From an uncultured Bacteroidales bacterium (GTDB lineage: Bacteria > Bacteroidota > Bacteroidia > Bacteroidales > Muribaculaceae), in assembly GCA_902760865.1 (NCBI GenBank), contig CACWID010000008.1, positions 33,060 to 97,059 on the forward strand: DNA of 64,000 bases, given 5' to 3'. The notes beneath the pieces were generated by a model. It was not told the DNA's origin. It saw only the letters and a list, made by a program, of their open reading frames with translations, and made no database searches. Shown here piece by piece: positions 1-64,000 of this stretch. Both the position numbers and the translations under genes were made by a program. Position 1 is the stretch's first letter; each line of letters begins with the position of its first letter.

Positions 1-27
1 GTGATCGACCTGATTCTGGGCGACTAA
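1..27 (+). CDS. C-terminal end of a dockerin-bearing protein (partial)
   Basis: The window opens inside a reading frame that encodes VIDLILGD and then stops. This is the same terminal helix that ends the dockerin repeats of the genes at 163 and 1548, so the gene upstream of the window almost certainly also carries a subtype A dockerin. Nothing more of it can be seen. It shows that the dockerin cluster extends to the left of the window. Confidence 0.7.
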   Translation: MIDLILGD

Positions 28-65
28 GCCATCCTTTCCTCCACGATAACAACGAATAAATTTAA

Positions 66-128
66 AAACTACGGATTGCGCGAGTTTCAAGGAATGATGA
101 TTCATGGGATGAGCGTAATCCGTAGTTT
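66..128 (+). terminator. Hairpin after the partial upstream gene
   Basis: A perfect 12-bp inverted repeat (AAACTACGGATT at 66-77 and AATCCGTAGTTT at 117-128) encloses a 39-nt loop and is followed by a T-rich stretch. It lies between the stop at 27 and the start at 163, so it probably terminates the upstream transcript. The large loop is atypical, and an RNA leader element for the next gene is possible. Confidence 0.5.
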
Positions 129-162
129 CTTTTCATAACCTATCTAAAAAACTTCATAAGCA

Positions 163-1548
163 ATGAAAAAATCAATACTTCTTATCGCAATGGTGGCCGT
201 TGCGGCACTCAGTGCCCTGGCCGTGACCGATGGCCAGACCTACCCCGAAGTGAACGGCATCAAGATTGTCAACCAGTGGATTTTTGACCGTGTACATAGC
301 GGCACGGCCTATACGAGCAACGACATCTGCAACCAGCGCGCCCGCACGGCGACGATGGACCAGGGCATCATCTATGTGGCCCGCAGCGAGGAGCGCGCCG
401 TGATTATCGGCACCGACACCATCTCACAGTCGGTCATCCACCGCTTCAAGGCCGCTGACGGTAGCCAGTTGCCCGACCTGCCGCTGACGCTCGACGGCGC
501 GCCCTATGGCCGCTTCCTGGGTGTTGCGAGCATCGGCAAGGACGATTTCCACCACATCTGGGTGGCACCGATGACCAGCACGGTGCAGCAGTATGTGCCC
601 GTCTATCAGGTGGATGTCGAGACCGGTGAGCTGACGCTCATCGTCGAGCTGGACAAGGGCGACGCACCGCAGCGCACCGACTACCTGGACGTGGTGGGCG
701 ACCTGACGCGTGAGCAGGCCGAGTGCAACATCATGACCGTGTCCGGCTCGACGGCCGACCCCGGTTTCCCGACGTTGTACCGCATGCATGCCGACCAGGG
801 CGGCGATTGGGAAGGTGGCTTCGACGGTGACCCCTACATGGACATCATCAACTTCTACCCCGAGACCAAGACGGGTTTCTCGCTGGCACCGGTCATCAAG
901 ATGATCGAGGGTCCCGACGAGGACTCGCGCTACAGCGGCGAGATGTTCTATATCGACTGCTTTGACACGGCACCGGTGGTGTATGACTTCTCGGGCTCGG
1001 TGATCGACTCGTTTGAGGATGTCGATCCCGCTCTGTGGCCCCAGTCCACGCCTAACGGCTGTATCGAGTTCAAGCTCGAGGACAAGGTATTCTTCGTCTA
1101 TGTCAATGCCGACATGAACGGTAACGGTCACGGTTGCCAGGCCAACATCTGCGAGCTGGGTGATGCCCAGTCACTGGCCGGCATGACCAAGTACTGGAAG
1201 ATTCCCGCCGACAGCCTCGGCAAGGTCAACGACAGCGGCCTGAGGGTTCACTGCTTCTCGGTGGAATATGGCGTTGACAGCGAGGGCTATGAAGAGGTGA
1301 CCCTGTTCACCTTCAAGGCCTATAACGGCATGGCGGTCTATAAGATCGGCCGCAACGTAGACGCTGGTCAGCCCGGTGGCGGCCTGCCCGGTGACGTGAA
1401 CGGCGACGACGAGGTGAACATCGCTGACGTGAACGCGCTCATCGACCTGATTCTCGCTGGCCGGACAACAGATCCTGCCGACGTGAACCATGACGGCGAA
1501 GTCAATATCGCCGACGTCAATGCGGTGATCGACTTGATATTGAAGTGA
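163..1548 (+). CDS. Secreted dockerin-bearing protein of unknown function
   Basis: The 461-residue product starts with a clear signal peptide (MKKSILLIAMVAVAALSALA) and ends, from about residue 410, with two Ca-binding F-hand repeats (GDVNGDDEVNIADVNALI and ADVNHDGEVNIADVNAVI), a type I dockerin pattern. The roughly 380 residues between them are rich in Gly, Asp and aromatic residues and look like repeated beta-strand segments, perhaps a propeller, but I recognise no catalytic motif. Export and docking are inferred from the two ends. The stop codon overlaps the start of the next gene (TGATG), so the two are probably translationally coupled and may act on related substrates. Confidence 0.85.
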   Translation: MKKSILLIAMVAVAALSALAVTDGQTYPEVNGIKIVNQWIFDRVHSGTAYTSNDICNQRARTATMDQGIIYVARSEERAVIIGTDTISQSVIHRFKAADGSQLPDLPLTLDGAPYGRFLGVASIGKDDFHHIWVAPMTSTVQQYVPVYQVDVETGELTLIVELDKGDAPQRTDYLDVVGDLTREQAECNIMTVSGSTADPGFPTLYRMHADQGGDWEGGFDGDPYMDIINFYPETKTGFSLAPVIKMIEGPDEDSRYSGEMFYIDCFDTAPVVYDFSGSVIDSFEDVDPALWPQSTPNGCIEFKLEDKVFFVYVNADMNGNGHGCQANICELGDAQSLAGMTKYWKIPADSLGKVNDSGLRVHCFSVEYGVDSEGYEEVTLFTFKAYNGMAVYKIGRNVDAGQPGGGLPGDVNGDDEVNIADVNALIDLILAGRTTDPADVNHDGEVNIADVNAVIDLILK

Positions 1549-3917
1549 TGAGAACGGCCCGAACGCTTTTCTGCCTCGCAGCGCTGCTGCTGACCTCTGT
1601 AACAGGCCTGTCGCGTGACCAGTGGGTCATCGGCGACAGGGCCTACGAGGTGGACACGCTCATCTTCCCGCATCTGGCAGGCCCGGGCGTGACGGCGGCG
1701 AAATATGACATCCCGGCGTTGCCGCTCAAGGTGAGCGTCGTCGAGATGGACCTGACCAATCCCTACATCGTGATGGAGACCTGCCTGGGCGCCGACAAGT
1801 CGGTGGGCAGCGAGACGCCTGTCAACATGGCGAAACGCAACACGCGGCCCGGGCACGAGGTGGTGGGCGCCGTCAACGGTGACTTCTTCATGACCTCGCC
1901 CACCAACGAGGTGGGGCTTCCGCTGAGCGGCCAGGTGCGCAACGACGAGCTTGTCCTGAGCAGCCACAACCGTGCCTGCCTGGTGATGGACACCGACAAC
2001 CGCCCCTATATCGACCGCCTGACCTTCACGGGCCGGGTGACCTGTGGCGAGACGGAGTTTGCTCTCAACCTGGTGAACCGCATGCGTTATGCCTACGAGA
2101 ACATAGCGGCTAACCAGTCCATCCTGTTCACCCGCAGCTACGGACCCGTGACCTATGACGCCTCCTCGTCGGGCAAGATGGTGCTGCTGCGCCCTGCCGG
2201 CGACCCCTTCAAGTGGAATGCCAACGGCATGGAGCAGTGTGTCGTCGAGTCGGTATTCGATGCCAAGGGCTCCACGACCATCCCCGACGGCAAGGCCATC
2301 CTGTGGCTCAAGGGCACCTATGCCAACTATGCCGAGGCCCTGCACGAGGGCGATGAACTGTCTGTCAGCTTCAGGCTCACGCTCAACAACGAGTCAGCTG
2401 ACATCAACATCCATCAGCTCATCGGCGGCAGCAACCATATCATCATGCAGAACGGCGAATTCCGTGAGGACTGGGCCGAGCGCCATCCGCGCACGGCCAT
2501 CGGCTTCAATGCCGACAGCACGCGCCTCTACTTCGTCGTCGTCGATGGCCGTCACCTGACCTCAACGGGCGTGACCCTGTGGGAGATGAAGGGCATCTTC
2601 GACGCCCTGGGCGCCGTCAATGCCGTGAATCTGGACGGCGGCGGCTCGTCGTGCATCCTGGTCAATGACGAGGTGATGAACCATCCCAGCGACGGCTCGG
2701 TGAGGGCCGTGGGCAACGGCTGCCTGTTCGTCTCGACTGCTCCCGAGGACGATGCCATCGGCATCATCAACTTCGAGCCGCGGTGCTACAACCTGTCGAT
2801 CTCGGCGACGACGGCCTTTGACGTGTGGGGGTACAACCAGTATGGCGTGCTGAAGACGCGTGACCTGCAGGGCTGCACCTTCACCTGCGACCCGTGGGTG
2901 GGTCACTTTGACGATGAGGGTAACTTCCATGCCGTTTCCACGCCTGCCGTGGGCAACCTGTATGCGAGCTATAACGGCATCACCGCCAGCCAGCCCGTTA
3001 CCATCATGGAGGCGCAGTGGCTGCTGGTGAGCGACAGCGTGGTCATCGACAGTTTTCACCCTTATGCCATCAACATCAACGGCGTCAGCGGCTATGGTCT
3101 GGACAAGGTGGACCCTTCGGTAGTGGCGTGGACCTCGGCCGATGAGAGTGTCTGCGCCGTTGACAATCAAGGTATTATCACCGCTGTGGCCGACGGACAT
3201 ACGTTTGTCGGCACCAGCCATCCCCTGCTGGCCGACTCGCTGCTGGTGAGTGTCGAGAATCCCAAACGCCGCATCGCTACCGTCGAGAACGCCCCCATCG
3301 ACCCTGCCACCTGGGACATCGCCCAGAGCGGCGGTAAGAACCGCGTGGTGACCGCACTTGACAACGGCCTGCAGATCGACTTCACCGGCTCCTCGTCGCG
3401 TAACCCTTACATCAAAATCAGCAAGGCCGTGAGGATGTGGGGCCTGCCTGACACCCTGCGCGTGCGCATCGTGCCCGGAAACCTGCAGCTCAAGTCCTTG
3501 AAGATGCTGTTGGAGAGCGGTTACGGCGAGCGCATCACCGTGGAGTATCCCATCAACGCGGCTGCTGAAGGCGAAATCACCATCGACGCTCCGGTGACCG
3601 ACATCTGCAACGCCCAGGACTTGGGCAACTTCCCGCTGCATCTGGTGTACTACTACATCACGTATAATTCGCCGACAACCGATGAACCCTACAGCCTGAA
3701 GATTCCCGGCATGGAACTCATCTATGCCAGCATGCCGCCCGATGAGCAGCCTGCCGTGGGCGACGTGAACCTTGACGGCGAGGTGAACATCGCCGATGTC
3801 AACGCCGTCATCAACCTGATACTCGCGGGCATTTACGCCACGCCCGGGGACGTGAACGGTGACGGCGAGGTCAATATCGCCGACATCAATGCCCTCATCG
3901 ACCTGATACTTTCTTAG
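1548..3917 (+). CDS. Phosphodiester glycosidase (NAGPA-type) with C-terminal dockerin
   Basis: The 789-residue product has a signal peptide and, at roughly residues 60-400, a domain of the NAGPA/phosphodiester glycosidase family. Visible family hallmarks are AVNGDFF (about 108-114), HPRTAIGF, and NLDGGGSS with a following valine-rich strand near 360. Known members cleave GlcNAc-1-P phosphodiesters; here a secreted enzyme acting on a phosphodiester-linked glycan is inferred. An Ig-like (Big_2-type) region and a jelly-roll-like region follow. From about 735 come two dockerin repeats (GDVNLDGEVNIADVNAVI, GDVNGDGEVNIADINALI). A GTG at 1545 is in frame, but the ATG at 1548, overlapping the upstream TGA, is the likelier start. 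Confidence 0.85.
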   Translation: MRTARTLFCLAALLLTSVTGLSRDQWVIGDRAYEVDTLIFPHLAGPGVTAAKYDIPALPLKVSVVEMDLTNPYIVMETCLGADKSVGSETPVNMAKRNTRPGHEVVGAVNGDFFMTSPTNEVGLPLSGQVRNDELVLSSHNRACLVMDTDNRPYIDRLTFTGRVTCGETEFALNLVNRMRYAYENIAANQSILFTRSYGPVTYDASSSGKMVLLRPAGDPFKWNANGMEQCVVESVFDAKGSTTIPDGKAILWLKGTYANYAEALHEGDELSVSFRLTLNNESADINIHQLIGGSNHIIMQNGEFREDWAERHPRTAIGFNADSTRLYFVVVDGRHLTSTGVTLWEMKGIFDALGAVNAVNLDGGGSSCILVNDEVMNHPSDGSVRAVGNGCLFVSTAPEDDAIGIINFEPRCYNLSISATTAFDVWGYNQYGVLKTRDLQGCTFTCDPWVGHFDDEGNFHAVSTPAVGNLYASYNGITASQPVTIMEAQWLLVSDSVVIDSFHPYAININGVSGYGLDKVDPSVVAWTSADESVCAVDNQGIITAVADGHTFVGTSHPLLADSLLVSVENPKRRIATVENAPIDPATWDIAQSGGKNRVVTALDNGLQIDFTGSSSRNPYIKISKAVRMWGLPDTLRVRIVPGNLQLKSLKMLLESGYGERITVEYPINAAAEGEITIDAPVTDICNAQDLGNFPLHLVYYYITYNSPTTDEPYSLKIPGMELIYASMPPDEQPAVGDVNLDGEVNIADVNAVINLILAGIYATPGDVNGDGEVNIADINALIDLILS

Positions 3918-3962
3918 AAGTTAGGAGTGAGGAGTTAGGAGTGAGGAGTTAGAAGTGTGGAG
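3914..3962. repeat. 7-bp tandem repeat array, 7 units
   Basis: Seven imperfect heptamers (TTAGAAG, TTAGGAG, TGAGGAG, TTAGGAG, TGAGGAG, TTAGAAG, TGTGGAG) run in register. The stop codon of the phosphodiester glycosidase gene lies in the first unit. The array resembles the heptanucleotide STRR repeats known from cyanobacteria. Confidence 0.85.
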
Positions 3963-3968
3963 TGCTTT

Positions 3969-4004
3969 TTAGGTCCATAAAGTCCTTAAGGACCTTAACG
4001 ACAA
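3969..4004. repeat. 9-bp tandem repeat array, 4 units
   Basis: Units TTAGGTCCA, TAAAGTCCT, TAAGGACCT and TAACGACAA follow each other at a 9-bp period. They contain a perfect 12-bp palindrome (GTCCTTAAGGAC). The same unit family, inverted, occurs at 47658-47702. Confidence 0.65.
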
Positions 4005-4021
4005 ATGATAACTTTCAGAAC

Positions 4022-4774
4022 ATGAGACGAGAGGAATTTATGGTAGAGGTGTGTGCCAATGGGGTGGAGTCCTGCTTGGCCGCACAGGAGGGTGGGGCCG
4101 ACCGCGTGGAATTGTGTGCCGGCATCCCCGAGGGCGGCACGACGCCCAGTTATGGAGAAATCAAGGTGGCGCGGCGCGTGTTGACGACAACGCGCCTGCA
4201 TGTCATCATCCGTCCCCGTGGCGGAGACTTCCTATATACCGATCTGGAGGTGGAGCGTATGGCGGCAGACATCGCCGTGTGCCGCGAATTGGGCGCGGAC
4301 GGCGTGGTGTTCGGTTGCCTGAATGCCGACGGCACCGTCAATGAGGCCCAGAACCGCTATCTGCTGGAGTGCAGCAAGGGGATGAGCGTGACGATGCACC
4401 GCGCCTTTGACCGCGCTGCCGATCCCGAGCAGGCGTTGGAAACCATCATCGACCTCGGTTTTGACCGCATCTTGACCTCGGGCCAGCAGCCCAAGGCCAT
4501 CCAGGGCGCAGAATTGCTGGCAAAGCTCAACCGCCAGGCGGCAGGCCGCATCATCCTGATGGCCGGCAGCGGTGTGACCGAGCAGAACATCCGCGAGTTG
4601 CGTGAACAGACGGGGCTGCACGAGTTCCATTTCTCGGGCCGCGAACCCTTTGCTAGCGCGATGCAATATGTCAACCCCGACCTCTATATGGGCCGTCCTG
4701 GTGCCAACGAGGCCGCTCTGGACTACACCACCGCCCGACGTGTCAAGGACACCATCGCCCAGTTGCTCGACTGA
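4022..4774 (+). CDS. cutC: CutC family protein (copper homeostasis CutC-like)
   Basis: The product is about 250 residues and matches the CutC TIM-barrel family over its whole length. Typical segments are VEVCANGVESCLAAQEGGAD, RVELCAGIPEGGTTPSYGEI, the IRPRGGDF loop, VTMHRAFDRA and ILTSGQQ. CutC was linked to copper tolerance in E. coli, but its biochemical role remains unsettled, so only the family is certain. In-frame starts exist at 3962 (GTG, inside the repeats), 4022 (ATG, MRREEF) and 4040 (ATG, MVEVC). Family members usually begin within a few residues of EVC, so 4022 or 4040 is right. It is the only non-secreted product in this part of the dockerin cluster. Confidence 0.88.
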   Translation: MRREEFMVEVCANGVESCLAAQEGGADRVELCAGIPEGGTTPSYGEIKVARRVLTTTRLHVIIRPRGGDFLYTDLEVERMAADIAVCRELGADGVVFGCLNADGTVNEAQNRYLLECSKGMSVTMHRAFDRAADPEQALETIIDLGFDRILTSGQQPKAIQGAELLAKLNRQAAGRIILMAGSGVTEQNIRELREQTGLHEFHFSGREPFASAMQYVNPDLYMGRPGANEAALDYTTARRVKDTIAQLLD

Positions 4775-4798
4775 CAGCTTGCATCAGGGGTGATCTGA

Positions 4799-5107
4799 TT
4801 GCTGTTGCCCGTTGTTCTCCACCGACCTGCCAAGCGGCTTGACCCTGTCGCCCAGCCTGCTACTTTCCGCATTGTTATGGCAGACGGCGGCTCTGGAGCA
4901 ACCTACGTTGATGATATATCCCTGTACTATATCGATGTGGTGGGTGATGTGAACGGGGACAGGGAAATCAATATCGCCGATATCAATGCGGTTATCGACC
5001 TGATCCTGAATGATGACCTGATACCTGTCGCCGACGTGAACGGAGACGGCGAGGTCAATATCGCTGATGTCAACGCCCTGATTGCTTTAATACTCAGCAA
5101 AAGATGA
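4799..5107 (+). pseudogene. 3' remnant of a C10-peptidase/dockerin gene
   Basis: From about 4856 the frame encodes FRIVMADGGSGATYVDDISL followed by two dockerin repeats. This aligns closely with the last 110 residues of the C10 peptidases at 5177 (FRIAMTGGGSAAAYVDD) and 9950 (FRISMIGGGTGATYVDD). There is no signal peptide, propeptide or peptidase domain, and the preceding bases resemble the paralogues only out of frame. It is therefore best read as the surviving tail of a deleted paralogue and not as a functional 102-residue gene. It fills the gap between cutC and the next gene. Confidence 0.75.
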
Positions 5108-5176
5108 GTTTTTCAATCTTTTGTTATACCTTTGTGAAAATTTTTGGTATAGATTTTTAATATTTCTTGAAAAATA

Positions 5177-7768
5177 ATGAAGAAGCGATTTCTTTTCATC
5201 CTTGCCATCACGATGGCGGCAGTGTGCAGCCTGCAGGCTGCACAGGTCAGCGAGTCTGCAGCCCGTCAGGTCGCCGACCAGTTCTTTACAGCCAGGGCAG
5301 CACGCCTAGCGGCCCGTCCTGGACAGTCGTCGCTGCGTCTTGCCTACACCGCCGAGCAGGAGCGGTTTTATGTCTTTGACCGCAGCAGCGGCAGCGGATT
5401 TGTTGTCGTTGCCGGTGACGACCGGCTGCCTCAGGTGCTGGGTTACAGCGACACCGGTGTTTTCAACACGGGCAACATCCCGCCCTCGATGCGGGCCTGG
5501 ATGGAAGAGATGAGCCGCGAGATTGCCTACCTGCAGTCACATAGCGGCGTCGTCGCGCATCATCCCGTCAAGCCGGCGAATGTCGTCGAGCCGTTGCTGA
5601 CGACCATATGGAATCAAGGCTGGCCTTACAACTTGCTGTGCCCCACCTATGGAGGGGAAGAGGCCATCCTTGCCGTGACCGGCTGTATAGCCACGGCCAC
5701 GGCCCAGATTATGAACTACCATCAGTGGCCCTTGCAAGGCACCGGCAGCCACAGCTATTACTGCAATGTGAATGATACTGACCCCGTGGAACTGAGTGCT
5801 GACTTCAGCCAGTCGTTCTATGATTGGGACAATATGCTCGACTACTATGACCAGAGCAGCAGTGCGGAGTCGTGTCTTGCCGTCGCCAAGCTGATGAGCG
5901 ATGTGGGCATCTCGGTCGATATGGGTTATGGTGCCTCCAGTGGCGCTCAAGAGACAGCCGTTGTGAAGGCACTGACCCGTTACTTCGGCTACAGCAACAG
6001 GCACTACCTGCTGGAGCGTGACCTGTTCGGCGCCGACGAGTGGGACCAGTTACTTATCGATGAGCTCAACGCCGGCCGTCCCATGCTCTACTGCGGTTAC
6101 ACTTATACCCAAGGTTCGATGAGCGGTCATGCCTATGTGCTTGACGGCGTGGACGACCGGGGGTATTTCCATATCAATTGGGGCTGGGGAGGCGACAATG
6201 ACGGCTACTTCATGGTCTCGCTGCTCGCTCCGGGTTCCGGCATGAATTTCAAGTATGGCCAGGACTGCCTCTTCGGAGTCGTTCCGGCCCCTGATGCCGA
6301 TAAAGTGGCCGGCGTGCTCTACGTGCGCGGCCTGCTGCATCCTGAGATGAAGAGTGTTACGCGCGGCGGCAAGGTGACTCTGAAGTTCTCTGACATCTAT
6401 GCCCATGGCAACCTGGTGGATACCGCCGGCGTTGAGTACTCGGGCTACTGGCCTGCTTCTTATGACCTGATACCCATGGAGCTGCGCGTCATTGACCGTG
6501 ATGGCGTGGTGCGGCAGTCCAGCCGATTCAACTATAAGGTTTACATCGAGGGTTGGGGCACGACACCACCTAAGATTGACTTCGTTCCCGACATCACCCT
6601 CGGCGAAGGAGACTATACGGTCAAGATCGCCTATTCCGAGAACAAAGACGGCAATTATGGCAGCTGGGTGCGTGATGATTATGGCAATGACGTGTATTGC
6701 AACATGCACGTCACCAATGACATGGTATACGTGTCGGACTGCTTCTTGTCCGACAGGTATGACCTGCAATCCATGGAACCCGACCAGAACATCTTTGTCG
6801 GCGAGCCCTTCGAGGCGGAAGTGACGTTGTCCAACATGAGGCGATATGGTCCTTCGGGCGGCCAACCCGAGGCAGACATCGCCGGCAACATCCGCTTGGC
6901 CCTGCAGAAGAACGGCAAGGTGGTGGCCACCGGTGAACCGATTACCATATCGTCGATACCTAGAGACTCGACGGCGACCTATCGCCTGCAGATGACGGCT
7001 CCTGAGCAGTGGGGACGTTATGAACTGATGGTGGTAGACGACTGCGGCAGGACGTTTACGCCCCAGATGGGCTGGTATGACCTGGAAGAGCAAAGCGGCG
7101 CCATCAACATCATTGTCGTGCCCAAGAGCGATGCCCTGGTCGAGGACTTCGAGTCGATGCATGCCAACAGCAGCACCAGCGAGAAGAATGTGCAGGGCGC
7201 TTTCACCAAGTGGAGTTTCAACAAGAGTGGCGTGCGCGCTCCGGGTGAGGGCAAGTGCCATGGTACCAATTCTGTGATGATGAAGAAGCCGAGCACTTTC
7301 TACAGCGTCGAACCCATCAATCATCGCATCTTCATGGCCGAGGCCACTTTCTTTAACAACTCCTCGACTGACGCGAAGTTCACTCTGGAATACTCGGTGG
7401 ATGGTGCCGCCACGTGGAAGAAGGCCATGACCATCGAAGACGAGCTTGCCGCTGATGTCCCTGCAACGAGCGTTGTGCAGGCCATCTGGCAGCTCAACCT
7501 GAGGGCCACTGAGAATGCCCTGTTCCGCATTGCCATGACCGGCGGCGGCTCGGCAGCGGCCTATGTTGACGACTTCATCTTGCGCTATAATGATGAGTCA
7601 ATCGCTGGCGATGTCAACGTTGACGGCGAGGTGAACATCGGCGACGTGAACGCAGTCATCGACCTGATCTTCAGCGAGTCGGCTTCTGCCGTCGGCGACG
7701 TGAACGGTGACGGCGAAATCAACATTGCCGACGTGAACGCCATCATCGACATCATCATGGGCGAGTAA
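5177..7768 (+). CDS. C10 family cysteine peptidase with dockerin (subtype A)
   Basis: The 863-residue product has a signal peptide (1-22), a Spi/PrtI-type inhibitory propeptide (about 24-125, ending in GFVVVAGDDRLPQVLGY and flanking helices), and a streptopain-type peptidase domain. The catalytic Cys is at 170 (VTGCIATATAQIM) and the His at 318 (SGHAYVLDG), followed by the conserved HINWGWGG motif. After residue 370 come beta-sandwich regions, including a domain with WSFNKSGVRAPGEGK. Two dockerin repeats close the protein (GDVNVDGEVNIGDVNAVI, GDVNGDGEINIADVNAII). It is a close paralogue of the gene at 9950. The active enzyme is presumably released by loss of the propeptide and acts outside the cell. 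Confidence 0.93.
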   Translation: MKKRFLFILAITMAAVCSLQAAQVSESAARQVADQFFTARAARLAARPGQSSLRLAYTAEQERFYVFDRSSGSGFVVVAGDDRLPQVLGYSDTGVFNTGNIPPSMRAWMEEMSREIAYLQSHSGVVAHHPVKPANVVEPLLTTIWNQGWPYNLLCPTYGGEEAILAVTGCIATATAQIMNYHQWPLQGTGSHSYYCNVNDTDPVELSADFSQSFYDWDNMLDYYDQSSSAESCLAVAKLMSDVGISVDMGYGASSGAQETAVVKALTRYFGYSNRHYLLERDLFGADEWDQLLIDELNAGRPMLYCGYTYTQGSMSGHAYVLDGVDDRGYFHINWGWGGDNDGYFMVSLLAPGSGMNFKYGQDCLFGVVPAPDADKVAGVLYVRGLLHPEMKSVTRGGKVTLKFSDIYAHGNLVDTAGVEYSGYWPASYDLIPMELRVIDRDGVVRQSSRFNYKVYIEGWGTTPPKIDFVPDITLGEGDYTVKIAYSENKDGNYGSWVRDDYGNDVYCNMHVTNDMVYVSDCFLSDRYDLQSMEPDQNIFVGEPFEAEVTLSNMRRYGPSGGQPEADIAGNIRLALQKNGKVVATGEPITISSIPRDSTATYRLQMTAPEQWGRYELMVVDDCGRTFTPQMGWYDLEEQSGAINIIVVPKSDALVEDFESMHANSSTSEKNVQGAFTKWSFNKSGVRAPGEGKCHGTNSVMMKKPSTFYSVEPINHRIFMAEATFFNNSSTDAKFTLEYSVDGAATWKKAMTIEDELAADVPATSVVQAIWQLNLRATENALFRIAMTGGGSAAAYVDDFILRYNDESIAGDVNVDGEVNIGDVNAVIDLIFSESASAVGDVNGDGEINIADVNAIIDIIMGE

Positions 7769-7816
7769 CAGCTCAAGATAAGACAAAAAGAATTTTAATA
7801 ATCAGCTGATTAAAAA

Positions 7817-7898
7817 TGTAGAGACGCAAAATTTTGCGTCTCTTTTTTTGGGCGATACAGTATTTATTCCAGAGACGCAAGATTTTGCGTCTCTACAG
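7817..7898. repeat. Palindromic repeat pair (GACGCAAAATTTTGCGTC)
   Basis: Two near-perfect palindromes, 7820-7843 and 7871-7894, share the core GACGCAAAATTTTGCGTC and face each other across a short spacer. The outer flanks are complementary too (TGTA on the left, TACA on the right), so the whole forms an 82-bp inverted-repeat element. A second such pair lies at 17371-17453. The run of eight T residues after the first palindrome may also make it terminate the C10 gene upstream. Confidence 0.8.
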
Positions 7899-7981
7899 GT
7901 TTTTTGTCAACTAGGTTGCTTATATTTCCGTCGATTGCTCATTTGTTTACCATGAGTTCGACGATAATAAAGTGCTGATAC

Positions 7982-8126
7982 TCAATTTCTCCCCTAAGAT
8001 AGGGGAGGTGGCGCGTAGCGCCGGAGGAGTATGATTCACCCTCAAAGCACTTACTCTTGTAGCATCAACGCCCCCCGGCCCCCTCTTATCTAAGAGGGGG
8101 AGTTGCTAACGCGCTGATTGACAGTT
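7982..8126. repeat. Dispersed intergenic element, inverted pair
   Basis: The right half (8060-8120, from GTAGCATCAACGCC to GGAGTTGCTAACGC) is clearly the reverse complement of 28735-28793. The left half (7982-8050) resembles the inverted right half. The unit contains its own small stem of C and G runs. With the palindrome pair before it, this accounts for the 385-bp gap between the two convergent C10 genes; I see no gene there. Confidence 0.6.
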
Positions 8127-8153
8127 GGTATTACCGTTGAATGCGCATCGTGG

Positions 8154-9494
8154 TCAAGACTGACGGAGCAGGTTGTTGATAAGCGTTGTCACGTCTGTGA
8201 TGTTGACGGCTCCGTCACCGTCCACATCGGCATTGGTCCTATTGATGGGTGTCGTATTTCCGCTTAACAGATAGTTAATGAGTTCGGTCACGTCCTGGAT
8301 GTTGACCTTGCCATCGTCGTTGACATCCCCAGGAGTGCCCACCAGACTGGCGTCGGGCATGAAATTGATGGCCATGTCTTGATAGGTGTTGAACTGCAGG
8401 CCCCGCACGTCAAGCACGGCGATGTCGAAGTAGCCATCGTAGTTGCCATACCATCCCCAGTTGACGTGGACCATTCCCTGCTCGTCGTATCCATCGATGA
8501 TGAATGAGTGGCCGGCAGCCATCAGGCCCACCGCCGGGTCGAAGTTCACATAGACGCCCTGATAGTACAAGGGGCGCCGATGGCTTAATTCGTTATAGAC
8601 CATGTCCATCCACTCGGGTTCGCTGTAGTCGCTGCGCACGACGATGGTAGCGTCCTTGTTGTAACCGAAGTAGTTCTTTGCGCCCTCCAGTGCCGCCTCG
8701 TTACTTGACCCTGACTCGTTGGTGGCATAGTTCATCCAGCTGACCAGTCCACAGACATAGGACAACAGGGCGGCAGCGCGTCCCTGGGCCTCGGTGTACT
8801 GGCCCTCGGGGTAGGAGTCCAGCATATTGTCCCAGTCAAAGGTCGCGTCAAAGCTGGCGGTGGCATCCTTGTTGCCGATCAGGAAGTTGGCCGTGCCCGC
8901 AGCATGGTCGGGAAAACGGTAGTAGCTGACGATTTGGGCCAGGGCGGTGGCCACGCAGCCCACACAGCAATGGACTACATCGGGCGTGTAGTCGTCGCAG
9001 ATTTCGCCATAGCCGGTCGGGCACCAATAGCTATAAGGGGCATCCTGGCCCCATTGCGACGTGATCAGGGCATCCACCTTGGCGGGATACTTGGCAGGGT
9101 CGGGCAGGGTGGTCGAGAAGGTCATGTCCCTACTGGTGAGGATGCGTGACACCTGCTCGATACTGTTACAGAACCACTCGAATCCCGGATTGGGCTGCGC
9201 TGTGGCCGGCGATGCACCGCTGCCCACTGCCAGCACTGCCGGCAGGCGGTCATCGGCCGCGATCATGGCAAAGTCGCCTTGACGGGTCTGATAGAGGGTG
9301 TAGGCACTGGTCGTCCTGGACTCGATCAGGGGCGAGGAGGCATTGAAACGATGGCCGCCTGTATTCATTGTCATCAAGGCTTGCCTGGCCGACTGCAGCA
9401 TGGCTTGCTTGTCGCGCGGTGCGCTCCATGCGGGCGCGCTCAGCAGGAGCATAGCCATCAACAGCATGATGTGTCGTGATAATTTATTAGACAT
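8154..9494 (-). CDS. C10 family cysteine peptidase with dockerin (compact form)
   Basis: At 446 residues this is the smallest C10 peptidase here and the only one on the minus strand. It has a signal peptide, a propeptide (about 25-135), the catalytic Cys at 180 (CCVGCVATALAQI) and His at 329 (AAGHSFIIDGYD), and HVNWGWYG. The dockerin follows the peptidase domain directly (GDVNDDGKVNIQDVTELI and ADVDGDGAVNITDVTTLI), with no Ig or Fn3 modules. Its repeats are subtype B (DVT), like those of the array at 18-35 kb and unlike its plus-strand neighbours. A cluster of Cys residues (CC at 176-177) next to the active site is unusual. It is convergent with the gene at 5177 and divergent from the gene at 9950. 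Confidence 0.93.
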   Translation of the reverse strand: MSNKLSRHIMLLMAMLLLSAPAWSAPRDKQAMLQSARQALMTMNTGGHRFNASSPLIESRTTSAYTLYQTRQGDFAMIAADDRLPAVLAVGSGASPATAQPNPGFEWFCNSIEQVSRILTSRDMTFSTTLPDPAKYPAKVDALITSQWGQDAPYSYWCPTGYGEICDDYTPDVVHCCVGCVATALAQIVSYYRFPDHAAGTANFLIGNKDATASFDATFDWDNMLDSYPEGQYTEAQGRAAALLSYVCGLVSWMNYATNESGSSNEAALEGAKNYFGYNKDATIVVRSDYSEPEWMDMVYNELSHRRPLYYQGVYVNFDPAVGLMAAGHSFIIDGYDEQGMVHVNWGWYGNYDGYFDIAVLDVRGLQFNTYQDMAINFMPDASLVGTPGDVNDDGKVNIQDVTELINYLLSGNTTPINRTNADVDGDGAVNITDVTTLINNLLRQS

Positions 9495-9949
9495 GGTTTG
9501 AAAAATTTGATGGTGTTAATAATAGGTGAGTTCGATGAGTTTTTATGAGTTGAAATGAGTAACAAAGCGGAATTATCAGCAATTCTGAAGCGGTAAATAA
9601 CAACAAGAACACCCGCGATGTTTCCTGAGGGCAAAAATAGAGAAATGTTTTCAATGTGTGATGATTTCAGCAACAATTGTGACAGCATCAACCAGAAAAT
9701 TCAATCGATGCCGAAGAATTACCCATGAAACGCCAGTGTCGCCAGTTTGACACCATGCCCGCTGCCGATTCTTGCGACATTCCATGGTTCAGCCTGTGCG
9801 ATTGTTTCTGGTAGTTTGTGCGGCTAAACGGTAGCAATTTTCCTGTAATTTTGCTATTTTTCTTGCAAAATACTTTGTATTGATTAAAAAGTCATTACTT
9901 TTGTAAACTCCTGTTATGGTTTAACCTAATTATTTAAAATCTAAATGTT
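9495..9949. other. Intergenic region between divergent C10 genes
   Basis: The 455-bp stretch separates two divergently transcribed C10 genes. Its right end holds the promoter of the plus-strand gene. The middle is AT-rich and holds only short, unconvincing reading frames. I see no RNA gene or repeat in it; promoter elements for the minus-strand gene probably lie near 9500-9560 but are not clear. Confidence 0.5.
9874..9903 (+). promoter_or_regulatory. Bacteroidales-type promoter for the C10 gene at 9950
   Basis: TTTG at 9874-9877 and TACTTTTG at 9896-9903 match the -33/-7 consensus (TTTG, TAnnTTTG) with an 18-bp spacer. The start codon lies about 47 nt downstream. Confidence 0.6.
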
Positions 9950-12526
9950 ATGAAGCGTGTGTTTTTTACCTTTTTTGCTGTCGCCATGACGGTGGCATGC
10001 GCCGTGCATGCCGCTTCTGTCAGTGTGACGGCAGCCCGTCAGGTAGCCGACAATTTCTTCTCGTCGGCTGCTTCCCGTTTACCGTCCCGTGACGGTGAGT
10101 CTGTGATACGCCTAGCCTATACGGCTCCTGAGGGGCGTTTCTTCGTGTTTGACCGCGGTGTCCACGGCGGTTTTGTGATCGTGTCGGGCGATGACCGCTT
10201 GCCCCAGGTGCTGGGCTACGGCGCCGAGGGTGACTTCTCGTCGCCGGACCTCCCCCCGGCATTGCAGTATTGGATGGAATATATGGACCGGCAGATTGCG
10301 TTCCTGCAGGCGCATGGTGACCTGCCGGTCCGTCATCCCGTCCCTCGTGCGACGGCCGTCGGTCCGCTGTTGAAGTCACAGTGGGATCAGAGCACCCCCT
10401 ATAACAACTACTGCCCCACCTACGGCGGTGGTCAGCGTTCCGTGACCGGTTGTGTGGCGACGGCGACGGCCCAGGTGATGTATTACCACCAGTGGCCGCC
10501 CGTGGGCCGGGGGAGTCATTCCTATGTCTGCAATATTAACAATGACTATACAGAATTCGTTGAACTCGGTGCCGACTTCAGCCAGTCGGTCTATCGCTGG
10601 GACCTGATGCAAGACACCTACGACGAGAACAGCAGCGAGGAAGCCTGTGATGCGGTAGCCAGGCTGATGTCAGACGTGGGCATCTCGATGGACATGACTT
10701 ACGGCTCCAACAGCGGAGCGAGCGAGGATGACGCTTTGATGGCGTTGAAGCGTTATTTCGGCTACAGCGGCAAGGGTTATAAGCTGAATCGGGACATCTA
10801 TGGTGCCGACGAGTGGGACCAATTGCTGATTGACGAAATCAGTAAGGGACGCCCCATCCTGTATGGAGGAAAACAAGATAACAGACATCCGGGCCACGAG
10901 TTTGTCGTTGACGGCTTTGACACCGAGGGCTATTATCACATCAACTGGGGCTGGAGCGGCCGTGAGGACGGTTTTTTCCTCCTGACGGCACTGACCCCTT
11001 ACTCCTATAATTTCAATAATTATCAGCATGCCATTTTTGGTCTTGTTCCCGAGACGCAGGACGATGAAGTCGATGACGTGCTGTACCTCCACGGCCTGTT
11101 GGAATCCGAAAAGTCAGCGGCCCCGTTAGGGAGTACTATCAGCCTGTATCCCTTGGTTTTCGCCGAGGGCAACATGCTCGACACCGTCGGTTATGAAATG
11201 GGTGAGTATGATAATATATTATACTATACCCAGGTCCCGATGACACTGAGCCTGTATGATCGGGATGGTGTGGAGCGTATCAGTAAAGATTTCCTTGTCC
11301 ACTATGTGTTTGACACTTATGAAGCGCTCTCAAGCACAGACGTTTTTATTGACTTGCCCGAGTCGCTCGAGGATGGCGAATATCGCTTCAAGGTGTATTC
11401 CCCTCTCGGTAGCAGCGGGAGCCATAAGAACTACATGATGGACTACAGTAGTGGAAAAGAACTGTTTGTCAAAATGATTGTGCGCAACGATACGGCCTAT
11501 CTGAGTGATGGTTTCCTGTATCATACCTATGGCGTTCAATCGTTTGACGTGCCACGAGGCGTCAGGATGGGTGATACCTTTGACGTGGGCGTGAATGTGA
11601 GCTTTACGGTCCCTGGGCTTCCTGCGGATGAGCAAATCGACGGGCCGATAGGCAAGGTCTATCTGTCCTTGCTGAAGGACGGCGTCGAGGTGGCTACCAG
11701 TTCGATGTGTGAGGTACAGGTACCTTCCAACACCGTGAAGACCTACATGATGCAGCTAACGGCACCATCCGAGCCCGGGCTCTATGAGCTGGTGCTGAAC
11801 GACGAGACCGGCAACCGCATCGTCACGCATGATGGCTACCTTGACGGGCTTGTCGATTTCTCGGCCCTGGTCTATATCCTGCCTCACTGTCAGGAACTTG
11901 TCGAGGACTTTGAGACCATGACCGCCAACAACAGTACCAGCGACAAGAACGTCGAGGGACGCTTCACCAGCTGGTCCTTCAACAAGAGCGGCGTGCGCGC
12001 CCCGGGCGAGGGCAAATGCTATGGCACCAATGCGGTGATGATGAAGAAACCCAGCACCGTTTACACCACCCGTCCCATCAGCCACAACTTCATCTGGGCT
12101 CAGGCCACATTCTTCAATCCTACCGCGACTGTGTCGAAGTATCGCCTGGAATATTCTCTGGACGATGGCACCACATGGCAGGTTGCTCGCACCATTGACG
12201 ACCTTGATGCCGTTGACGTGCCTGAACGGAGCCAGATTCTTGCCTCGTGGTATCTGAATCTGACTACCACCCAACCGGCCTATTTCCGCATCTCGATGAT
12301 TGGAGGCGGCACGGGAGCGACCTATGTGGACGATATCGCCCTGTACTATCTCGACCAGGCAGTCGATGTCAATGGTGACGGCGAAATCAGCATCGCCGAC
12401 GTCAATGCAGTCGTCGGCATGATTCTTGGCAGCCCGGGTGACGCGTCAGGTGACGTGAACGGTGACGGCGAAGTCAATATCGCCGACGTCAACGCCATCA
12501 TTGATATGATTCTGGGTGGCGATTGA
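9950..12526 (+). CDS. C10 family cysteine peptidase with dockerin (subtype A)
   Basis: The 858-residue product is a full-length paralogue of the gene at 5177, with the same order of parts. These are a signal peptide (1-22), an inhibitory propeptide (about 24-125), Cys168 (VTGCVATATAQVM), His316 (HPGHEFVVDGFD) and HINWGWSG. Beta-sandwich modules follow, including the shared WSFNKSGVRAPGEGK stretch and a YVDD segment, then two dockerin repeats (VDVNGDGEISIADVNAVV, GDVNGDGEVNIADVNAII). The similarity extends through the C-terminal modules, pointing to tandem duplication. Secreted proteolysis is inferred from intact Cys/His. It has its own promoter and converges on miaA. Confidence 0.93.
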   Translation: MKRVFFTFFAVAMTVACAVHAASVSVTAARQVADNFFSSAASRLPSRDGESVIRLAYTAPEGRFFVFDRGVHGGFVIVSGDDRLPQVLGYGAEGDFSSPDLPPALQYWMEYMDRQIAFLQAHGDLPVRHPVPRATAVGPLLKSQWDQSTPYNNYCPTYGGGQRSVTGCVATATAQVMYYHQWPPVGRGSHSYVCNINNDYTEFVELGADFSQSVYRWDLMQDTYDENSSEEACDAVARLMSDVGISMDMTYGSNSGASEDDALMALKRYFGYSGKGYKLNRDIYGADEWDQLLIDEISKGRPILYGGKQDNRHPGHEFVVDGFDTEGYYHINWGWSGREDGFFLLTALTPYSYNFNNYQHAIFGLVPETQDDEVDDVLYLHGLLESEKSAAPLGSTISLYPLVFAEGNMLDTVGYEMGEYDNILYYTQVPMTLSLYDRDGVERISKDFLVHYVFDTYEALSSTDVFIDLPESLEDGEYRFKVYSPLGSSGSHKNYMMDYSSGKELFVKMIVRNDTAYLSDGFLYHTYGVQSFDVPRGVRMGDTFDVGVNVSFTVPGLPADEQIDGPIGKVYLSLLKDGVEVATSSMCEVQVPSNTVKTYMMQLTAPSEPGLYELVLNDETGNRIVTHDGYLDGLVDFSALVYILPHCQELVEDFETMTANNSTSDKNVEGRFTSWSFNKSGVRAPGEGKCYGTNAVMMKKPSTVYTTRPISHNFIWAQATFFNPTATVSKYRLEYSLDDGTTWQVARTIDDLDAVDVPERSQILASWYLNLTTTQPAYFRISMIGGGTGATYVDDIALYYLDQAVDVNGDGEISIADVNAVVGMILGSPGDASGDVNGDGEVNIADVNAIIDMILGGD

Positions 12527-12543
12527 GGGCAGGTGTCATCTGT

Positions 12544-12579
12544 TGATAGTGGCTATAGTAACTATAGTGACTATAGGGA
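12544..12579. repeat. 9-bp tandem repeat array, 4 units
   Basis: Units TGATAGTGG, CTATAGTAA, CTATAGTGA and CTATAGGGA lie between the convergent C10 gene and miaA. The same unit family occurs at 63429-63467 next to the efflux operon. Confidence 0.8.
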
Positions 12580-12585
12580 TTATTG

Positions 12586-13476
12586 CTACAGGAGGTTGAG
12601 GGCTGTCGTGACGGCGTCGTCGGGGGTGACCCAGGTGATGTCGGGGTCGCGGCGGTACCAGGTGAGTTGCTTTTTGGCATAGACGCGGGTGTTTTTCTTC
12701 ATGCGTTCGATGGCCGTGTGGCGGTCCATGGAGCCGTCAAAGATGGCGAACATCTCCTTCATGCCCACGGTGTTCAATGAGTTGAGGTGCCGCAGGTGAT
12801 AGACGCTCCGGGCCTCCTGTTCCAGCCCGTCCTCAATCATGCGGTCCACGCGCCGGTTGATGCGGTCGAACAGTAGCTCGCGCTCGATGTTGAGCGCCAG
12901 CTTGATGATGTTGAAGTCGCGCTGCTTGGCGGCGCCGGTGCGCAGGGTGGAGTAGGGCACGCCTGCCTGGCGGCAGATTTCTACGCCGTGGCACACACGG
13001 CTGGTGTTCTTGCGGTCAATCGTCGCGGCATACTGCGGGTCCAGCTGCTCCAGCTCTGCCACGAGGCTTTCCAGGCCCTGGGTGTGCAGCTTCTCCTTGA
13101 CGGCGCTGCGCACCCCGGGGCTGATGTCGGGCAGCTGGTCAATGCCGCGGCACACGGCATCGACATAGAGCATCGAGCCGCCGCACATCACGACGCAGTC
13201 GCCCTGTTGCCACAGCGAGGGCAGCAAGGCCATCACGTCGGCCTCAAACTGGGCGGCGCTGTAGGTCTCGTCCAGGTCCTTGACGGCGACGAAGTGGTGG
13301 CGCACGGCAGCGAGTTGCTCGGGCGTTGGGGCGGCGGTGCAGATGGGGATGCCGCGGTAGATCTGGCGCGAGTCGGCGTTGATGATGTCGCAGCCGAGGC
13401 GTTGCGCCAGCCCGATGGCTGCCGCCGTCTTGCCCACTCCTGTGGGCCCCGTGATGACGATCAGTGTCTTGGTCAA
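12586..13476 (-). CDS. miaA: tRNA dimethylallyltransferase MiaA
   Basis: The enzyme transfers a dimethylallyl group to A37 of tRNAs reading UNN codons. The P-loop GPTGVGKT lies at residues 10-17, followed by DIINADSRQIYRG, the SGGSMLY-like CGGSMLY motif, and RRDPDITWV near the end. The upstream frame is open to 13614 but overlaps the preceding gene. I place the start at a TTG at 13476, four bases beyond that gene's stop, which gives 296 residues, the usual family length. Together with the tight spacing this suggests co-transcription with the AI-2E-type transporter gene and xth. Confidence 0.93.
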   Translation of the reverse strand: MTKTLIVITGPTGVGKTAAAIGLAQRLGCDIINADSRQIYRGIPICTAAPTPEQLAAVRHHFVAVKDLDETYSAAQFEADVMALLPSLWQQGDCVVMCGGSMLYVDAVCRGIDQLPDISPGVRSAVKEKLHTQGLESLVAELEQLDPQYAATIDRKNTSRVCHGVEICRQAGVPYSTLRTGAAKQRDFNIIKLALNIERELLFDRINRRVDRMIEDGLEQEARSVYHLRHLNSLNTVGMKEMFAIFDGSMDRHTAIERMKKNTRVYAKKQLTWYRRDPDITWVTPDDAVTTALNLL

Positions 13477-13480
13477 GATG

Positions 13481-14671
13481 TTACTTGTTATTCTCTTTTT
13501 CCTCGGCGTTGCGGTAGCTGGAGAAAATCGACGAGGTGAGGGCCAACGGCGATTTATGGTTCTTGATGTCTTTCTGCTGGCCCTTGCGCAGCGGGTTGGG
13601 CTGATGGAGGACAAACTCGCAGTAGTAGGAGATGATGAGCGTCGTCAGCGGCAATCCGATGATCAGGCCGATAAAGCCCAGCACATAGACCCACAACGAG
13701 AGTGACAGGAAGATGATGGCGGGATTGAGGCCCATCTGCGACTTCATGATGGTGGGGATGAGCACCATGTCCTGGATGACTTGACAGATGATGTAGGCGA
13801 GGATGACCCAGCCGAACATCACCCAGAAACTGCCTCCTGTCGCAGCGGTTGCCACCAGGCACAGGAAGGCGGCGATGGGGATGGAAATCAGCTGCAGATA
13901 GGGAACCATATTGAGCAGGCCCACGAACATGCCGAAGGCTATCGCCATGGGCAACCCGATGATATAGAACTCGATGGCAAAGATGACGCCCACGAAGAAC
14001 GACACGGCGGCCTGGCCGCGGAAGTAGCGGCTCATCGTGTCGGCCACATCGCCGAAGATGCGCAACGCCATGCGGCGGTAACGGGCGGGGATGGCGCCCT
14101 TGAAGGCGTGAGACAACTTATTGAAATCCAGAAGGATGAAGAACATATACAACAGCACGATGAACCACGACAGCACGCTGAAGATGACACTCATCGTGCC
14201 GCCGACCACCGACCATGCGCCCGAAGCCGCCTTGTTGATGATTTCCATCCACTGCTGTTTGGAGAAGATCTCGTTGAACTTCTCCAGGTCGATGTAACGC
14301 TGGATGAAGTCGTTGACCTCGGCGGGGATGTAGGGCACGTTGAGCGAGGACTTGGCATAGGCTGCCAGTTGCTTGGACATGGTCGAAATCTCGGCAATCA
14401 GGTAGGGGATGACGAGCCAGCACAGGCCAGCAATCACAGCAATGACAATGATGAGCGCGAGCACCACGGCGACGCCTCGCGACCTGATGCGCACCTTGCG
14501 CTGCAACCACTCGACCAACGGTTCGATGATGTAGGCGAGGATGAAGCCCACGACAAAGGGCATGAGCACGGGACTCAGGTAGTTGACGAGCCACACGCCA
14601 ACGACGACGCTAATGAGGGAAAGCACCATCCTCACCACGCGGTCAAAGTCATATTTCTTCTGTTCGGCCAT
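13481..14671 (-). CDS. AI-2E family transporter
   Basis: The 396-residue inner-membrane protein has the family's pattern of two N-terminal helices (about 12-60), a soluble stretch, and a cluster of five to six helices from about 150 to 350, including FFVGVIFAIEFYIIGLP and PLTTLIISYYCEF. Members of this family (PF01594) export small molecules or act as Na/H antiporters; the autoinducer-2 role of E. coli TqsA cannot be assumed. The C-terminal 40 residues are charged and not conserved in kind. It sits between xth and miaA on the same strand. Confidence 0.88.
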   Translation of the reverse strand: MAEQKKYDFDRVVRMVLSLISVVVGVWLVNYLSPVLMPFVVGFILAYIIEPLVEWLQRKVRIRSRGVAVVLALIIVIAVIAGLCWLVIPYLIAEISTMSKQLAAYAKSSLNVPYIPAEVNDFIQRYIDLEKFNEIFSKQQWMEIINKAASGAWSVVGGTMSVIFSVLSWFIVLLYMFFILLDFNKLSHAFKGAIPARYRRMALRIFGDVADTMSRYFRGQAAVSFFVGVIFAIEFYIIGLPMAIAFGMFVGLLNMVPYLQLISIPIAAFLCLVATAATGGSFWVMFGWVILAYIICQVIQDMVLIPTIMKSQMGLNPAIIFLSLSLWVYVLGFIGLIIGLPLTTLIISYYCEFVLHQPNPLRKGQQKDIKNHKSPLALTSSIFSSYRNAEEKENNK

Positions 14672-14682
14672 TATTTGTTTTT

Positions 14683-14717
14683 CAGTTTTCAGTTTCCAGT
14701 TTTTAGTTTTTAGTGGG
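14683..14717. repeat. 7-bp tandem repeat array, 5 units
   Basis: Units CAGTTTT, CAGTTTC, CAGTTTT, TAGTTTT and TAGTGGG fill the gap between the xth stop and the start of the AI-2E-type gene. A related array is at 57665-57695. Confidence 0.8.
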
Positions 14718-14749
14718 CTGTGACGGAGTCACAGCACGGTGGACCTGTT

Positions 14750-15505
14750 CTAGTCCTTGAGGTCTAGCTCGACGGGGCAGTGGTCGCTGCCGAAGATCTC
14801 GGTGTGGATCTTGGCATCGGTCAGTTGCTCGCGCAGGCGGTTGCTCACCAGGAAGTAGTCGATGCGCCAGCCGGCGTTCTTCTCGCGGGCCTTGAAGCGG
14901 TAACTCCACCAGGAATAGACGTCGGCCACATCGGGGTTGAAGAAGCGCCACGTGTCGGTGAAGCCGGCATCGAGCAGCTGGGTCATCTTGGCGCGCTCCT
15001 CGTCGGTGAAGCCGGCGTTGCGGCGGTTGGTCTTGGGGTTCTTCAGGTCGATTTCCTGATGGGCCACGTTGAGGTCGCCACACACGATGACGGGTTTCTT
15101 CTTGTCCAGTTTGAGCAGGTAGTCGCGGAAGGCGTCCTCCCAGGTCATGCGGTAGTCCAGCCGTCGCAGTTCGTCCTGGCTGTTGGGCGTGTAGCACGTC
15201 ACGAGATAGAAGTCGGGCATTTCCAGCGTGATGACTCGCCCTTCCTGGTCATGCTCGTCGATGCCCAGTCCGTAAGTCACCGACAGCGGTTCATGGCGGC
15301 TGTAGATGGCCGTGCCCGAATAGCCTTTTTTCTCGGCGTAGTTCCAGTAGGAGCGGTAGCCCTCAAACTGCAGGTCGAGCTGACCGGCTTGCATCTTGGT
15401 CTCCTGCAGGCAGAAGAAGTCGGCGTCCAGCTCCTTGAAGATGTCGCTGAAGCCCTTGCCTACCACGGCCCTGAGGCCATTCACGTTCCACGAGATGAAT
15501 TTCAT
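14750..15505 (-). CDS. xth: Exodeoxyribonuclease III
   Basis: The 251-residue product is a full-length member of the exonuclease III/AP endonuclease family, which nicks DNA at abasic sites and degrades 3' ends. All key motifs are present: SWNVNGLR (5-12), the metal-binding Glu of CLQETKM (Glu35), [16 protein letters not shown], the Asp and Asn of [17 protein letters not shown], and GSDHCPVEL at the C-terminus with its catalytic Asp/His. It is transcribed divergently from the pseudouridine synthase gene at 15605. Confidence 0.95.
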
Positions 15506-15530
15506 TGAATTTCAGTTTTATTAAATCGTT

Positions 15531-15546
15531 TATCTTTGCAAATGTA
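15531..15546. promoter_or_regulatory. Back-to-back -7 elements of a divergent promoter
   Basis: TATCTTTG (15531-15538, plus strand) abuts CAAATGTA (15539-15546), which reads TACATTTG on the minus strand. Both fit TAnnTTTG. The minus element would serve xth, whose ATG is about 34 nt away; the plus element could serve the pseudouridine synthase gene. The -33 boxes are weak. Confidence 0.45.
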
Positions 15547-15604
15547 CTACATTTCTCGCGCTAAATGGCCATAATGGATGATAAAAAATGTAATTTTGCA
15601 CTTG

Positions 15605-17233
15605 ATGACTGAAAAGTTCCATCTTCTCGAAGTTGACACGGCGGCCGTACAGTTGCCGCGGCAGTTCACGTGCCCGTTCTGCTATGAGCCGCATCGGCTG
15701 GCGCTGATGGCGGCCGGGCAGGTGCAGCGCTATGTCGCCTCCCGCACCGATTGGGCCGATGAATTGGGCGCCGGCAAGATGCTGGGCGTGCTGGTGGCAC
15801 AGGACGACGAGGGCCGGTTGGGCTATCTGGCCGCCTTCTCGGGCAACCTGGCGGGCAGCGTGAGGCATGACTACTTCGTCCCGCCCGTCTATGACCTGCT
15901 GGATCCTGATGGAGAGTTCAAGCGCGGCGAGGCACAAATCACGGCCATCAACCATGAGGTGGAACGCCTGGAGCAGTCTGCCGAACTGGCCGACATGCGT
16001 CGGCGACTGGCCGAACAGCATCGGCAAATGTCCGATGAAATCGACGATTTCAAAGCGATGATGGCGCAGCACAAGCGTGAGCGCGACAAGCGGCGCGATG
16101 CCGGAGGCCTCACCGCCGAGCAGCAGGAGGCGCTGTTGGACCAGAGCCGGTTTGAGAAAGCTGAACTGCGTCGCATCCGTCAGCGCCACGAGCGGGCATT
16201 GGCCGATTTGTCCGATGAAATGGGCACATTCTGTCGGGAAATAGACACCTTGAAGGCTCGCCGCAAGGCCATGAGCGAAGCCCTGCAGGAAAGGATTTTC
16301 AGGCTCTTTGTCGTGAGCAACGCCCTGGGAGAGCGCCGTGACCTGGTCGAGGTGTTCAAGCCGTTGGGCACATTGCCGCCGGCCGGGGCAGGGGAGTGCT
16401 GCGCTCCGCGCTTGCTCAACTATGCCTACAACCATGGCTTGCGGCCCGTGTGCATGGCGGAGTTCTGGTGGGGGGCATCGCCCGTGGGCGAGGTGCGCCA
16501 TCACGGTCACTTCTACCCCGCCTGCCGCAGCAAGTGCAAACCCATCCTTGAGTTCATGCTCCAGGGCCTTGATGTCGAGGACAATCTGCTGGAGAAACCC
16601 ATAGCCGACGTGCAGCCGCTTGATGTCGTGTACGACGATGAGTGGCTCACGGCGCTGAACAAGCCCTCGGGGATGCTCTCAGTGCCGGGCAAGGCCCTGG
16701 AGGACAGCCTGCTGTCGCGCTACCGCATCGCGCACCCCGAGGCGACAGGGCCCATCGTGGTGCATCGCCTGGACCAGGAGACGTCAGGACTCGTGGTCTT
16801 TGCCAAGGACAAAGCGACGCACAAGTCGCTGCAACAGCAGTTTGAGCAACACACCATCCAGAAGTGCTACTGCGCCCTGCTTGACGGCATCGTGCCGCAG
16901 GATGAGGGCGTCATCGACCTGCCCATCATGCCCGATGTGGACGACCGTCCGCGCCAGCGGGTGGACTACGAGCATGGCAAACCCGCCGTGACCCGTTACC
17001 GCGTGCTCGAGCGCTGTGACGGCAAGACCCGCATCGCCTTTTTCCCGCTCACGGGACGCACCCACCAGCTACGCGTCCATGCCTCCCATCCCCTGGGCCT
17101 CAACTGCCCCATCTCGGGAGACCGCCTCTACGGCAAGCCCGCCTCCCGCCTGATGCTGCACGCCCAGTCCATCACCTTTACCCATCCGGCGACGGGACAG
17201 CCCGTCACGCTCGAGTGCCCGCCCCCGTTCTGA
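15605..17233 (+). CDS. RluA family pseudouridine synthase with large N-terminal extension
   Basis: The 542-residue product ends in an RluA-type synthase domain (about 330-542). The catalytic Asp lies in VVHRLDQETSGL near 390, and the RTHQLRVH motif follows. The first half is unlike ordinary RluA proteins: Cys pairs (CPFC near the N-terminus, CRSKC near 305) may bind metal, and a long charged helical segment (about 110-225) looks like a coiled coil. There is no S4 domain. The target RNA cannot be named. An ATG at 15578 is in frame but lies upstream of a TAATTTTG element (15591-15598), so the ATG at 15605 is preferred. Similar long forms are known in Bacteroidales. Confidence 0.88.
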   Translation: MTEKFHLLEVDTAAVQLPRQFTCPFCYEPHRLALMAAGQVQRYVASRTDWADELGAGKMLGVLVAQDDEGRLGYLAAFSGNLAGSVRHDYFVPPVYDLLDPDGEFKRGEAQITAINHEVERLEQSAELADMRRRLAEQHRQMSDEIDDFKAMMAQHKRERDKRRDAGGLTAEQQEALLDQSRFEKAELRRIRQRHERALADLSDEMGTFCREIDTLKARRKAMSEALQERIFRLFVVSNALGERRDLVEVFKPLGTLPPAGAGECCAPRLLNYAYNHGLRPVCMAEFWWGASPVGEVRHHGHFYPACRSKCKPILEFMLQGLDVEDNLLEKPIADVQPLDVVYDDEWLTALNKPSGMLSVPGKALEDSLLSRYRIAHPEATGPIVVHRLDQETSGLVVFAKDKATHKSLQQQFEQHTIQKCYCALLDGIVPQDEGVIDLPIMPDVDDRPRQRVDYEHGKPAVTRYRVLERCDGKTRIAFFPLTGRTHQLRVHASHPLGLNCPISGDRLYGKPASRLMLHAQSITFTHPATGQPVTLECPPPF

Positions 17234-17370
17234 CCACGGGCGGGACAGTATGTTTTCCCCCGAATAGTCTCATCTGTAGAAGGGTTATTGTATCGTGATG
17301 TCGATGAACCTTTAGGTCATGGAATCCAAGACACACGCTGGATTTCAGCAGTTTAGCCACCTGGTTGCCT

Positions 17371-17453
17371 TTAGAGACGCAAGATTGTGCGTCTCCAATC
17401 GTTAGACATTACCAAAATGCTGCCCTTGAGACGCAAAATTTTGCGTCTCTACA
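17371..17453. repeat. Palindromic repeat pair (GACGCAAAATTTTGCGTC), second locus
   Basis: Two palindromes, 17373-17395 (imperfect) and 17428-17450, carry the same core as the pair at 7817-7898 and are separated by a similar spacer. The right copy ends in TACA as at the first locus. Confidence 0.8.
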
Positions 17454-17503
17454 TGGTTTAATGGATTTTGAATCAGTACTTTATCTTTTTATCAGCTCAA
17501 ATT

Positions 17504-17544
17504 ATTCAATTTGAATTATGCAAATCAAATAATTCAATTTGAAT
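17504..17544. promoter_or_regulatory. Twin palindromes ATTCAATTTGAAT (possible operator)
   Basis: ATTCAATTTGAAT occurs at 17504-17516 and again at 17532-17544, each a hyphenated palindrome, 28 bp apart. They lie about 130 bp upstream of the -33 box of the TonB-like gene, in a 530-bp gene-free stretch. A dimeric regulator could bind them; the regulator is unknown. Confidence 0.4.
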
Positions 17545-17672
17545 AAAAACTGGCAGATGGTTACCATAAGGGCCTGAAAAATTGAAAATATTTACATTTT
17601 TTTGAAATTGAGCGCCTTTTAGTCAAAAAGACTGAAACAATGCTAATTGTTTACAAAAATAAATTAAATCGT

Positions 17673-17703
17673 TTTGAAGTTTGCAACTGTAACTCTATAT
17701 TTG
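17673..17703 (+). promoter_or_regulatory. Promoter of the TonB-like gene
   Basis: TTTG at 17673-17676 and TATATTTG at 17696-17703, with a 19-bp spacer, fit the Bacteroidales consensus exactly. The start codon is 61 bp downstream of the -7 box. Confidence 0.75.
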
Positions 17704-17763
17704 CGGCATAAAAAGCAGGTCCAACCGGCTTCTTTATCATTGACGCAATAAACTAAATGGCCT

Positions 17764-18204
17764 ATGCTTAGACAATTACGCTATGTTTTGTTGACATTGA
17801 TGACACTTTCGGCCGCATTGCCCTTGGCAGCGCAGGTGCGTCATGTCACGACGGTCAATCCCATGTCCAAGCAGTCCTATATGGAGGTCTATGAGTATGA
17901 CTATGTGGACATACAGCCCCAGTTCCCTGGTGGCGAGCGCGGATTGATCAACTTCATCAACAAGACGCGTGAATATCCTTACCATGCTTACAAGAAGGGC
18001 ATCCAGGGCCGTGTGCTGTGCAGTTTCATTGTCGGCATTGACGGTCGCGTGAGCGACGTGCGCGTCATCCGCGGCTCCGGTGACGAGAGCCTGAACCGCG
18101 AGGCCATCCGCGTCATCGGCGAGATGCCCAAGTGGAGCGTCGGCAAGGTGGGCAAGCATGCCGTCCCCGTCAGGGTCGTGTTGCCCATCAACTTCCGCCT
18201 GTAG
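17764..18204 (+). CDS. Small secreted TonB C-terminal-domain protein
   Basis: The 146-residue product has a cleavable-looking signal peptide (1-23) and a TonB C-terminal domain. It shows the usual Bacteroidetes entry motif PQFPGGERGLINFI, then GRVLCSFIVGIDGRVSDVRV, and ends in VPVRVVLPINFRL. There is no proline-rich spacer or lasting membrane anchor. It may therefore be a periplasmic partner of an outer-membrane transporter or of an ExbBD-type complex encoded elsewhere, and not a full energy transducer. It stands alone, with its own promoter. Confidence 0.8.
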   Translation: MLRQLRYVLLTLMTLSAALPLAAQVRHVTTVNPMSKQSYMEVYEYDYVDIQPQFPGGERGLINFINKTREYPYHAYKKGIQGRVLCSFIVGIDGRVSDVRVIRGSGDESLNREAIRVIGEMPKWSVGKVGKHAVPVRVVLPINFRL

Positions 18205-18304
18205 TGTAGCCCCTCGGCCAATCATTCCCATTTTCCGCTGTCCAGTGTGTTCCCGAAGTCGTGATTTTCGGGCGCATTTGCTATTGCAGTTTTTCAGCAA
18301 ATTA

Positions 18305-18336
18305 CTTGCACATTTCCAAAGAGTTGTATAATTTTG
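18305..18336 (+). promoter_or_regulatory. Promoter of the C10 gene at 18440
   Basis: CTTG (18305-18308) and TAATTTTG (18329-18336) with a 20-bp spacer. The 100-nt leader that follows contains two copies of ACTATTGTA (18366 and 18410). Confidence 0.6.
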
Positions 18337-18439
18337 CCGCATATAACTCTCATTGACATAGACCGACTATTGTATCGATATCAATCACAAATACTGTTTT
18401 AATACAACCACTATTGTACTAATATTAATCTTTCTGCGT

Positions 18440-20875
18440 ATGAAAAAAATGACAATCTTTGCCGCCCTGATGTTGGTGGCAATTCAGGCACTTGCAGCCA
18501 GTGTTGATCTGAGGACAGCTAGCGCCAAGGCCACTGACTTTATGCGTGCCAAGGCCGTTAATGGCCGTCTGATGACCTCTGAGCCTACCGTGAAGTGGGT
18601 TCATCAGGAGAAGAACTCTAGCAATGTCGCCCTGACAGCTTTCTACATCGTGAACACCGACAGGGGTTATGTCATTGTTTCCGGTGACGACCGCGCCAAG
18701 GACGTCCTCGCCTACGGCGAAGGCTCCCTCTCGAGCGTGAATGACCTGCCCGAGGCCGTGCAGTACTTCCTCAACATCTACCAGAAGCAGATAGAATACC
18801 TGCAGGCCCATCCCGGACTGGTGGTGAAGAAAACTGCTGGCACCCGTGGCGTCTCGGTTGAACCCATGCTGCAGACCGCATGGGCACAGGACAAGCCCTA
18901 CAACAAGCAGTGTCCCAAGGTGGGCAATACTTATTGCAAGGTGGGTTGCACCGCTGTTGCCCTGGCCCAGGTGATGAGGTACTGGGAATTTCCTGCTGTT
19001 GCCCCCGCCCTGCCGGCCTACACATGTGAGGAGTCGGGCATCAATGTGCCTGCCCTGCCCGGTAACTACACCTTTGACTGGGATAACATGTGGGATACTT
19101 ATTATAATGTTGATCTTGACCGTGTGCCCGAGGTGAATGAGAACGCTATCGCTTACCTGATGCGCTATGTGGGCCAGGCCGAGAAGGTGGATTATAATAC
19201 CAATCAAACCGGTACCAGAAATCCTGAGATTCTTACTGCTATCAACACTTTCGGTTTTGACGAGGGCGCATGCATTGTAAAGAAATGTGACTCCCCTGAT
19301 ACCCCCGAAGAACTCGCAGCTGGTGCCTATACCGAAGAACCGTATTACACTGATGAAGGTTGGGCTGAAGCCATCCAGGCCGAGCTGCGTGCCGGTCGTC
19401 CGCTGATTTATTGTGCTTATGACATGTCGTCTGACTCAACACAGCTCGCTGGCCATGCCTTCAATGTTGACGGTTATAACGCCGAGACCGACATGTACCA
19501 CGTGAACTTCGGTATGAGGCCCGACTTGAATACCTACTATGCGCTCGATGCTTTCTCGACCGATGGTTGGATGATGGTTTATGACTTCTGGCCCATCTTC
19601 TTCGCTGGCGTGCAGCCTCCCGGCCTGAATACCGATCCCCGCATCCTGGTCAGCCCGCAGGAACTCACGATGGAGTGCTATACTGGTGAGACCACTACTG
19701 CAACCTTCGATGTGGTAGGTGAGAGACTGAGCGAGGACATCACGGTTGCCCTTAATGATGCCAATGGCGTCTTCAGTGTAGATGTCACCACCATTGCTGT
19801 AGAAGACGGTGCCGCTAGTGCGACTGTCACTGTGACCTATGCTCCCCAGGCTGTCGGTACCCATAATGCCACCATCACCCTGAGCAGCGAAGGCGCCGCT
19901 GATAAGGTCATCACCCTCAAGGGTGTCGCCACCAACGCTCCTCTCGTAGTCTATGATCCCGTCATGCTTCCCGCAGCCGAGAACTACATCACGCTGACCT
20001 CCTTCCGTGCCGACTGGACCGACCAGACCGTTGCCGAGAACGTTGAAAGTTACACTCTCGAGGTAAGCCAGAAGCCCGAAACTCCCGCTGGACTTCTTGC
20101 CGAGGCCGACTGGAGCGAACTGCCCATTGTCAGTGGCAATCAAGCATCTCATGCCCTCGACTATCTGCCCGAGGGTTGGGGATTCAGCGGCTCTGACATG
20201 TATCTTGACAAGGGCGGTTCCATTTCGTTATCGACCGAAGACTATGTCATGACGCCCACTCTGGATCTGACAGGTGTTGATAAGATTACCGTTGTCGTTC
20301 GTGCAATGGGTTATGGCGGCTGGCGCAATTCTGGCTTCACCGTAGCAACCAGTGTTGACTCCAAGACGGTAGAGCTTACCAACAACGACGATTACGTTGA
20401 CTATACCCTGGTGCTGAATTGTGGTGAAACAGAGAGAGTCAGGGTCATTGCTGACTACTATCCTTACTTCCAGCTTGTACAGGTCTATGCTGGCGAGATG
20501 GCTGCACCGCAGCTGCGTGCCACCAAGGCTGATAGCGAGACCTATCGCCTGATCGAGGGCATCACCGGCAAGTCCTGCACCGTTGAGAACCTGGCTGAAG
20601 GCGGCACCTTCCTCTACAAGGTGAAGGCCCTCTACACCGATGGCACCGAGAGCGCTTGGAGCAACGTCGAGGAGGTAACCCTGGCAGGTACCGGCTACCA
20701 GATCGGTGACGTGAACCATGACGGCAAGGTGAACATCCAGGACGTTACCGCCCTGATCAACATCCTGCTCACCCAGGTTATAGCTCCCGACGAGGCCAAC
20801 GTGAACGGTGACAACATCATCAATATCTCAGACGTTACCGCCCTGATCAACAAGCTGCTCACGGCGGGTGTATAA
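18440..20875 (+). CDS. C10 family peptidase with dockerin; altered active-site loop
   Basis: The 811-residue product has a signal peptide (1-20), a propeptide (about 22-130), Cys170 (KVGCTAVALAQVM) and His339 (LAGHAFNVDGYN). The normally invariant HxNWGWxG stretch reads HVNFGMRPD. Both tryptophans and the glycine loop are lost, which may weaken or abolish proteolysis. After about 405 come an Ig-like (ASH/BACON-type) domain, an Fn3-like domain interrupted by an inserted beta-sandwich, and two subtype B dockerin repeats (GDVNHDGKVNIQDVTALI, ANVNGDNIINISDVTALI). It is the first member of the six-gene array and has its own promoter and terminator. Confidence 0.9.
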   Translation: MKKMTIFAALMLVAIQALAASVDLRTASAKATDFMRAKAVNGRLMTSEPTVKWVHQEKNSSNVALTAFYIVNTDRGYVIVSGDDRAKDVLAYGEGSLSSVNDLPEAVQYFLNIYQKQIEYLQAHPGLVVKKTAGTRGVSVEPMLQTAWAQDKPYNKQCPKVGNTYCKVGCTAVALAQVMRYWEFPAVAPALPAYTCEESGINVPALPGNYTFDWDNMWDTYYNVDLDRVPEVNENAIAYLMRYVGQAEKVDYNTNQTGTRNPEILTAINTFGFDEGACIVKKCDSPDTPEELAAGAYTEEPYYTDEGWAEAIQAELRAGRPLIYCAYDMSSDSTQLAGHAFNVDGYNAETDMYHVNFGMRPDLNTYYALDAFSTDGWMMVYDFWPIFFAGVQPPGLNTDPRILVSPQELTMECYTGETTTATFDVVGERLSEDITVALNDANGVFSVDVTTIAVEDGAASATVTVTYAPQAVGTHNATITLSSEGAADKVITLKGVATNAPLVVYDPVMLPAAENYITLTSFRADWTDQTVAENVESYTLEVSQKPETPAGLLAEADWSELPIVSGNQASHALDYLPEGWGFSGSDMYLDKGGSISLSTEDYVMTPTLDLTGVDKITVVVRAMGYGGWRNSGFTVATSVDSKTVELTNNDDYVDYTLVLNCGETERVRVIADYYPYFQLVQVYAGEMAAPQLRATKADSETYRLIEGITGKSCTVENLAEGGTFLYKVKALYTDGTESAWSNVEEVTLAGTGYQIGDVNHDGKVNIQDVTALINILLTQVIAPDEANVNGDNIINISDVTALINKLLTAGV

Positions 20876-20933
20876 GGGTTAAAGAATTGCCGACATCAGT
20901 CACTATAAACTGACGTTTGAAAATTGATAACTG

Positions 20934-20972
20934 AGAAGGCCTGAGGCGCAACGGCGCTTCAGGCCTTTTTTC
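20934..20972 (+). terminator. Rho-independent terminator
   Basis: AAGGCCTGAGGCG and CGCTTCAGGCCTT pair around a short loop and are followed by a run of T. It ends the transcript of the C10 gene at 18440. Confidence 0.9.
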
Positions 20973-21033
20973 GTTTTTTCGGCGTTTTTTATGAGAAAAT
21001 GTCGTTTTGGGGCAAGTTTTGCCTAATAAATGT

Positions 21034-21063
21034 CTTGGGGTTGTGAATTATTATTTACCTTTG
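21034..21063 (+). promoter_or_regulatory. Promoter of the C10 gene at 21140
   Basis: CTTG (21034-21037) and TACCTTTG (21056-21063), spacer 18 bp. The leader holds one ACTATTGTAT motif at 21106, as in the leader of the preceding gene. Confidence 0.55.
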
Positions 21064-21139
21064 TCAGATATTCAAAACGTGATACCATTCTTGACCGAAT
21101 TAACCACTATTGTATTAACCAAATAAAACCAAATCATTT

Positions 21140-23245
21140 ATGAAAAAGATGCTTCTGCTGGCCGCTGTCCTGATGGCGGCACTGCATGTGACAGCTGCCG
21201 ATGTTGACTTGCAGGCGGCCAAGTCCATTGCACAACAGTTCCTGGCCGGACCGTCAGCCGGACCGAGTATTAAAGCTCCGAATCCTGCCGTCAAGTGGGT
21301 CTATCAGGAAATGAATTCGTCCAACGCCGCCCAGACGGCCTACTACGTCGTCAACACCGACGGCGGCTTTGTCATCGTTGCCGGTGATGACCGTGCCCGC
21401 CAGGTGCTCGGCTACGGTGACGCTCCCCTGGCCGACATGAAGTCGCTGCCCGAGAATATGCGCTTCTGGCTCAGCTACTACAAGAAGCAGATGGAATGGC
21501 TCGAGGCCCGTCCTGGCATGAAGGTCGATAACTCCAAGCTGCGCGCCTCGCAAGTCGGTGAAATCGAGGCTCTGCTCGAGGCCGAGTGGAACCAGGGTGA
21601 TCCCTACTACGGCCAGTGCCCGATGGACGGCGACCGCCGTTCCCAGACGGGCTGCGCCGCGACATCGCTGGCCCAGGTGTTCTACAAGTGGAAATATCCC
21701 GTCGATCTCACGCCTGTCGTTCCCGGCTACACCACACGCACCAGGGGCTTTGTCCTTGATCCGTTGCCCTCAACCAGGTTTGATTGGGAAAACATGTTGC
21801 CGACCTACACGATTTTCTCCCCTAATGCCAGCAAGACTGCCGTGGCCCAGCTGATGCGTTACATCGGCCAGGCCGAGGAGATGGACTATACCAACGAGGG
21901 TAGCGAGGCATGGGAGGAAGATGTCTTGAGGGCCTGCAAGCTGTTTGGCTATAATGATGCCCACATCTCCTACAAGAGCTTCCTCAACAATGAGTATGTC
22001 GAGATCGTTTACTACACCGATGCAGAATGGGAAGTCATGCTCCAGGAAGAGCTGGCTGCCGGACGCCCCGTTGTGTATTGCGCTTACGCTTACAACACCG
22101 GCTATGAGAAATACTACGGTCATGCCTTCAATGTTGACGGAATTGACGCCAATGGCTTCTACCACATCAACTGGGGATGGAGTGGCACCGGTAACGGACA
22201 CTTTGCGTTCAATGCATTCAGCAACCAAGGCAATACCTACAATATCGGCCAGCTGATGGTCATGGGCATCGAGCCCCCGGCTCCCCTTGACGCTCCCGTG
22301 CTGCAACCCGCCGACACGACCCAAGTGACCGCTACCTCGTTCACGGCCCAGTGGACCGCAGTCGAGGGAGCCGCCACCTATACCCTCGATGTGTACAAGG
22401 CCGGTTCCGGCGAACAGCCGCCGACGGGTGTGTACGAGAAAGTGTTCAGTGAGTCATTCCCTTACTGCCAGAGCAATGGCCCCTCGCCTATCACCAGATA
22501 TGATAACTTCTGCCAGAACCCTGGCTGGACAGGAACCAACGGCTATGAGGCCAAGGGCGGCATTCGCCTGGGTTCGGCCTCACAGGTGGGCCGCATCGTC
22601 ACTCCAGACTTGGACATGACCCAGAGCGGCGGCAAGATGACTGTCAAGGCCACCATGAAGCCCTACAGCAGCGATACCGATGTGCCTGTCGCCTTCTCTT
22701 GCGGCAACTCCATCGTTGAAGTAACGGTCAGCACCGAGGCTACCTATACCGTTGTCCTGGATTGCGAGGAAGCCGAGGGACAGAAGGTGACCATTGCCAC
22801 GACGACCGGCGGCAAGCGTGTCGTGGTTACCCAGGTTGACATCTACAGTGCTGTCGAGGGCGCAACGGGAATGCGCTTTACCGTGCCTGTCAAGGAAGGC
22901 GGCGACACCCAGCGCCTGATCACCGGCATCGAGACGACGAGCTACACTGTGACCGGCCTGCTCACCGATGAGTATGAGTTCAGGGTGAAGGCCGTGAGTG
23001 CCAACGGCACCGAGAGCCCCTGGAGCAACGTCGAACTGGTGACCCTGTTCGATTATGCGCCCGCCTATCAGCTCGGTGACGTGAACCACGACGGCAAGTT
23101 GAACATCTCGGATGTTACCGCTCTGGTCAACATGCTGCTCACCCAGGCCGAAGCTCCCGCCGAGGCCAACGTCAATGGCGACAGCACCGTGAATATCTCG
23201 GATGTGACCTATCTGATCAATATGTTGCTCACGACATCAAATTGA
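21140..23245 (+). CDS. C10 family cysteine peptidase with dockerin (subtype B)
   Basis: The 701-residue product has a signal peptide (1-20), a propeptide, Cys172 (QTGCAATSLAQVF), His328 (YYGHAFNVDGID) and an intact HINWGWSG motif, so it should be active. Unlike its neighbours it lacks the Ig-like domain. The peptidase leads straight into an Fn3-like half (SFTAQWTAVEGAATYTLDV), an inserted beta-sandwich, the second Fn3 half (YTVTGLLTDEYEFRVKAVSA) and two dockerin repeats (GDVNHDGKLNISDVTALV, ANVNGDSTVNISDVTYLI). Only 35 bp separate it from the next C10 gene, with no terminator between, so the pair is probably one transcript. Confidence 0.93.
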   Translation: MKKMLLLAAVLMAALHVTAADVDLQAAKSIAQQFLAGPSAGPSIKAPNPAVKWVYQEMNSSNAAQTAYYVVNTDGGFVIVAGDDRARQVLGYGDAPLADMKSLPENMRFWLSYYKKQMEWLEARPGMKVDNSKLRASQVGEIEALLEAEWNQGDPYYGQCPMDGDRRSQTGCAATSLAQVFYKWKYPVDLTPVVPGYTTRTRGFVLDPLPSTRFDWENMLPTYTIFSPNASKTAVAQLMRYIGQAEEMDYTNEGSEAWEEDVLRACKLFGYNDAHISYKSFLNNEYVEIVYYTDAEWEVMLQEELAAGRPVVYCAYAYNTGYEKYYGHAFNVDGIDANGFYHINWGWSGTGNGHFAFNAFSNQGNTYNIGQLMVMGIEPPAPLDAPVLQPADTTQVTATSFTAQWTAVEGAATYTLDVYKAGSGEQPPTGVYEKVFSESFPYCQSNGPSPITRYDNFCQNPGWTGTNGYEAKGGIRLGSASQVGRIVTPDLDMTQSGGKMTVKATMKPYSSDTDVPVAFSCGNSIVEVTVSTEATYTVVLDCEEAEGQKVTIATTTGGKRVVVTQVDIYSAVEGATGMRFTVPVKEGGDTQRLITGIETTSYTVTGLLTDEYEFRVKAVSANGTESPWSNVELVTLFDYAPAYQLGDVNHDGKLNISDVTALVNMLLTQAEAPAEANVNGDSTVNISDVTYLINMLLTTSN

Positions 23246-23280
23246 TTCAAACACAGTGAATATCGTCGTCAACCGAATTC

Positions 23281-25638
23281 ATGGTGAAACGAATCGTATT
23301 ATTCTTGTTGGCAGCCCTGCTGATGGCGACATGGACCAGGGCTGCACATGTCAATGAAACGGCTGCACGTGCCACGGCCGGACGTTTCCTGTCCGGCCTG
23401 GCCGCAGACGGCCGCCTGCGGGCTCCCGCCCAGGGTGGTTTGCGACTCGCCCATGCCGAGGTGAGCACCACGGCTGGCGCGATGCCTGTCTATTACATCT
23501 TCAATGCCGCCGACGCCTTTGTCGTAGTGGCTGGTGACGACCGCGCCAGGGAAGTGCTGGCGTGGGGTGACCAGGCGCTTGACATGGCCCGTGTGCCCGA
23601 CAACATGCAGTACTGGCTTGACACTTACAAGCGTCAGCTGGAGTACTTGCTGGCCCATCCCGATGTTCAGGTTTCTGCTCCACAGCGTGCCGGCCAGGTG
23701 GTGAACCCCTTGCTCACGGCCAACTGGAGCCAGGCCACACCTTACTGGAACGAGTGTCCCGTCTTCGGCAGTGACACCTGCTACACGGGCTGCCCTGCCA
23801 CGTCACTCTCGATGGTGTTCCATTACTGGCGGTATCCGCGGCAGCAGACGCCCGCCGCCCCGTCCTATATGATACCGACCTATGGCGTGGTATTGCCCGA
23901 GCTGCCGCCCACGACCTTCGACTGGGACAATATGCTCGATAACTACACCGGCGCTTACACCGCTGCCGAGGCATCGGCCGTAGCCCACCTGATGCGTTAC
24001 ATCGGCCAGGTGGAACAGATGGACTACACCATCTCGGGCAGTGGTGCCTATGGCAAGGACGTCCTGCGTGCCGTGAAGCACTTCGAGTATGACCAAGACG
24101 CCCAGCTGCTGTTCAAGACCGACGACTTGGGCTATGACAACTATAGCGATGCCCAGTGGGCCGCATTGATCCAGGCCGAACTCGAGGCAGGCCGCCCGAT
24201 TGTCTATTGTGCCTATGACAACTACACGGGTGCGGGCCACGCCTTCAACGTCGATGGATATGACGGCAATGGCGGTTACCATATCAATTGGGGTTGGAAC
24301 GGCCGTGGCAACGGCCACTTTGCCTTGAACGCCTTCACCTATGAAGGCTACACCTTCGGCACCGGCCAGCAGATGGTCATCGGCATTCAGCCGCCCGAGG
24401 ACTATCAGATGCCTCGTCTGCAGGCTTATCCCATGTCCCTCGCCCTGCAGTGCTACATCAATCAGACGGCCGTCGGGACGGTGAGCCTGAAAGGCACTAA
24501 CCTGACGGGTGACGTGACCCTCACGCTCGATGACCCGGATGGCGTGTTCGCCATTGACGCTACTACACTGGCCAGGGATGTCGCCGAGGGTGGTCACGAC
24601 ATCACGGTGACCTATACTCCCACCGCAGTGGGCACCCACAGCGCTACCTTGAGGCTGGAGAGCCCCGATGCCGATCCGGTGACCGTCACGCTTACAGGCA
24701 CGGCACCGCTTGAGGTGTATGCTCCCGTGATGCTGCCCGCTGCCGAGGCCAGCATCAACCTGACCTCATTCCAGGCCGTCTGGACCGATTCGACGCCGGC
24801 CGCCAATGTCGCCGGCTACACCCTCGAGGTGCAGGCCAAACCCGCCTATAGTCTGCTCGAGGAGGCCGACTTCAGCGACCTGCTTCGCATGTCGCCCACC
24901 AACCAGGCCTCACACGCCACCGATTATCTGCCCGACGGCTGGACCTTCAGCGGTTCGGAGTTCAACCTGGAGGGAGGCTGCGTCATGCCTCGCCGCAATA
25001 GTGTCATCACCACCGATGACCTCAATCTGACAGGCTATGACAAGGTGACGGTCGTGGTGACGGCGCGCAGTTATGGCTCGTGGGGTGACCCGTCAGAGCT
25101 GACCATCGCGACCAGCCTCGCCAGCGAGACGATTGCTTTGCCGTTCTCTTATGCTGAGACCGCTGTGGTCCTCGACTGTGCCGAGACCGACAAGGTCCGT
25201 TTCACGGCAGGCTATTACCCGATGATCCAGGCCATCCGTATCTATGCCGGCGATGCCAGCGGGCTGGTGTCGCTCAGGGACACCGAGCAAGGCGATGCCG
25301 GTTACCGCCTGATTACCGGTATCACCGGCAAGGCCTATACCGTCGAAAATCTCACAGCCGGTGGCGTCTTCTTCTACAAGGTCAAGGCGCTCTATACTGA
25401 TGGCAGCGAGAGCGAGTGGAGTAATACCCAAATGGTGACCCTTACTGAGAACACCCACAACTTCCAGACCGGTGATCTGAACCACGACGGCAAGTTGAAC
25501 ATCGCCGACGTGACCGCATTGATCAATGCACTGTTGACCCAGATTGTTCCCTGTCAGACCTGTGCCGACGTCAATCACGATGGCATCATCAACATCGCCG
25601 ATGTCACTGCCCTGATCAACCGCCTGCTGACGCAGTAG
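23281..25638 (+). CDS. C10 family cysteine peptidase with dockerin (subtype B)
   Basis: The 785-residue product has a signal peptide (1-21), a propeptide (about 24-130), Cys171 (YTGCPATSLSMVF), His320 (GAGHAFNVDGYD) and HINWGWNG, all intact. An Ig-like domain (about 395-480), an Fn3-like domain split by an inserted jelly-roll-like domain, and two dockerin repeats (GDLNHDGKLNIADVTALI, ADVNHDGIINIADVTALI) follow. It is probably co-transcribed with the gene at 21140, given the 35-bp gap, and is followed by a strong terminator. Confidence 0.93.
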   Translation: MVKRIVLFLLAALLMATWTRAAHVNETAARATAGRFLSGLAADGRLRAPAQGGLRLAHAEVSTTAGAMPVYYIFNAADAFVVVAGDDRAREVLAWGDQALDMARVPDNMQYWLDTYKRQLEYLLAHPDVQVSAPQRAGQVVNPLLTANWSQATPYWNECPVFGSDTCYTGCPATSLSMVFHYWRYPRQQTPAAPSYMIPTYGVVLPELPPTTFDWDNMLDNYTGAYTAAEASAVAHLMRYIGQVEQMDYTISGSGAYGKDVLRAVKHFEYDQDAQLLFKTDDLGYDNYSDAQWAALIQAELEAGRPIVYCAYDNYTGAGHAFNVDGYDGNGGYHINWGWNGRGNGHFALNAFTYEGYTFGTGQQMVIGIQPPEDYQMPRLQAYPMSLALQCYINQTAVGTVSLKGTNLTGDVTLTLDDPDGVFAIDATTLARDVAEGGHDITVTYTPTAVGTHSATLRLESPDADPVTVTLTGTAPLEVYAPVMLPAAEASINLTSFQAVWTDSTPAANVAGYTLEVQAKPAYSLLEEADFSDLLRMSPTNQASHATDYLPDGWTFSGSEFNLEGGCVMPRRNSVITTDDLNLTGYDKVTVVVTARSYGSWGDPSELTIATSLASETIALPFSYAETAVVLDCAETDKVRFTAGYYPMIQAIRIYAGDASGLVSLRDTEQGDAGYRLITGITGKAYTVENLTAGGVFFYKVKALYTDGSESEWSNTQMVTLTENTHNFQTGDLNHDGKLNIADVTALINALLTQIVPCQTCADVNHDGIINIADVTALINRLLTQ

Positions 25639-25650
25639 AATCCATACTTC

Positions 25651-25703
25651 CGGCTATGGGCTCCGACGGCTGACACTTGGAGCCTGTAGCCGGGAGTTTT
25701 TTT
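25651..25703 (+). terminator. Rho-independent terminator
   Basis: CTTCCGGCTATGGGCTCC pairs imperfectly with GGAGCCTGTAGCCGGGAG and is followed by a run of seven T. It ends the two-gene C10 transcript. Confidence 0.85.
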
Positions 25704-25842
25704 ATTGTGTATTTGTAATTGTTTTTCGTCTATTCGCTGAAAATAGTTGCAAATTCATTTGAAATAATTTTACTTAGCAAGCTATAAATTAGTTATAACG
25801 TGACTTTATTAACATCTAATTAAAATTAAATCTGTAAGGCTT

Positions 25843-28614
25843 ATGAAGAAATTCCTATTGTTATTGACAGCGGCCATTACGGCCATGTCATTGTCGTCGG
25901 CTCCCGTTGATCAAGCGACGGCACAACGTAAGGCAAAGAGCTTTCTGACACAACACATGTATGCCGGGAAAACCATGTCGGCCTCGGCCCTCAACCCTGT
26001 TCTTGTCAAGACCGAGATGGGAAGTGCCAAAATTAATCAGCCTGTCTATTACATTTACAACACATCCACGACTTTTCTCGTTATTGCCGGTGATGACCGT
26101 GCCGAGGAAATCCTCATGATCGGCGATCGTCCCCTGAAGGACGTCAACAACCTGCCGCCGGGCATGCTGGACATGCTCCGTCAGTACAAGGAGGAGATTT
26201 CATTCTTGCAAGAGAATCCTAATTTGAAGGTGGCTCCCATTGTCAGCCCTGAGAATACACCCATGCTGCGTGCAACGAATGTCGGCCCGCTGCTGACCGC
26301 CAACTGGGACCAGCAAGAACCCTATTACAACCAGTGCGTGTTCAAGTACAACAACCGGAACTATCAGTGCTTGACGGGCTGCCCTGCCACCTCGGCCTCG
26401 ATGGTGCTGTACTTCTGGAAGTACCCGACTACTCCGACCGGAAATCTTGATTCCTATCAAGGATACCTCGACCTCTCAAGCGGTTATACCTCTAATGAGG
26501 TCAGTTTTACCTATCCTGCCCTGTCGTCCACCACATTTGACTGGGCCAACATGAGGGATGATTATACCGGCGAATACACCACTGCTGAGGGTAATGCCGT
26601 GGCAACGCTGATGCGCTATGTGGGCCAGGCCGAGCAGATGATATATGGTCCCAACGGCAGCGGCATCAGTGTCGATGACGCTCAGCATGTGGCCGACATG
26701 TTCATCCGTTTCGGTTATGATGCCACCACAACCCGCCTTGTGAAGCAGTATGAGAAAATGGACAATTCTGGCAACGTGTCGGGCCGCATCTATACCGATG
26801 CACAGTGGGCTGCCATGATTCAGGAGGAGATGGCTGCCGGCCGCCCCATCGTGTTCATGGCAGTGGACTTGAGTAATGGTGGTCATGCCTTCAACGTCGA
26901 TGGCTACCGCAGCAGCGACAACAAGTACCACATCAACTTCGGCTGGAGTGGCGAGGGAAATGATTGGTGCGCACTGAATGCTTTCGGATATACCACATCC
27001 TCGGGCTGGTGGAGCACATCTTATAATTTCAATACTTATCAGCAGATGATTATCGGCATCCAGCCGCCCTCAACCGCTACTCCCGAACTGACTGTCAATC
27101 CCACTTCGCTGAGCTTTACCGGCCAGACAGGTGAGACCTATACCAAGACCTTTACCGTGACGGGTACTGACCTGCGCGGTGATGTGAACGTTTCGTCCAA
27201 CAGCGGTGTCTTTGCCGTATCGCCCACTACGATCACTGCCGCCCAGGCGGCAGCCGGCGCCACGGTGACTGTCACCTACATCCCGACGACAGCGGGCACC
27301 CAGAACGGCACGATTACCATCTCGAGCAGTGCTGCCGAGGACAAAACCGTCACCGTAACGGGTACCGCAACCAGCGTTCCCAAGCTCGTTGCCGATCCCT
27401 CGACGCTGAACTTCAACACCGTGATGGGCACCCCCGTCACCCAGTCGTTCATGCTCACTGGCCTGAACCTGACGGGCGATGTTGACCTGTCGGTCAGCGG
27501 CGCTGAATTCACGATCAACAAGACCCACGTGGACAAGGCCAACGCCAGTGCGGGCGCCGTGGTCACCGTTACCTATTTCCCGACTGTCGCCGGCACTCAC
27601 ACCGGTACCGTGACCATCACCAGCGCCGACTGTGCTGACGTGACTGTTGCCCTCAACGGTGTCGCCGACATCGTGAAGGCCGTTCCCGTGATGCTGCCTG
27701 CCAACGAGGAATACATCAACCTGACCAAGTTCCGTGCCGACTGGACCGATGCTACCCCCGATGAGAATGTGGCCAGCTACACCCTCGAGGTGAACGGCAA
27801 GCCCGAGGTGGTTGAATTGCTCGGCTCCATCGACGGTACTTCTTACACCAACCAGAGCTATCAGGCAGTGACGCTCTCTGCTCCCTGGTCGGGCAACAAC
27901 GTCTATGGCGGCTATGGAGCCATCTACTTCCGCAACGCTACCCACCAGTCGGCAACCACCGATGGCTACATCAAGTTCACCATCCCCGCAGGCTACCAGA
28001 ACCAGACCTTCACCGTGAAGATTACCACGGCCAGCGGTCAGTATGGCAGCGGCAGGTTTGTAGTGGGCTCGAACCAGACGGCAGCCGTTGAGTACAACAT
28101 GAGTGCGACCGAGACTCACAGCTGGCTCGTGACCGGCAACAGCGGTGAGGTGATTACCGTCACTTCGCCCGAGAATCAGTACTCACCCGACATCGCCCTG
28201 ATCGAGGTTTATGCCGGTGACGCTACTGCTGCCACCCTCAACGCTACCAGGGACGTCGATCCCGACTATCGCCTGATTGAGGGTATCACCGAGAAGTTCT
28301 TCACCGTTGAGGACCTGACTGCCGAGGGCACCTTCCTCTACAAGGTGAAGGCTATCTACATCGACGGCACCGAGAGCGAGTGGAGCAACATCGAGGAGGT
28401 TACGCTGTTTGAGAATGGCCACGGCTATGAAGTGGGCGACGTGAACCACGACGGCAAGCTGAACATCTCTGACGTGACTGCTCTGACCAACTATCTGTTG
28501 ACCAATGGCGAGGGCGACGGATGTGCCATCTGCGGTGACATGACAGGCGACGGCAATGTGACCATCGCCGACGTGACCGCGCTGATCAACTACCTGTTGA
28601 CGCACTCAAATTAA
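25843..28614 (+). CDS. C10 family peptidase with two Ig-like domains and dockerin
   Basis: The 923-residue product has a signal peptide (1-20), a propeptide, Cys180 (LTGCPATSASMVL) and His348 (NGGHAFNVDGYR). The next motif reads HINFGWSG, with Phe where most C10 enzymes have Trp. Two Ig-like (ASH-type) repeats (about 405-505 and 505-605) are followed by an Fn3-like domain split by a jelly-roll insert and two dockerin repeats (GDVNHDGKLNISDVTALT, GDMTGDGNVTIADVTALI). The Cys pair in CAICGDM is shared only with the next gene. The last third and the downstream terminator are nearly identical in DNA to those of the gene at 29117. Confidence 0.92.
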   Translation: MKKFLLLLTAAITAMSLSSAPVDQATAQRKAKSFLTQHMYAGKTMSASALNPVLVKTEMGSAKINQPVYYIYNTSTTFLVIAGDDRAEEILMIGDRPLKDVNNLPPGMLDMLRQYKEEISFLQENPNLKVAPIVSPENTPMLRATNVGPLLTANWDQQEPYYNQCVFKYNNRNYQCLTGCPATSASMVLYFWKYPTTPTGNLDSYQGYLDLSSGYTSNEVSFTYPALSSTTFDWANMRDDYTGEYTTAEGNAVATLMRYVGQAEQMIYGPNGSGISVDDAQHVADMFIRFGYDATTTRLVKQYEKMDNSGNVSGRIYTDAQWAAMIQEEMAAGRPIVFMAVDLSNGGHAFNVDGYRSSDNKYHINFGWSGEGNDWCALNAFGYTTSSGWWSTSYNFNTYQQMIIGIQPPSTATPELTVNPTSLSFTGQTGETYTKTFTVTGTDLRGDVNVSSNSGVFAVSPTTITAAQAAAGATVTVTYIPTTAGTQNGTITISSSAAEDKTVTVTGTATSVPKLVADPSTLNFNTVMGTPVTQSFMLTGLNLTGDVDLSVSGAEFTINKTHVDKANASAGAVVTVTYFPTVAGTHTGTVTITSADCADVTVALNGVADIVKAVPVMLPANEEYINLTKFRADWTDATPDENVASYTLEVNGKPEVVELLGSIDGTSYTNQSYQAVTLSAPWSGNNVYGGYGAIYFRNATHQSATTDGYIKFTIPAGYQNQTFTVKITTASGQYGSGRFVVGSNQTAAVEYNMSATETHSWLVTGNSGEVITVTSPENQYSPDIALIEVYAGDATAATLNATRDVDPDYRLIEGITEKFFTVEDLTAEGTFLYKVKAIYIDGTESEWSNIEEVTLFENGHGYEVGDVNHDGKLNISDVTALTNYLLTNGEGDGCAICGDMTGDGNVTIADVTALINYLLTHSN

Positions 28615-28663
28615 GGCGCGCGGCAGTTACGGTTTGTAACAACCGACAACTCTTGAAATAATC

Positions 28664-28702
28664 AGGTTCCCGAGGGAAATCTCCCTTCGGGAACTTGTTT
28701 TT
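28664..28702 (+). terminator. Rho-independent terminator
   Basis: GTTCCCGAGGGA and TCCCTTCGGGAAC form a stem followed by TTGTTTTT. A nearly identical hairpin follows the next gene at 32614-32652. Confidence 0.85.
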
Positions 28703-28734
28703 ACATTAATACCAGTCCTACAAATATATCGTTT

Positions 28735-28893
28735 GGGAATCAATGCGTCAGCAACTCCCCCTCTAAGGGGGCCGGGCAGGCGTCGATGCTACCGATGAAA
28801 GTCGTTAGCTGCAGTAGCACGAACGCCCGCGCCCTGACAGGTGCTCCCTATTGGTCAAGAAGGGGTGTTGTTAACGCATTCATTCTCAGCTGA
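28735..28893. repeat. Dispersed intergenic element, inverted pair, second copy
   Basis: The left half (28735-28793) is the reverse complement of 8060-8120. The right half (28814-28893, ending GTTGTTAACGCATTCATT) is a diverged copy in the opposite orientation, so the ends form inverted repeats around AATGCGTCAGCAAC. It fills most of the 500-bp gene-free gap between two C10 genes. Confidence 0.6.
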
Positions 28894-29028
28894 TACTCTG
28901 TCTTTACACGAGCTGGATGTCCATCGGCCTGGCGTTGCGCCAGGTGTCATTTTGAAGCCCTGCGGCCCGCCACGATGTCATTTTCGTGTAAAAAAATGGT
29001 TTTTCTGAATAATTTATTAGAACAAATA

Positions 29029-29060
29029 TTTGGTTGTTATTATTGGTTTTTGTTATTTTG
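29029..29060 (+). promoter_or_regulatory. Promoter of the C10 gene at 29117
   Basis: TTTG (29029-29032) and TTATTTTG (29053-29060) with a 20-bp spacer. The elements overlap the theoretical upstream extension of the frame, which supports the ATG at 29117 as the real start. Confidence 0.55.
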
Positions 29061-29116
29061 CGGCGTATTCAAGAAACATCTTTTTTTCGTTTTATAATTA
29101 TCAAAATTCAGTGCTT

Positions 29117-32100
29117 ATGAAGAAAATTCTATTGCTTGTTGTGGCCGTTCTTATGGCCCTTCAAATGTCGGCTGGCGACGTCACTGCCTCGCAGGCACAG
29201 GCCGCAGCCAATGCGTTTCTTAGAAAACAGGTAGCCGCAGGTCATCTTAAAGCCTCGGCAGTATCTAACCTGCAACTTGTCAAGTCTGAAGCCTCGGTGG
29301 CTAAACCCACGGCCGTGGACTACTACATCTTCAATTCGGCTAAATCCTATGTGGTAGTTTCCGGTGATGACTTGGCACCCCAAATCCTGATGTACGGTGA
29401 GGAGGGTTCTCTCGACTTGAACAACATCCCTCCCGGCATGCAGTGGTTACTCAACAAGTACAAATATCAGATCGACGGCCTCAAGGCTGGTACCATGGTG
29501 CCGGTGAAGCTCCCCAAGTTTGCCACCACACCCGTTGCACCGCTGGTAAACGCCAACTGGGACCAGAGCGCACCTTATAACAACCAGTGCCCCTCCAGTG
29601 GCGGCAGTCACGCTGTCACGGGTTGCCCGGCCACTTCGTTGGCCATGTGCTACTACAAGTGGAAATGGCCCGAGACCTATCCCGCAGTAGCAGCACTCTC
29701 GGGTACTGGCGGCCTCAGTGCCGCTGCTCTGCCTGAACGTGCAGCCGACTGGGCTAACATCATCGACGAGTACACTGGTCCGACCAACTATACTTCCACA
29801 AGTGAACAGAAGGACGCTGTGGCATGGCTGATGCGCTATGCAGGCCAGTCAATTCCCGATTACCAGTACAGCACCAGTGCCAGCGGTGCCAACGACCCCG
29901 AGATCTTCCAGGGCTGTAAAAACATGGGTTATACTGATGCACAGTACCTCCTGCTCACCGAGCTCGAGAGTTCGGGTTGGACCTACACCAATGGCCCGCA
30001 GCAGTATACCGACGCCGAGTGGAACGAATTTATGTTGAACGAGCTGCACAACGGCCGTCCCATCGAGTATCTGGCTTATGATATCCAGAATGGCTATAAC
30101 GTTTCGGGTCACGCCTTCAATGTGTTTGGCTGCAATGCCAGTGGCCAGTACTACGTGAACTGGGGCTGGAGCGGCGACAGCAACGGCTATTGCACGCTGC
30201 ACAACTTCACCACCGCTACTGGTGCAACGGGTCAGGCTGGCGCCTACGTCTTCAAGTATGGCGAGGCCATGATTATCGGTATCGAGCCTCCCGCAGGAGC
30301 CCTCAACACTCCCAGGATTAAGGTTAACCCCACCTCGCTCATAATGAACGCTATTGTGGGCAATCCTGTCACCGCCACCTTCACCGTTACCGGTTACAAC
30401 CTCACCGACAGGGTGAATCTGGCCCTCAGCGGTAGTAACGCTTTCTCGCTGAGCACCACCAGCATCAGCGCTGCCCAGGCCGCTAACGAAGTGACTGTCA
30501 CTGTGACCTATAACCCCACAGTGTCAGGCACCGATGAGGCCACCGTTACGTTGACCAGCGCCGAGGCCGAGGCCGTGACGCTCAAGATTAACGGTACTGC
30601 CGACCTGGAGACCTATAAACCCGTGATGCTCGATGCCCGCAATATCACATCCACCTCGTTTACCGCTGCCTGGACCGACGAGACCCCTGCTGCCAACGTG
30701 GAGAGCTACACCCTCTATGTGAGCGACAAGCCGTTCCGTCCTCCCTATGCTCTGCTTGACAGCGTCGACTGGAGTAGTAACAACAACGTACCTTCTGGCT
30801 GGACGCAAAGCGGTCTGAATTATTGGAGTTCCAATAGCGCAAGCTACCTGAGCGACGGCGGCTATGTGCAGACCAAGACCTACGATCTCACGGGTTATGA
30901 CAAGGTGACCGTGATGGTTTACTCTGAGCCTTATCAAGGCAACAACTCGATGACTGTGGCAACCAGTGCCCAGAACAAGACCGTTAGCATGTCTGGCAGC
31001 TCGTTCAACTGGTACACCTTCGTTCTGAATTGCGCCAGCAGCGACTATGTTAAGATTACTACCAGCGGCATGCCCGACATGAGGTATGTGAAGGTTTATG
31101 CCGGCGATCTCACCAATACGATGCAGCTCAAGGCCAACGAAACCGGCGACGAGACCTATCGCGTCATTACCGGTATCACCAGCAAGAGTTACACCGTGAC
31201 CGGCCTCACCGCGGGCGGCACCTTCAACTTCTATGTTGTGGCCAACTACATCAATGGCGGTATCGGCGATAGCAACATTGAACAAGTGACCCTCTTGGAG
31301 AATAGCAATCCCACAATCACCGTGAGTCCCTCTGCCCTGAACATGACGACCACAGTCGGCGAGCCCACCACGGCCACCATCAACGTGGGCGGTGCTAATC
31401 TCACTGGCGATGTGACTCTGGCGCTGACCGATGCCGACGGTGTTTACAGCATCACGCCGACAACCATCAGCGCGGCAGAGGCCATGAACGGCAAGGACGT
31501 TACCGTTACCTATAGCCCCACGGCCTTCGGCGGTAACACTGCCACGATAACGCTGAGTAGTGCCGGTGCCGAGGATGTGACCGTTACCCTGAACGGTCAG
31601 GCCAACCTCGTGAAGTATGCTCCCGTCATGCTGCCTGCCGACGAGGCATATATCAACCTGACCAAGTTCCGTGCCGACTGGACCGATGCCACTCCCGATG
31701 CCAATGTAGCAAGCTACACTCTTGAGGTGAACGGCAAGCCTGCCGTGCCTGAGCCCGAGCCTGAACTGATTGCTTCGCTCTCTGGTACGAGCTACTCGGG
31801 TAGCGGCTATTATGTTGTCAACTTGACTGCTCCCTGGAGTGGTACCAATGTGCGTGGCCACAATAATGAAATCATCTACTTCAGGAACAATTATGATAAT
31901 GATGGTATCTATGGTAACATCTCCTACACTATTCCTGCAGGTTATGAGAATGCTACCTTCACAGTGAAGATTACCTCAGGCACAAGTACTGAGGAGGCTG
32001 TCGGTAACTTGACTGTTTCCACGCCGCAGACCGCTGGTGTGACCCACTACTTCACGCCTTCACAGACCTATACTTGGGTGGTTACGGCAAGCAGCGGTGA

Positions 32101-32566
32101 GAAGATTGACATCACCACTCCCGATGCTCAGTATTCACCCGACATCGCCCTGATCGAGGTTTATGCTGGTGACGCTACTGCTGCCACCCTCAACGCTACC
32201 AAGGACGTCGATCCCGACTATCGCCTGATTGAGGGTATCACCGAGAAGTTCTTCACCGTTGAGGACCTGACTGCCGAGGGCACCTTCCTCTACAAGGTAA
32301 AGGCTATCTACATTGACGGCACCGAGAGCGAGTGGAGCAACGAGGAGGAAGTTACCTTGTTCGCGAATGGCCACGGCTATGTAGTGGGCGACGTGAACCA
32401 CGACGGTAAGCTGAACATCTCTGACGTGACTGCTCTGATCAACTACCTGTTGACCAATGGCGAGGGCGACGGTTGTGCCATCTGCGGTGACATGACTGGC
32501 GACGGCAGTGTGACCATCGCCGACGTAACCACGCTGATCAACTACCTGTTGTCGCTCTCAGATTGA
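29117..32566 (+). CDS. C10 family peptidase, largest form, duplicated Ig/Fn3 modules
   Basis: The frame is open from 29030, but the signal peptide (MKKILLLVVAVLMALQMSAG) starts at 29117, giving 1149 residues. Cys170 (VTGCPATSLAMCY) and His332 (SGHAFNVFGCN) are present, and YVNWGWSG is intact. The Asp that follows the His in the paralogues (HAFNVDG) is Phe here. Next come Ig-like, split Fn3, a second Ig-like, a second split Fn3, and two dockerin repeats (GDVNHDGKLNISDVTALI, GDMTGDGSVTIADVTTLI). The module pair appears to have arisen by internal duplication or by acquiring the tail of the gene at 25843. Confidence 0.92.
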   Translation: MKKILLLVVAVLMALQMSAGDVTASQAQAAANAFLRKQVAAGHLKASAVSNLQLVKSEASVAKPTAVDYYIFNSAKSYVVVSGDDLAPQILMYGEEGSLDLNNIPPGMQWLLNKYKYQIDGLKAGTMVPVKLPKFATTPVAPLVNANWDQSAPYNNQCPSSGGSHAVTGCPATSLAMCYYKWKWPETYPAVAALSGTGGLSAAALPERAADWANIIDEYTGPTNYTSTSEQKDAVAWLMRYAGQSIPDYQYSTSASGANDPEIFQGCKNMGYTDAQYLLLTELESSGWTYTNGPQQYTDAEWNEFMLNELHNGRPIEYLAYDIQNGYNVSGHAFNVFGCNASGQYYVNWGWSGDSNGYCTLHNFTTATGATGQAGAYVFKYGEAMIIGIEPPAGALNTPRIKVNPTSLIMNAIVGNPVTATFTVTGYNLTDRVNLALSGSNAFSLSTTSISAAQAANEVTVTVTYNPTVSGTDEATVTLTSAEAEAVTLKINGTADLETYKPVMLDARNITSTSFTAAWTDETPAANVESYTLYVSDKPFRPPYALLDSVDWSSNNNVPSGWTQSGLNYWSSNSASYLSDGGYVQTKTYDLTGYDKVTVMVYSEPYQGNNSMTVATSAQNKTVSMSGSSFNWYTFVLNCASSDYVKITTSGMPDMRYVKVYAGDLTNTMQLKANETGDETYRVITGITSKSYTVTGLTAGGTFNFYVVANYINGGIGDSNIEQVTLLENSNPTITVSPSALNMTTTVGEPTTATINVGGANLTGDVTLALTDADGVYSITPTTISAAEAMNGKDVTVTYSPTAFGGNTATITLSSAGAEDVTVTLNGQANLVKYAPVMLPADEAYINLTKFRADWTDATPDANVASYTLEVNGKPAVPEPEPELIASLSGTSYSGSGYYVVNLTAPWSGTNVRGHNNEIIYFRNNYDNDGIYGNISYTIPAGYENATFTVKITSGTSTEEAVGNLTVSTPQTAGVTHYFTPSQTYTWVVTASSGEKIDITTPDAQYSPDIALIEVYAGDATAATLNATKDVDPDYRLIEGITEKFFTVEDLTAEGTFLYKVKAIYIDGTESEWSNEEEVTLFANGHGYVVGDVNHDGKLNISDVTALINYLLTNGEGDGCAICGDMTGDGSVTIADVTTLINYLLSLSD

Positions 32567-32613
32567 GGCGCCTGCAGTTACGGTTTGTAGCCGCTGACAA
32601 CTCTTGAAATAAT

Positions 32614-32652
32614 CAGGTTCCCGAGGGAAGGCTCCTTCGGGGACTTGATTTT
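32614..32652 (+). terminator. Rho-independent terminator
   Basis: GTTCCCGAGGGAAGG pairs with CTCCTTCGGGGAC and is followed by T-rich sequence. It is almost the same hairpin as at 28664. Confidence 0.8.
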
Positions 32653-32674
32653 TATTAGTTTTTTGCCCGAAAAA

Positions 32675-32706
32675 GTTGTTTTATTATCGTTTTTGACTTA
32701 ATTTTG
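32675..32706 (+). promoter_or_regulatory. Promoter of the C10 gene at 32819
   Basis: GTTG (32675-32678) and TAATTTTG (32699-32706), spacer 20 bp, followed by a leader of about 110 nt. Confidence 0.5.
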
Positions 32707-32818
32707 CAACGGTTTTTGGCGTTGTTGCTTCTTGCAGCGACGCTTGTTATCAACATTAACGACTACTGAAGCTGAGAAGTTAACATCATAATTATCTAAT
32801 AATCAATCATTTATTTGT

Positions 32819-35212
32819 ATGAGAAGAGTTTTATTGTTTGCCGCTGTTCTGCTTGCGGCGATTCAACTGTCGGCAGGGCCCGTCGACTTGCGTGCGGCCC
32901 AACACAAGGCACAAGCCTTTGTTCAGCAGAAAAACTATGGCGGTCGCTTGAATGCGCCCCTCCGTGGTGAGTTGCGTCTGGCTCACGCCGAGATGAACTC
33001 CAAGATGTTTGACCGTGCTGTCTATTACATCTTCAATAGCGACAATGGCTATGTGATTGTCTCGGGTGATGACCGTGCCGAGGAGATTCTGGGCTATGGT
33101 GATGCTCCGCTTGACTTCAACACCATCCCTTGCAACATGCGCGCATGGCTTGACACCTACAAGGAGCAGATTGAATACCTGCAGGCACATCCTGACCTGA
33201 AGGTGGATCGTTCCTCGTTCAATGCCCCGTCCAGGATACCGAGCGTGGAACCGCTGCTGACGGCCCTGTGGGACCAGGAAGCACCCTATTGGAACATGTG
33301 CAAGATCAATAACCAGCAGTGTCTGACGGGTTGCCCTGCAACCTCGGCCGCAATGGTGATGCACTACTGGAAGTATCCCGACTTTGAGACCGATCAGGTT
33401 CCGGCCTACAAATGCCATCTCTATACCGGTTACTATTCGTCCACCTATGTCAATGTGGATGCTCTGCCTCCCGTGACATTTGACTGGGACAATATGCTGG
33501 ACCGTTACTCTGGCGGTTACAATAGTACTCAGGCCAATGCCGTGGCAACGCTGATGCGTTATGTCGGCCAGGCCGAACGCATGGAGTATGGTACGAGCGC
33601 TGCCGGCGGTAGCGGTATCTCGACCGACAGTGTGTCGCTCATCGTGGACATGTACAAGTTCTTCGGCTATGACGAGGAGACAGTCCGCCTGGTGCGCAAG
33701 ACCGGTTCCAATGCCAGTAACGAGGTTTGGGGAGGCCTCATCCAGGAAGAATTGTCCGAGGGTCGTCCCATCGTGTTCTGTGCTGTCTCGGGCGGCTTCT
33801 TCGGTGGTGGCCATGCCTTCAATGTGGACGGCTATGACGCCACTAGCAAAAAATATCACATCAACTTCGGCTGGAGCGGAACGTCCAACGACTACTATGC
33901 GCTCAACGCCTTTGACGGCTACAATCAGGACCAGCAGATGGTTATCGGTATCCAGCCGCCGATGAAGGTTCCGCGCCTCAAGGCCGATGCTACCAGCCTG
34001 TCGATGGAGTGCTTCAAGAACCAGACTTCGACGGTTGCCTTCACCCTCAAGGGTAGCAACCTGGAGGGTGACGTGACGCTGACCCTCAACGACGACAATG
34101 ACGTGTTCAGCATCAGCGAGACTGCCGTTACTCCCGATGAGGCCGGCAAGGTCGACAAGACCATCGCTGTCACCTATGCACCCAAGGCTGAGGGCACCTA
34201 TACCGCAACCATCACCTGCAGCGCTCCTGGTGTCAATGATATCGTTATCTCACTGGTGGGAACTTCGGCCTATGAGCTGTACCGTCCCGTCATGGAACCC
34301 CTGGACGAGCAGAGCGTGACCGCCACCTCGTTCCGTGCCGAGTGGACTGACAACACGCCCGCCGAGAATGTGGTCAGCTACACCCTCGAGGTGAAGGAGA
34401 AACCCGACGTATGCCTGCTGGCTGAGGGCGACTGGAGCGACGTGCCCAGCGAGAGCGTCAACCATGCCAGCGATGCCACCAACTACCTGCCTGAGGGCTG
34501 GACCTTCACGGGTACCAACTTCTATCTGGACGGCGGCTTCATCTCGGCCAGCCGCAACAGTGTCATCCAACCCGGTTGCGACCTGACTGGCTACAGCATG
34601 GTGAGCGTCATCCTCCGTGCCAAGAACTACATGAATGGCGGCGCCACCACGCTGACCATCGAGACCGATGAGGCATCTAAGACCATCGTTCTGGCCAAGG
34701 AAATCGACACTTATCTGGTTGTGCTGCCCGTCGGCGACCGTGGCTATGTCAAGTTGGTTACCGGTAACTATCCCGAGATTCAGACCGTCAAGGTCTTCGG
34801 CGGCGAGGTGACCGATCCCGAGCCCTTCATGCTCAGGGGTGCCAGCGAGACCGGCGACGAGCTGTTCCGTCTCATCGAGGGCATCACCCCCGACAAGTTC
34901 TACACCGTCAACGGTCTGAAGCCTGCAACTCCCTATCTGTATCGTGTGAAGGCCATCTACGTGAACGGCACCGAGAGCCTCTGGAGCAATACCAGAGAGG
35001 TTCTCCTCGCCGAGGGCGGTGATGTAGTGCTTGGCGACATTGACGGCGACGGCAATGTGTCCATCGTAGATGTCACTGAACTGATTAAGGCCCTGCTCTC
35101 GGATGGTGCAGATGCTCTGGACATCCGGGTTGCCGACTGCACGGGCGACGGCGTGGTATCCATTTCCGACGTGACCGAACTCATCAACTACCTGTTGAGC
35201 GGCAAGTGGTAA
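32819..35212 (+). CDS. C10 family peptidase with dockerin (last of the array)
   Basis: The 797-residue product has a signal peptide (1-20), a propeptide, Cys172 (LTGCPATSAAMVM) and His332 (GGGHAFNVDGYD), then HINFGWSG with Phe in place of the usual first Trp. An Ig-like domain (about 385-480), a split Fn3-like domain with an inserted beta-sandwich, and two dockerin repeats (GDIDGDGNVSIVDVTELI, ADCTGDGVVSISDVTELI) follow. The repeats are the most divergent of the array. It ends the array and is followed by a perfect terminator hairpin. Confidence 0.92.
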   Translation: MRRVLLFAAVLLAAIQLSAGPVDLRAAQHKAQAFVQQKNYGGRLNAPLRGELRLAHAEMNSKMFDRAVYYIFNSDNGYVIVSGDDRAEEILGYGDAPLDFNTIPCNMRAWLDTYKEQIEYLQAHPDLKVDRSSFNAPSRIPSVEPLLTALWDQEAPYWNMCKINNQQCLTGCPATSAAMVMHYWKYPDFETDQVPAYKCHLYTGYYSSTYVNVDALPPVTFDWDNMLDRYSGGYNSTQANAVATLMRYVGQAERMEYGTSAAGGSGISTDSVSLIVDMYKFFGYDEETVRLVRKTGSNASNEVWGGLIQEELSEGRPIVFCAVSGGFFGGGHAFNVDGYDATSKKYHINFGWSGTSNDYYALNAFDGYNQDQQMVIGIQPPMKVPRLKADATSLSMECFKNQTSTVAFTLKGSNLEGDVTLTLNDDNDVFSISETAVTPDEAGKVDKTIAVTYAPKAEGTYTATITCSAPGVNDIVISLVGTSAYELYRPVMEPLDEQSVTATSFRAEWTDNTPAENVVSYTLEVKEKPDVCLLAEGDWSDVPSESVNHASDATNYLPEGWTFTGTNFYLDGGFISASRNSVIQPGCDLTGYSMVSVILRAKNYMNGGATTLTIETDEASKTIVLAKEIDTYLVVLPVGDRGYVKLVTGNYPEIQTVKVFGGEVTDPEPFMLRGASETGDELFRLIEGITPDKFYTVNGLKPATPYLYRVKAIYVNGTESLWSNTREVLLAEGGDVVLGDIDGDGNVSIVDVTELIKALLSDGADALDIRVADCTGDGVVSISDVTELINYLLSGKW

Positions 35213-35249
35213 GCCGATAAACCAATCCTCTCAACTCACAATTGCTATC

Positions 35250-35290
35250 GTTGTGGACGTGCCAGTCGGCACGTCCACAACTTTAATTTT
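35250..35290 (+). terminator. Strong rho-independent terminator
   Basis: A perfect 14-bp stem (GTTGTGGACGTGCC, loop AGTC, GGCACGTCCACAAC, 35250-35281) is followed by TTTAATTTT. It marks the end of the C10 array. Confidence 0.93.
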
Positions 35291-35302
35291 TGTATAAAAT
35301 AT

Positions 35303-35337
35303 TTTGTTATGTGCACGAGTGTTGCTACCTTTGTGCG
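35303..35337 (+). promoter_or_regulatory. Promoter of the NusG-like/flippase cluster
   Basis: TTTG (35303-35306) and TACCTTTG (35330-35337) with a 23-bp gap, or about 19 bp if the -33 box is taken as the downstream TTATG/TTG region; the -7 box is a perfect match. The leader that follows contains a small hairpin (GGAGT, loop TATTT, ACTCC at 35447-35461), a possible target of the NusG-like protein. Confidence 0.5.
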
Positions 35338-35471
35338 ATAAGTCCTGCCGATATCTTTGGCTGAGCGGGACGGAGCATAGCACAGGGAATTGTATCTATT
35401 TTTCCCAAGTCGGCTGTGCCAATTTGTTTATTTATCTGATTGATAAGGAGTTATTTACTCCTCGTCATGGT

Positions 35472-36515
35472 TTGATATATCTAGTGGAAGCGAGAGATAC
35501 TGAAAGCCCTCATTGGTATGTCCTCAGTGCAAAAGACAGCATCGAGAGCCTTGAAATGCAGTTCAAGGCCGTTTCCTCGTTGCGTCAGCGACGTGGGATG
35601 CTGCCTGTGGAGTATTTCCTGCCGACGTGTGTCCACCACACCTCGTTGTTCGGAGTGCCCGCAATTAGACGCAAGAAACTGATGGGGAATTATGTATTCA
35701 TCCGCGACAGCTATTCCAATGTGTTGGAAATCAAGGAGTCGATGGGCGCGCTGTGGCTACTGCCGCACCCTGACCGTGACCCTGCAGGTCATCGCTACAT
35801 GACCATCAGCGATGCCGAGATGTCTAACTTCATGATTGCAGCAAGAGCCTATGCCAACGAATTGCCGTGCTACCCCATCGACAGGGTGGACCTGGATGAG
35901 GGAGACAAGGTGGAGATTGTCGGTGGCGAGTTCGACGGCATGTGTGGCACGTTGCAATGCAGCCAGGGCCGCAAAAGCGGCAAGGTGCTCGTGGCCGTGG
36001 GGAATCTGTTTCTGATAGCCACCCCCGATCTGGGGCCTCAGCACATCCGCATCCTGCAGTTCGGCAAGGGGAACCGTCACCCGTACCGCATCTTTGAATC
36101 CCATCTGCCTCGCGCCATTCAGGCGTTGCACCATTGCCGTGACAAGGGCCTGACGACCGATGACATTGCTGCTCTGACCGTCTTTGTGGGACGATTTGAG
36201 AAGTTGCAGCCGCCGACCGTCAATATTGCCAGCCAGCACGCTACGTTGATGCTGATGAGTTTTGTCGCCCTTGAGGACAGAGACAACGCCGAGCTGTGGC
36301 TCTCCCGCTGCCGTCAAATTCTGGCAAGGGTCAAGAGCGACACGCAACGGGCTTGGCAGCTCGCCTTCATGTTTGCTGCTACCGGTGATGATGATTTGCA
36401 GTGCCAGGCAAGTGCCATTGTCGGCACGTGGTCCATTTCACCCCACGACCGCAAGCGCTCGCTCATTGTCAGCACTCTTGAAGATTTTGCTCATGTATTT
36501 GATTTTGCCCACTAG
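35472..36515 (+). CDS. NusG-family antiterminator (UpxY-like) with C-terminal extension
   Basis: The N-terminal 110 residues fit the NusG NGN domain (HWYVLSAKDSIESLEMQFKA, VEYFLPTCV, KKLMGNYVFI). A KOW-like motif follows (LDEGDKVEIVGGEFDGMCGT). Specialised NusG paralogues of the UpxY type are known in Bacteroides to prevent early termination in the capsule operon they head, and this gene heads a flippase cluster. At about 347 residues it is far longer than usual; the last 150 residues are helical and of unknown role. The frame is open from a TTG at 35304, but that lies in the promoter. No ATG is available, so TTG 35472 is a best guess, with GTG 35484 or TTG 35424 as alternatives. Confidence 0.78.
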   Translation: MIYLVEARDTESPHWYVLSAKDSIESLEMQFKAVSSLRQRRGMLPVEYFLPTCVHHTSLFGVPAIRRKKLMGNYVFIRDSYSNVLEIKESMGALWLLPHPDRDPAGHRYMTISDAEMSNFMIAARAYANELPCYPIDRVDLDEGDKVEIVGGEFDGMCGTLQCSQGRKSGKVLVAVGNLFLIATPDLGPQHIRILQFGKGNRHPYRIFESHLPRAIQALHHCRDKGLTTDDIAALTVFVGRFEKLQPPTVNIASQHATLMLMSFVALEDRDNAELWLSRCRQILARVKSDTQRAWQLAFMFAATGDDDLQCQASAIVGTWSISPHDRKRSLIVSTLEDFAHVFDFAH

Positions 36516-36538
36516 ATGCATAAGTCCTTTTAAACTCA

Positions 36539-38176
36539 ATGTCTAGCGAATCGGATTCTGAAAATATTCAGTCACTCGATAACCAGCAGGAAACTCAGCC
36601 TGCGGATCAGGTTAATGCGTCGGATGCACCCAGTGCAGTCGATGCAGGTGATAGTGGCATCTTGAGCAATCGTCGTATTGCCAAGAACACGATCGCACTT
36701 TACATCCGCATGATCCTGATGACGGGAATCGGCCTGTACACGAGCCGAATCGTCCTGCAGACCCTGGGAGTGAGTGACTATGGCCTTTATAATGCGGTGG
36801 GTGGCATCATCGGCATGTTCCACATCGTGACAAGTTCATTGTCAACTGCCGTCAGCCGTTATTTGACCTATTCACTTGGCCGTGGAGACAAGGACCGTCT
36901 TAAGGTCGTGTTCTCCACGTCGATAAACATTCAGCTTGCCATAGCTATTTTCATCATTGTGGTAGCGGGAACTGCCGGGTGGTTCTTCTTGAATTACAAG
37001 ATGAACGTCCCGGATGGTCGAATGGATGCCGCCAACTGGATGCTGGTCAGCTGTATCTTGTCATCAGCAATAGGGTTGATCTGTGTGCCGTTTGGAGCCG
37101 CTGTCGTGTCTCATGAGAAGATGGACATGTATGCCTATCTGAGCATTCTTGACGGGACGATGAAGCTGTTAGTCTCGTTCTCTCTCTATTTCTCGCCTAT
37201 CGATAAACTGAAAACCTATGCCGTACTGCTGTTGTCGGTTTCGGTACTGATGTCCTATATATACATCTGTTACTGTCGGAGGAAGTTTGAAGAGTGCCGC
37301 TACAAGTTTGTGTACGACAGGCAGTTAATCAAGGATATGACCAAGTTTGCCGGATGGAGTTTCTTTGGCAACGGCGCATGGGTATTGAATACCCAGGGTG
37401 TCAGCATCCTGATTAATATGTTCTTTGGTGTCACCTTGAACGCTGCGCGTGGTATCGCTTCCCAAGTCGAAGGACTTGCAACGACATTCGTCAACAACTT
37501 TATGGTTGCGATGGACCCTCAGATTACCAAACTTTATGCCGCAGGAGACTTGTCTAATATGCACACGCTGGTATGTCGTGGCGCCCGCTTCGCATTCTTC
37601 ATGATGCTATTTTTCGGCATTCCATGCTGTCTTGAGACCGAGAAATTGTTGTCTCTTTGGCTCGGAGTCGTTCCTGAATATACGGTGTTGTTTGTCAGAC
37701 TGTCTTTCATCGCGTCGATTTGCACATTGTTGGGACACACCCTGGTGACAGCCCAGTATGCCACCGGAGACATCAAGCGGTATCAGATTGTCGTTTCCCT
37801 TGTCGGCGCTTGGGTTTTCCCGCTCACTTGGTTGGCGTTCAAGGTTGGAGGCGACCCGTCATGGACCTATATTGTGTATAGTGCCGTGTATTTCTTGCTG
37901 GTGTTCGTGCGTATCTATCTGGTCAAAGACATGATCCAGCTGTCTTGGGTCAGGTATGTCAAGGAGGTGCTCGTCAGGGGCGCTATAGTTGCTTTGATCG
38001 CTATTATCCCGCCGTTGGCCATCTATCTGACAATGCCTCCTACGATTTTCCGCTTCATACTGGTGTGGCTGGTAAGTCTTGTCTTCAGCGGAGTTGTCAT
38101 CTATTGGGTGGGTATGGATGCTATTGAACGAGCGAGCATTAAACGGATGCTTCAATCAGTTCTGAGGCGTAAGTGA
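36539..38176 (+). CDS. Polysaccharide flippase (Wzx/MATE-like)
   Basis: The 545-residue protein has 12-14 predicted membrane helices starting near residue 50, after a hydrophilic, Gln- and Asp-rich N-terminus. The first helices match oligosaccharide flippases (NTIALYIRMILMTGIGLYTS, LGVSDYGLYNAVGGIIGM). It probably moves a lipid-linked glycan precursor across the inner membrane. It starts 24 bp after the NusG-like gene, so both lie on one transcript. No glycosyltransferase gene accompanies it in this window. Confidence 0.88.
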   Translation: MSSESDSENIQSLDNQQETQPADQVNASDAPSAVDAGDSGILSNRRIAKNTIALYIRMILMTGIGLYTSRIVLQTLGVSDYGLYNAVGGIIGMFHIVTSSLSTAVSRYLTYSLGRGDKDRLKVVFSTSINIQLAIAIFIIVVAGTAGWFFLNYKMNVPDGRMDAANWMLVSCILSSAIGLICVPFGAAVVSHEKMDMYAYLSILDGTMKLLVSFSLYFSPIDKLKTYAVLLLSVSVLMSYIYICYCRRKFEECRYKFVYDRQLIKDMTKFAGWSFFGNGAWVLNTQGVSILINMFFGVTLNAARGIASQVEGLATTFVNNFMVAMDPQITKLYAAGDLSNMHTLVCRGARFAFFMMLFFGIPCCLETEKLLSLWLGVVPEYTVLFVRLSFIASICTLLGHTLVTAQYATGDIKRYQIVVSLVGAWVFPLTWLAFKVGGDPSWTYIVYSAVYFLLVFVRIYLVKDMIQLSWVRYVKEVLVRGAIVALIAIIPPLAIYLTMPPTIFRFILVWLVSLVFSGVVIYWVGMDAIERASIKRMLQSVLRRK

Positions 38177-38206
38177 TTTGATTGTTTTGATTGAAAAAGA
38201 GAGATT

Positions 38207-39049
38207 ATGTGGTTGATTAAGCAGTTGTTATCAAATTTCTTCAGGAGTAATAAGTCAACAATGTACTCAAGGTTTTTTAAGAAAACTCCTGTAATTATTA
38301 ATGATGTCGATTTTGACCATATATTAGAGAATAAACATGCAATCGTCACTGGGGGCACTAGTGGGATTGGCTTAGCAATAGCCAAGAAAATGATTGCAAG
38401 TGGAGCAGATGTTACAATTGTTGGCCGTGAAGCTGTAAAGACTGAGAATATTGCTAAGGAATTGGGGTGTGGGTACTTAGTATTAGACCTGACAGATACC
38501 CAAGCAATGATTTCTAAGATTACTGAGTTTATTGCTGATAAGAAAATTGACATTCTCGTAAACAGTGCTGGTGTGATAGATAAGGAAAGGTGGCTTGAAA
38601 GGACTCCTGACCATTTCGATTTGGTCATGAATACAAACTTAAAAGCTGCATATTTCATGTGCCAGACATTGGCAAAGCACATGATAAAAAATCAGATTCA
38701 AGGCCATATTCTCAACATCAGTTCGTCATCATCAATGCGACCAGGTTGGGGACCTTATCAATTGTCAAAACGAGCTTTGAACGGAATGACACTGGGTTTT
38801 GCCCATAAACTAGCCCCCCACGGAATTACTGTCAATGGTCTGGCTCCAGGGGTTACAATGACCCCGATGGCTTCTCATTTTATGGATGATACGGATAATT
38901 TGGCTTATTATAACCCTCTGCGTCGTGCTGAGACTCCTGAGGAGATTGCTAATTTGGCGGTATTTTTGGCAAGTAATCTTGGCACCAGTATTGTAGGTGA
39001 TACGATAATGATTACTGGTGGATCAGGCTTACTTAGTATGGACCATTAA
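38207..39049 (+). CDS. SDR family oxidoreductase 1
   Basis: The 280-residue protein is a classical short-chain dehydrogenase/reductase. It has the cofactor motif TGGTSGIG (48-55), the NSAG motif (119-122), an ISSSSS serine stretch (171-175), and the catalytic Tyr184 and Lys188 (YQLSK). A 40-residue N-terminal extension precedes the Rossmann fold. GR at the end of the second strand suggests NADP preference, which is a guess. The gene is visibly more AT-rich than its neighbours, as is the next one. It probably oxidises or reduces a sugar or small-molecule intermediate of the cluster. Confidence 0.88.
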   Translation: MWLIKQLLSNFFRSNKSTMYSRFFKKTPVIINDVDFDHILENKHAIVTGGTSGIGLAIAKKMIASGADVTIVGREAVKTENIAKELGCGYLVLDLTDTQAMISKITEFIADKKIDILVNSAGVIDKERWLERTPDHFDLVMNTNLKAAYFMCQTLAKHMIKNQIQGHILNISSSSSMRPGWGPYQLSKRALNGMTLGFAHKLAPHGITVNGLAPGVTMTPMASHFMDDTDNLAYYNPLRRAETPEEIANLAVFLASNLGTSIVGDTIMITGGSGLLSMDH

Positions 39050-39118
39050 GTTCATATAAAGCATAGCTAGATTTATCCATTAGAGGGGTGTTTAGATATC
39101 ATAAAAGAAGTAATACTA

Positions 39119-39931
39119 ATGTCGGTAATAAATACAATAAAAGAGTTGCTAAGGCAAGCGCCTGTCTATGCAAACATTTCCTGCCTTTCACCCAGTGCGA
39201 GATTAAAGGGCAGGAAAATTATTGTCACAGGCGGTACTGGAGGAATAGGTCAAGCAATGGCAAAACGCTTTGTGGAAGAAGGGGCTGATGTTCTAATCAC
39301 AGGCAGGAATGAGTCAAAACTGAGACAGATTTCTCATGAAATTGGATGTAAGTCATTAACGCTTGATGTCGTGATGGTAGAGTCATTTGCCGATTTCTTT
39401 TCACAAGCAATTGATCTACTTAAGGGTTTTGATACTCTTGTTAATAGCACGGGTATCTCGTTGCATGAATCGTTCTTTGACGTGGATGCTGAAGGGTTTG
39501 ATGTGCAATTCAACACAAATCTACGTGGCCCGTTTTTCTTGACACAACGCGCATTGCGTTATTTTGTGGATAATGGCATCAAGGGCAATGTGTTATTTAT
39601 ATCTTCAGAGGCTGGAGAAACTGCAGATATTCGTCCATACGGGTTGACTAAAGCTGCGGTAAACAGTTTAGCACAAGGGCTAGCCTATGCCTATGCATCA
39701 GATGGTATTCGAATAAATATCATAGCGCCAGGCGTGACAGCAACAGCAATGACTGGTTTCAATCCTGACGAAGATTTATTTAGCAATACAAGTCCTGTGG
39801 GGAGGGTTTATCTTCCACTTGAGGTAGCTGAACTGGCTGCATTTCTGCTGTCGGATGTGTCTAGTAGTATTTCTGGACAGATTATAACTTGCAATAATGC
39901 CCGAACAGTCAATGCTAGATGGAAAAAATGA
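39119..39931 (+). CDS. SDR family oxidoreductase 2
   Basis: The 270-residue protein is a second short-chain dehydrogenase/reductase, with TGGTGGIG (37-44), NSTG (109-112), ISSEAG (161-166), and the catalytic Tyr174 and Lys178 (YGLTK). Like SDR 1 it has a roughly 30-residue N-terminal extension and an AT-rich coding sequence, so the two may derive from one duplication or one acquisition. They could catalyse successive steps, such as an oxidation and a reduction. The substrate is unknown. Confidence 0.88.
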   Translation: MSVINTIKELLRQAPVYANISCLSPSARLKGRKIIVTGGTGGIGQAMAKRFVEEGADVLITGRNESKLRQISHEIGCKSLTLDVVMVESFADFFSQAIDLLKGFDTLVNSTGISLHESFFDVDAEGFDVQFNTNLRGPFFLTQRALRYFVDNGIKGNVLFISSEAGETADIRPYGLTKAAVNSLAQGLAYAYASDGIRINIIAPGVTATAMTGFNPDEDLFSNTSPVGRVYLPLEVAELAAFLLSDVSSSISGQIITCNNARTVNARWKK

Positions 39932-39992
39932 ATTACAGATATTCTTTCCATGAATGGAACTTAATTGATAATAGTGTATAAACCAGGATATT

Positions 39993-41732
39993 ATGGAACT
40001 TTTTTATTCTGCTGAGCGTAACGTGCAGATCTTGGTTGCACTGCTCAAGGCCCACGGCATCCGCTATGTGATTGCGTCGCCGGGCACAACAAATATCAAC
40101 TTTGTGATCAGCGTGCAGAACGACCCGTTCTTCAAGGTTTTCTCGTCGGTGGATGAGCGCTCGGCGGCATATTTGGCCTGCGGCATTGCCAGCGAGAGCG
40201 GCGAACCTGTGGTGCTGAGCTGCACGGGAGCCACTGCGTCACGCAATTATGTATCGGGTCTCACCGAGGCTTATTACCGCAAGCTGCCGGTTCTGGCCGT
40301 CACATCGACCCAGAATCCGATACGCGTTGGGCACCTGATGCCTCAGGTGATAGACCGCTCACAGCAGTTGGGCGACATGGTTGTCGAGAGCGTCCTTCTG
40401 GGCATGGTCAGGTCATCGGACGATGAGTGGAACTGCGAAGTCAAGGCCAATAAGGCGCTGATAGCTCTGCGCCGTCATGGCGGCGGGCCGGTTCACATCA
40501 ATCTCGAGACGGCTTATAACCAGAATTTCTCATTGCGCGAGCTGCCGCCCACCAGGCAGATTCATCACATCATGCCTCACGACCAGTTCCCCCCGTTGCC
40601 CCAGGAGGGTAAAATCGCTGTCTTCGTCGGTAGCCATCAGCCGTTCAGCCCCGAGTTGACTCAGGCGGTAGATGATTTCTGTGCGAGTCACGACGCTGTC
40701 GTCTTCTGTGACATGACCAGCGGCTATCACGGCAAGTATGAGTTCCATCAGACATTGATTACACTGCAATTCAACTGGAACGAAGCCCCGATTCGTCCTG
40801 ACCTGTTGATACACATCGGTGAAGTGAGCGGCGATGACTCGATGAACCTGCTGGTGCCGAAGAAGTTGTGGCGCGTCAGTCCGGATGGTGAGCTCAGGGA
40901 CCGCTTCAGGCGCCTGAGTCATGTGTTCGAGATGGAAGAAATCACGTTCTTCAAGCATTATGTGACAGACAGCAAACCCCGCACTGATTACCTTGATGCC
41001 TGCCTGATGTATCATCAGCAGGCGTTGGAGGTGCTTCCTGAGTTGCCGTTCTCCAACGTGTGGATTGCTCAGCACTGTGGCGACAAGCTGCCTGCAGGGT
41101 CAACCTTGCATGTGGGCATTCTGAACTCACTGCGCAGCTGGAACTTCTTTGTGCCGCCCAAGAATATCACTACCGCATGCAACGTCGGCGGATTTGGCAT
41201 TGACGGTGATGTCTCGACACTCATCGGGGCCTCGCTGGTCCATCCTGAGAAACTCTATTTTGCAATCGTCGGCGACCTGGCATTCTTCTATGATCTGAAT
41301 GTGCTGGGCAACAGGCATGTCGGGAACAATGTGCGCATCATGCTCATCAACAACGGTCGAGGCACGGAATTCCATAACTCGGACCACCCCGCTTCAAAAT
41401 TTGGACCTGATGGCGACCCGTTCGTCGCTGCCGCCGGTCACTTCGGCAACAAGTCCCCCGAACTGGTGAAGCATTATGCCCAAGACCTGGGCTATGAATA
41501 CATGACGGCTAGCAACAAGGAGGAATTTCTTGCCGTGTGTGACGAGTTCTTCAGCCCGCAGCCGAAGGAGCATTCTGTCATCTTTGAGGTGTTTACCGAC
41601 AGCGATGACGAGAGCGATGCCATACATCTGCTGCGCGCTGCAATGACCGATGGCTCCGGATCTATCAAGAAGATGGCCCGTAAACTGCTGGGCGAGAAAG
41701 TGGTAGGTAAAATCGGCAGGATGATCCACTGA
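39993..41732 (+). CDS. ThDP-dependent enzyme (MenD/acetolactate-synthase-like)
   Basis: The 579-residue protein has the three-part layout of ThDP enzymes. The N-terminal pyrimidine-binding domain (IRYVIASPGTTNINFVIS) carries the activating Glu55 in VDERSAAYLACGIA, a MenD-like form of the motif. The C-terminal pyrophosphate-binding domain has VGDLAFFYDLN and IMLINNGRG. Most similar in style to MenD, it sits in a flippase cluster and not with menaquinone genes. A carboligase or decarboxylase acting on a 2-oxo acid for an unusual sugar or acyl building block is inferred. GC content returns to the local norm here. Confidence 0.82.
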   Translation: MELFYSAERNVQILVALLKAHGIRYVIASPGTTNINFVISVQNDPFFKVFSSVDERSAAYLACGIASESGEPVVLSCTGATASRNYVSGLTEAYYRKLPVLAVTSTQNPIRVGHLMPQVIDRSQQLGDMVVESVLLGMVRSSDDEWNCEVKANKALIALRRHGGGPVHINLETAYNQNFSLRELPPTRQIHHIMPHDQFPPLPQEGKIAVFVGSHQPFSPELTQAVDDFCASHDAVVFCDMTSGYHGKYEFHQTLITLQFNWNEAPIRPDLLIHIGEVSGDDSMNLLVPKKLWRVSPDGELRDRFRRLSHVFEMEEITFFKHYVTDSKPRTDYLDACLMYHQQALEVLPELPFSNVWIAQHCGDKLPAGSTLHVGILNSLRSWNFFVPPKNITTACNVGGFGIDGDVSTLIGASLVHPEKLYFAIVGDLAFFYDLNVLGNRHVGNNVRIMLINNGRGTEFHNSDHPASKFGPDGDPFVAAAGHFGNKSPELVKHYAQDLGYEYMTASNKEEFLAVCDEFFSPQPKEHSVIFEVFTDSDDESDAIHLLRAAMTDGSGSIKKMARKLLGEKVVGKIGRMIH

Positions 41733-41840
41733 TAGGGATTAAGTTTTTTGTTGACCGTGGCTTTTTCATCGGGCCGTTTGGTTGGTGTTTAAAAAACAGC
41801 GCATGAAGATTTGTTGATGGATTGACCCTCGGACAAGACA

Positions 41841-42890
41841 ATGCAGAACCCTTTGATGCAAGCAGATAAGGCTTTGCTGATATTAAGGCGTGACGGATAT
41901 GACCCCTTCATAGATTTCATGAAAGGGGTTTGTATTATATTGGTGGTATTGACCCATTGCTTGCCAGAAAATGTTCAAGACTTCATTCTGTTCCCTCTGT
42001 GGGGCCGCCCCGCTGTTCCCTTGTTCCTGATCATCCAGGTTTTTCATGCCTATAAAAAAGGTCTTGATACGGCCCGGACGAACTACAGGAAGTTATGGCA
42101 GCGCATTGTCAAGCCATTCCTGATTACTGAACTTGTCATCGTCGTACTCCTTTGGGCCATGGCAACGGCCCTTGGCGGTTGCAATTGGTCCTACTTCACT
42201 CAACTGATGGTGACGAATGCCGGGTTTGGTCCTGGGGCCTATTTCACGTGGATATATGTTCAGTTTGCGATTCTACTCCCGCTCCTAGTGCCGTTGTTCA
42301 AGCGGATAAAAAGGGTCTGGCTTGCCGTGGCCTTCATTCTGGTGTGCGAGTTGATCGAGGTGCTGTGCAGTGTGACGGCAATGCCCGTGTGGCTCTATCG
42401 ATTACTTTTCCTGCGATACGTGTTCCTGATCTACTTGGGTTATGAGTTGACCTTCAAGGGCTATCTGTTGTCGTGGCGGACCATCTCGTTGTCTGTCTTG
42501 AGTATCGCCGCAACCTTGTTCTTGGTGTATTCTGACATCAGTTTGAGTCCGTTCATCTATGACACTTATTCGTGGAGGCCCTGTCATTGGGTATGCTATT
42601 TTTACATCGCTTACTTGATGATGTGGATGCTGAAGTGGGTAGATGAAAAGACCGGTGTCTTCGCTGCATGGAACGGCTACATGAAAAAGCTGGGGCGTTA
42701 CTCCTATGAGATATTCCTGTTCCAGATGCTGTATTTTGCTGTTTTTCATGAGGTGTTGGTCGGCTGGCTCCTCTTGTTTATCCCGTCAAATCCTGTGGTG
42801 CAGGTGGTGGCAGTGATTATGGCTTTGGTCATCTGCATCGTTCCCGTTGTGGCCTATAAGGACCGCAAGAAAGTGAAGTCTCCCGTGTGA
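41841..42890 (+). CDS. Membrane acyltransferase (Acyltransferase_3 family)
   Basis: The 349-residue protein has about ten membrane helices and the family signature near the N-terminus (FIDFMKGVCIILVVLTHCLP, with the His of the LTH motif). Related OafA/NodX-type proteins O-acetylate or O-acylate envelope glycans. Its place at the end of the flippase/SDR/ThDP cluster suggests that it decorates the product of that cluster. An upstream 108-bp gap carries no clear terminator. Confidence 0.85.
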   Translation: MQNPLMQADKALLILRRDGYDPFIDFMKGVCIILVVLTHCLPENVQDFILFPLWGRPAVPLFLIIQVFHAYKKGLDTARTNYRKLWQRIVKPFLITELVIVVLLWAMATALGGCNWSYFTQLMVTNAGFGPGAYFTWIYVQFAILLPLLVPLFKRIKRVWLAVAFILVCELIEVLCSVTAMPVWLYRLLFLRYVFLIYLGYELTFKGYLLSWRTISLSVLSIAATLFLVYSDISLSPFIYDTYSWRPCHWVCYFYIAYLMMWMLKWVDEKTGVFAAWNGYMKKLGRYSYEIFLFQMLYFAVFHEVLVGWLLLFIPSNPVVQVVAVIMALVICIVPVVAYKDRKKVKSPV

Positions 42891-43017
42891 TGACTTGGCT
42901 GAAAAGGACCGTCTGTCGCTGATGCAACGGGTGGCTTAATTGATGAAAAATTCTTAGAAAGGTGATGTAACTTTTGGGCGTTTCCATAGTCTAATTGTTA
43001 AAAAATGGAGTAAAAAG

Positions 43018-43048
43018 TTTGGACTTTCAGCAAAATGTTGTAATTTTG
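43018..43048 (+). promoter_or_regulatory. Promoter of the mini-protein gene at 43076
   Basis: TTTG (43018-43021) and TAATTTTG (43041-43048) with a 19-bp spacer match the consensus exactly; the start codon is 28 bp downstream of the -7 box. Confidence 0.8.
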
Positions 43049-43075
43049 CAGATTGAAAAAGAGTAAAGACGTGAG

Positions 43076-43387
43076 ATGAAACGATTGCTTTACATAGTTG
43101 TTTGCCTGTTGGCTCTGGGTGCAGCTGTTGCCGCTCCCGTGCCCGACAACTTCCTGCCGCAGCGTGTCGAGAGCACTGCGACGGGCCCTGCAGCACATGG
43201 TGCCGAGGGGCGCATCGTCTTCATCGCGGGCAGCACCGATGCCGCGTTCAGCGTCTATTCCATCACTGGTCAGCTTGTCAAGGTGGTGCGTGTGAGCGCC
43301 GATCAGCGCACGACGGTAGAGTTCCCCAAGGGGTTCTATATCGTGAAGTGCAGCAACCAGTGGTCTCGCAAGGTGGTTGTGCGCTGA
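43076..43387 (+). CDS. Mini-protein: signal peptide plus type IX-like C-terminal domain
   Basis: The 103-residue product consists of a signal peptide (about 1-19), a linker of 25 residues and a segment (about 45-103) with the pattern of the Por secretion tail: FSVYSITGQLVKVVRVS, a short strand, PKGFYIVKCSNQWSRKVVV and a terminal Arg. Normally this domain sits at the end of large cargo proteins. Here it has no cargo. It has its own consensus promoter and a hairpin after it, so it looks like a real gene. Role unknown; it could be a decoy, a chaperone substrate or a remnant. Confidence 0.75.
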   Translation: MKRLLYIVVCLLALGAAVAAPVPDNFLPQRVESTATGPAAHGAEGRIVFIAGSTDAAFSVYSITGQLVKVVRVSADQRTTVEFPKGFYIVKCSNQWSRKVVVR

Positions 43388-43442
43388 GGGTGAATCCCTT
43401 CCATGCAAAGCACATCCCCCTTTTTATAGAGAATAGAGAAAT

Positions 43443-43475
43443 GGGCGTGACGTTGTCACGTCCGTTATTGTTTTA
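43443..43475 (+). terminator. Hairpin and T-rich stretch after the mini-protein gene
   Basis: GGCGTGAC pairs with GTCACGTC around GTT and is followed by TTATTGTTTT. It separates the mini-protein gene from the cardiolipin synthase gene. Confidence 0.6.
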
Positions 43476-43487
43476 AGAAATGAGATT

Positions 43488-44936
43488 ATGTTTCTCGCCG
43501 AGTTATTCCCATATGCCAACGTCGTGTACAACGTCATCCTGGTGTTGTATTTCCTCACTGTGCTTGCAGTGATCGTGCTGGTACTCAGCGAGAACCGTAA
43601 CCCGGTGAAGTCGATGGCATGGGTACTTGTGCTCGTGCTGCTGCCTGTGGTGGGATTGGTCATCTACCTGATCTTTGGCCGCAACCTGAAAGGTATGAGC
43701 CTGATATCGAGGTCACACCTGAGGGAACTGCGCCGCCTGGGTGACTATTCTAGCGAGGTGGAGTCGGCCGGTGACTTGTCCGAGGATTCGCATCAGCTCA
43801 TCTCGTTGGCGGGAAAGCTGGCTGTTCCCCATCTTTTTGTGGGCAACGGCGTTGAGGTGTTCACGACAGGTCAGGACAAGTTCGACGCATTGAAGCGCGA
43901 CATCCAGGCCGCCCAGGATTATATCCATGTCCAGTACTTTATCATCGAGGAGGACGCGACGGGCATGGAGTTGATCAACCTGCTCATCGCCAAGGCGAGA
44001 GAGGGTGTGAAGGTGAGGGTGCTCTATGATTATGTGGGCTCTTTCTACATGCGCCCCAAGGTATTGAAGCAGATGCGTGAAGCCGGCATCGAGGTACACG
44101 CCTTCCTTGAGTTGACACTCATGACGTTTGCCTTCCGTGTGAACTGGCGCAACCACCGCAAGATTGTGGTCATCGACGGCAAGGTGGGCTATGTGGGCGG
44201 CATGAACATTGCCGACCGTTATGTCATCGGCGACAAGAAGTGGCTGCCGTGGCGTGATACCCACCTGCGCATCTCGGGCGAGGCAGTGGCTGCGATGCAG
44301 TATTCGTTCGCTATCGACTGGGATTTCACTACCCACGAACTGCTTACTTCGCCAACGATGCATTATACAGCCGAGCCGGCGTCGCCCGACTACATGATGC
44401 AGATGATGGCCAGTGGCCCAGCAAACCGATGGAACAACATCTCGTTTGTATTCCTCAAGGCCATCACCCTGGCCAAACATTGCGTCTATATCCAGACGCC
44501 CTATTTCCTCCCCAGCGACTCGCTGCTCAAGGCCCTGCAGAGTGCTGCGCTTGCCGGCGTTGACGTGCGGCTGATGATTCCCCGTCAGTCCGACTCGTCG
44601 ATGCTTCGCCTTGCCACGGGCTCCTACATGAAGGAATGCCTGCTCTCAGGCATCAAGATTTACCTCTATGAGCCCACGGTCCTGCATGCCAAGGTGGTCA
44701 TTGTCGATGACGAGTTTGTCACGACAGGTTCTACCAACTTCGACTTCCGCAGCTTTGAGCACAACTTTGAGTTCAACGCCTTGATTTACAGCAAGGAATT
44801 AAACCAGAAGATGAAGGACATCTTTGTGGCCGACATGGAGCAATGCTCGCGCCTGGTGTTGAGCAAGTGGAAACAGCGTCCCTTGTCGCAGAAAGCCCTT
44901 GAATCCGTCGTCCGTCTGATCAGCCCCATCTTGTAA
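43488..44936 (+). CDS. cls: Cardiolipin synthase
   Basis: The 482-residue protein has two N-terminal membrane helices (about 10-60, with a short PLDNs region) and two phospholipase D HKD motifs: NHRKIVVIDGKVGYVGGMN (about 220) and LHAKVVIVDDEFVTTGSTN (about 405). These are the catalytic pair of bacterial cardiolipin synthases, which join two phosphatidylglycerol molecules. The length is standard. ispE follows after 14 bp, so the two are likely co-transcribed. Confidence 0.93.
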   Translation: MFLAELFPYANVVYNVILVLYFLTVLAVIVLVLSENRNPVKSMAWVLVLVLLPVVGLVIYLIFGRNLKGMSLISRSHLRELRRLGDYSSEVESAGDLSEDSHQLISLAGKLAVPHLFVGNGVEVFTTGQDKFDALKRDIQAAQDYIHVQYFIIEEDATGMELINLLIAKAREGVKVRVLYDYVGSFYMRPKVLKQMREAGIEVHAFLELTLMTFAFRVNWRNHRKIVVIDGKVGYVGGMNIADRYVIGDKKWLPWRDTHLRISGEAVAAMQYSFAIDWDFTTHELLTSPTMHYTAEPASPDYMMQMMASGPANRWNNISFVFLKAITLAKHCVYIQTPYFLPSDSLLKALQSAALAGVDVRLMIPRQSDSSMLRLATGSYMKECLLSGIKIYLYEPTVLHAKVVIVDDEFVTTGSTNFDFRSFEHNFEFNALIYSKELNQKMKDIFVADMEQCSRLVLSKWKQRPLSQKALESVVRLISPIL

Positions 44937-44950
44937 TATCACTCAATGAC

Positions 44951-45766
44951 ATGATTACCTTCCCAAACGCTAAAATCAATTTGGGCCTCAACATCGTGGA
45001 ACGCCGCCCCGACGGCTACCACAACATCGAGACCGTGTTTTACCCTGTCCCCCTGACCGATGTGCTCGAGATCGTCCCTGCTGACGAGACCTCACTCACG
45101 TGCCACGGCAATGCCGTCGATTGCCCGGTCGAGAAGAACCTGGTCATGCGTGCCTACAGGCTACTGGAGCAGCGTTGCGGCCTGCCGCCGGTCGAGATGC
45201 ACCTGTACAAGCGCATCCCCGACGGGGCCGGACTGGGCGGCGGCTCGAGTGATGCCGCCCATGCGCTGGTGATGCTCAACACGATGTTCAAGCTGGGCTT
45301 TTCCGAGGGTGACCTGACAGCGATGGCGGCGACACTGGGTGCCGACTGCGCCTTTTTCGTCTATAACCGCCCGATGCTGGCGACGGGTATCGGCGACGTG
45401 ATGTCGCCTGTCCGTGTGGACCTCAAGGGCCTGATCCTGTTGCTGGTCAAGCCTCCCGTCGGAGTGGACACGCGCACGGCCTACAGCCGCGTCGTTCCTT
45501 CACCCTCCACCCAAGACCTGTCCCGGGTCATCTCGATGCCCGTCGGGTCATGGGATGGCTTGCTGGTCAATGACTTTGAGCCCAGTGTGTTTGCCGCCCT
45601 GCCCCAGTTGTGGCTCATTAAGGCCCGTCTGCTGGATGCCGGTGCTGCCTATGCCGCGATGTCGGGGTCAGGTTCGACCATTTTTGGTATTTTCAATAGT
45701 GACAAACTGGCAGAACAAGCGGCTGACACTTTTACCGATTGCGCCACCTTTGTCCTTCGGCTGTAG
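44951..45766 (+). CDS. ispE: 4-diphosphocytidyl-2-C-methyl-D-erythritol kinase
   Basis: The 271-residue protein is a GHMP kinase with the IspE signature: PNAKINLGLNIVERRPDGYH at the N-terminus, the ATP-binding loop GAGLGGGSSDAA (near 95) and the C-terminal SGSGSTIFG. It phosphorylates CDP-ME in the MEP route to isoprenoids. Length is normal to slightly short. It follows cls closely. Confidence 0.95.
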   Translation: MITFPNAKINLGLNIVERRPDGYHNIETVFYPVPLTDVLEIVPADETSLTCHGNAVDCPVEKNLVMRAYRLLEQRCGLPPVEMHLYKRIPDGAGLGGGSSDAAHALVMLNTMFKLGFSEGDLTAMAATLGADCAFFVYNRPMLATGIGDVMSPVRVDLKGLILLLVKPPVGVDTRTAYSRVVPSPSTQDLSRVISMPVGSWDGLLVNDFEPSVFAALPQLWLIKARLLDAGAAYAAMSGSGSTIFGIFNSDKLAEQAADTFTDCATFVLRL

Positions 45767-45839
45767 TACTGCGGCTTTGGACTGGTATTTGCAGTAATCT
45801 AGAAGGTATAACAAAAAGGATTATAAACACAACTACGAT

Positions 45840-46412
45840 ATGGCAAAAAAGAACAAAAAGAACCAGAGCGACGAAGCAAAAGCCGCACAGAATGTTGAAG
45901 AGCAGAACAAAGTTGAACAGCAGGCTCAGGAGCAGGTGACCGAACAGCAAGTCGACCCTGCCGAGAAGATTGCGCAACTGGAGGAACAGCTCGAGCATGA
46001 GAAGAAGGAATACCTCTTCCTGATGGCTGATTTTGAGAACTTCCGTCGCCGCACAGCCAAGGAGAAGCAGGACCTCGTCAAGAACGGGGCCGAGAATGCG
46101 ATGCGCGACCTGCTGCCCGTCGTTGATGACCTGGAGCGCGCGCTCGACGCCATCAACAAGAGCGGTGACCTGGAGAGCCTCAAGGAGGGTGTAGACCTCA
46201 TCTACAATAAGTTTGTGAAATACCTGCAGAGTCAGCACGTCACTGCTATCGACTCTACGGGCAAGGATTTTGACACCGATGTGCACGAGGTGGTGACCAT
46301 GTTCCCTGCTCCTGACCCGGAGATGAAGGGCAAGGTCATCGACACGACCATCAAGGGTTACATGATTAATGACAAGGTGCTGCGCCACGCCAAGGTGGTT
46401 GTCGGCAGTTGA
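45840..46412 (+). CDS. grpE: Nucleotide exchange factor GrpE
   Basis: The 190-residue protein has a charged, Gln- and Glu-rich coiled-coil start (about 10-60) and the GrpE core with FLMADFENFRRRT, LLPVVDDLERAL and the C-terminal beta domain (GKVIDTTIKGYMINDKVLRH AKV). It exchanges nucleotide on DnaK. dnaJ follows 63 bp downstream, the usual pairing in Bacteroidales; dnaK is not in the window. Confidence 0.95.
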   Translation: MAKKNKKNQSDEAKAAQNVEEQNKVEQQAQEQVTEQQVDPAEKIAQLEEQLEHEKKEYLFLMADFENFRRRTAKEKQDLVKNGAENAMRDLLPVVDDLERALDAINKSGDLESLKEGVDLIYNKFVKYLQSQHVTAIDSTGKDFDTDVHEVVTMFPAPDPEMKGKVIDTTIKGYMINDKVLRHAKVVVGS

Positions 46413-46429
46413 TCGAAGCGCAAAGCGCA

Positions 46430-46464
46430 GATTGGTGATTTTAGATTAGTGATTAGAGAGATTT
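46430..46464. repeat. 7-bp tandem repeat array, 5 units
   Basis: Units GATTGGT, GATTTTA, GATTAGT, GATTAGA and GAGATTT lie between grpE and dnaJ. The same family, inverted, is at 62323-62350. Confidence 0.8.
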
Positions 46465-46474
46465 CAAGATAACA

Positions 46475-47650
46475 ATGGCTCAGAAGAGAGATTACTACGA
46501 GGTGCTGGGAGTGGACAAGAATGCCACGGCCGATGACCTGAAGAAGGCCTACCGCAAACTGGCCATCCAGTACCATCCCGATAAACAGCAGGGCAAGAGC
46601 GATGCCGAGAAAAAAGCGGCCGAGGAGAAATTCAAGGAGGCGGCCGAGGCCTATAACGTGCTCAGCGACCCCGACAAGCGCGCCCGTTACGACCAGTTCG
46701 GTTTTGCTGGCGAGCAGATGGGCGGCGGCGGTTATGGCGGCGGCATGTCGATGGAGGACATCCTCAGGCAGTTCGGTGACCTGTTCGGCGGCTTCGGCGG
46801 TGCCTTTGGCGGCTTCGGCGACATCTTTGGCGGCGGTGGCGGTCAGTCACAGCGCGTGAATCGCGGCACTGACCTGCGCGTGCGCGTCAAGATGACGCTC
46901 AGCGAGATTGCCAAGGGTTCAGAGAAGAAGCTTCGCATTCCCCGCATGAAGTCCTGTGACCATTGCCACGGCACGGGAGCCAAGGACGGTACGGCCCTGG
47001 AGACCTGCCCCACCTGCCATGGTAGCGGCGTGGAGGTGCGCATGCAGCGCACGATGTTCGGCACGATGCAGGCCCAGAGTGTCTGCCACACCTGTGGCGG
47101 CAGCGGCAAGCGCATCAAGGAGACCTGCCCGCATTGCGGTGGCAAGGGCCTGGTCCGCAAGGAGGAAGTGGTGAGCATCAGCATACCTGCCGGCGTGGCC
47201 GACGGCATGACCCTGCGTCTGACGCGCCAGGGCAACGATGCGCCTGGCGGAGGCATTCCCGGCGACCTGCAAGTGGTCATCGAGGAGGTGCGTGACGCCC
47301 AGCTCGTGCGCGACGGCAACGACCTCATCTATAACCTCATGCTTGACATCCCCACCGCTGTGCTCGGTGGCAAGGTCGAAGTGCCCACCGTCGACGGCAA
47401 GGCACGCGTGACCATCAAGCCCGGTACGCAACCCGGCAGCATATTGCGCCTGCGCGGCAAGGGCTTGCCCTCGCCCGACCGTTACGGCATGGGTGACCTG
47501 CTCATCAATGTCATGGTCTATATTCCCGAGAAACTCAATGACAAGGAAAAAGAGGCCATCAGCATGCTGCAGAACAACGGCGAGCATGTCAAACCCAGCG
47601 ACAGCGACAAGAACCGCATCTTCTCGCGTCTGCATCACATCTTTGATTAA
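46475..47650 (+). CDS. dnaJ: Chaperone protein DnaJ
   Basis: The 391-residue protein has all DnaJ parts in order: a J domain with HPD (YHPDK), a Gly/Phe-rich linker (about 80-130), four CxxCxGxG zinc motifs ([32 protein letters not shown]), and the C-terminal substrate-binding domain. A bias to Gly in the linker is typical. It stimulates DnaK ATPase together with GrpE, encoded just upstream. Confidence 0.96.
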
Positions 47651-47657
47651 AACCACA

Positions 47658-47702
47658 TTAAGGACTTTAAAGACTTTAAGGTCCTTAATAACTTTATAGA
47701 TA
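47658..47702. repeat. 9-bp tandem repeat array, 5 units
   Basis: Units TTAAGGACT, TTAAAGACT, TTAAGGTCC, TTAATAACT and TTATAGATA fill the gap between dnaJ and the pseudouridine synthase gene. They belong to the same family as 3969-4004, inverted. Confidence 0.8.
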
Positions 47703-47710
47703 TAACTATT

Positions 47711-48628
47711 ATGGCAAACCGACGACACGACCACCGAGTCCCGCGCAACGACGACAAAGCCGTGGTGCGCGAGGTAAAGCAGCCCTGCAAGCTGCTTGAA
47801 TTTGTAATGCAAACCCTTGACGGCATCAGCCGCAACAAGGCCAAGTCCATCCTCGGCTACGGCGGAGTCACTGTCGATGACCGGGTGCAGACTCATGTGG
47901 ACTACCCGTTGGATCCGGGCTGCATCGTCACGATTAGGCGACATGCAAGGCTCTCATCGATGAATAACCCGCACTACAAGATAGTCTATGAGGACCAGTG
48001 GGTCGTCGTTGTTGACAAGCAGCAAGGAGTGCTGTCGATGCCTGTGGGGGCTGGCAGCCTGAACATGAAGACCTTGCTGGACCGCCATTTTACCGAGACG
48101 CGTCAGCGCTGCACCGCCCATGTGGTGCACCGCCTGGATGCCCGCACCTCGGGGCTCATGGTCTATGCCAAAAGCGTGGACGTGCAGCAACAGATGACTG
48201 CCGACTGGCACTCCACAATCATCGACCGCCGCTATGTCGCTGTGGTCGAGGGTGTCATGGAGCAGCCTCACGGCAAGGTCGAAAGCTGGCTGCATGACAC
48301 TGACCGGATGGTCGTCGTCAGCAGCCCCGTGGATGACGGCGGCAAGTGGGCCGCCACCGAGTGGGAACTCGTGGAGCAGGCTCCGGAGCGGGCGCTGCTG
48401 TTCCTGCACCTGCTCACGGGCCGCAAGAACCAGATACGCGTCCACATGGCTGACATCGGCCATCCCGTGGTGGGTGACGGCAAGTATGGTGGTCAGGATG
48501 ACCCGGGCAGCCGCATGTGTCTGCATGCCTTCCGCCTGGCATTCCATCACCCCGTGACGGGCGAGGCAATGGAGTTTGAGACGCCCATTCCGCGTTACTT
48601 CGGCACGGCTCTCCACCACAAGTCCTAA
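47711..48628 (+). CDS. RluA/RluD family pseudouridine synthase with S4 domain
   Basis: The 305-residue protein has an N-terminal S4 RNA-binding domain (about 25-75, SRNKAKSILGYGGVTVDDR) and the RluA-type catalytic domain, with HVVHRLDARTSGLMVYAKS containing the catalytic Asp, then TGRKNQIRVHMADIGHPVVG. By layout it is of the RluC/RluD type, which modifies 23S rRNA, but the target base cannot be assigned. It is the second synthase of this family here and has the usual architecture, unlike the one at 15605. Confidence 0.93.
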   Translation: MANRRHDHRVPRNDDKAVVREVKQPCKLLEFVMQTLDGISRNKAKSILGYGGVTVDDRVQTHVDYPLDPGCIVTIRRHARLSSMNNPHYKIVYEDQWVVVVDKQQGVLSMPVGAGSLNMKTLLDRHFTETRQRCTAHVVHRLDARTSGLMVYAKSVDVQQQMTADWHSTIIDRRYVAVVEGVMEQPHGKVESWLHDTDRMVVVSSPVDDGGKWAATEWELVEQAPERALLFLHLLTGRKNQIRVHMADIGHPVVGDGKYGGQDDPGSRMCLHAFRLAFHHPVTGEAMEFETPIPRYFGTALHHKS

Positions 48629-48667
48629 AACTACCTTTCAGAATTCATATTATCCACAAAGCGAAGA

Positions 48668-48699
48668 AAACCAGGAATAACAATCATTATTCCTGGTTT
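48668..48699. terminator. Bidirectional terminator
   Basis: A perfect 13-bp stem (AAACCAGGAATAA and TTATTCCTGGTTT, six-base loop) sits between the convergent pseudouridine synthase gene and the gene ending at 48726. Confidence 0.9.
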
Positions 48700-48725
48700 C
48701 CCTTGTTTCTGGTATGTGGCCTGGG

Positions 48726-50396
48726 TCAGAAGGGTGGCTCGGTGTCCGGCTTACCGTTCTCGTCGGTCTGGGTGGGAAGCTCTCCGCGCTCCAAGCGCAG
48801 CTTCCTGATGTGGGCCAGCTCGTTGATGGCATAGTCGGCATTCTCTTCCTCATCGAGCATCTTGGTGAAGATTTTCTCGGCTTCGTCCAGCTGGTTGAAG
48901 TCGATGTAGGCATAGCCGCGGCGACGGCGCACGAAGTTCAGGAACGACCTGATGTTGTCCGGCATCTCTTCGATGTCAGGGAAGTTGCGCTTCACCTCGT
49001 CAAAGATGCCCTCGGTGTAGCTGAACAGGCGCAGGTCCTTGCTGTTGGCCATCGCGTTGATCAACTCCATGGTGTGGCGGATGTTGCCGTCAGTGGCCAT
49101 GAGGTCAAGGTAGTAGAATGCCAGCTTGGGCAGTCCCAGCTCATTGTAGCAGAAGCCCAGCTTGTAGGCCGTCTCCATGAAGGTCCGCTTGTGTTCGGCA
49201 TTCATCTCAAAGAATTGGGCCCGGTAGCTGTTGAACACGTTCTCGAAGTGCAGGATGGCCTCGTAGTAGCGCTCGGAATTAAACATCTGCTGTCCCCAGT
49301 ACAAGTTGTAGGCCACGTCGGCGGTATGCACTTGGCCGAGCATGACCTGGTCCTCGGTTAGGCTCTCCTGCTCGCCGTTCTTGATCTTGAGCAAGGCATC
49401 GGTCCACATGTAGTTGAACTCCTGCTGGCGCTTCTTGTCGTCGTTGCGGTCCAGGGCGATGAGCACGCTCACGCTGTGGGGCTGCCGTTCCTCGTTGCTC
49501 ATCGAGTTCATGCGGCTGGCGTTGCGCGGCACGTGGGTGATGGTCACGCGAGAGTATATCGAGTGGTCGTCTTCGCCCTCGGCGGTGATGGCGATGGATG
49601 TCATCATGGGTTTCTCCTCGAGCAGATGCTTGTAGTGCAGGTCTAGCGTGGCATAGTCGCGCGTCAGGCGTGCCTCATGGCCCTCGCCCTCGACCAGCGC
49701 GCGGCGCAGGTCAAAGTCGCGGATGGCCTGTTCGTCGGTGATTCGCTGCTGCCCGCTGACGGTGTTCACGGTCATGAAGAGCATGTCGACAACGCCGATC
49801 GGCGCCACGGTGGTCAGCATCTTCCACAGGGTCAACGCTTCGGTGCCTGACCATGTGTGGGCAAGGCTGTTGCCCATCTGGTGCTGCATCTCGAGGCGGC
49901 GCAGCATGAACATCTCGCGATGATGCTTGTAGATCTCGCTCTCCAGGTCGGCCGAGTCATAGTCCTTGATGGTTGCAGCCGCCTCGTCAAAGTCGCGCTG
50001 CCACTCGCGCTGGAAGTGGAAGGCCGCCTTCAGCTGGTGGGCCATGATTTCGGGCTTCACCTGGTTGTTGAAGAAGGACAGATGCACATTGACCTCGTTG
50101 GCCTCGTCATCAATCGAGTAGGTGTACTTGAACAGGATGTTGGCATTGTTGCGCTCGTTGCACTTCGAGCGCACCAGGTCGAGCTGGGTCATCGGGGCCG
50201 AGGCGATGACGGGAAAGGTCACCTCGACACAATCGTCCTGCTTGCGGATGGTGGCGATGAAATGTCCTGCCTGGAAGTCAAAGTTGATGATGTTGGTGCC
50301 ATCCTCATCCTTCTTTGCCGTATGGGTGCAATTATAGTCTTTGAGGAATCGCTCAAAGTCCTTGGTGACAGATTCTTGTTTTTTCCTAAGGAGCAT
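48726..50396 (-). CDS. Conserved hypothetical protein with TPR-like C-terminus
   Basis: The 556-residue protein has no signal peptide or membrane helix. The first 200 residues form an alpha/beta region (FERFLKDYNCTHTAKKDEDG; repeated VNVHLSFF-type strands) with a fold like small chaperone or YbjN-type domains, a guess by pattern only. From about 340 the sequence becomes helical with repeat-like spacing (AYNLYWGQQMFNSERYYEAI, ETAYKLGFCYNELGLPKLAF, GYAYIDFNQLDEAEKIFTKM), typical of tetratricopeptide repeats. A cytoplasmic scaffold or adaptor role is possible. I do not recognise the family. Confidence 0.8.
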   Translation of the reverse strand: MLLRKKQESVTKDFERFLKDYNCTHTAKKDEDGTNIINFDFQAGHFIATIRKQDDCVEVTFPVIASAPMTQLDLVRSKCNERNNANILFKYTYSIDDEANEVNVHLSFFNNQVKPEIMAHQLKAAFHFQREWQRDFDEAAATIKDYDSADLESEIYKHHREMFMLRRLEMQHQMGNSLAHTWSGTEALTLWKMLTTVAPIGVVDMLFMTVNTVSGQQRITDEQAIRDFDLRRALVEGEGHEARLTRDYATLDLHYKHLLEEKPMMTSIAITAEGEDDHSIYSRVTITHVPRNASRMNSMSNEERQPHSVSVLIALDRNDDKKRQQEFNYMWTDALLKIKNGEQESLTEDQVMLGQVHTADVAYNLYWGQQMFNSERYYEAILHFENVFNSYRAQFFEMNAEHKRTFMETAYKLGFCYNELGLPKLAFYYLDLMATDGNIRHTMELINAMANSKDLRLFSYTEGIFDEVKRNFPDIEEMPDNIRSFLNFVRRRRGYAYIDFNQLDEAEKIFTKMLDEEENADYAINELAHIRKLRLERGELPTQTDENGKPDTEPPF

Positions 50397-50455
50397 AGTG
50401 TGATCGATGTGTTATGGGTTGGTGTGGATGGGTAAAATGTACTGGAACACTGCAA

Positions 50456-51304
50456 TTATCGTGCCAAGGTGGGGAAGGTGCCGCCGAAGTAGCGACGCTG
50501 CAGGCTCAGGTAGGCTGCCGTGTCGCGTTTTACCTCGTTGTGCCAGCGGTTGAGGCTGTCACACAGGCTCTTGCGGCTCTTGTCGGCCATCCATGCCTGG
50601 AACTGCGACAGGCTGATGGCCACTGAGCGGTCCAGGTTGGGCAGGCGTGGCGCCATAGCGCGGGCGATGGAACGGTTGACGACGGCGTAGCGGATTTCGC
50701 CGGCCGATACCATCATCATCAGCTGCTCGGGGCCGTAGATCTCGTCCACATGCACATAGATGGTGTCGCCGATCTCGCGGCTCAGGCTCGCGATGCGTCC
50801 CACCATCGGGGACCCCTTGACTACCCACACCGTGTCGCCGGCTAGCTCGAGCTGCGAATGGACCGCATGGCTGCCGCGGCGCTGCACAAGCACCTGCTGG
50901 TCGATGTAGATGGGCTCGGTGAAAGCAAAGCGGGCGGTATCATGGGCCGTCATGGGGAACTGGGCGACCACGATGTCATAGTGGCCGTCCTTCAGTCCGG
51001 CAATGGCCTTCTCGAGCGTCACCACGGGGTGGAACTTCATCGGGCAGCCGGTCTTGGCTGACATGAGCCGTAGCAGGTCGTAGTTATATCCGCCCAGCGT
51101 GTCGTCATAGGTATAATAGGTCACCGGCGAGTACTCGATGGCGACATCCAGCGTGTCTCCGCCACTGGGCATCGAGTTGGCGGACAGGGTGGGGCGGTCG
51201 CACAGGCTCAGGCCCACCATGCACGCAATCACCACGGCGAGTAACGCCAGATAGAGTATCATCTGTCCCCGCTTGGCGGGTTGTTGTTGTCTTCTCATTG
51301 CCAT
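50456..51304 (-). CDS. Extracellular solute-binding protein (family 3) with membrane anchor
   Basis: The 282-residue protein has an N-terminal membrane segment (about 14-34) after a basic stretch, then a family 3 solute-binding domain (DTLDVAIEYSPVTYYTYDDT, YNYDLLRLMSAKTGCPMKF, GLKDGHYDIVVAQFPMT, RFAFTEPIYIDQQVLVQRR). The same fold forms the regulatory half of MltF-type lytic transglycosylases, but no transglycosylase domain follows. No permease or ATPase of an ABC system is adjacent, so it may be a sensor and not a transporter part. Confidence 0.82.
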   Translation of the reverse strand: MAMRRQQQPAKRGQMILYLALLAVVIACMVGLSLCDRPTLSANSMPSGGDTLDVAIEYSPVTYYTYDDTLGGYNYDLLRLMSAKTGCPMKFHPVVTLEKAIAGLKDGHYDIVVAQFPMTAHDTARFAFTEPIYIDQQVLVQRRGSHAVHSQLELAGDTVWVVKGSPMVGRIASLSREIGDTIYVHVDEIYGPEQLMMMVSAGEIRYAVVNRSIARAMAPRLPNLDRSVAISLSQFQAWMADKSRKSLCDSLNRWHNEVKRDTAAYLSLQRRYFGGTFPTLAR

Positions 51305-51403
51305 CGTTTTGTTTATTGGAGTGCAAAGATACTAAAATATTGTCATTCCTGCAAGGCCTTTTTTCCAGACAATCTTAGACCTTGCCGGACTCTTGCCTAC
51401 AAG

Positions 51404-51437
51404 AAACAGCCGCCAGTTCTTACACCGGCGGCTGTTT
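51404..51437. terminator. Terminator hairpin after the DUF4143 gene region
   Basis: AAACAGCCGCC and GGCGGCTGTTT form a perfect 11-bp stem (51404-51414, 51427-51437) with a T run on the minus side. It lies just past the duplicated aminotransferase tail. Confidence 0.85.
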
Positions 51438-51455
51438 TATGATAGCTTATGTCAT

Positions 51456-51492
51456 TCAGCGGGCGTTGTATGCCTCGAGAGCCTTCTCGAGC
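51456..51492 (-). repeat. Duplicated 3' end of the aminotransferase gene
   Basis: Bases 51458-51492 match 52865-52899, the end of the aminotransferase gene, at 34 of 35 positions. On the minus strand they encode LEKALEAYNAR plus a stop, as in the intact gene. The frame is also that of the ATPase gene ending at 51513. The copy lies just downstream of that ATPase gene, so the ATPase gene is bracketed by the two tails. Confidence 0.85.
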
Positions 51493-51512
51493 TGCTTCAG
51501 TTTAGAGTGCGG

Positions 51513-52655
51513 TCAGATGATTTTTTCGGCCCAGAGGCGTTTTAGGAACTGCTCGATTGGCCACACTTCGACATTATTTAGTTTGCGGGGACGTTCTTCC
51601 AGTGAGAGTAGATATAGTTTTGCAGTCGGGTACTCTTCACCGAAAGCTTTCAAACCTTTAGTATCTCGAGATGATACGTTCCTGGACGATTTTATTTCAA
51701 TGCCCACCTCGGCTTGGCCGATGACTGCGTCAACTTCGTATTTATTATCCAGGGTATGCCAATAAGAAAATGACTTGTCGTTATGTCGATAGGACAGATA
51801 TGCTCTTAATTCCTGAATGACCAGATGCTCCAGTGCGTGCCCGTAAATGTCGGTCCCTTGTTGCAACGGAACGCGCCGCAACAGGTGGTTGGGTATAGCC
51901 ACATCAAAGAAATAGAATTTAGGCGACTGAATAACCCTGCGCTTGACGACACTTGTGTATGACGGCAGGTAGAAGCCCAACATTGTTTCTTCGAGAATGG
52001 TGAAGTATTCCTTGACCGTCTTAGAAGAAATCCCGCAATCTTGAGCGATATTGGTATAGTTGACAATCTCGCTATTGCTCAGGGCTGCCACTTGCAGGAA
52101 ACGGGTGAAGGAGTCAAGTTTTCTGACAATGGCTTCCTCTACAATCTCCTGTTGCAGATAATCGCCAATATAGGCTTGAAGCCGCATCGTGGGATTCTCC
52201 ATGAGATAGTGATGTGGTAGCATGCCATGATTCAATGCTCGATTGAGGTCAAAGTCTGGAATTTCGGCGCTCACAAGAGGAAACAAGGTCTGTCGCAAAG
52301 CTCTGCCTCCAAGCAAGTTGGCACCGCTACGCCGCAATTTGCGTGCACTGGAACCACTGAGGATGAATCTCAGGCCCTTGTTCTCGATGAGCCAATGAAC
52401 TTCGTCAAGCAATGCAGGTACTTTCTGAACCTCATCGATGATAACTAATTCGCCGTCATCGAGTAGCTCACATTCCTCTCGCAGCAAAGCAGGACGCATC
52501 TGCAGTGCCATGCGCACATCACTCTTCAACAAGTCATATATGGGAGCCTCGGGGAAAAGCATTTTCAATAAGGTACTTTTTCCTGTCTGTCTGGATCCCC
52601 AGAGGAACAGACTGTCATCCTTGATTTCTTCTAATTTTAATATCCTTTCTAACAT
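51513..52655 (-). CDS. AAA ATPase with DUF4143 (restriction-like) domain
   Basis: The 380-residue protein belongs to the ATP-binding DUF4143 family. It has Walker A (WGSRQTGKSTLL, about 19-30), Walker B (GELVIIDEVQKVP, about 87-99), ILSGSSARKLRR, and a C-terminal domain with EVDAVIGQAEVGIEIKSSRN, which resembles a PD-(D/E)xK nuclease core. Such genes are widespread, single and mobile, with function unclear; roles in defence or DNA uptake have been proposed. Codon use and AT content differ from the neighbours. It has its own promoter. The flanking duplicated aminotransferase tail suggests recent insertion. Confidence 0.9.
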   Translation of the reverse strand: MLERILKLEEIKDDSLFLWGSRQTGKSTLLKMLFPEAPIYDLLKSDVRMALQMRPALLREECELLDDGELVIIDEVQKVPALLDEVHWLIENKGLRFILSGSSARKLRRSGANLLGGRALRQTLFPLVSAEIPDFDLNRALNHGMLPHHYLMENPTMRLQAYIGDYLQQEIVEEAIVRKLDSFTRFLQVAALSNSEIVNYTNIAQDCGISSKTVKEYFTILEETMLGFYLPSYTSVVKRRVIQSPKFYFFDVAIPNHLLRRVPLQQGTDIYGHALEHLVIQELRAYLSYRHNDKSFSYWHTLDNKYEVDAVIGQAEVGIEIKSSRNVSSRDTKGLKAFGEEYPTAKLYLLSLEERPRKLNNVEVWPIEQFLKRLWAEKII

Positions 52656-52676
52656 CGCAGTTCACTTTTGTGACCG

Positions 52677-52708
52677 CAAAGGTAAAGTATGAAGTGGAAA
52701 TGAGCAAG
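52677..52708 (-). promoter_or_regulatory. Promoter of the DUF4143 ATPase gene
   Basis: On the minus strand CTTG (52708-52705) and TACCTTTG (52684-52677) lie 20 bp apart, with the ATG at 52655. Just upstream, GAAAATCTGAAGT occurs twice (about 52718 and 52750), a possible binding site. Confidence 0.65.
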
Positions 52709-52793
52709 AAAAATGCAGAAAATCTGAAGTGGTACTTCAAAAAATCAGTGAAAATCTGAAGTAACGCTCCAAGAATTCCGCATTATATCAAAG

Positions 52794-52832
52794 CTACTGC
52801 CGAGTCTCTGGTTTTAAGAGACCCGGCAGTAG
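52794..52832 (-). terminator. Terminator of the aminotransferase gene
   Basis: CTACTGCCG and CGGCAGTAG, extended by GTCTCT and AGAGAC, form a long stem with one mismatch around a 7-nt loop, 31 bp past the stop codon. Confidence 0.85.
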
Positions 52833-52862
52833 TGATGTTGTGTAAATAGAGGCCGGTAGGGC

Positions 52863-54056
52863 TTAGCGGGCGTTGTAGGCCTCGAGAGCCTTCTCGAGCA
52901 CTACCAGGGCACGCTTCAGATCATCGATCTTGAGCACGTAGGCCATGCGCACCTCGTCCTTGCCCAGGCCGGGGGTAGCATAGAAACCGCTGGCCGGAGC
53001 CATCATCACGGTCTCACCCTCGTAGTTGAACTCTTCAAGACACCAGCGGCAGAAGTCGTCAATGTCCTTGACCGGCAACTTGGCAACGGTGTAGAAGGCA
53101 CCCATGGGCATCGGAGTGTAGACGCCGGGAATCTTGTTCAGACCCTCGACCAGGCAGTTGCGGCGAGCGATATACTCGTCATACACGCCCTTGTGATAGG
53201 CCTGGGGTGCATCGAGCGATGCCTCGGCAATGAGCTGGCCGATCAGGGGAGGACTCAGACGGGCCTGGGCCAACTTCATGGCGGCGGCACGCACTTCCTT
53301 GTTGCGGGTGATGAAGGCACCGATGCGGATGCCGCACTCGCTGTAGCGCTTCGACACGCTGTCGATCATGATCACGTTGTTCTCGATACCCTCGAGGTGC
53401 ATGGCGCTGGTGTAGGGAGCGTCACTGTAGATGAACTCGCGGTAAACCTCGTCGGCAAACAGGAACAGGTCATATTTCTTTACCAGGTCGCGCAGGCGCA
53501 TCAGCTCCTCGCGGCTGTAGAGCGTACCGGTCGGGTTGTTGGGGTTGCAGATCATGATGGCGCGGGTGCGCTCGTTGATGACCTTCTCAAACTCCTCGAC
53601 GGGAGGCAATGCGAAGCCGTCCTCGATGTGGGTGGTGATGGTGCGAACCACAGCACCGGTCTCACATGCAAAGCCCATATAGTTAGCGTAGGCGGGCTCG
53701 GGGATGATGACTTCGTCACCAGGGTTCAGGCACACCATGAAGGCCATCTGTACGGCCTCACTGCCACCGCAGGTCACGATGATGTCGTCAACACTCAGGT
53801 TGATGTCATAGCGCTTGTAGTAGCCCACCAGTTTCTCCACATAGCTGGGAATGCCCTGAGAGGGCGAGTATTCCAGCACCTTGCGGTCCACGTGCTTGAT
53901 TGCTTCCAGACCCTCCTCGGGGGTGTGGATGTCGGGCTGACCGATGTTCAGATGATAAACTTTGATACCACGCTTTTTTGCTTCGGCGGCAAACGGAGCC
54001 AACTTGCGGATGGGCGAAGCCGGCATCTTCACGCTGCGTTCTGATAGTTTAGGCAT
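52863..54056 (-). CDS. PLP-dependent aminotransferase (class I/II)
   Basis: The 397-residue protein is a fold-type I aminotransferase close to aspartate/aromatic aminotransferases. Motifs seen are LNIGQPDIHTPEEGLEAI, PNNPTGTLYS (the substrate carboxylate-contacting region), LFADEVYREF, and the PLP lysine in SVSKRYSECGIRIG. The substrate cannot be fixed from sequence. Its last 11 codons are repeated downstream of the DUF4143 gene. It ends in a strong terminator and begins in an AT-rich leader. Confidence 0.93.
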   Translation of the reverse strand: MPKLSERSVKMPASPIRKLAPFAAEAKKRGIKVYHLNIGQPDIHTPEEGLEAIKHVDRKVLEYSPSQGIPSYVEKLVGYYKRYDINLSVDDIIVTCGGSEAVQMAFMVCLNPGDEVIIPEPAYANYMGFACETGAVVRTITTHIEDGFALPPVEEFEKVINERTRAIMICNPNNPTGTLYSREELMRLRDLVKKYDLFLFADEVYREFIYSDAPYTSAMHLEGIENNVIMIDSVSKRYSECGIRIGAFITRNKEVRAAAMKLAQARLSPPLIGQLIAEASLDAPQAYHKGVYDEYIARRNCLVEGLNKIPGVYTPMPMGAFYTVAKLPVKDIDDFCRWCLEEFNYEGETVMMAPASGFYATPGLGKDEVRMAYVLKIDDLKRALVVLEKALEAYNAR

Positions 54057-54218
54057 AATTACGTCTTTGAATTGTATTTGTTAATGATATATTGAAGTAT
54101 TCTCTTTATTTGCCGGCAAAATTACACAAAAAACTGTAACACCCCAAAATTATTACCCAATAACTCCCAAAATCCCCAATAGCTAGAGACGATTCAAGTT
54201 CAAACAACGATTCGGCAG

Positions 54219-54299
54219 AAAAGGAAAACAATAAATACAATAAAAACAAATTAGTGGAAATCAGCTATTTGTGCTTATTGTATTTATTGTTTTCCTTTT
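54219..54299. terminator. Perfect 25-bp inverted repeat (probable terminator)
   Basis: Bases 54219-54243 (starting AAAAGGAAAACAATAAATAC) are exactly complementary to 54275-54299, with a 31-nt loop. The stem is AT-rich, unusually long, and lies just beyond the duplicated porin tail and upstream of the aminotransferase gene. Termination of minus-strand transcripts is likely. With this and the duplicated tail, the gap 54057-54383 is explained. Confidence 0.65.
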
Positions 54300-54316
54300 A
54301 TCTCGATGGATTGTTT

Positions 54317-54361
54317 TTAGTTGACGAAGTTGACCGAGACGCCGACCTGCAGGCGGGCAGG
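54317..54361 (-). repeat. Duplicated 3' end of the porin gene
   Basis: Bases 54317-54361 match 55633-55677 at 43 of 45 positions. On the minus strand they encode PARLQVGVSVNFVN and a stop, the last residues of the porin. The DUF1016 gene lies exactly between the two copies. The few bases before the copy (HHF) still resemble the porin (HYPLN), so the similarity may fade gradually. Confidence 0.88.
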
Positions 54362-54383
54362 AAAATGGTGAAATTTGAGTGAG

Positions 54384-55610
54384 TTACTCGTGTGATTTGG
54401 TCTTATTCATTAACCGTTTGGTCTCTTGCAATTCTTTTTGCAGAAGTTGTACGCGTTCTGCCAGTTGCTCTTGGGAGGGCAGTGCATCTTTGATTTGAAT
54501 ATTGTTGTAGGTTGCTACTCCCATCGGAGTGCTGATACCTCGGAAAGACCACTGGACCTCTGTTTTGTTCATATCGGAGCAGACAAGCAGTCCTATAGTA
54601 GGGTTCTCTTCTTTGGTCTTCAACAACTCGTCAACTGCATTGACATAGTAGTTCAGTTTTCCAGCATACTCAGGTTCAAATGGCTTGGCTTTCAGTTCGC
54701 AGACGATGTAACAGCGCAGGCGGATGTGGTAGAACAAGAGATCAATCTTGCGGGTACGCCCTCCAACGACCAATTGCTGTTGTCGGCCCAAGAAAGCAAA
54801 TCCAGATCCCATTTCCAATAGCAAATCGGTTATGTTTTGCGAGAGAGCCTCTTCCAGTTCAGCTTCATCATAAACCTCATGTTCGACCGATGCAAATCCA
54901 AAATCGTAGTTCTCTTTCAGCACCTCTTGAACAAGTTTGCTCTGCGTATCAGGCAGGTGGTCGGCAAAGTTGTTGACTATCTTCCCTTGATGCTCATACA
55001 GATTCGCTTTTATGCAATTGATGAGGGCATCGCGACTCAATCCCTGCTCAATCGTTTTGGCGATATAGAACAACGCTTCATCAATGGATTTACATCTGTA
55101 TAAAATCTCGATATGGTGTCTCCATGGCACAAGGGCAAAAGGTAATGGAAATTCTTTACCATCTTGGTAAAGTTTTTCTCCTTCCAATTCTTTACCAACT
55201 TGGTAGAGTTTTGATTTATACTGATTTTCAAGTAGCTGTAATTCTTTACCTACTTGTTGAAGAATTTGGGCATCCCCTTGTGTGTAGAACAAATACCAGC
55301 GTTTCATAAACCACAAGTTGGACGTGGAAAATCCTCCGGCATCAGGGAACTCCCGCTTCAGGTCAAGACTTACCTGCTCGACCACTCCTGCTCCCCATCG
55401 TTCCTCGGCTTTCTTTTGGACTAAGTCTCGGCCGAGCTGCCAGTTGAACAGCAGTTTTTCGGCATTGACCCGGACAGCCGCTTTCACTTGTGCCGAACGG
55501 TAGCGGTGTTTTACATCGGCAATCCACTTGGCGTAGCCAGCATCAATGTGAATATCGTGAGACTTTACTATGCGAGGTGATTCGTCGGCATTGTTCTTGA
55601 TGTCACTCAT
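54384..55610 (-). CDS. DUF1016/YhcG-type PD-(D/E)xK nuclease
   Basis: The 408-residue protein has the DUF1016 N-terminal domain (about 25-190, NAEKLLFNWQLGRDLVQKKA, FPDAGGFSTSNLWFMKRWY) and a C-terminal nuclease domain with FAFLGRQQQLVVGGRTRKID, LLFYH and the acid-x-K motif in CELKAKPFEPEYAGKLNYY. Related proteins (PDDEXK nuclease family) are frequent in mobile and defence settings; the exact role is unknown. Residues around 120-155 contain three VGKEL/DGKEF-like repeats. It starts 22 bp after the porin stop, without a clear promoter, and is flanked by the duplicated porin tail. Confidence 0.9.
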   Translation of the reverse strand: MSDIKNNADESPRIVKSHDIHIDAGYAKWIADVKHRYRSAQVKAAVRVNAEKLLFNWQLGRDLVQKKAEERWGAGVVEQVSLDLKREFPDAGGFSTSNLWFMKRWYLFYTQGDAQILQQVGKELQLLENQYKSKLYQVGKELEGEKLYQDGKEFPLPFALVPWRHHIEILYRCKSIDEALFYIAKTIEQGLSRDALINCIKANLYEHQGKIVNNFADHLPDTQSKLVQEVLKENYDFGFASVEHEVYDEAELEEALSQNITDLLLEMGSGFAFLGRQQQLVVGGRTRKIDLLFYHIRLRCYIVCELKAKPFEPEYAGKLNYYVNAVDELLKTKEENPTIGLLVCSDMNKTEVQWSFRGISTPMGVATYNNIQIKDALPSQEQLAERVQLLQKELQETKRLMNKTKSHE

Positions 55611-55632
55611 ACCAATGGATGTTTAAGAGGCC

Positions 55633-57639
55633 TTAGTTGACGAAGTTGACCGAGACGCCGACTTGCAGGCGGGCGGGGTTGAGGGGGTAGTGGGGCGTTG
55701 CGAAGTAGGCGTCGCCGCTGTGGATCTTCTGGTTGATGTGGGTCCAGGCGACGAAGAACCGGGCCTGCTTCATCTTGAAGTTGGCATACAGGTTCATGAT
55801 GGCGAAGTTGCCGCACTCCATTTCCCGCTGGCTGTAGAAGGTCATCGTCGCGGGGTTGTAGGCCGGGGCATAGTACTTGGTGTAGTAGTTGCCGTCCACG
55901 CCCATCTGCACGTGCAGCACGCGGGCGATGGTGAAGGTGGCATACAGGTTGCTGTAGATGGCGAACTTGGGCAACGGCAGCACCTCCTCGTTGCTGCTCG
56001 TCTGCAGCGTCACGCTGTTGTCCCAGTTGAAGGCCTTGAAATGCAGGCCTTGGCGCCACCTGGCACTGAACACGTGGATGGCGCCGCTGTGCTGTGCCGG
56101 CATCCCCTCGGCATTCCAATAGATATAGTCGGTCAGGGTCTCGTAGCCCACGTTGACGTTGGTCCACGAGAAGGGGATGTCCAGTTCGCCGCCCACGCGC
56201 ACGCGCTTGGTCTTGGAGAAGTCGTTCTCCCAGGCGAAGTGGTTAGAGATGAAATTCTTGAGCAGATAGGGCACCGCCAGGTTCTTGAAGTAGCCGTAGC
56301 CCTTGATGCTCACCGAGTCGCCCAGCATCTTGAAGCGCGTGGTCACGTCGCCCGTGATGTCTATCTCGCCGGCGGCATCGCCCAGTACGCCGAACTGGGC
56401 CGTGGCGTTGTAGCGCAGCAACGAGCCGCGCTGCTTGGTCAACTGGCCGCCCAGCCACAGCAGGTTCTGGATCACACGGTGCGGGACAACAACAGGCAGC
56501 GCTTCAAGGCCTTCGGGCAGGACCGTGCCGCTGATGCTGTCGATGGTCTGGGTGTAGCGCCTCACCTCGTGGGTGCCATAGACGGAAAAACCGAACTTGG
56601 CGTACTTGTTGAAGCCCTCAAGCATCGACACGCCGATGGTGTTGCGCAGGCGCCAGTAGCTCGTCTTGTCGTCGGTGCCGCTCAGCAGCAGATAGGTGTT
56701 GTCAAAGAAGGTGGCGTCCTCCGCTCCCGACTTGTTCAGGAACTGGTGCTTGGCTTGCTTGAAGTCGAGCGTCCAGATGAAACTCGTCACGGGCACATAG
56801 GTGCGGTCGATGATGGTGTCGGTGATGCTGTCGCGACGATAGCGGTAGAAGCCCACCTTGTAGCGCTGGTTCAGCCACAGGTGGCTGCCCTCCAGGTGGC
56901 TATGGGCGTTGTTCAGCAGGCTGGGGATGCTCTTGTTGTCCACGCGGGTCTGTCCGCCCTGCACCTCGGCGGGGTCGGTGATGTAGCGGTCGTCGGTAAT
57001 GCCGCCGCTCTCCTTGGTGGTGTAGTTGTAGTGGTTGAAGAACGTCTGCATCTCGTAGCGGTCACCCATGTGCGACCCGAACAGGCGCCATGTGAAGTCC
57101 TTATCGGCCTGCACGTCATAGGAGCCCTTGCTGTAGATGTAGTCGATGCCGCCGCCCAGCTGGGTCTTGCGGTTCACATTGCCCGAGAATTCCAGCTTGG
57201 TGCGGTCCAGGTTGCTGTACTTGTCGCCGCCCGTCGAGTGGCTGAGCAGCGTCATGGGGATGCGCGTGTTGTAGTAACGCATCGTGCCGGTGTTGTGCAT
57301 CCACGCCTCGATGGCGTCCTCAAAGAAGAAGTCGCTCGTCATGGGCCGCTCCATGAAGATCTGGTTCTGTCCCGGCGCTCCGTAGTTGCCCGTCGTCAGC
57401 CAGGCGTCGCTCACCAGCGACGGCACCATCGTGCGGTGGTAGTCCAGATGGATGGTGTCGATGGTCGATGGGTAGTGCAGGCCCAGCGGCTCGCTCACGC
57501 TCCATGCCACCGACGGCTCCACGTGCTGCTTCTTGGACTTGGTGGTCTTGGGCTCTCTTTCCTGTGTGAATTGTGCCACAGCGACATTCATCGTTGCAAC
57601 AGCCATCAATACTAATATGACCCATCTCGTCGGTTTCAT
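55633..57639 (-). CDS. Putative outer-membrane porin (PF14121 type)
   Basis: The 668-residue protein has a signal peptide (MKPTRWVILVLMAVATMNV) and a long series of alternating beta strands with aromatic girdles (SFIWTLDFKQAKHQFLN, FKMKQARFFVAWTHINQKIH), ending in VGVSVNFVN with an aromatic residue near the end, as outer-membrane barrels do. It fits the Bacteroidetes putative porin family. Solute specificity unknown. Its last 45 bp recur at 54317. The gene upstream (acyltransferase) ends 48 bp away, with a 7-8-bp repeat array between them. Confidence 0.85.
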   Translation of the reverse strand: MKPTRWVILVLMAVATMNVAVAQFTQEREPKTTKSKKQHVEPSVAWSVSEPLGLHYPSTIDTIHLDYHRTMVPSLVSDAWLTTGNYGAPGQNQIFMERPMTSDFFFEDAIEAWMHNTGTMRYYNTRIPMTLLSHSTGGDKYSNLDRTKLEFSGNVNRKTQLGGGIDYIYSKGSYDVQADKDFTWRLFGSHMGDRYEMQTFFNHYNYTTKESGGITDDRYITDPAEVQGGQTRVDNKSIPSLLNNAHSHLEGSHLWLNQRYKVGFYRYRRDSITDTIIDRTYVPVTSFIWTLDFKQAKHQFLNKSGAEDATFFDNTYLLLSGTDDKTSYWRLRNTIGVSMLEGFNKYAKFGFSVYGTHEVRRYTQTIDSISGTVLPEGLEALPVVVPHRVIQNLLWLGGQLTKQRGSLLRYNATAQFGVLGDAAGEIDITGDVTTRFKMLGDSVSIKGYGYFKNLAVPYLLKNFISNHFAWENDFSKTKRVRVGGELDIPFSWTNVNVGYETLTDYIYWNAEGMPAQHSGAIHVFSARWRQGLHFKAFNWDNSVTLQTSSNEEVLPLPKFAIYSNLYATFTIARVLHVQMGVDGNYYTKYYAPAYNPATMTFYSQREMECGNFAIMNLYANFKMKQARFFVAWTHINQKIHSGDAYFATPHYPLNPARLQVGVSVNFVN

Positions 57640-57664
57640 GCTTGCAAAGGTAGTGATAAGTTTT

Positions 57665-57695
57665 CAGTTTTTCGGTTTTTCGGTTTTCAGTTTTT
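57665..57695. repeat. 7-8-bp tandem repeat array, 4 units
   Basis: Units CAGTTTTT, CGGTTTTT, CGGTTTT and CAGTTTTT run across the end of the acyltransferase gene. They belong to the family found at 14683-14717. Confidence 0.7.
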
Positions 57696-58730
57696 CACTT
57701 TGGCACCGAATAACCAGTGGGCCAGCGTGGGACTGAGCCTGATGATGTTGCTGATGAGCAGGCTCATTGCCATGATCAGCAGGGCGATCGCCGATGAAAC
57801 AAAGACCTCAACCACAGGCACCGGATGGCTGGTAAACACCGTCACGCAGCTCAGCCCCATCGGGACCAGGAAGTAGTGGATCAGGTAGATGTCGAGCGTG
57901 CGGCGGCCCACATATTGCATCGTGCGGCCCAATACCGTCTCGCGCGAGAACACGTTGCTCTTGTTGCGGAAGAATGCAAACAGCACCACCAGCCCTGACA
58001 GCGACAGCAGCAGCCGCACGGGAATGGCCTTGACGGGCAGCACGTCGCCGAAGGCGTTGACCAGCAGATAGAAAGCAATGCACACGGGAATCAACCACTT
58101 GCTGTCAAGCCACCGCTCCACGGTGGTGAAGTGTTCCCTGGCCAGTGCTCCCGCGACAAAGAAGATGAAGAACCTCAACTGGTGAACACTGAGCAACTGC
58201 ATCACGTTGTCAACGCGCTGGATGCCGGTACTCATCGACGGCCAGCAACAGTAATACAGCAGCAGGCCGATAACGACAAGCAACGGCTTGTACCAGCGGC
58301 TGCGCACGGCAAACCTCGTGACGGCATAAATTACATAGAATTCCAGCAGAGCCAGCGTGAACCAGTATCCGGCCTTGTACTTGTCGAGCAGCCCGTCGAG
58401 CAGGGGAGTGTGGTTCACGTGCAGGAACACGGCCATGAAGATGAACGGGCTGATGAGCTGCACGGGGATCTTCTTCTTGAAGAACCGCACGATGTGCCGT
58501 GCGTCCCACACCACGCCCGCCTTGTAGAGCACAAATCCGCTGATGAAGAAGAACATCGGCATCCTCACCTGCATCAGGTAGTCGTGCACCGAGATACCCT
58601 TGCCCACGATGCCCCAGCACATCGATGCCACGTGCTCGAGCACGACAAGGAACATCGTGAAACCCCGCAACGCATCGATGTAACCGATGCGTTGCGTTTC
58701 ACTTGCCGATATGTGATCGTTATATAACAA
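57687..58730 (-). CDS. Membrane acyltransferase (Acyltransferase_3 family)
   Basis: The protein has about ten membrane helices and the family's N-terminal signature IGYIDALRGFTMFLVVLEHV, with the His of the active site. It probably transfers acyl groups to an envelope glycan or lipid. The frame is open to 58856, but that region overlaps the PII-like gene. A TTG at 58730, 17 bp past the stop of that gene, gives MLYNDHISASETQRIGYIDA, a plausible start and 347 residues. No ATG is available there. It may be part of the transcript of the efflux operon upstream. Confidence 0.82.
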   Translation of the reverse strand: MLYNDHISASETQRIGYIDALRGFTMFLVVLEHVASMCWGIVGKGISVHDYLMQVRMPMFFFISGFVLYKAGVVWDARHIVRFFKKKIPVQLISPFIFMAVFLHVNHTPLLDGLLDKYKAGYWFTLALLEFYVIYAVTRFAVRSRWYKPLLVVIGLLLYYCCWPSMSTGIQRVDNVMQLLSVHQLRFFIFFVAGALAREHFTTVERWLDSKWLIPVCIAFYLLVNAFGDVLPVKAIPVRLLLSLSGLVVLFAFFRNKSNVFSRETVLGRTMQYVGRRTLDIYLIHYFLVPMGLSCVTVFTSHPVPVVEVFVSSAIALLIMAMSLLISNIIRLSPTLAHWLFGAKVKN

Positions 58731-58746
58731 GTTTAGGGTAAGAGGG

Positions 58747-59040
58747 TCAGATGGTGCGCTCCACAGGGAGGACAAAGGCGCGCAAACCCAGTTTTGGGGT
58801 CGCCAGGTCCATCTTGTGTAACTCGTCGAGGACGACGTCCACGCGGCTGTCGTCAACCACGGTCAGGATAGCCGAGGCAATCGAGGGCCATGCGTGGGTG
58901 GCATAGTGGGGCTCGCCCGTCTTGCTGCCACGTCCCTTGACCTCGCGCCAGCCGGTGAAGCCGCGGCAGTTGAGCAGGTTCAGCATCTCGACGATGCGGT
59001 CGTAGTAGGCCTCGTCAAAGGCAATGAATATCGCTTTCAT
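58747..59040 (-). CDS. PII-like small protein next to the RND pump
   Basis: The 97-residue protein has the ferredoxin-like pattern of PII-related proteins (MKAIFIAFDEAYYDRIVEML, then SIASAILTVVDDSRVDVVLDEL). The central loop contains GRGSKTGEPHYATHAW. Small PII-like or DUF3240-type genes often sit directly next to RND efflux pumps, as here: the pump gene ends 85 bp upstream. A ligand- or metal-sensing role for the pump is plausible but unproved. Confidence 0.7.
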   Translation of the reverse strand: MKAIFIAFDEAYYDRIVEMLNLLNCRGFTGWREVKGRGSKTGEPHYATHAWPSIASAILTVVDDSRVDVVLDELHKMDLATPKLGLRAFVLPVERTI

Positions 59041-59072
59041 TTTTTATCTTGGTTTTTAGTCCCTAGTCCCTT

Positions 59073-59117
59073 CTAGAAAATCTAGAATATCTAGATTATC
59101 TAGAAGGTCTAGAGAAG
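59073..59117. repeat. 9-bp tandem repeat array, 5 units
   Basis: Units CTAGAAAAT, CTAGAATAT, CTAGATTAT, CTAGAAGGT and CTAGAGAAG lie in the gap between the pump gene and the PII-like gene. Confidence 0.88.
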
Positions 59118-59124
59118 CAGGCTT

Positions 59125-62100
59125 TTAACTTTTATTTCCTTTATGGATTTTCTTGCGGGTGCGGCGGATGCCGGTCAGTGCAAAGATGGTGTACATCGTC
59201 GGCACGAACAGCAGGGTCATCAGCGTGGACATGGTCAGACCACCGATCACGGCAATACCCATCGGGCGCCACATCTCACTGCCGACGCCGGTACCGATGG
59301 CCATGGGCACCATACCCAGGATGGTCGTCAGTGAGGTCATCAGCACAGGACGCAGACGCGAGTGGCCACCGTGGATCACGGCACGGCGGATGCTCATGCC
59401 GCGTTCGCGGTTCAGGTTGATGTAGTCGATGAGCACGATACCGTTTTTCACTACGATACCGATCAGCATGATACCACCGATCATCGACATGATGTTCAGG
59501 TTAGTACCCGTCAACAGCAGGATGAGCACAATACCCGAGAAGGCGAACAGGATTGAGGTCATGATGATACCGGGATAGGTGAATGACTCAAACTGGCTGG
59601 CCATCACGATGTAAACGAGCAGGATGATGAGCAGACCCAGCACGGCAAGGTCGCCGAACGAGTCTTGCTGGTCCTCGTAGCTACCGCTCAGCTGGATCAT
59701 CACGTCGCCGGGCTTGTCCATCTTGTCGATGAGCGGCTGGGCGTCCGCAATGATCTCACTCATCGCGCGGTCCTGGACGACGGTCGAGACGGTGATGATG
59801 CGCTCGCGGTCCTTACGCTCGATGGTGGGCGGGTAGAACTGCTCGGTCACGGTACCCACCTCCTTGAGGCGGACGCCCGTGCCCATGGCGTTATAGAGCA
59901 TGATGTTCTCGATGTCGCTGATGCTGCGGCGGTGCTCGGGATCATACATCACCTTGATGTCATACTCCATACCGTCCTCGCGGAAGTAGCTCGCCGTCGT
60001 ACCGTTGATGCGGTTACGCAGGGCCGTAGCCGCGGTGCTCAGGTTCAGACCGTACAGCGCCAGTTTCTCACGGTCAAAGTCCACGTGATACTCGGGCTGA
60101 TAGTCGCTACGGCTGATGTTGATATCGGCGGTTCCGGGCACCTTTTCCAGGATGCGCTTCAGGCGCTGTGCCACGCTATCGGTCTTGGTGAAGTCGTAGC
60201 CGTAGATCTCATAGTTCAGCGTGTTCTGGCCGCTCATGCCGCCACCACGACCGCCTCCCACGTTAACCATGGCGCGCTTCAGTTCGGGATAGTGCTTGAG
60301 GTCTTCACGCATCATACCGGCAATCTCAACGATGCCGCGCTTGCGCTCATTGGCCTTGTTGAGCATGATGTTCATCGAGATGATGTGGCTACCGTTGCTC
60401 TGCATCGAGGCATACATGTTGTCGCTGCTGGCCTGGCCGACGGTGTAGTTGAAGGACTGGATTTCGGGATACTTTTCGGTCCACTCCTTGTAGATGCGCT
60501 GGCTGACGTCCTTGGCCAGATCCACGCGTGAGCCGATGGGCAGCTCCAGCGAGACGCCCAGACGGCCGTTATCGTTGGTCGGGAAGAACTCGGTGCCGAC
60601 GAACTTCATCAGGAAAATCGAGAATACAAAGATACCCAGTGCCGTTGCTGCAGTGATCCAGCGGTGGGCGACGCACTTGTCAAGCACCTTGGCATAGAAG
60701 TCGTCAATCTTGTCGAGCACCTTGAGGATGGGACCATACACCTTCTGGAAAATCTTGGTGTCACCCACGTTGAGGCGCAGCAGGCGCGAACACAGCATGG
60801 GGGTCAACATCAAGGCGCAGATCAGTGACAGCACCATCATGATGGTCACCATCCAACCCAGCTGCTTGAACAGCACACCGGTCATACCCTTGACCAGGGT
60901 CAGCGGGAAGAACACGGCAATCAGCGTCAGGGTAGAGGCCATTACCGAGAGGGCCACCTCGTTGGTACCGTTGACGGCGGCCTGCATGGGTGCCGAGCCG
61001 CGCTCGATGTGGGTCGTGACGTTCTCGAGCACCACAATGGCGTCATCGACCACCATACCGATGGCGATGGACAATGCCGACAGTGACACGATGTTCAATG
61101 AGTTGCCCGTCACATACAGGTAGATGAACGAGGCAATCAGCGAGATGGGGATGGTCACCAGCACGATGACGGTGGCACGCCAGCGACCCAGGAAGACGAA
61201 TACCACGATACCCACGAACAACAGGGCGAACAGCACGGTCTCGACCAGCGAGGAGATGGTGCTGCGGATGTTGTCGCTCGTATCGACGATGTAACCCAAC
61301 TTGATGTCGCTGGGCAGGTTCTTCTGGATCTTGGGCAACTCCTTGGCAATCTTCTCCGAAATCTGCACCGAGTTGGCACCTGACTGCTTCTGCACGATGA
61401 TCATCGCGCCCTTATGGCCGTTGTTGTAGCTCTCCTGGGCACGCTCCTCGAGCGAGTCGTCAATGCGAGCTACGTCACGCAGGTGGACAACGCCGCCAGT
61501 CGGGGACATGCCCACGACCATGGCGCCCATCTGCTGCGGGTCGGTGAACTCACCCTGCACACGCAGGGGGTAGGTCTCGTTACCGATGTCGAAGGTACCA
61601 CCCGGGATGTTGCGGTTCTCGGCACCGACGAGGGCGGCAACGGTCTCGACACTCAGGTTATAGGCCTCCATGCGCAGGGGGTCCAGATAGATGTGGATCT
61701 CGCGCTTGGGGGCACCGGCGATGGACACCGAGCCCACACCATCGACACGTGCCAGCGGGTTGGCAACGTTCTCATCCAGAATCTTGTACAGGCCCGGCAT
61801 ACTCTGTCCTGCCTGCACCGACAGCAGCACGATGGGGATCATGTCGCTGCTGAACTTGAAGATGATGGGCGTGTTGGCATCGTCGGGCAACATGCTCGAC
61901 ACCATGTCGAGTTTGTCGCGCACGTCGTTGGTCAACGCTTCGATGTCATAGCCGTATTCAAACTCCAGGGTAACAATCGAGATATTCTCTCGGCTGTTCG
62001 ACGTGATGTGCTTGAGGTGCTCCACCGAGTTGAGGGTGTTCTCAAGCGGGCGGGTCACGTTCTGCTCAATGTCCGACGCGCTGGTTCCCGCGTAGCTCGT

Positions 62101-62244
62101 CATCACCATGATGGTGTTGGTCTCCACGTCGGGGAACAGGTCGATGGGCAGACTTCTCAGGGAGAACAGACCCAGTACAATCAGCGCCACGAAAATCAGA
62201 ATCGTGGTTACTGGTCGTTTTACTGAACTGGAATATAAACTCAT
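59125..62244 (-). CDS. RND efflux permease (HAE1/AcrB-like)
   Basis: The 1039-residue protein has 12 membrane helices and two large periplasmic loops, typical of the HAE1 branch. Visible segments are the N-terminal helix (VTTILIFVALIVLGLFSLRS), GMVVDDAIVVLENV with the paired Asp of the proton relay, and GIVVKNGIVLIDYINLNRER near residue 925. It exports drugs, bile salts or lipids using the proton gradient, with the adaptor and outer-membrane channel encoded upstream. Metal-pump signature residues are not apparent, despite the PII-like neighbour. Confidence 0.95.
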   Translation of the reverse strand: MSLYSSSVKRPVTTILIFVALIVLGLFSLRSLPIDLFPDVETNTIMVMTSYAGTSASDIEQNVTRPLENTLNSVEHLKHITSNSRENISIVTLEFEYGYDIEALTNDVRDKLDMVSSMLPDDANTPIIFKFSSDMIPIVLLSVQAGQSMPGLYKILDENVANPLARVDGVGSVSIAGAPKREIHIYLDPLRMEAYNLSVETVAALVGAENRNIPGGTFDIGNETYPLRVQGEFTDPQQMGAMVVGMSPTGGVVHLRDVARIDDSLEERAQESYNNGHKGAMIIVQKQSGANSVQISEKIAKELPKIQKNLPSDIKLGYIVDTSDNIRSTISSLVETVLFALLFVGIVVFVFLGRWRATVIVLVTIPISLIASFIYLYVTGNSLNIVSLSALSIAIGMVVDDAIVVLENVTTHIERGSAPMQAAVNGTNEVALSVMASTLTLIAVFFPLTLVKGMTGVLFKQLGWMVTIMMVLSLICALMLTPMLCSRLLRLNVGDTKIFQKVYGPILKVLDKIDDFYAKVLDKCVAHRWITAATALGIFVFSIFLMKFVGTEFFPTNDNGRLGVSLELPIGSRVDLAKDVSQRIYKEWTEKYPEIQSFNYTVGQASSDNMYASMQSNGSHIISMNIMLNKANERKRGIVEIAGMMREDLKHYPELKRAMVNVGGGRGGGMSGQNTLNYEIYGYDFTKTDSVAQRLKRILEKVPGTADINISRSDYQPEYHVDFDREKLALYGLNLSTAATALRNRINGTTASYFREDGMEYDIKVMYDPEHRRSISDIENIMLYNAMGTGVRLKEVGTVTEQFYPPTIERKDRERIITVSTVVQDRAMSEIIADAQPLIDKMDKPGDVMIQLSGSYEDQQDSFGDLAVLGLLIILLVYIVMASQFESFTYPGIIMTSILFAFSGIVLILLLTGTNLNIMSMIGGIMLIGIVVKNGIVLIDYINLNRERGMSIRRAVIHGGHSRLRPVLMTSLTTILGMVPMAIGTGVGSEMWRPMGIAVIGGLTMSTLMTLLFVPTMYTIFALTGIRRTRKKIHKGNKS

Positions 62245-62322
62245 AATTGAATCTACTGTTTAAGTTCCGATGGCCGTTTCAACTTGATAATCAGAGTAAA
62301 TAAGTCACTAAATGAAAACTTC

Positions 62323-62350
62323 ACTAATCTCTAATCACTAATCATCAAGC
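62323..62350. repeat. 7-bp tandem repeat array, 4 units
   Basis: Units ACTAATC, TCTAATC, ACTAATC and ATCAAGC lie between the adaptor and permease genes. They are the reverse complement of the family at 46430-46464. Confidence 0.75.
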
Positions 62351-62372
62351 TTCGCGACCAGCAAAACTTGAT

Positions 62373-63389
62373 TTACTTCTTGAGTTGAACTTTGGCACCG
62401 TCCTGCAGGCGAGAAGCACCGGCAATAACCACCTGGGCACCGGGCACCAGTCCGCCCTTGACCTCATAGCGGTCCTCCAGGCGCTGACCCAGCTCAACCT
62501 CACGCAGCTCGACTTCTCCACCCTGGTAAACCCAGACGTAGCGCACGCCCGAACCTACCTGCTTCTGCACGGCGCGGTCAGGAACGACAACGCTGGTGGC
62601 AGTGCCGTAGTTGAAGTTCACGCGGGCAAACATGCCGGTGCGCACCTTGTCGTTGCGGTTGGTGATGGTCACCTCGACCTGGAAGGTGCGGCTCGTGGCG
62701 TCAACGGTGGGATGGATCAGGTAAACCTGGCCCTGGAAAGTCTCGTCGCCATAAGTGTCAAACTTCACCGTCACGGGCATGCCGCGCTTCACATTGGGGT
62801 ACTCGCTCTCGTTGACGTTGACGATGACCTTCAGCGGCTGCTGCTGCTCGATGGTCAGGATGGGCAGACCTGCGGGCAGGTCTCCGGCGTCATAGTTCTT
62901 GGCGGTCACCACGCCGCTCACGGGGGAGGTCAGCACGGTGTTCTCCTGCATGGTGCGGATGGCGCGGGCGTTGGCGTCATACTGTGCCTGCAGCTGGTCA
63001 ACGGCCTGCTGGGTGCCGCCGCCGATGTTCACCAGTTCGCGGGCGCGGTCCAGTTCGCGCTTGAGATTGTTAAGGGCAATCTGCTGCTGGGCGATGTTCA
63101 CGTCGTCCAGGATGACGAGACGCTGGCCGCGGGCCACGTGCGAACCCACGTCAACGAGGATGCGCTTGATGCGAGCGCCGTTGTTCGACGAGATGTTGTT
63201 GGTCTTGAACGCCTCGACGGTACCCGTGTACTCGCTGGTCTGCTTGACAGCTTCAGCGCCGATGGTGACCACCTCCACGATGGGCAGTTCTTCCTTCATG
63301 TCGGTAGCTTTTTTCTCATCTTTTTTGCTGCCACAGGATGCCAGCGCGAGGACGAGCAATGCAATCGGTAAAAGTCTTCTTGTCTTCAT
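62373..63389 (-). CDS. RND efflux periplasmic adaptor (lipoprotein)
   Basis: The 338-residue protein is a membrane fusion protein of the AcrA type. It has a lipobox (LALASC, Cys19), a short alpha-hairpin (about 105-165), the biotinyl-lipoyl-like halves (IKRILVDVGSHVARGQRLVI; LTSPVSGVVTAKNYDAGDLP), and a beta-barrel region with VRTGMFARVNF. It links the permease to the outer-membrane channel. Its stop is 128 bp before the permease gene. Confidence 0.95.
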   Translation of the reverse strand: MKTRRLLPIALLVLALASCGSKKDEKKATDMKEELPIVEVVTIGAEAVKQTSEYTGTVEAFKTNNISSNNGARIKRILVDVGSHVARGQRLVILDDVNIAQQQIALNNLKRELDRARELVNIGGGTQQAVDQLQAQYDANARAIRTMQENTVLTSPVSGVVTAKNYDAGDLPAGLPILTIEQQQPLKVIVNVNESEYPNVKRGMPVTVKFDTYGDETFQGQVYLIHPTVDATSRTFQVEVTITNRNDKVRTGMFARVNFNYGTATSVVVPDRAVQKQVGSGVRYVWVYQGGEVELREVELGQRLEDRYEVKGGLVPGAQVVIAGASRLQDGAKVQLKK

Positions 63390-63428
63390 TTTTGATTTGA
63401 TATTATTGTTTTTGTTATTATCCTTGTT

Positions 63429-63467
63429 CTATAGTTCCTATAGTCACTATAGTTACTATAATTACTA
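63429..63467. repeat. 9-bp tandem repeat array, 4-5 units
   Basis: Units CTATAGTTC, CTATAGTCA, CTATAGTTA and CTATAATTA end at the stop codon of the TolC-like gene. They belong to the family found at 12544-12579. Confidence 0.85.
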
Positions 63468-64000
63468 TCTCACATAGTGGGTGTTGCCCAGCACAAACTC
63501 CAGGTCGCTCTCGGCCACCAAGTAGTTGTAGATGGCTTGGTAATAGGCCAGGCGGGCTGCCATCAGGGCATCCTCGGTGTCGCGCAGCTGGATGAACGAT
63601 GCGGCGCCGATCTTGAAGCTCTTCTGCATGATGTCGTTGGCTTTCTCGGCCATCATGACACCGTTCTCGTTGCTCTCGATCTGTTTCAGGTTCTTGACGA
63701 TTGCGTCGTTCTGGGTGGCAACCTGCATGTGGAGGCTGCGCTCCAGATTCTCGCGCTGCCACTTCATCTCGTCGACGGCAATCTGGGCCTGTTTCTGCTT
63801 GTAGTAGCGCTGGCCGCCCTGGAAGATGGGGAAGGCGAGCGTCAAGCCCACGTTCGATGCGCGGCTCCAGCGCAGTCCGGAGAACGGGCTGCCGTTGTTC
63901 ATCGAGTGCCACATCATGCTGGCACTACCGCTCAGGGTGGGGTACCAGGCCATCTTCTGCACGTCGAGGGCCTTCTTCAGGTAGTCGGTCTGCAGGTCCA
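63465..64000 (-). CDS. TolC family outer-membrane channel (5' end beyond the window)
   Basis: The visible 178 codons form the C-terminal part of an outer-membrane efflux protein. They include YPTLSGSASMMWHS, FPIFQGGQRYYKQKQAQIAV (the strand-turn-helix region) and long helices with INQNDAIVKNL-type spacing, ending in LEFVLGNTHYVR. The frame stays open to the right edge, so the start lies outside. It is the third component of the tripartite pump encoded downstream and probably the first gene of the operon. Confidence 0.92.
   Translation of the reverse strand, partial: DLQTDYLKKALDVQKMAWYPTLSGSASMMWHSMNNGSPFSGLRWSRASNVGLTLAFPIFQGGQRYYKQKQAQIAVDEMKWQRENLERSLHMQVATQNDAIVKNLKQIESNENGVMMAEKANDIMQKSFKIGAASFIQLRDTEDALMAARLAYYQAIYNYLVAESDLEFVLGNTHYVR

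Follow-up and report, generated by a model that had tools for sequence, protein, structure and literature searches.

Clostridial and ruminococcal cellulosomes combine dockerin-bearing enzymes with a multi-cohesin scaffoldin, cohesin-dockerin adaptors, anchoring proteins and dockerin subtypes. The anchors of these Gram-positive systems end in SLH or sortase signals. The genome studied here encodes the same component types as the cellulosomes of Acetivibrio thermocellus and Ruminococcus flavefaciens, known here from genes. It departs from the clostridial and ruminococcal systems in that its host is a Gram-negative member of the Bacteroidales, some of its anchors have type-IX-like tails rather than SLH or sortase signals, its cargo is led by LRR proteins together with proteases of families C10, M6 and S8, and no CBM is listed on the cohesin proteins scanned.

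Several partial parallels have been published. The passages available from PMC6118326 describe a Ruminococcus albus type with a large dockerin set and few cohesins. The present genome likewise has many dockerins and few cohesins, but it adds multi-cohesin proteins and adaptors. The mucinolysome of Limousia is, in the accessible part of its description, a complex of the cellulosome kind that acts in the animal gut on a substrate other than cellulose (PMC12997984); the non-cellulose gut setting is shared, whereas both bacterium and substrate differ here. For Sodaliphilus, also in the Muribaculaceae, excerpts of PMC10872696 report 63 to 107 dockerins per genome and propose cellulose degradation, and the word 'cohesin' occurs 0 times in its main text. 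The genus studied here and Sodaliphilus are probably the same clade. A single remark in the consulted portion of PMC5830445 places two cohesins in one protein of RUG606, a rumen member of the Prevotellaceae; cohesins thus occur in rumen Bacteroidales there too, and those passages give no anchors or cargo. Our literature search found no paper on pairing, anchors or protease cargo. As far as that search and the parts of these sources show, the Sodaliphilus dockerin expansion and the Prevotellaceae two-cohesin protein are already published, and the pairing of dockerins with cohesins, the anchors and the protease cargo appear to be new.

We consider it probable that the genome of this Gram-negative bacterium encodes a docking system resembling a cellulosome, with mostly non-cellulolytic cargo and with cohesins bound in trans by dockerins. 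In such a system dockerin proteins would be exported by Sec, and the proteases of the window (the whole 64,000-nucleotide stretch that was analysed) and about 140 other dockerin proteins would be held in complexes through trans binding to cohesins of the same cell. Anchors would keep these complexes on the cell surface, and adaptors and scaffoldins would branch them. The dockerin-bearing features of the window lie within positions 1-35212.

1 to 27, plus strand: partial dockerin gene end, subtype A; it is the end of L005:11690-13087, which is by eye paralogous to the gene at 163-1548.
163 to 1548, plus strand: secreted protein, function not assigned; dockerin A 1387-1539 (open reading frame, protein scan, genome search).
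1545 to 3917, plus strand: phosphodiester glycosidase (NAGPA, PF09992); dockerin A 3759-3908 (open reading frame, protein scan, genome search).
4877 to 5107, plus strand: remnant, 76-aa frame containing both F-hands; dockerin A pair 4943-5092 (genome search, F-hand motif).
5177 to 7768, plus strand: predicted C10 peptidase with I69 propeptide; dockerin A 7604-7750 (scan, motifs).
8154 to 9494, minus strand: predicted C10 peptidase with I69 propeptide; dockerin B 8166-8333 (scan, motifs).
9950 to 12526, plus strand: predicted C10 peptidase with I69 propeptide; dockerin A about 12365-12514 (scan, motifs).
18440 to 20875, plus strand: predicted C10 peptidase with I69 propeptide; dockerin B 20705-20860 (scan, motifs).
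21140 to 23245, plus strand: predicted C10 peptidase with I69 propeptide and fn3; dockerin B 23072-23230 (scan, motifs).
23281 to 25638, plus strand: predicted C10 peptidase with I69 propeptide; dockerin B 25471-25629 (scan, motifs).
25843 to 28614, plus strand: predicted C10 peptidase with I69 propeptide; dockerin B 28435-28602 (scan, motifs).
29117 to 32566, plus strand: predicted C10 peptidase; dockerin B 32387-32551 (genome searches, motifs).
32819 to 35212, plus strand: predicted C10 peptidase with I69 propeptide; dockerin B 35030-35197 (scan, motifs).

This inventory agrees in content and reading frames with the initial annotation, which had listed nine C10 peptidases, all intact, together with a phosphodiester glycosidase, one protein of unknown function, one remnant and one partial gene, all ending in dockerins. 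The repeats are type I dockerins, with PF00404 over its cut-off in all ten window proteins scanned, and eight of these ten also match PF01640 and the I69 propeptide. The ninth C10 gene (29117-32566) was covered by the genome searches, which place PF01640 at C8:62617-63249 and PF00404 at C8:65446-65610. The Cys motif and the N/W motif are intact in all nine genes; the His expression matches eight, and the remaining one (5177) has GHAYVLDG, by eye. By domain match and catalytic residues, all nine are predicted C10 peptidases, in keeping with the earlier reading that the passengers are proteases. The dockerin-bearing window proteins stop no more than 25 residues past the start of the last F-hand, which bears out the statement that they have no type IX tail. 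For the gene at 29117, the open reading frame list starts at TTG 29030, and a start at ATG 29117 gives a signal-like N-terminus.

The fetched stretches of the genome contain 152 dockerin genes (46 of subtype A and 106 of subtype B), counting the remnant and frames cut by stretch or contig ends. They come from 161 motif-bearing frames, nine of which were dropped before the A/B count: four were judged to be chance matches, and five, two of them anchors, have another residue at position 14. A genome search with PF00404 returns at least 154 matches at E <= 1 (150 of 301 candidates scored). Signal-like N-termini occur in 138 of the 143 dockerin proteins covered by this count and in 7 of 20 control frames. 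Judged by sequence, the repeats are predicted calcium-binding docking modules on about 150 mostly secreted proteins, and some lie N-terminally or internally. The passenger scan took in 149 of the 152 genes (44 A, and B in sets of 53 and 52) and lists the best 25 of 31, 29 and 37 families in its three sets. Among the families listed, C10 peptidases are the largest enzyme class (24 of 149), proteases (C10, M6, S8) and LRR proteins lead the cargo, and plant-wall-type or starch cargo amounts to a few GH53, GHL10 and amylase proteins, so that the cargo is not mainly the plant-cell-wall hydrolases of a cellulosome.

The two subtypes separate in trees, as the initial annotation had anticipated. With the defining column removed, the A and B rows of the genome's own tree (130 of the 152 dockerins, those with two usable F-hands) are split by one change. 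When five rows of other types are added to the same-genome tree, the A group takes 2 changes and the B group 5 (shuffled means 33.0 and 36.6), and a tree that includes relatives takes 5 changes against a shuffled 54.6. Within the window, the plus-strand genes at 1-12.5 kb are A; B is the subtype of the minus-strand gene at 8154 and of all six genes at 18-35 kb. This dependence on position stands for the window but not as a rule for the genome, where the 46/106 split of the 152 genes indicates that the window pattern reflects local clustering: close neighbours are of like subtype in 49 of 64 cases, against 36.8 on average after shuffling, and 3 of 5000 shuffles reach this count. Subtype is not determined by passenger class, since C10, M6, S8, CotH, nuclease, amylase and GH53 families occur under both A and B. 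Nor is the presence of subtype A tied to adaptor genes, because G151, G152, G172 and G146 have adaptor-sized cohesin frames and, by eye, at most one match to the A pattern.

A contrast in which B varies by genome and A does not was sought in the tree and is absent. Within A, the genome labels require 15 changes where shuffling gives a mean of 20.4; within B they require 13 against a mean of 16.8. Clustering by genome is thus similar in degree in the two subtypes. Both B passenger rows of G163 read LID and three of four G122 rows read DVSALIN; the exact patterns DVNA.ID and DVTALIN miss such dialects, and a zero pattern count in a relative is consequently not the absence of a subtype. In a comparison with few rows for relatives and with the subtype column included in the distance, all six scaffoldin and adaptor dockerins compared lie nearer, on average, to the B than to the A dockerins of their own genome. 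The two subtypes may have different partners. It is quite conceivable, if slightly doubtful, that they instead arose by mere gene amplification from two ancestors and share one partner, as their local clustering and overlapping passenger families would allow; the A/B differences at many positions, 7, 11 and 18 among them, speak against this, as does the joint recurrence of A-like and B-like forms in relatives, albeit in rows that the two patterns had served to select.

The initial annotation saw no cohesin, and this is correct for the window: its frames have no match to a custom cohesin profile at E up to 1, and C8 has no Pfam cohesin match at E up to 10. A genome without cohesins is ruled out by Pfam and custom-profile matches, and the genome search that the annotation had suggested finds several cohesin proteins outside the window. 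They comprise a four-cohesin scaffoldin, two pairs in which a cohesin anchor accompanies an adaptor with cohesin and dockerin, an LRR-dockerin-cohesin protein and a small protein with one cohesin. In the genome search, the Pfam cohesin model (PF00963) exceeds its cut-off in six stretches of three genes, and a profile built from nine cohesins has 13 matches in the genome at E up to 0.01, a small number relative to about 150 dockerins. On whole proteins, PF00963 is above cut-off for C7 and the C13 anchor and below it for the C17 anchor (22.2) and the C13 adaptor (20.1), and no match is listed for the C17 adaptor and the C30 protein. The C7 frame, with its four cohesins in a genome that also encodes dockerin enzymes, is a candidate several-cohesin scaffoldin; it has no signal peptide of its own in this assembly, and both this lack and the repeats of the locus may be products of the assembly. 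Of the ten scanned proteins that carry a cohesin, with or without a dockerin, none has a CBM listed; this includes the six from the genome itself, where a cellulosome scaffoldin would have a cellulose-binding module.

Fold comparison links proteins of this kind to known cohesins. In an AlphaFold2 model (pLDDT 85.8), the adaptor of a relative, and not one of the genome itself, is predicted to have the cohesin jelly-roll fold. Foldseek comparison of this model with the PDB names cohesin in 44 of the best 50 titles (best E 2.6e-8); five of the other six are parts of cellulosome scaffoldins or an interaction module and have titles without that word, and the sixth is a collagen-binding domain. The best match of an anchor model is a cohesin dyad. 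By sequence, the cohesin profile has no match to PDB chains at E 0.01, and fold comparison alone made the connection.

That matching cohesin genes accompany so many dockerins suggests that the organism probably builds surface enzyme complexes. Cohesins of this genome may bind its own dockerins, and the initial proposal of a protease scaffold appears to have been a good guess; its dockerins, two subtypes and protease passengers stand, and the absence of cohesins and position as a rule do not. Each of the 31 genomes sampled from the genus carries between 1 and 15 cohesins and between 16 and 144 dockerins. Across 149 genomes of the family, 36 have both, 11 cohesins only, 8 dockerins only and 94 neither; without the genus the counts are 26, 11, 8 and 94. 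In G001, whose genome is 85% complete, the searches recovered 31 dockerins and no cohesin. Outside the genus the two modules sometimes share one frame (for example G053 C3 and G042 C46), and co-occurrence is therefore not independent evidence for docking in trans. Anchors have an LRR or other N-terminal part followed by a cohesin, an internal dockerin, a second cohesin and a sorting-signal-like tail, and adaptors and scaffoldins have at least one cohesin, in some cases several, and end in a dockerin like those of the passengers. We regard it as unlikely that cohesins pair with the adjoining internal dockerin as a structural module while exported dockerins bind glycan, another surface protein or nothing. 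The adjacency of the two modules in anchors, the presence of some of the few dockerins of other family genera inside cohesin frames and the small number of cohesins against about 150 dockerins all favour such pairing, but it sits poorly with the architecture of the adaptors and scaffoldins and with the cohesin genes that accompany the dockerin expansion in 31 of 31 genomes of the genus.

If dockerins do bind these cohesins in trans, the complex may be located on the outer surface, with anchors that exit through the type IX system. SprA is present (2615.7 bits in a genome search for this one component). TIGR04183 is over its cut-off in one of ten proteins, the LRR-dockerin-cohesin protein of a relative; it is not listed at E up to 1 for the genome's own three anchors, and neither it nor PF18962 is listed at 0.01 for 12 anchors of relatives. 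For a first tail profile, 11 of 35 tails were selected by eye; its match to known tails is at 97.3%. A second, from 8 tails, reaches 9.9%, which is no match (control 0.4%), and this second tail type sits on two of the genome's three anchors. Type-IX-like tails are thus predicted for some anchors only, including one of three in this genome. A role of the dockerin as a plain C-terminal signal is ruled out by the N-terminal and internal copies, and the related idea that the terminal dockerin is a new sorting or retention signal that replaces the type IX tail and makes cohesins unnecessary is very improbable: in 121 of 152 dockerin genes the last F-hand is followed by 12 residues at most, and a single lipobox-like motif occurs among those counted, yet dockerins also occur N-terminally and internally, L009:10844-13204 has an internal dockerin followed by a stretch that matches the type IX tail model weakly, below its cut-off, and dockerin sequences vary by genome and subtype, unlike a signal for one conserved machine.

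A more elaborate form of trans docking is possible, though we hold it unlikely: type-IX-tailed cohesin carriers would bind already folded dockerin proteins while in the periplasm and bring these out through the type IX pore, the subtypes would address two carrier tiers, and the system would have arisen in the genus from a dockerin-cohesin module. If this were true, some 120 tail-less proteins would be delivered to the surface as passengers, and the ancestral module would still lie within single type-IX-like proteins in other genera.

In the passages available from PMC10872696 and PMC6071333, dockerins of rumen Bacteroidetes are read as a mark of cellulose or lignocellulose degradation. The present cargo points at least as much to the breakdown of protein, nucleic acid and starch. 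Docking in trans would extend cohesin-dockerin assembly, best known in fibre-degrading Gram-positive bacteria, to a gut genus that is Gram-negative and whose cargo is rich in proteases, and it would offer a test of how a Gram-negative bacterium may hold many surface enzymes without a sorting signal on each.

Eleven proteins encoded in the window end in C-terminal paired F-hand repeats, and the gene list of the initial annotation (nine C10 peptidases, one phosphodiester glycosidase, one protein of unknown function, a remnant and the end of a further gene) is correct. PF00404 scores above its cut-off in all ten window proteins scanned, and the match in the eleventh dockerin protein, at 29117, was found in the genome search. 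The nucleophile motif is retained in 9/9 C10 domains, and a domain scan places an I69 propeptide in eight of these peptidases. The two incomplete features are:

Window 1-27: end of a dockerin gene
Window 4877-5107: remnant with paired F-hands

By eye, the frames at 35304-41732, 3' of the dockerin genes, resemble a NusG-type regulator, a flippase, two dehydrogenases and a thiamine-pyrophosphate enzyme, much as where a surface polysaccharide locus begins. A small protein frame at 17764-18204 (plus strand) appears TonB-like in its C-terminal part.

The draft genome containing the window (3.35 Mb) has 27 C10 matches and 154 dockerin matches at E <=1 (150 of 301 candidates scored). Stretches fetched around the genome matches, with nine frames put aside first, gave 152 dockerin genes, 46 with subtype A and 106 with subtype B repeats; in the window these take the DVNAVI/DVNALI (A) and DVT (B) forms. 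The products of 121 of these genes end within 12 residues of the last F-hand. By a simple hydrophobicity rule, a signal-like N-terminus is present in 138 of 143 dockerin proteins; among 20 control frames taken elsewhere in the window, 7 have one. Only one cargo protein has a lipobox-like motif. Three frames (L014:4035-6989, L015:5353-6150 and L008:18036-18821) carry dockerin repeats near the N-terminus instead of the usual C-terminal place; the end of the first resembles, by eye, a sulfatase-modifying-factor domain.

The initial annotation saw no cohesin, and an alignment of nine own-genome cohesins, used as a profile against 1805 frames from the fetched stretches and the window, finds none in the window frames at E <=1. 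Elsewhere in the genome, the Pfam cohesin model has six stretches above its cut-off in three genes. The nine-cohesin profile has 13 genome matches at E <=0.01, 11 of them listed. The cohesins that built it match by construction; those on contigs C30 and C1 lie outside the building set. The cohesin genes are:

C7, L001:10471-12500, minus strand: four-cohesin frame with a C-terminal B dockerin
C13 and C17: anchor-like gene with a cohesin, an internal dockerin of a third residue pattern, a second cohesin and a tail
C13 and C17, after the anchor-like gene: 220-aa adaptor gene, combining a single cohesin with a B dockerin
C30: leucine-rich repeats (LRR), dockerin, cohesin and tail in one gene, the cohesin found by our profile and not by Pfam
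C1, L006:16075-16629: 184-aa frame with a single cohesin (E 6.9e-11)

The anchor-adaptor pair also occurs in relatives, where the second gene sometimes has several cohesins in a row. The C7 frame starts without a signal peptide, and a signal-peptide-like start is visible by eye just upstream in a different frame; because its repeats are near-identical, an assembly error is a possible source. The C1 frame lacks a dockerin motif and has three dockerin genes nearby.

Predicted structures are consistent with the cohesin assignment. The adaptor of a relative (L124:6941-7594) gave an AlphaFold2 model with a mean pLDDT of 85.8 (14 sequences), and 44 of the 50 Foldseek matches listed from the PDB have cohesin in their title, several solved with a dockerin. 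The other matches listed are four pieces of C. thermocellum cellulosome scaffoldin, one glycoside hydrolase interaction module and one collagen-binding domain. A relative's anchor gave a weaker model (pLDDT 71.1); its top match is a two-cohesin structure, a local match since the TM-score to the target is 0.30, and the remaining matches include LRR proteins, integrins and other beta-sandwich proteins. By sequence, no PDB chain matches the cohesin profile at 0.01.

The cargo is rich in peptidases. The scans covered 149 dockerin proteins, 44 of subtype A and 105 of subtype B, and the counts come from the 25 commonest families in each scan. There are 24 C10 peptidases, 5 S8 peptidases and at least 8 M6 peptidases. 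The other proteins include 10 with CotH, 5 FGE-like and 4 with endonuclease I, as well as at least 6 with amylase, at least 3 with GHL10 and at least 2 with GH53; LRR_5 repeats occur on 26. By coordinates, 24 of the 27 genome C10 matches fall inside a collected dockerin gene, the others being on C3 (205001), C4 (56182) and C6. Both subtypes carry C10, M6, S8, CotH, nuclease, amylase and GH53 domains. A scan of six own-genome cohesin proteins lists no cellulose-binding module for any of them, so the system does not fit the definition of a cellulosome.

The two subtypes differ at several positions of the first repeat. Subtype A has Glu at position 7 and Asn at 14 in 39/39 and Asp at 18 in 31, and subtype B has Thr at 14 in 90 of 93, Leu at 16 in 92 and Asn at 18 in 77. 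In clostridial dockerins, positions 11 and 18 belong to the recognition surface. In a tree of 130 own dockerins with column 14 left out, one change separates A from B rows; counting its five rows of other types, A requires 2 changes and B 5 (shuffled means 33.0 and 36.6). The separation persists with relatives (186 A and B rows, 5 changes versus 54.6 when shuffled), but is partly built in, as many of the 79 added rows were chosen with the two patterns. Few forks are supported because the alignment has only 42 columns. In 49 of 64 comparisons a dockerin gene has the same subtype as its neighbour (36.8 on average after shuffling), and the tracking of subtype with position along the window, although visible as first described, is therefore explained by clustering of like neighbours.

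Of 31 genus genomes, 19 contain the A pattern and 11 the B pattern; the genome containing the window and G150, G154, G162 and G170 each have at least 16 matches to both. In our genome, the dockerins of the four-cohesin scaffoldin and of the two adaptors are on average nearer the B than the A dockerins. G163, G150 and G170 each have an adaptor whose dockerin is likewise nearer the B dockerins of its own genome, narrowly in G170 (27.0 versus 24.4 of 44). In another genome, G122 (L181-L184), three of four fetched dockerins, in separate genes, have identical repeats (DVSALINMILG, DVSALINIILG), as though held uniform by gene conversion or recently spread.

Sequence comparison of the tails supports type IX surface anchoring for some anchors. 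The genome encodes SprA, the type IX pore, at full length on C3; a second, partial SprA-like stretch (C4:27504-28871) has one in-frame stop. Two tail kinds were chosen by eye among 35 anchor tails and compared with a profile of six own-genome tails detected by TIGR04183, five above its cut-off. The first kind (11 tails, including the C13 anchor) gives a 97.3% match. The second (eight tails, including the C17 and C30 proteins) is without a match at 9.9%, and a control profile gives 0.4%. One relative's LRR-dockerin-cohesin protein passes the TIGR04183 cut-off; no match is listed for our genome's three anchors at E <=1 or for 12 relatives' anchors at 0.01. Given these mixed results, the other anchors may or may not use the type IX route.

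Cohesins occur in 31/31 sampled genus genomes (1-15 matches each; G159 has a single match, only at 1.3e-6), as do dockerins (16-144 each, with up to 145 candidates scored per genome). Among 149 family genomes, all ten from this genus and G001 of another genus have at least 31 dockerins, and the others have 0-7. In G001 (85% complete, 31 dockerins) neither model finds a cohesin. By either cohesin model and uncorrected for kinship, 36 of the 149 have both domains, 94 have none, 11 have a cohesin without a dockerin and 8 the reverse; outside the genus 26 have both, the other three counts are unchanged, and there the two domains sometimes share a single frame. Because of this sharing and of kinship, the counts support shared history better than docking in trans. 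Five adaptor cohesins, searched against named genomes, matched 29 loci, all in Bacteroidales MAGs, 9 of them labelled Muribaculaceae and 6 with a ruminant host in the title.

Dockerins have been reported in related organisms. A study of goat-kid gut described Sodaliphilus genomes with 63-107 dockerins each and proposed cellulose degradation, and the word cohesin never occurs in its main text (PMC10872696). Two cohesins in a protein were noted in one Prevotellaceae genome from cow rumen (PMC5830445), and some Bacteroidetes from camel rumen are reported to have dockerins and also cohesins (PMC6071333). In the mainly open-licence literature covered, we found no description of cohesin-dockerin pairing, anchors or protease cargo in these bacteria. 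What was first reported is confirmed and proves to be larger: in a genus of Bacteroidales, cohesins accompany dockerins on protease-rich cargo, as a system in which the dockerins are predicted to bind the cohesins.
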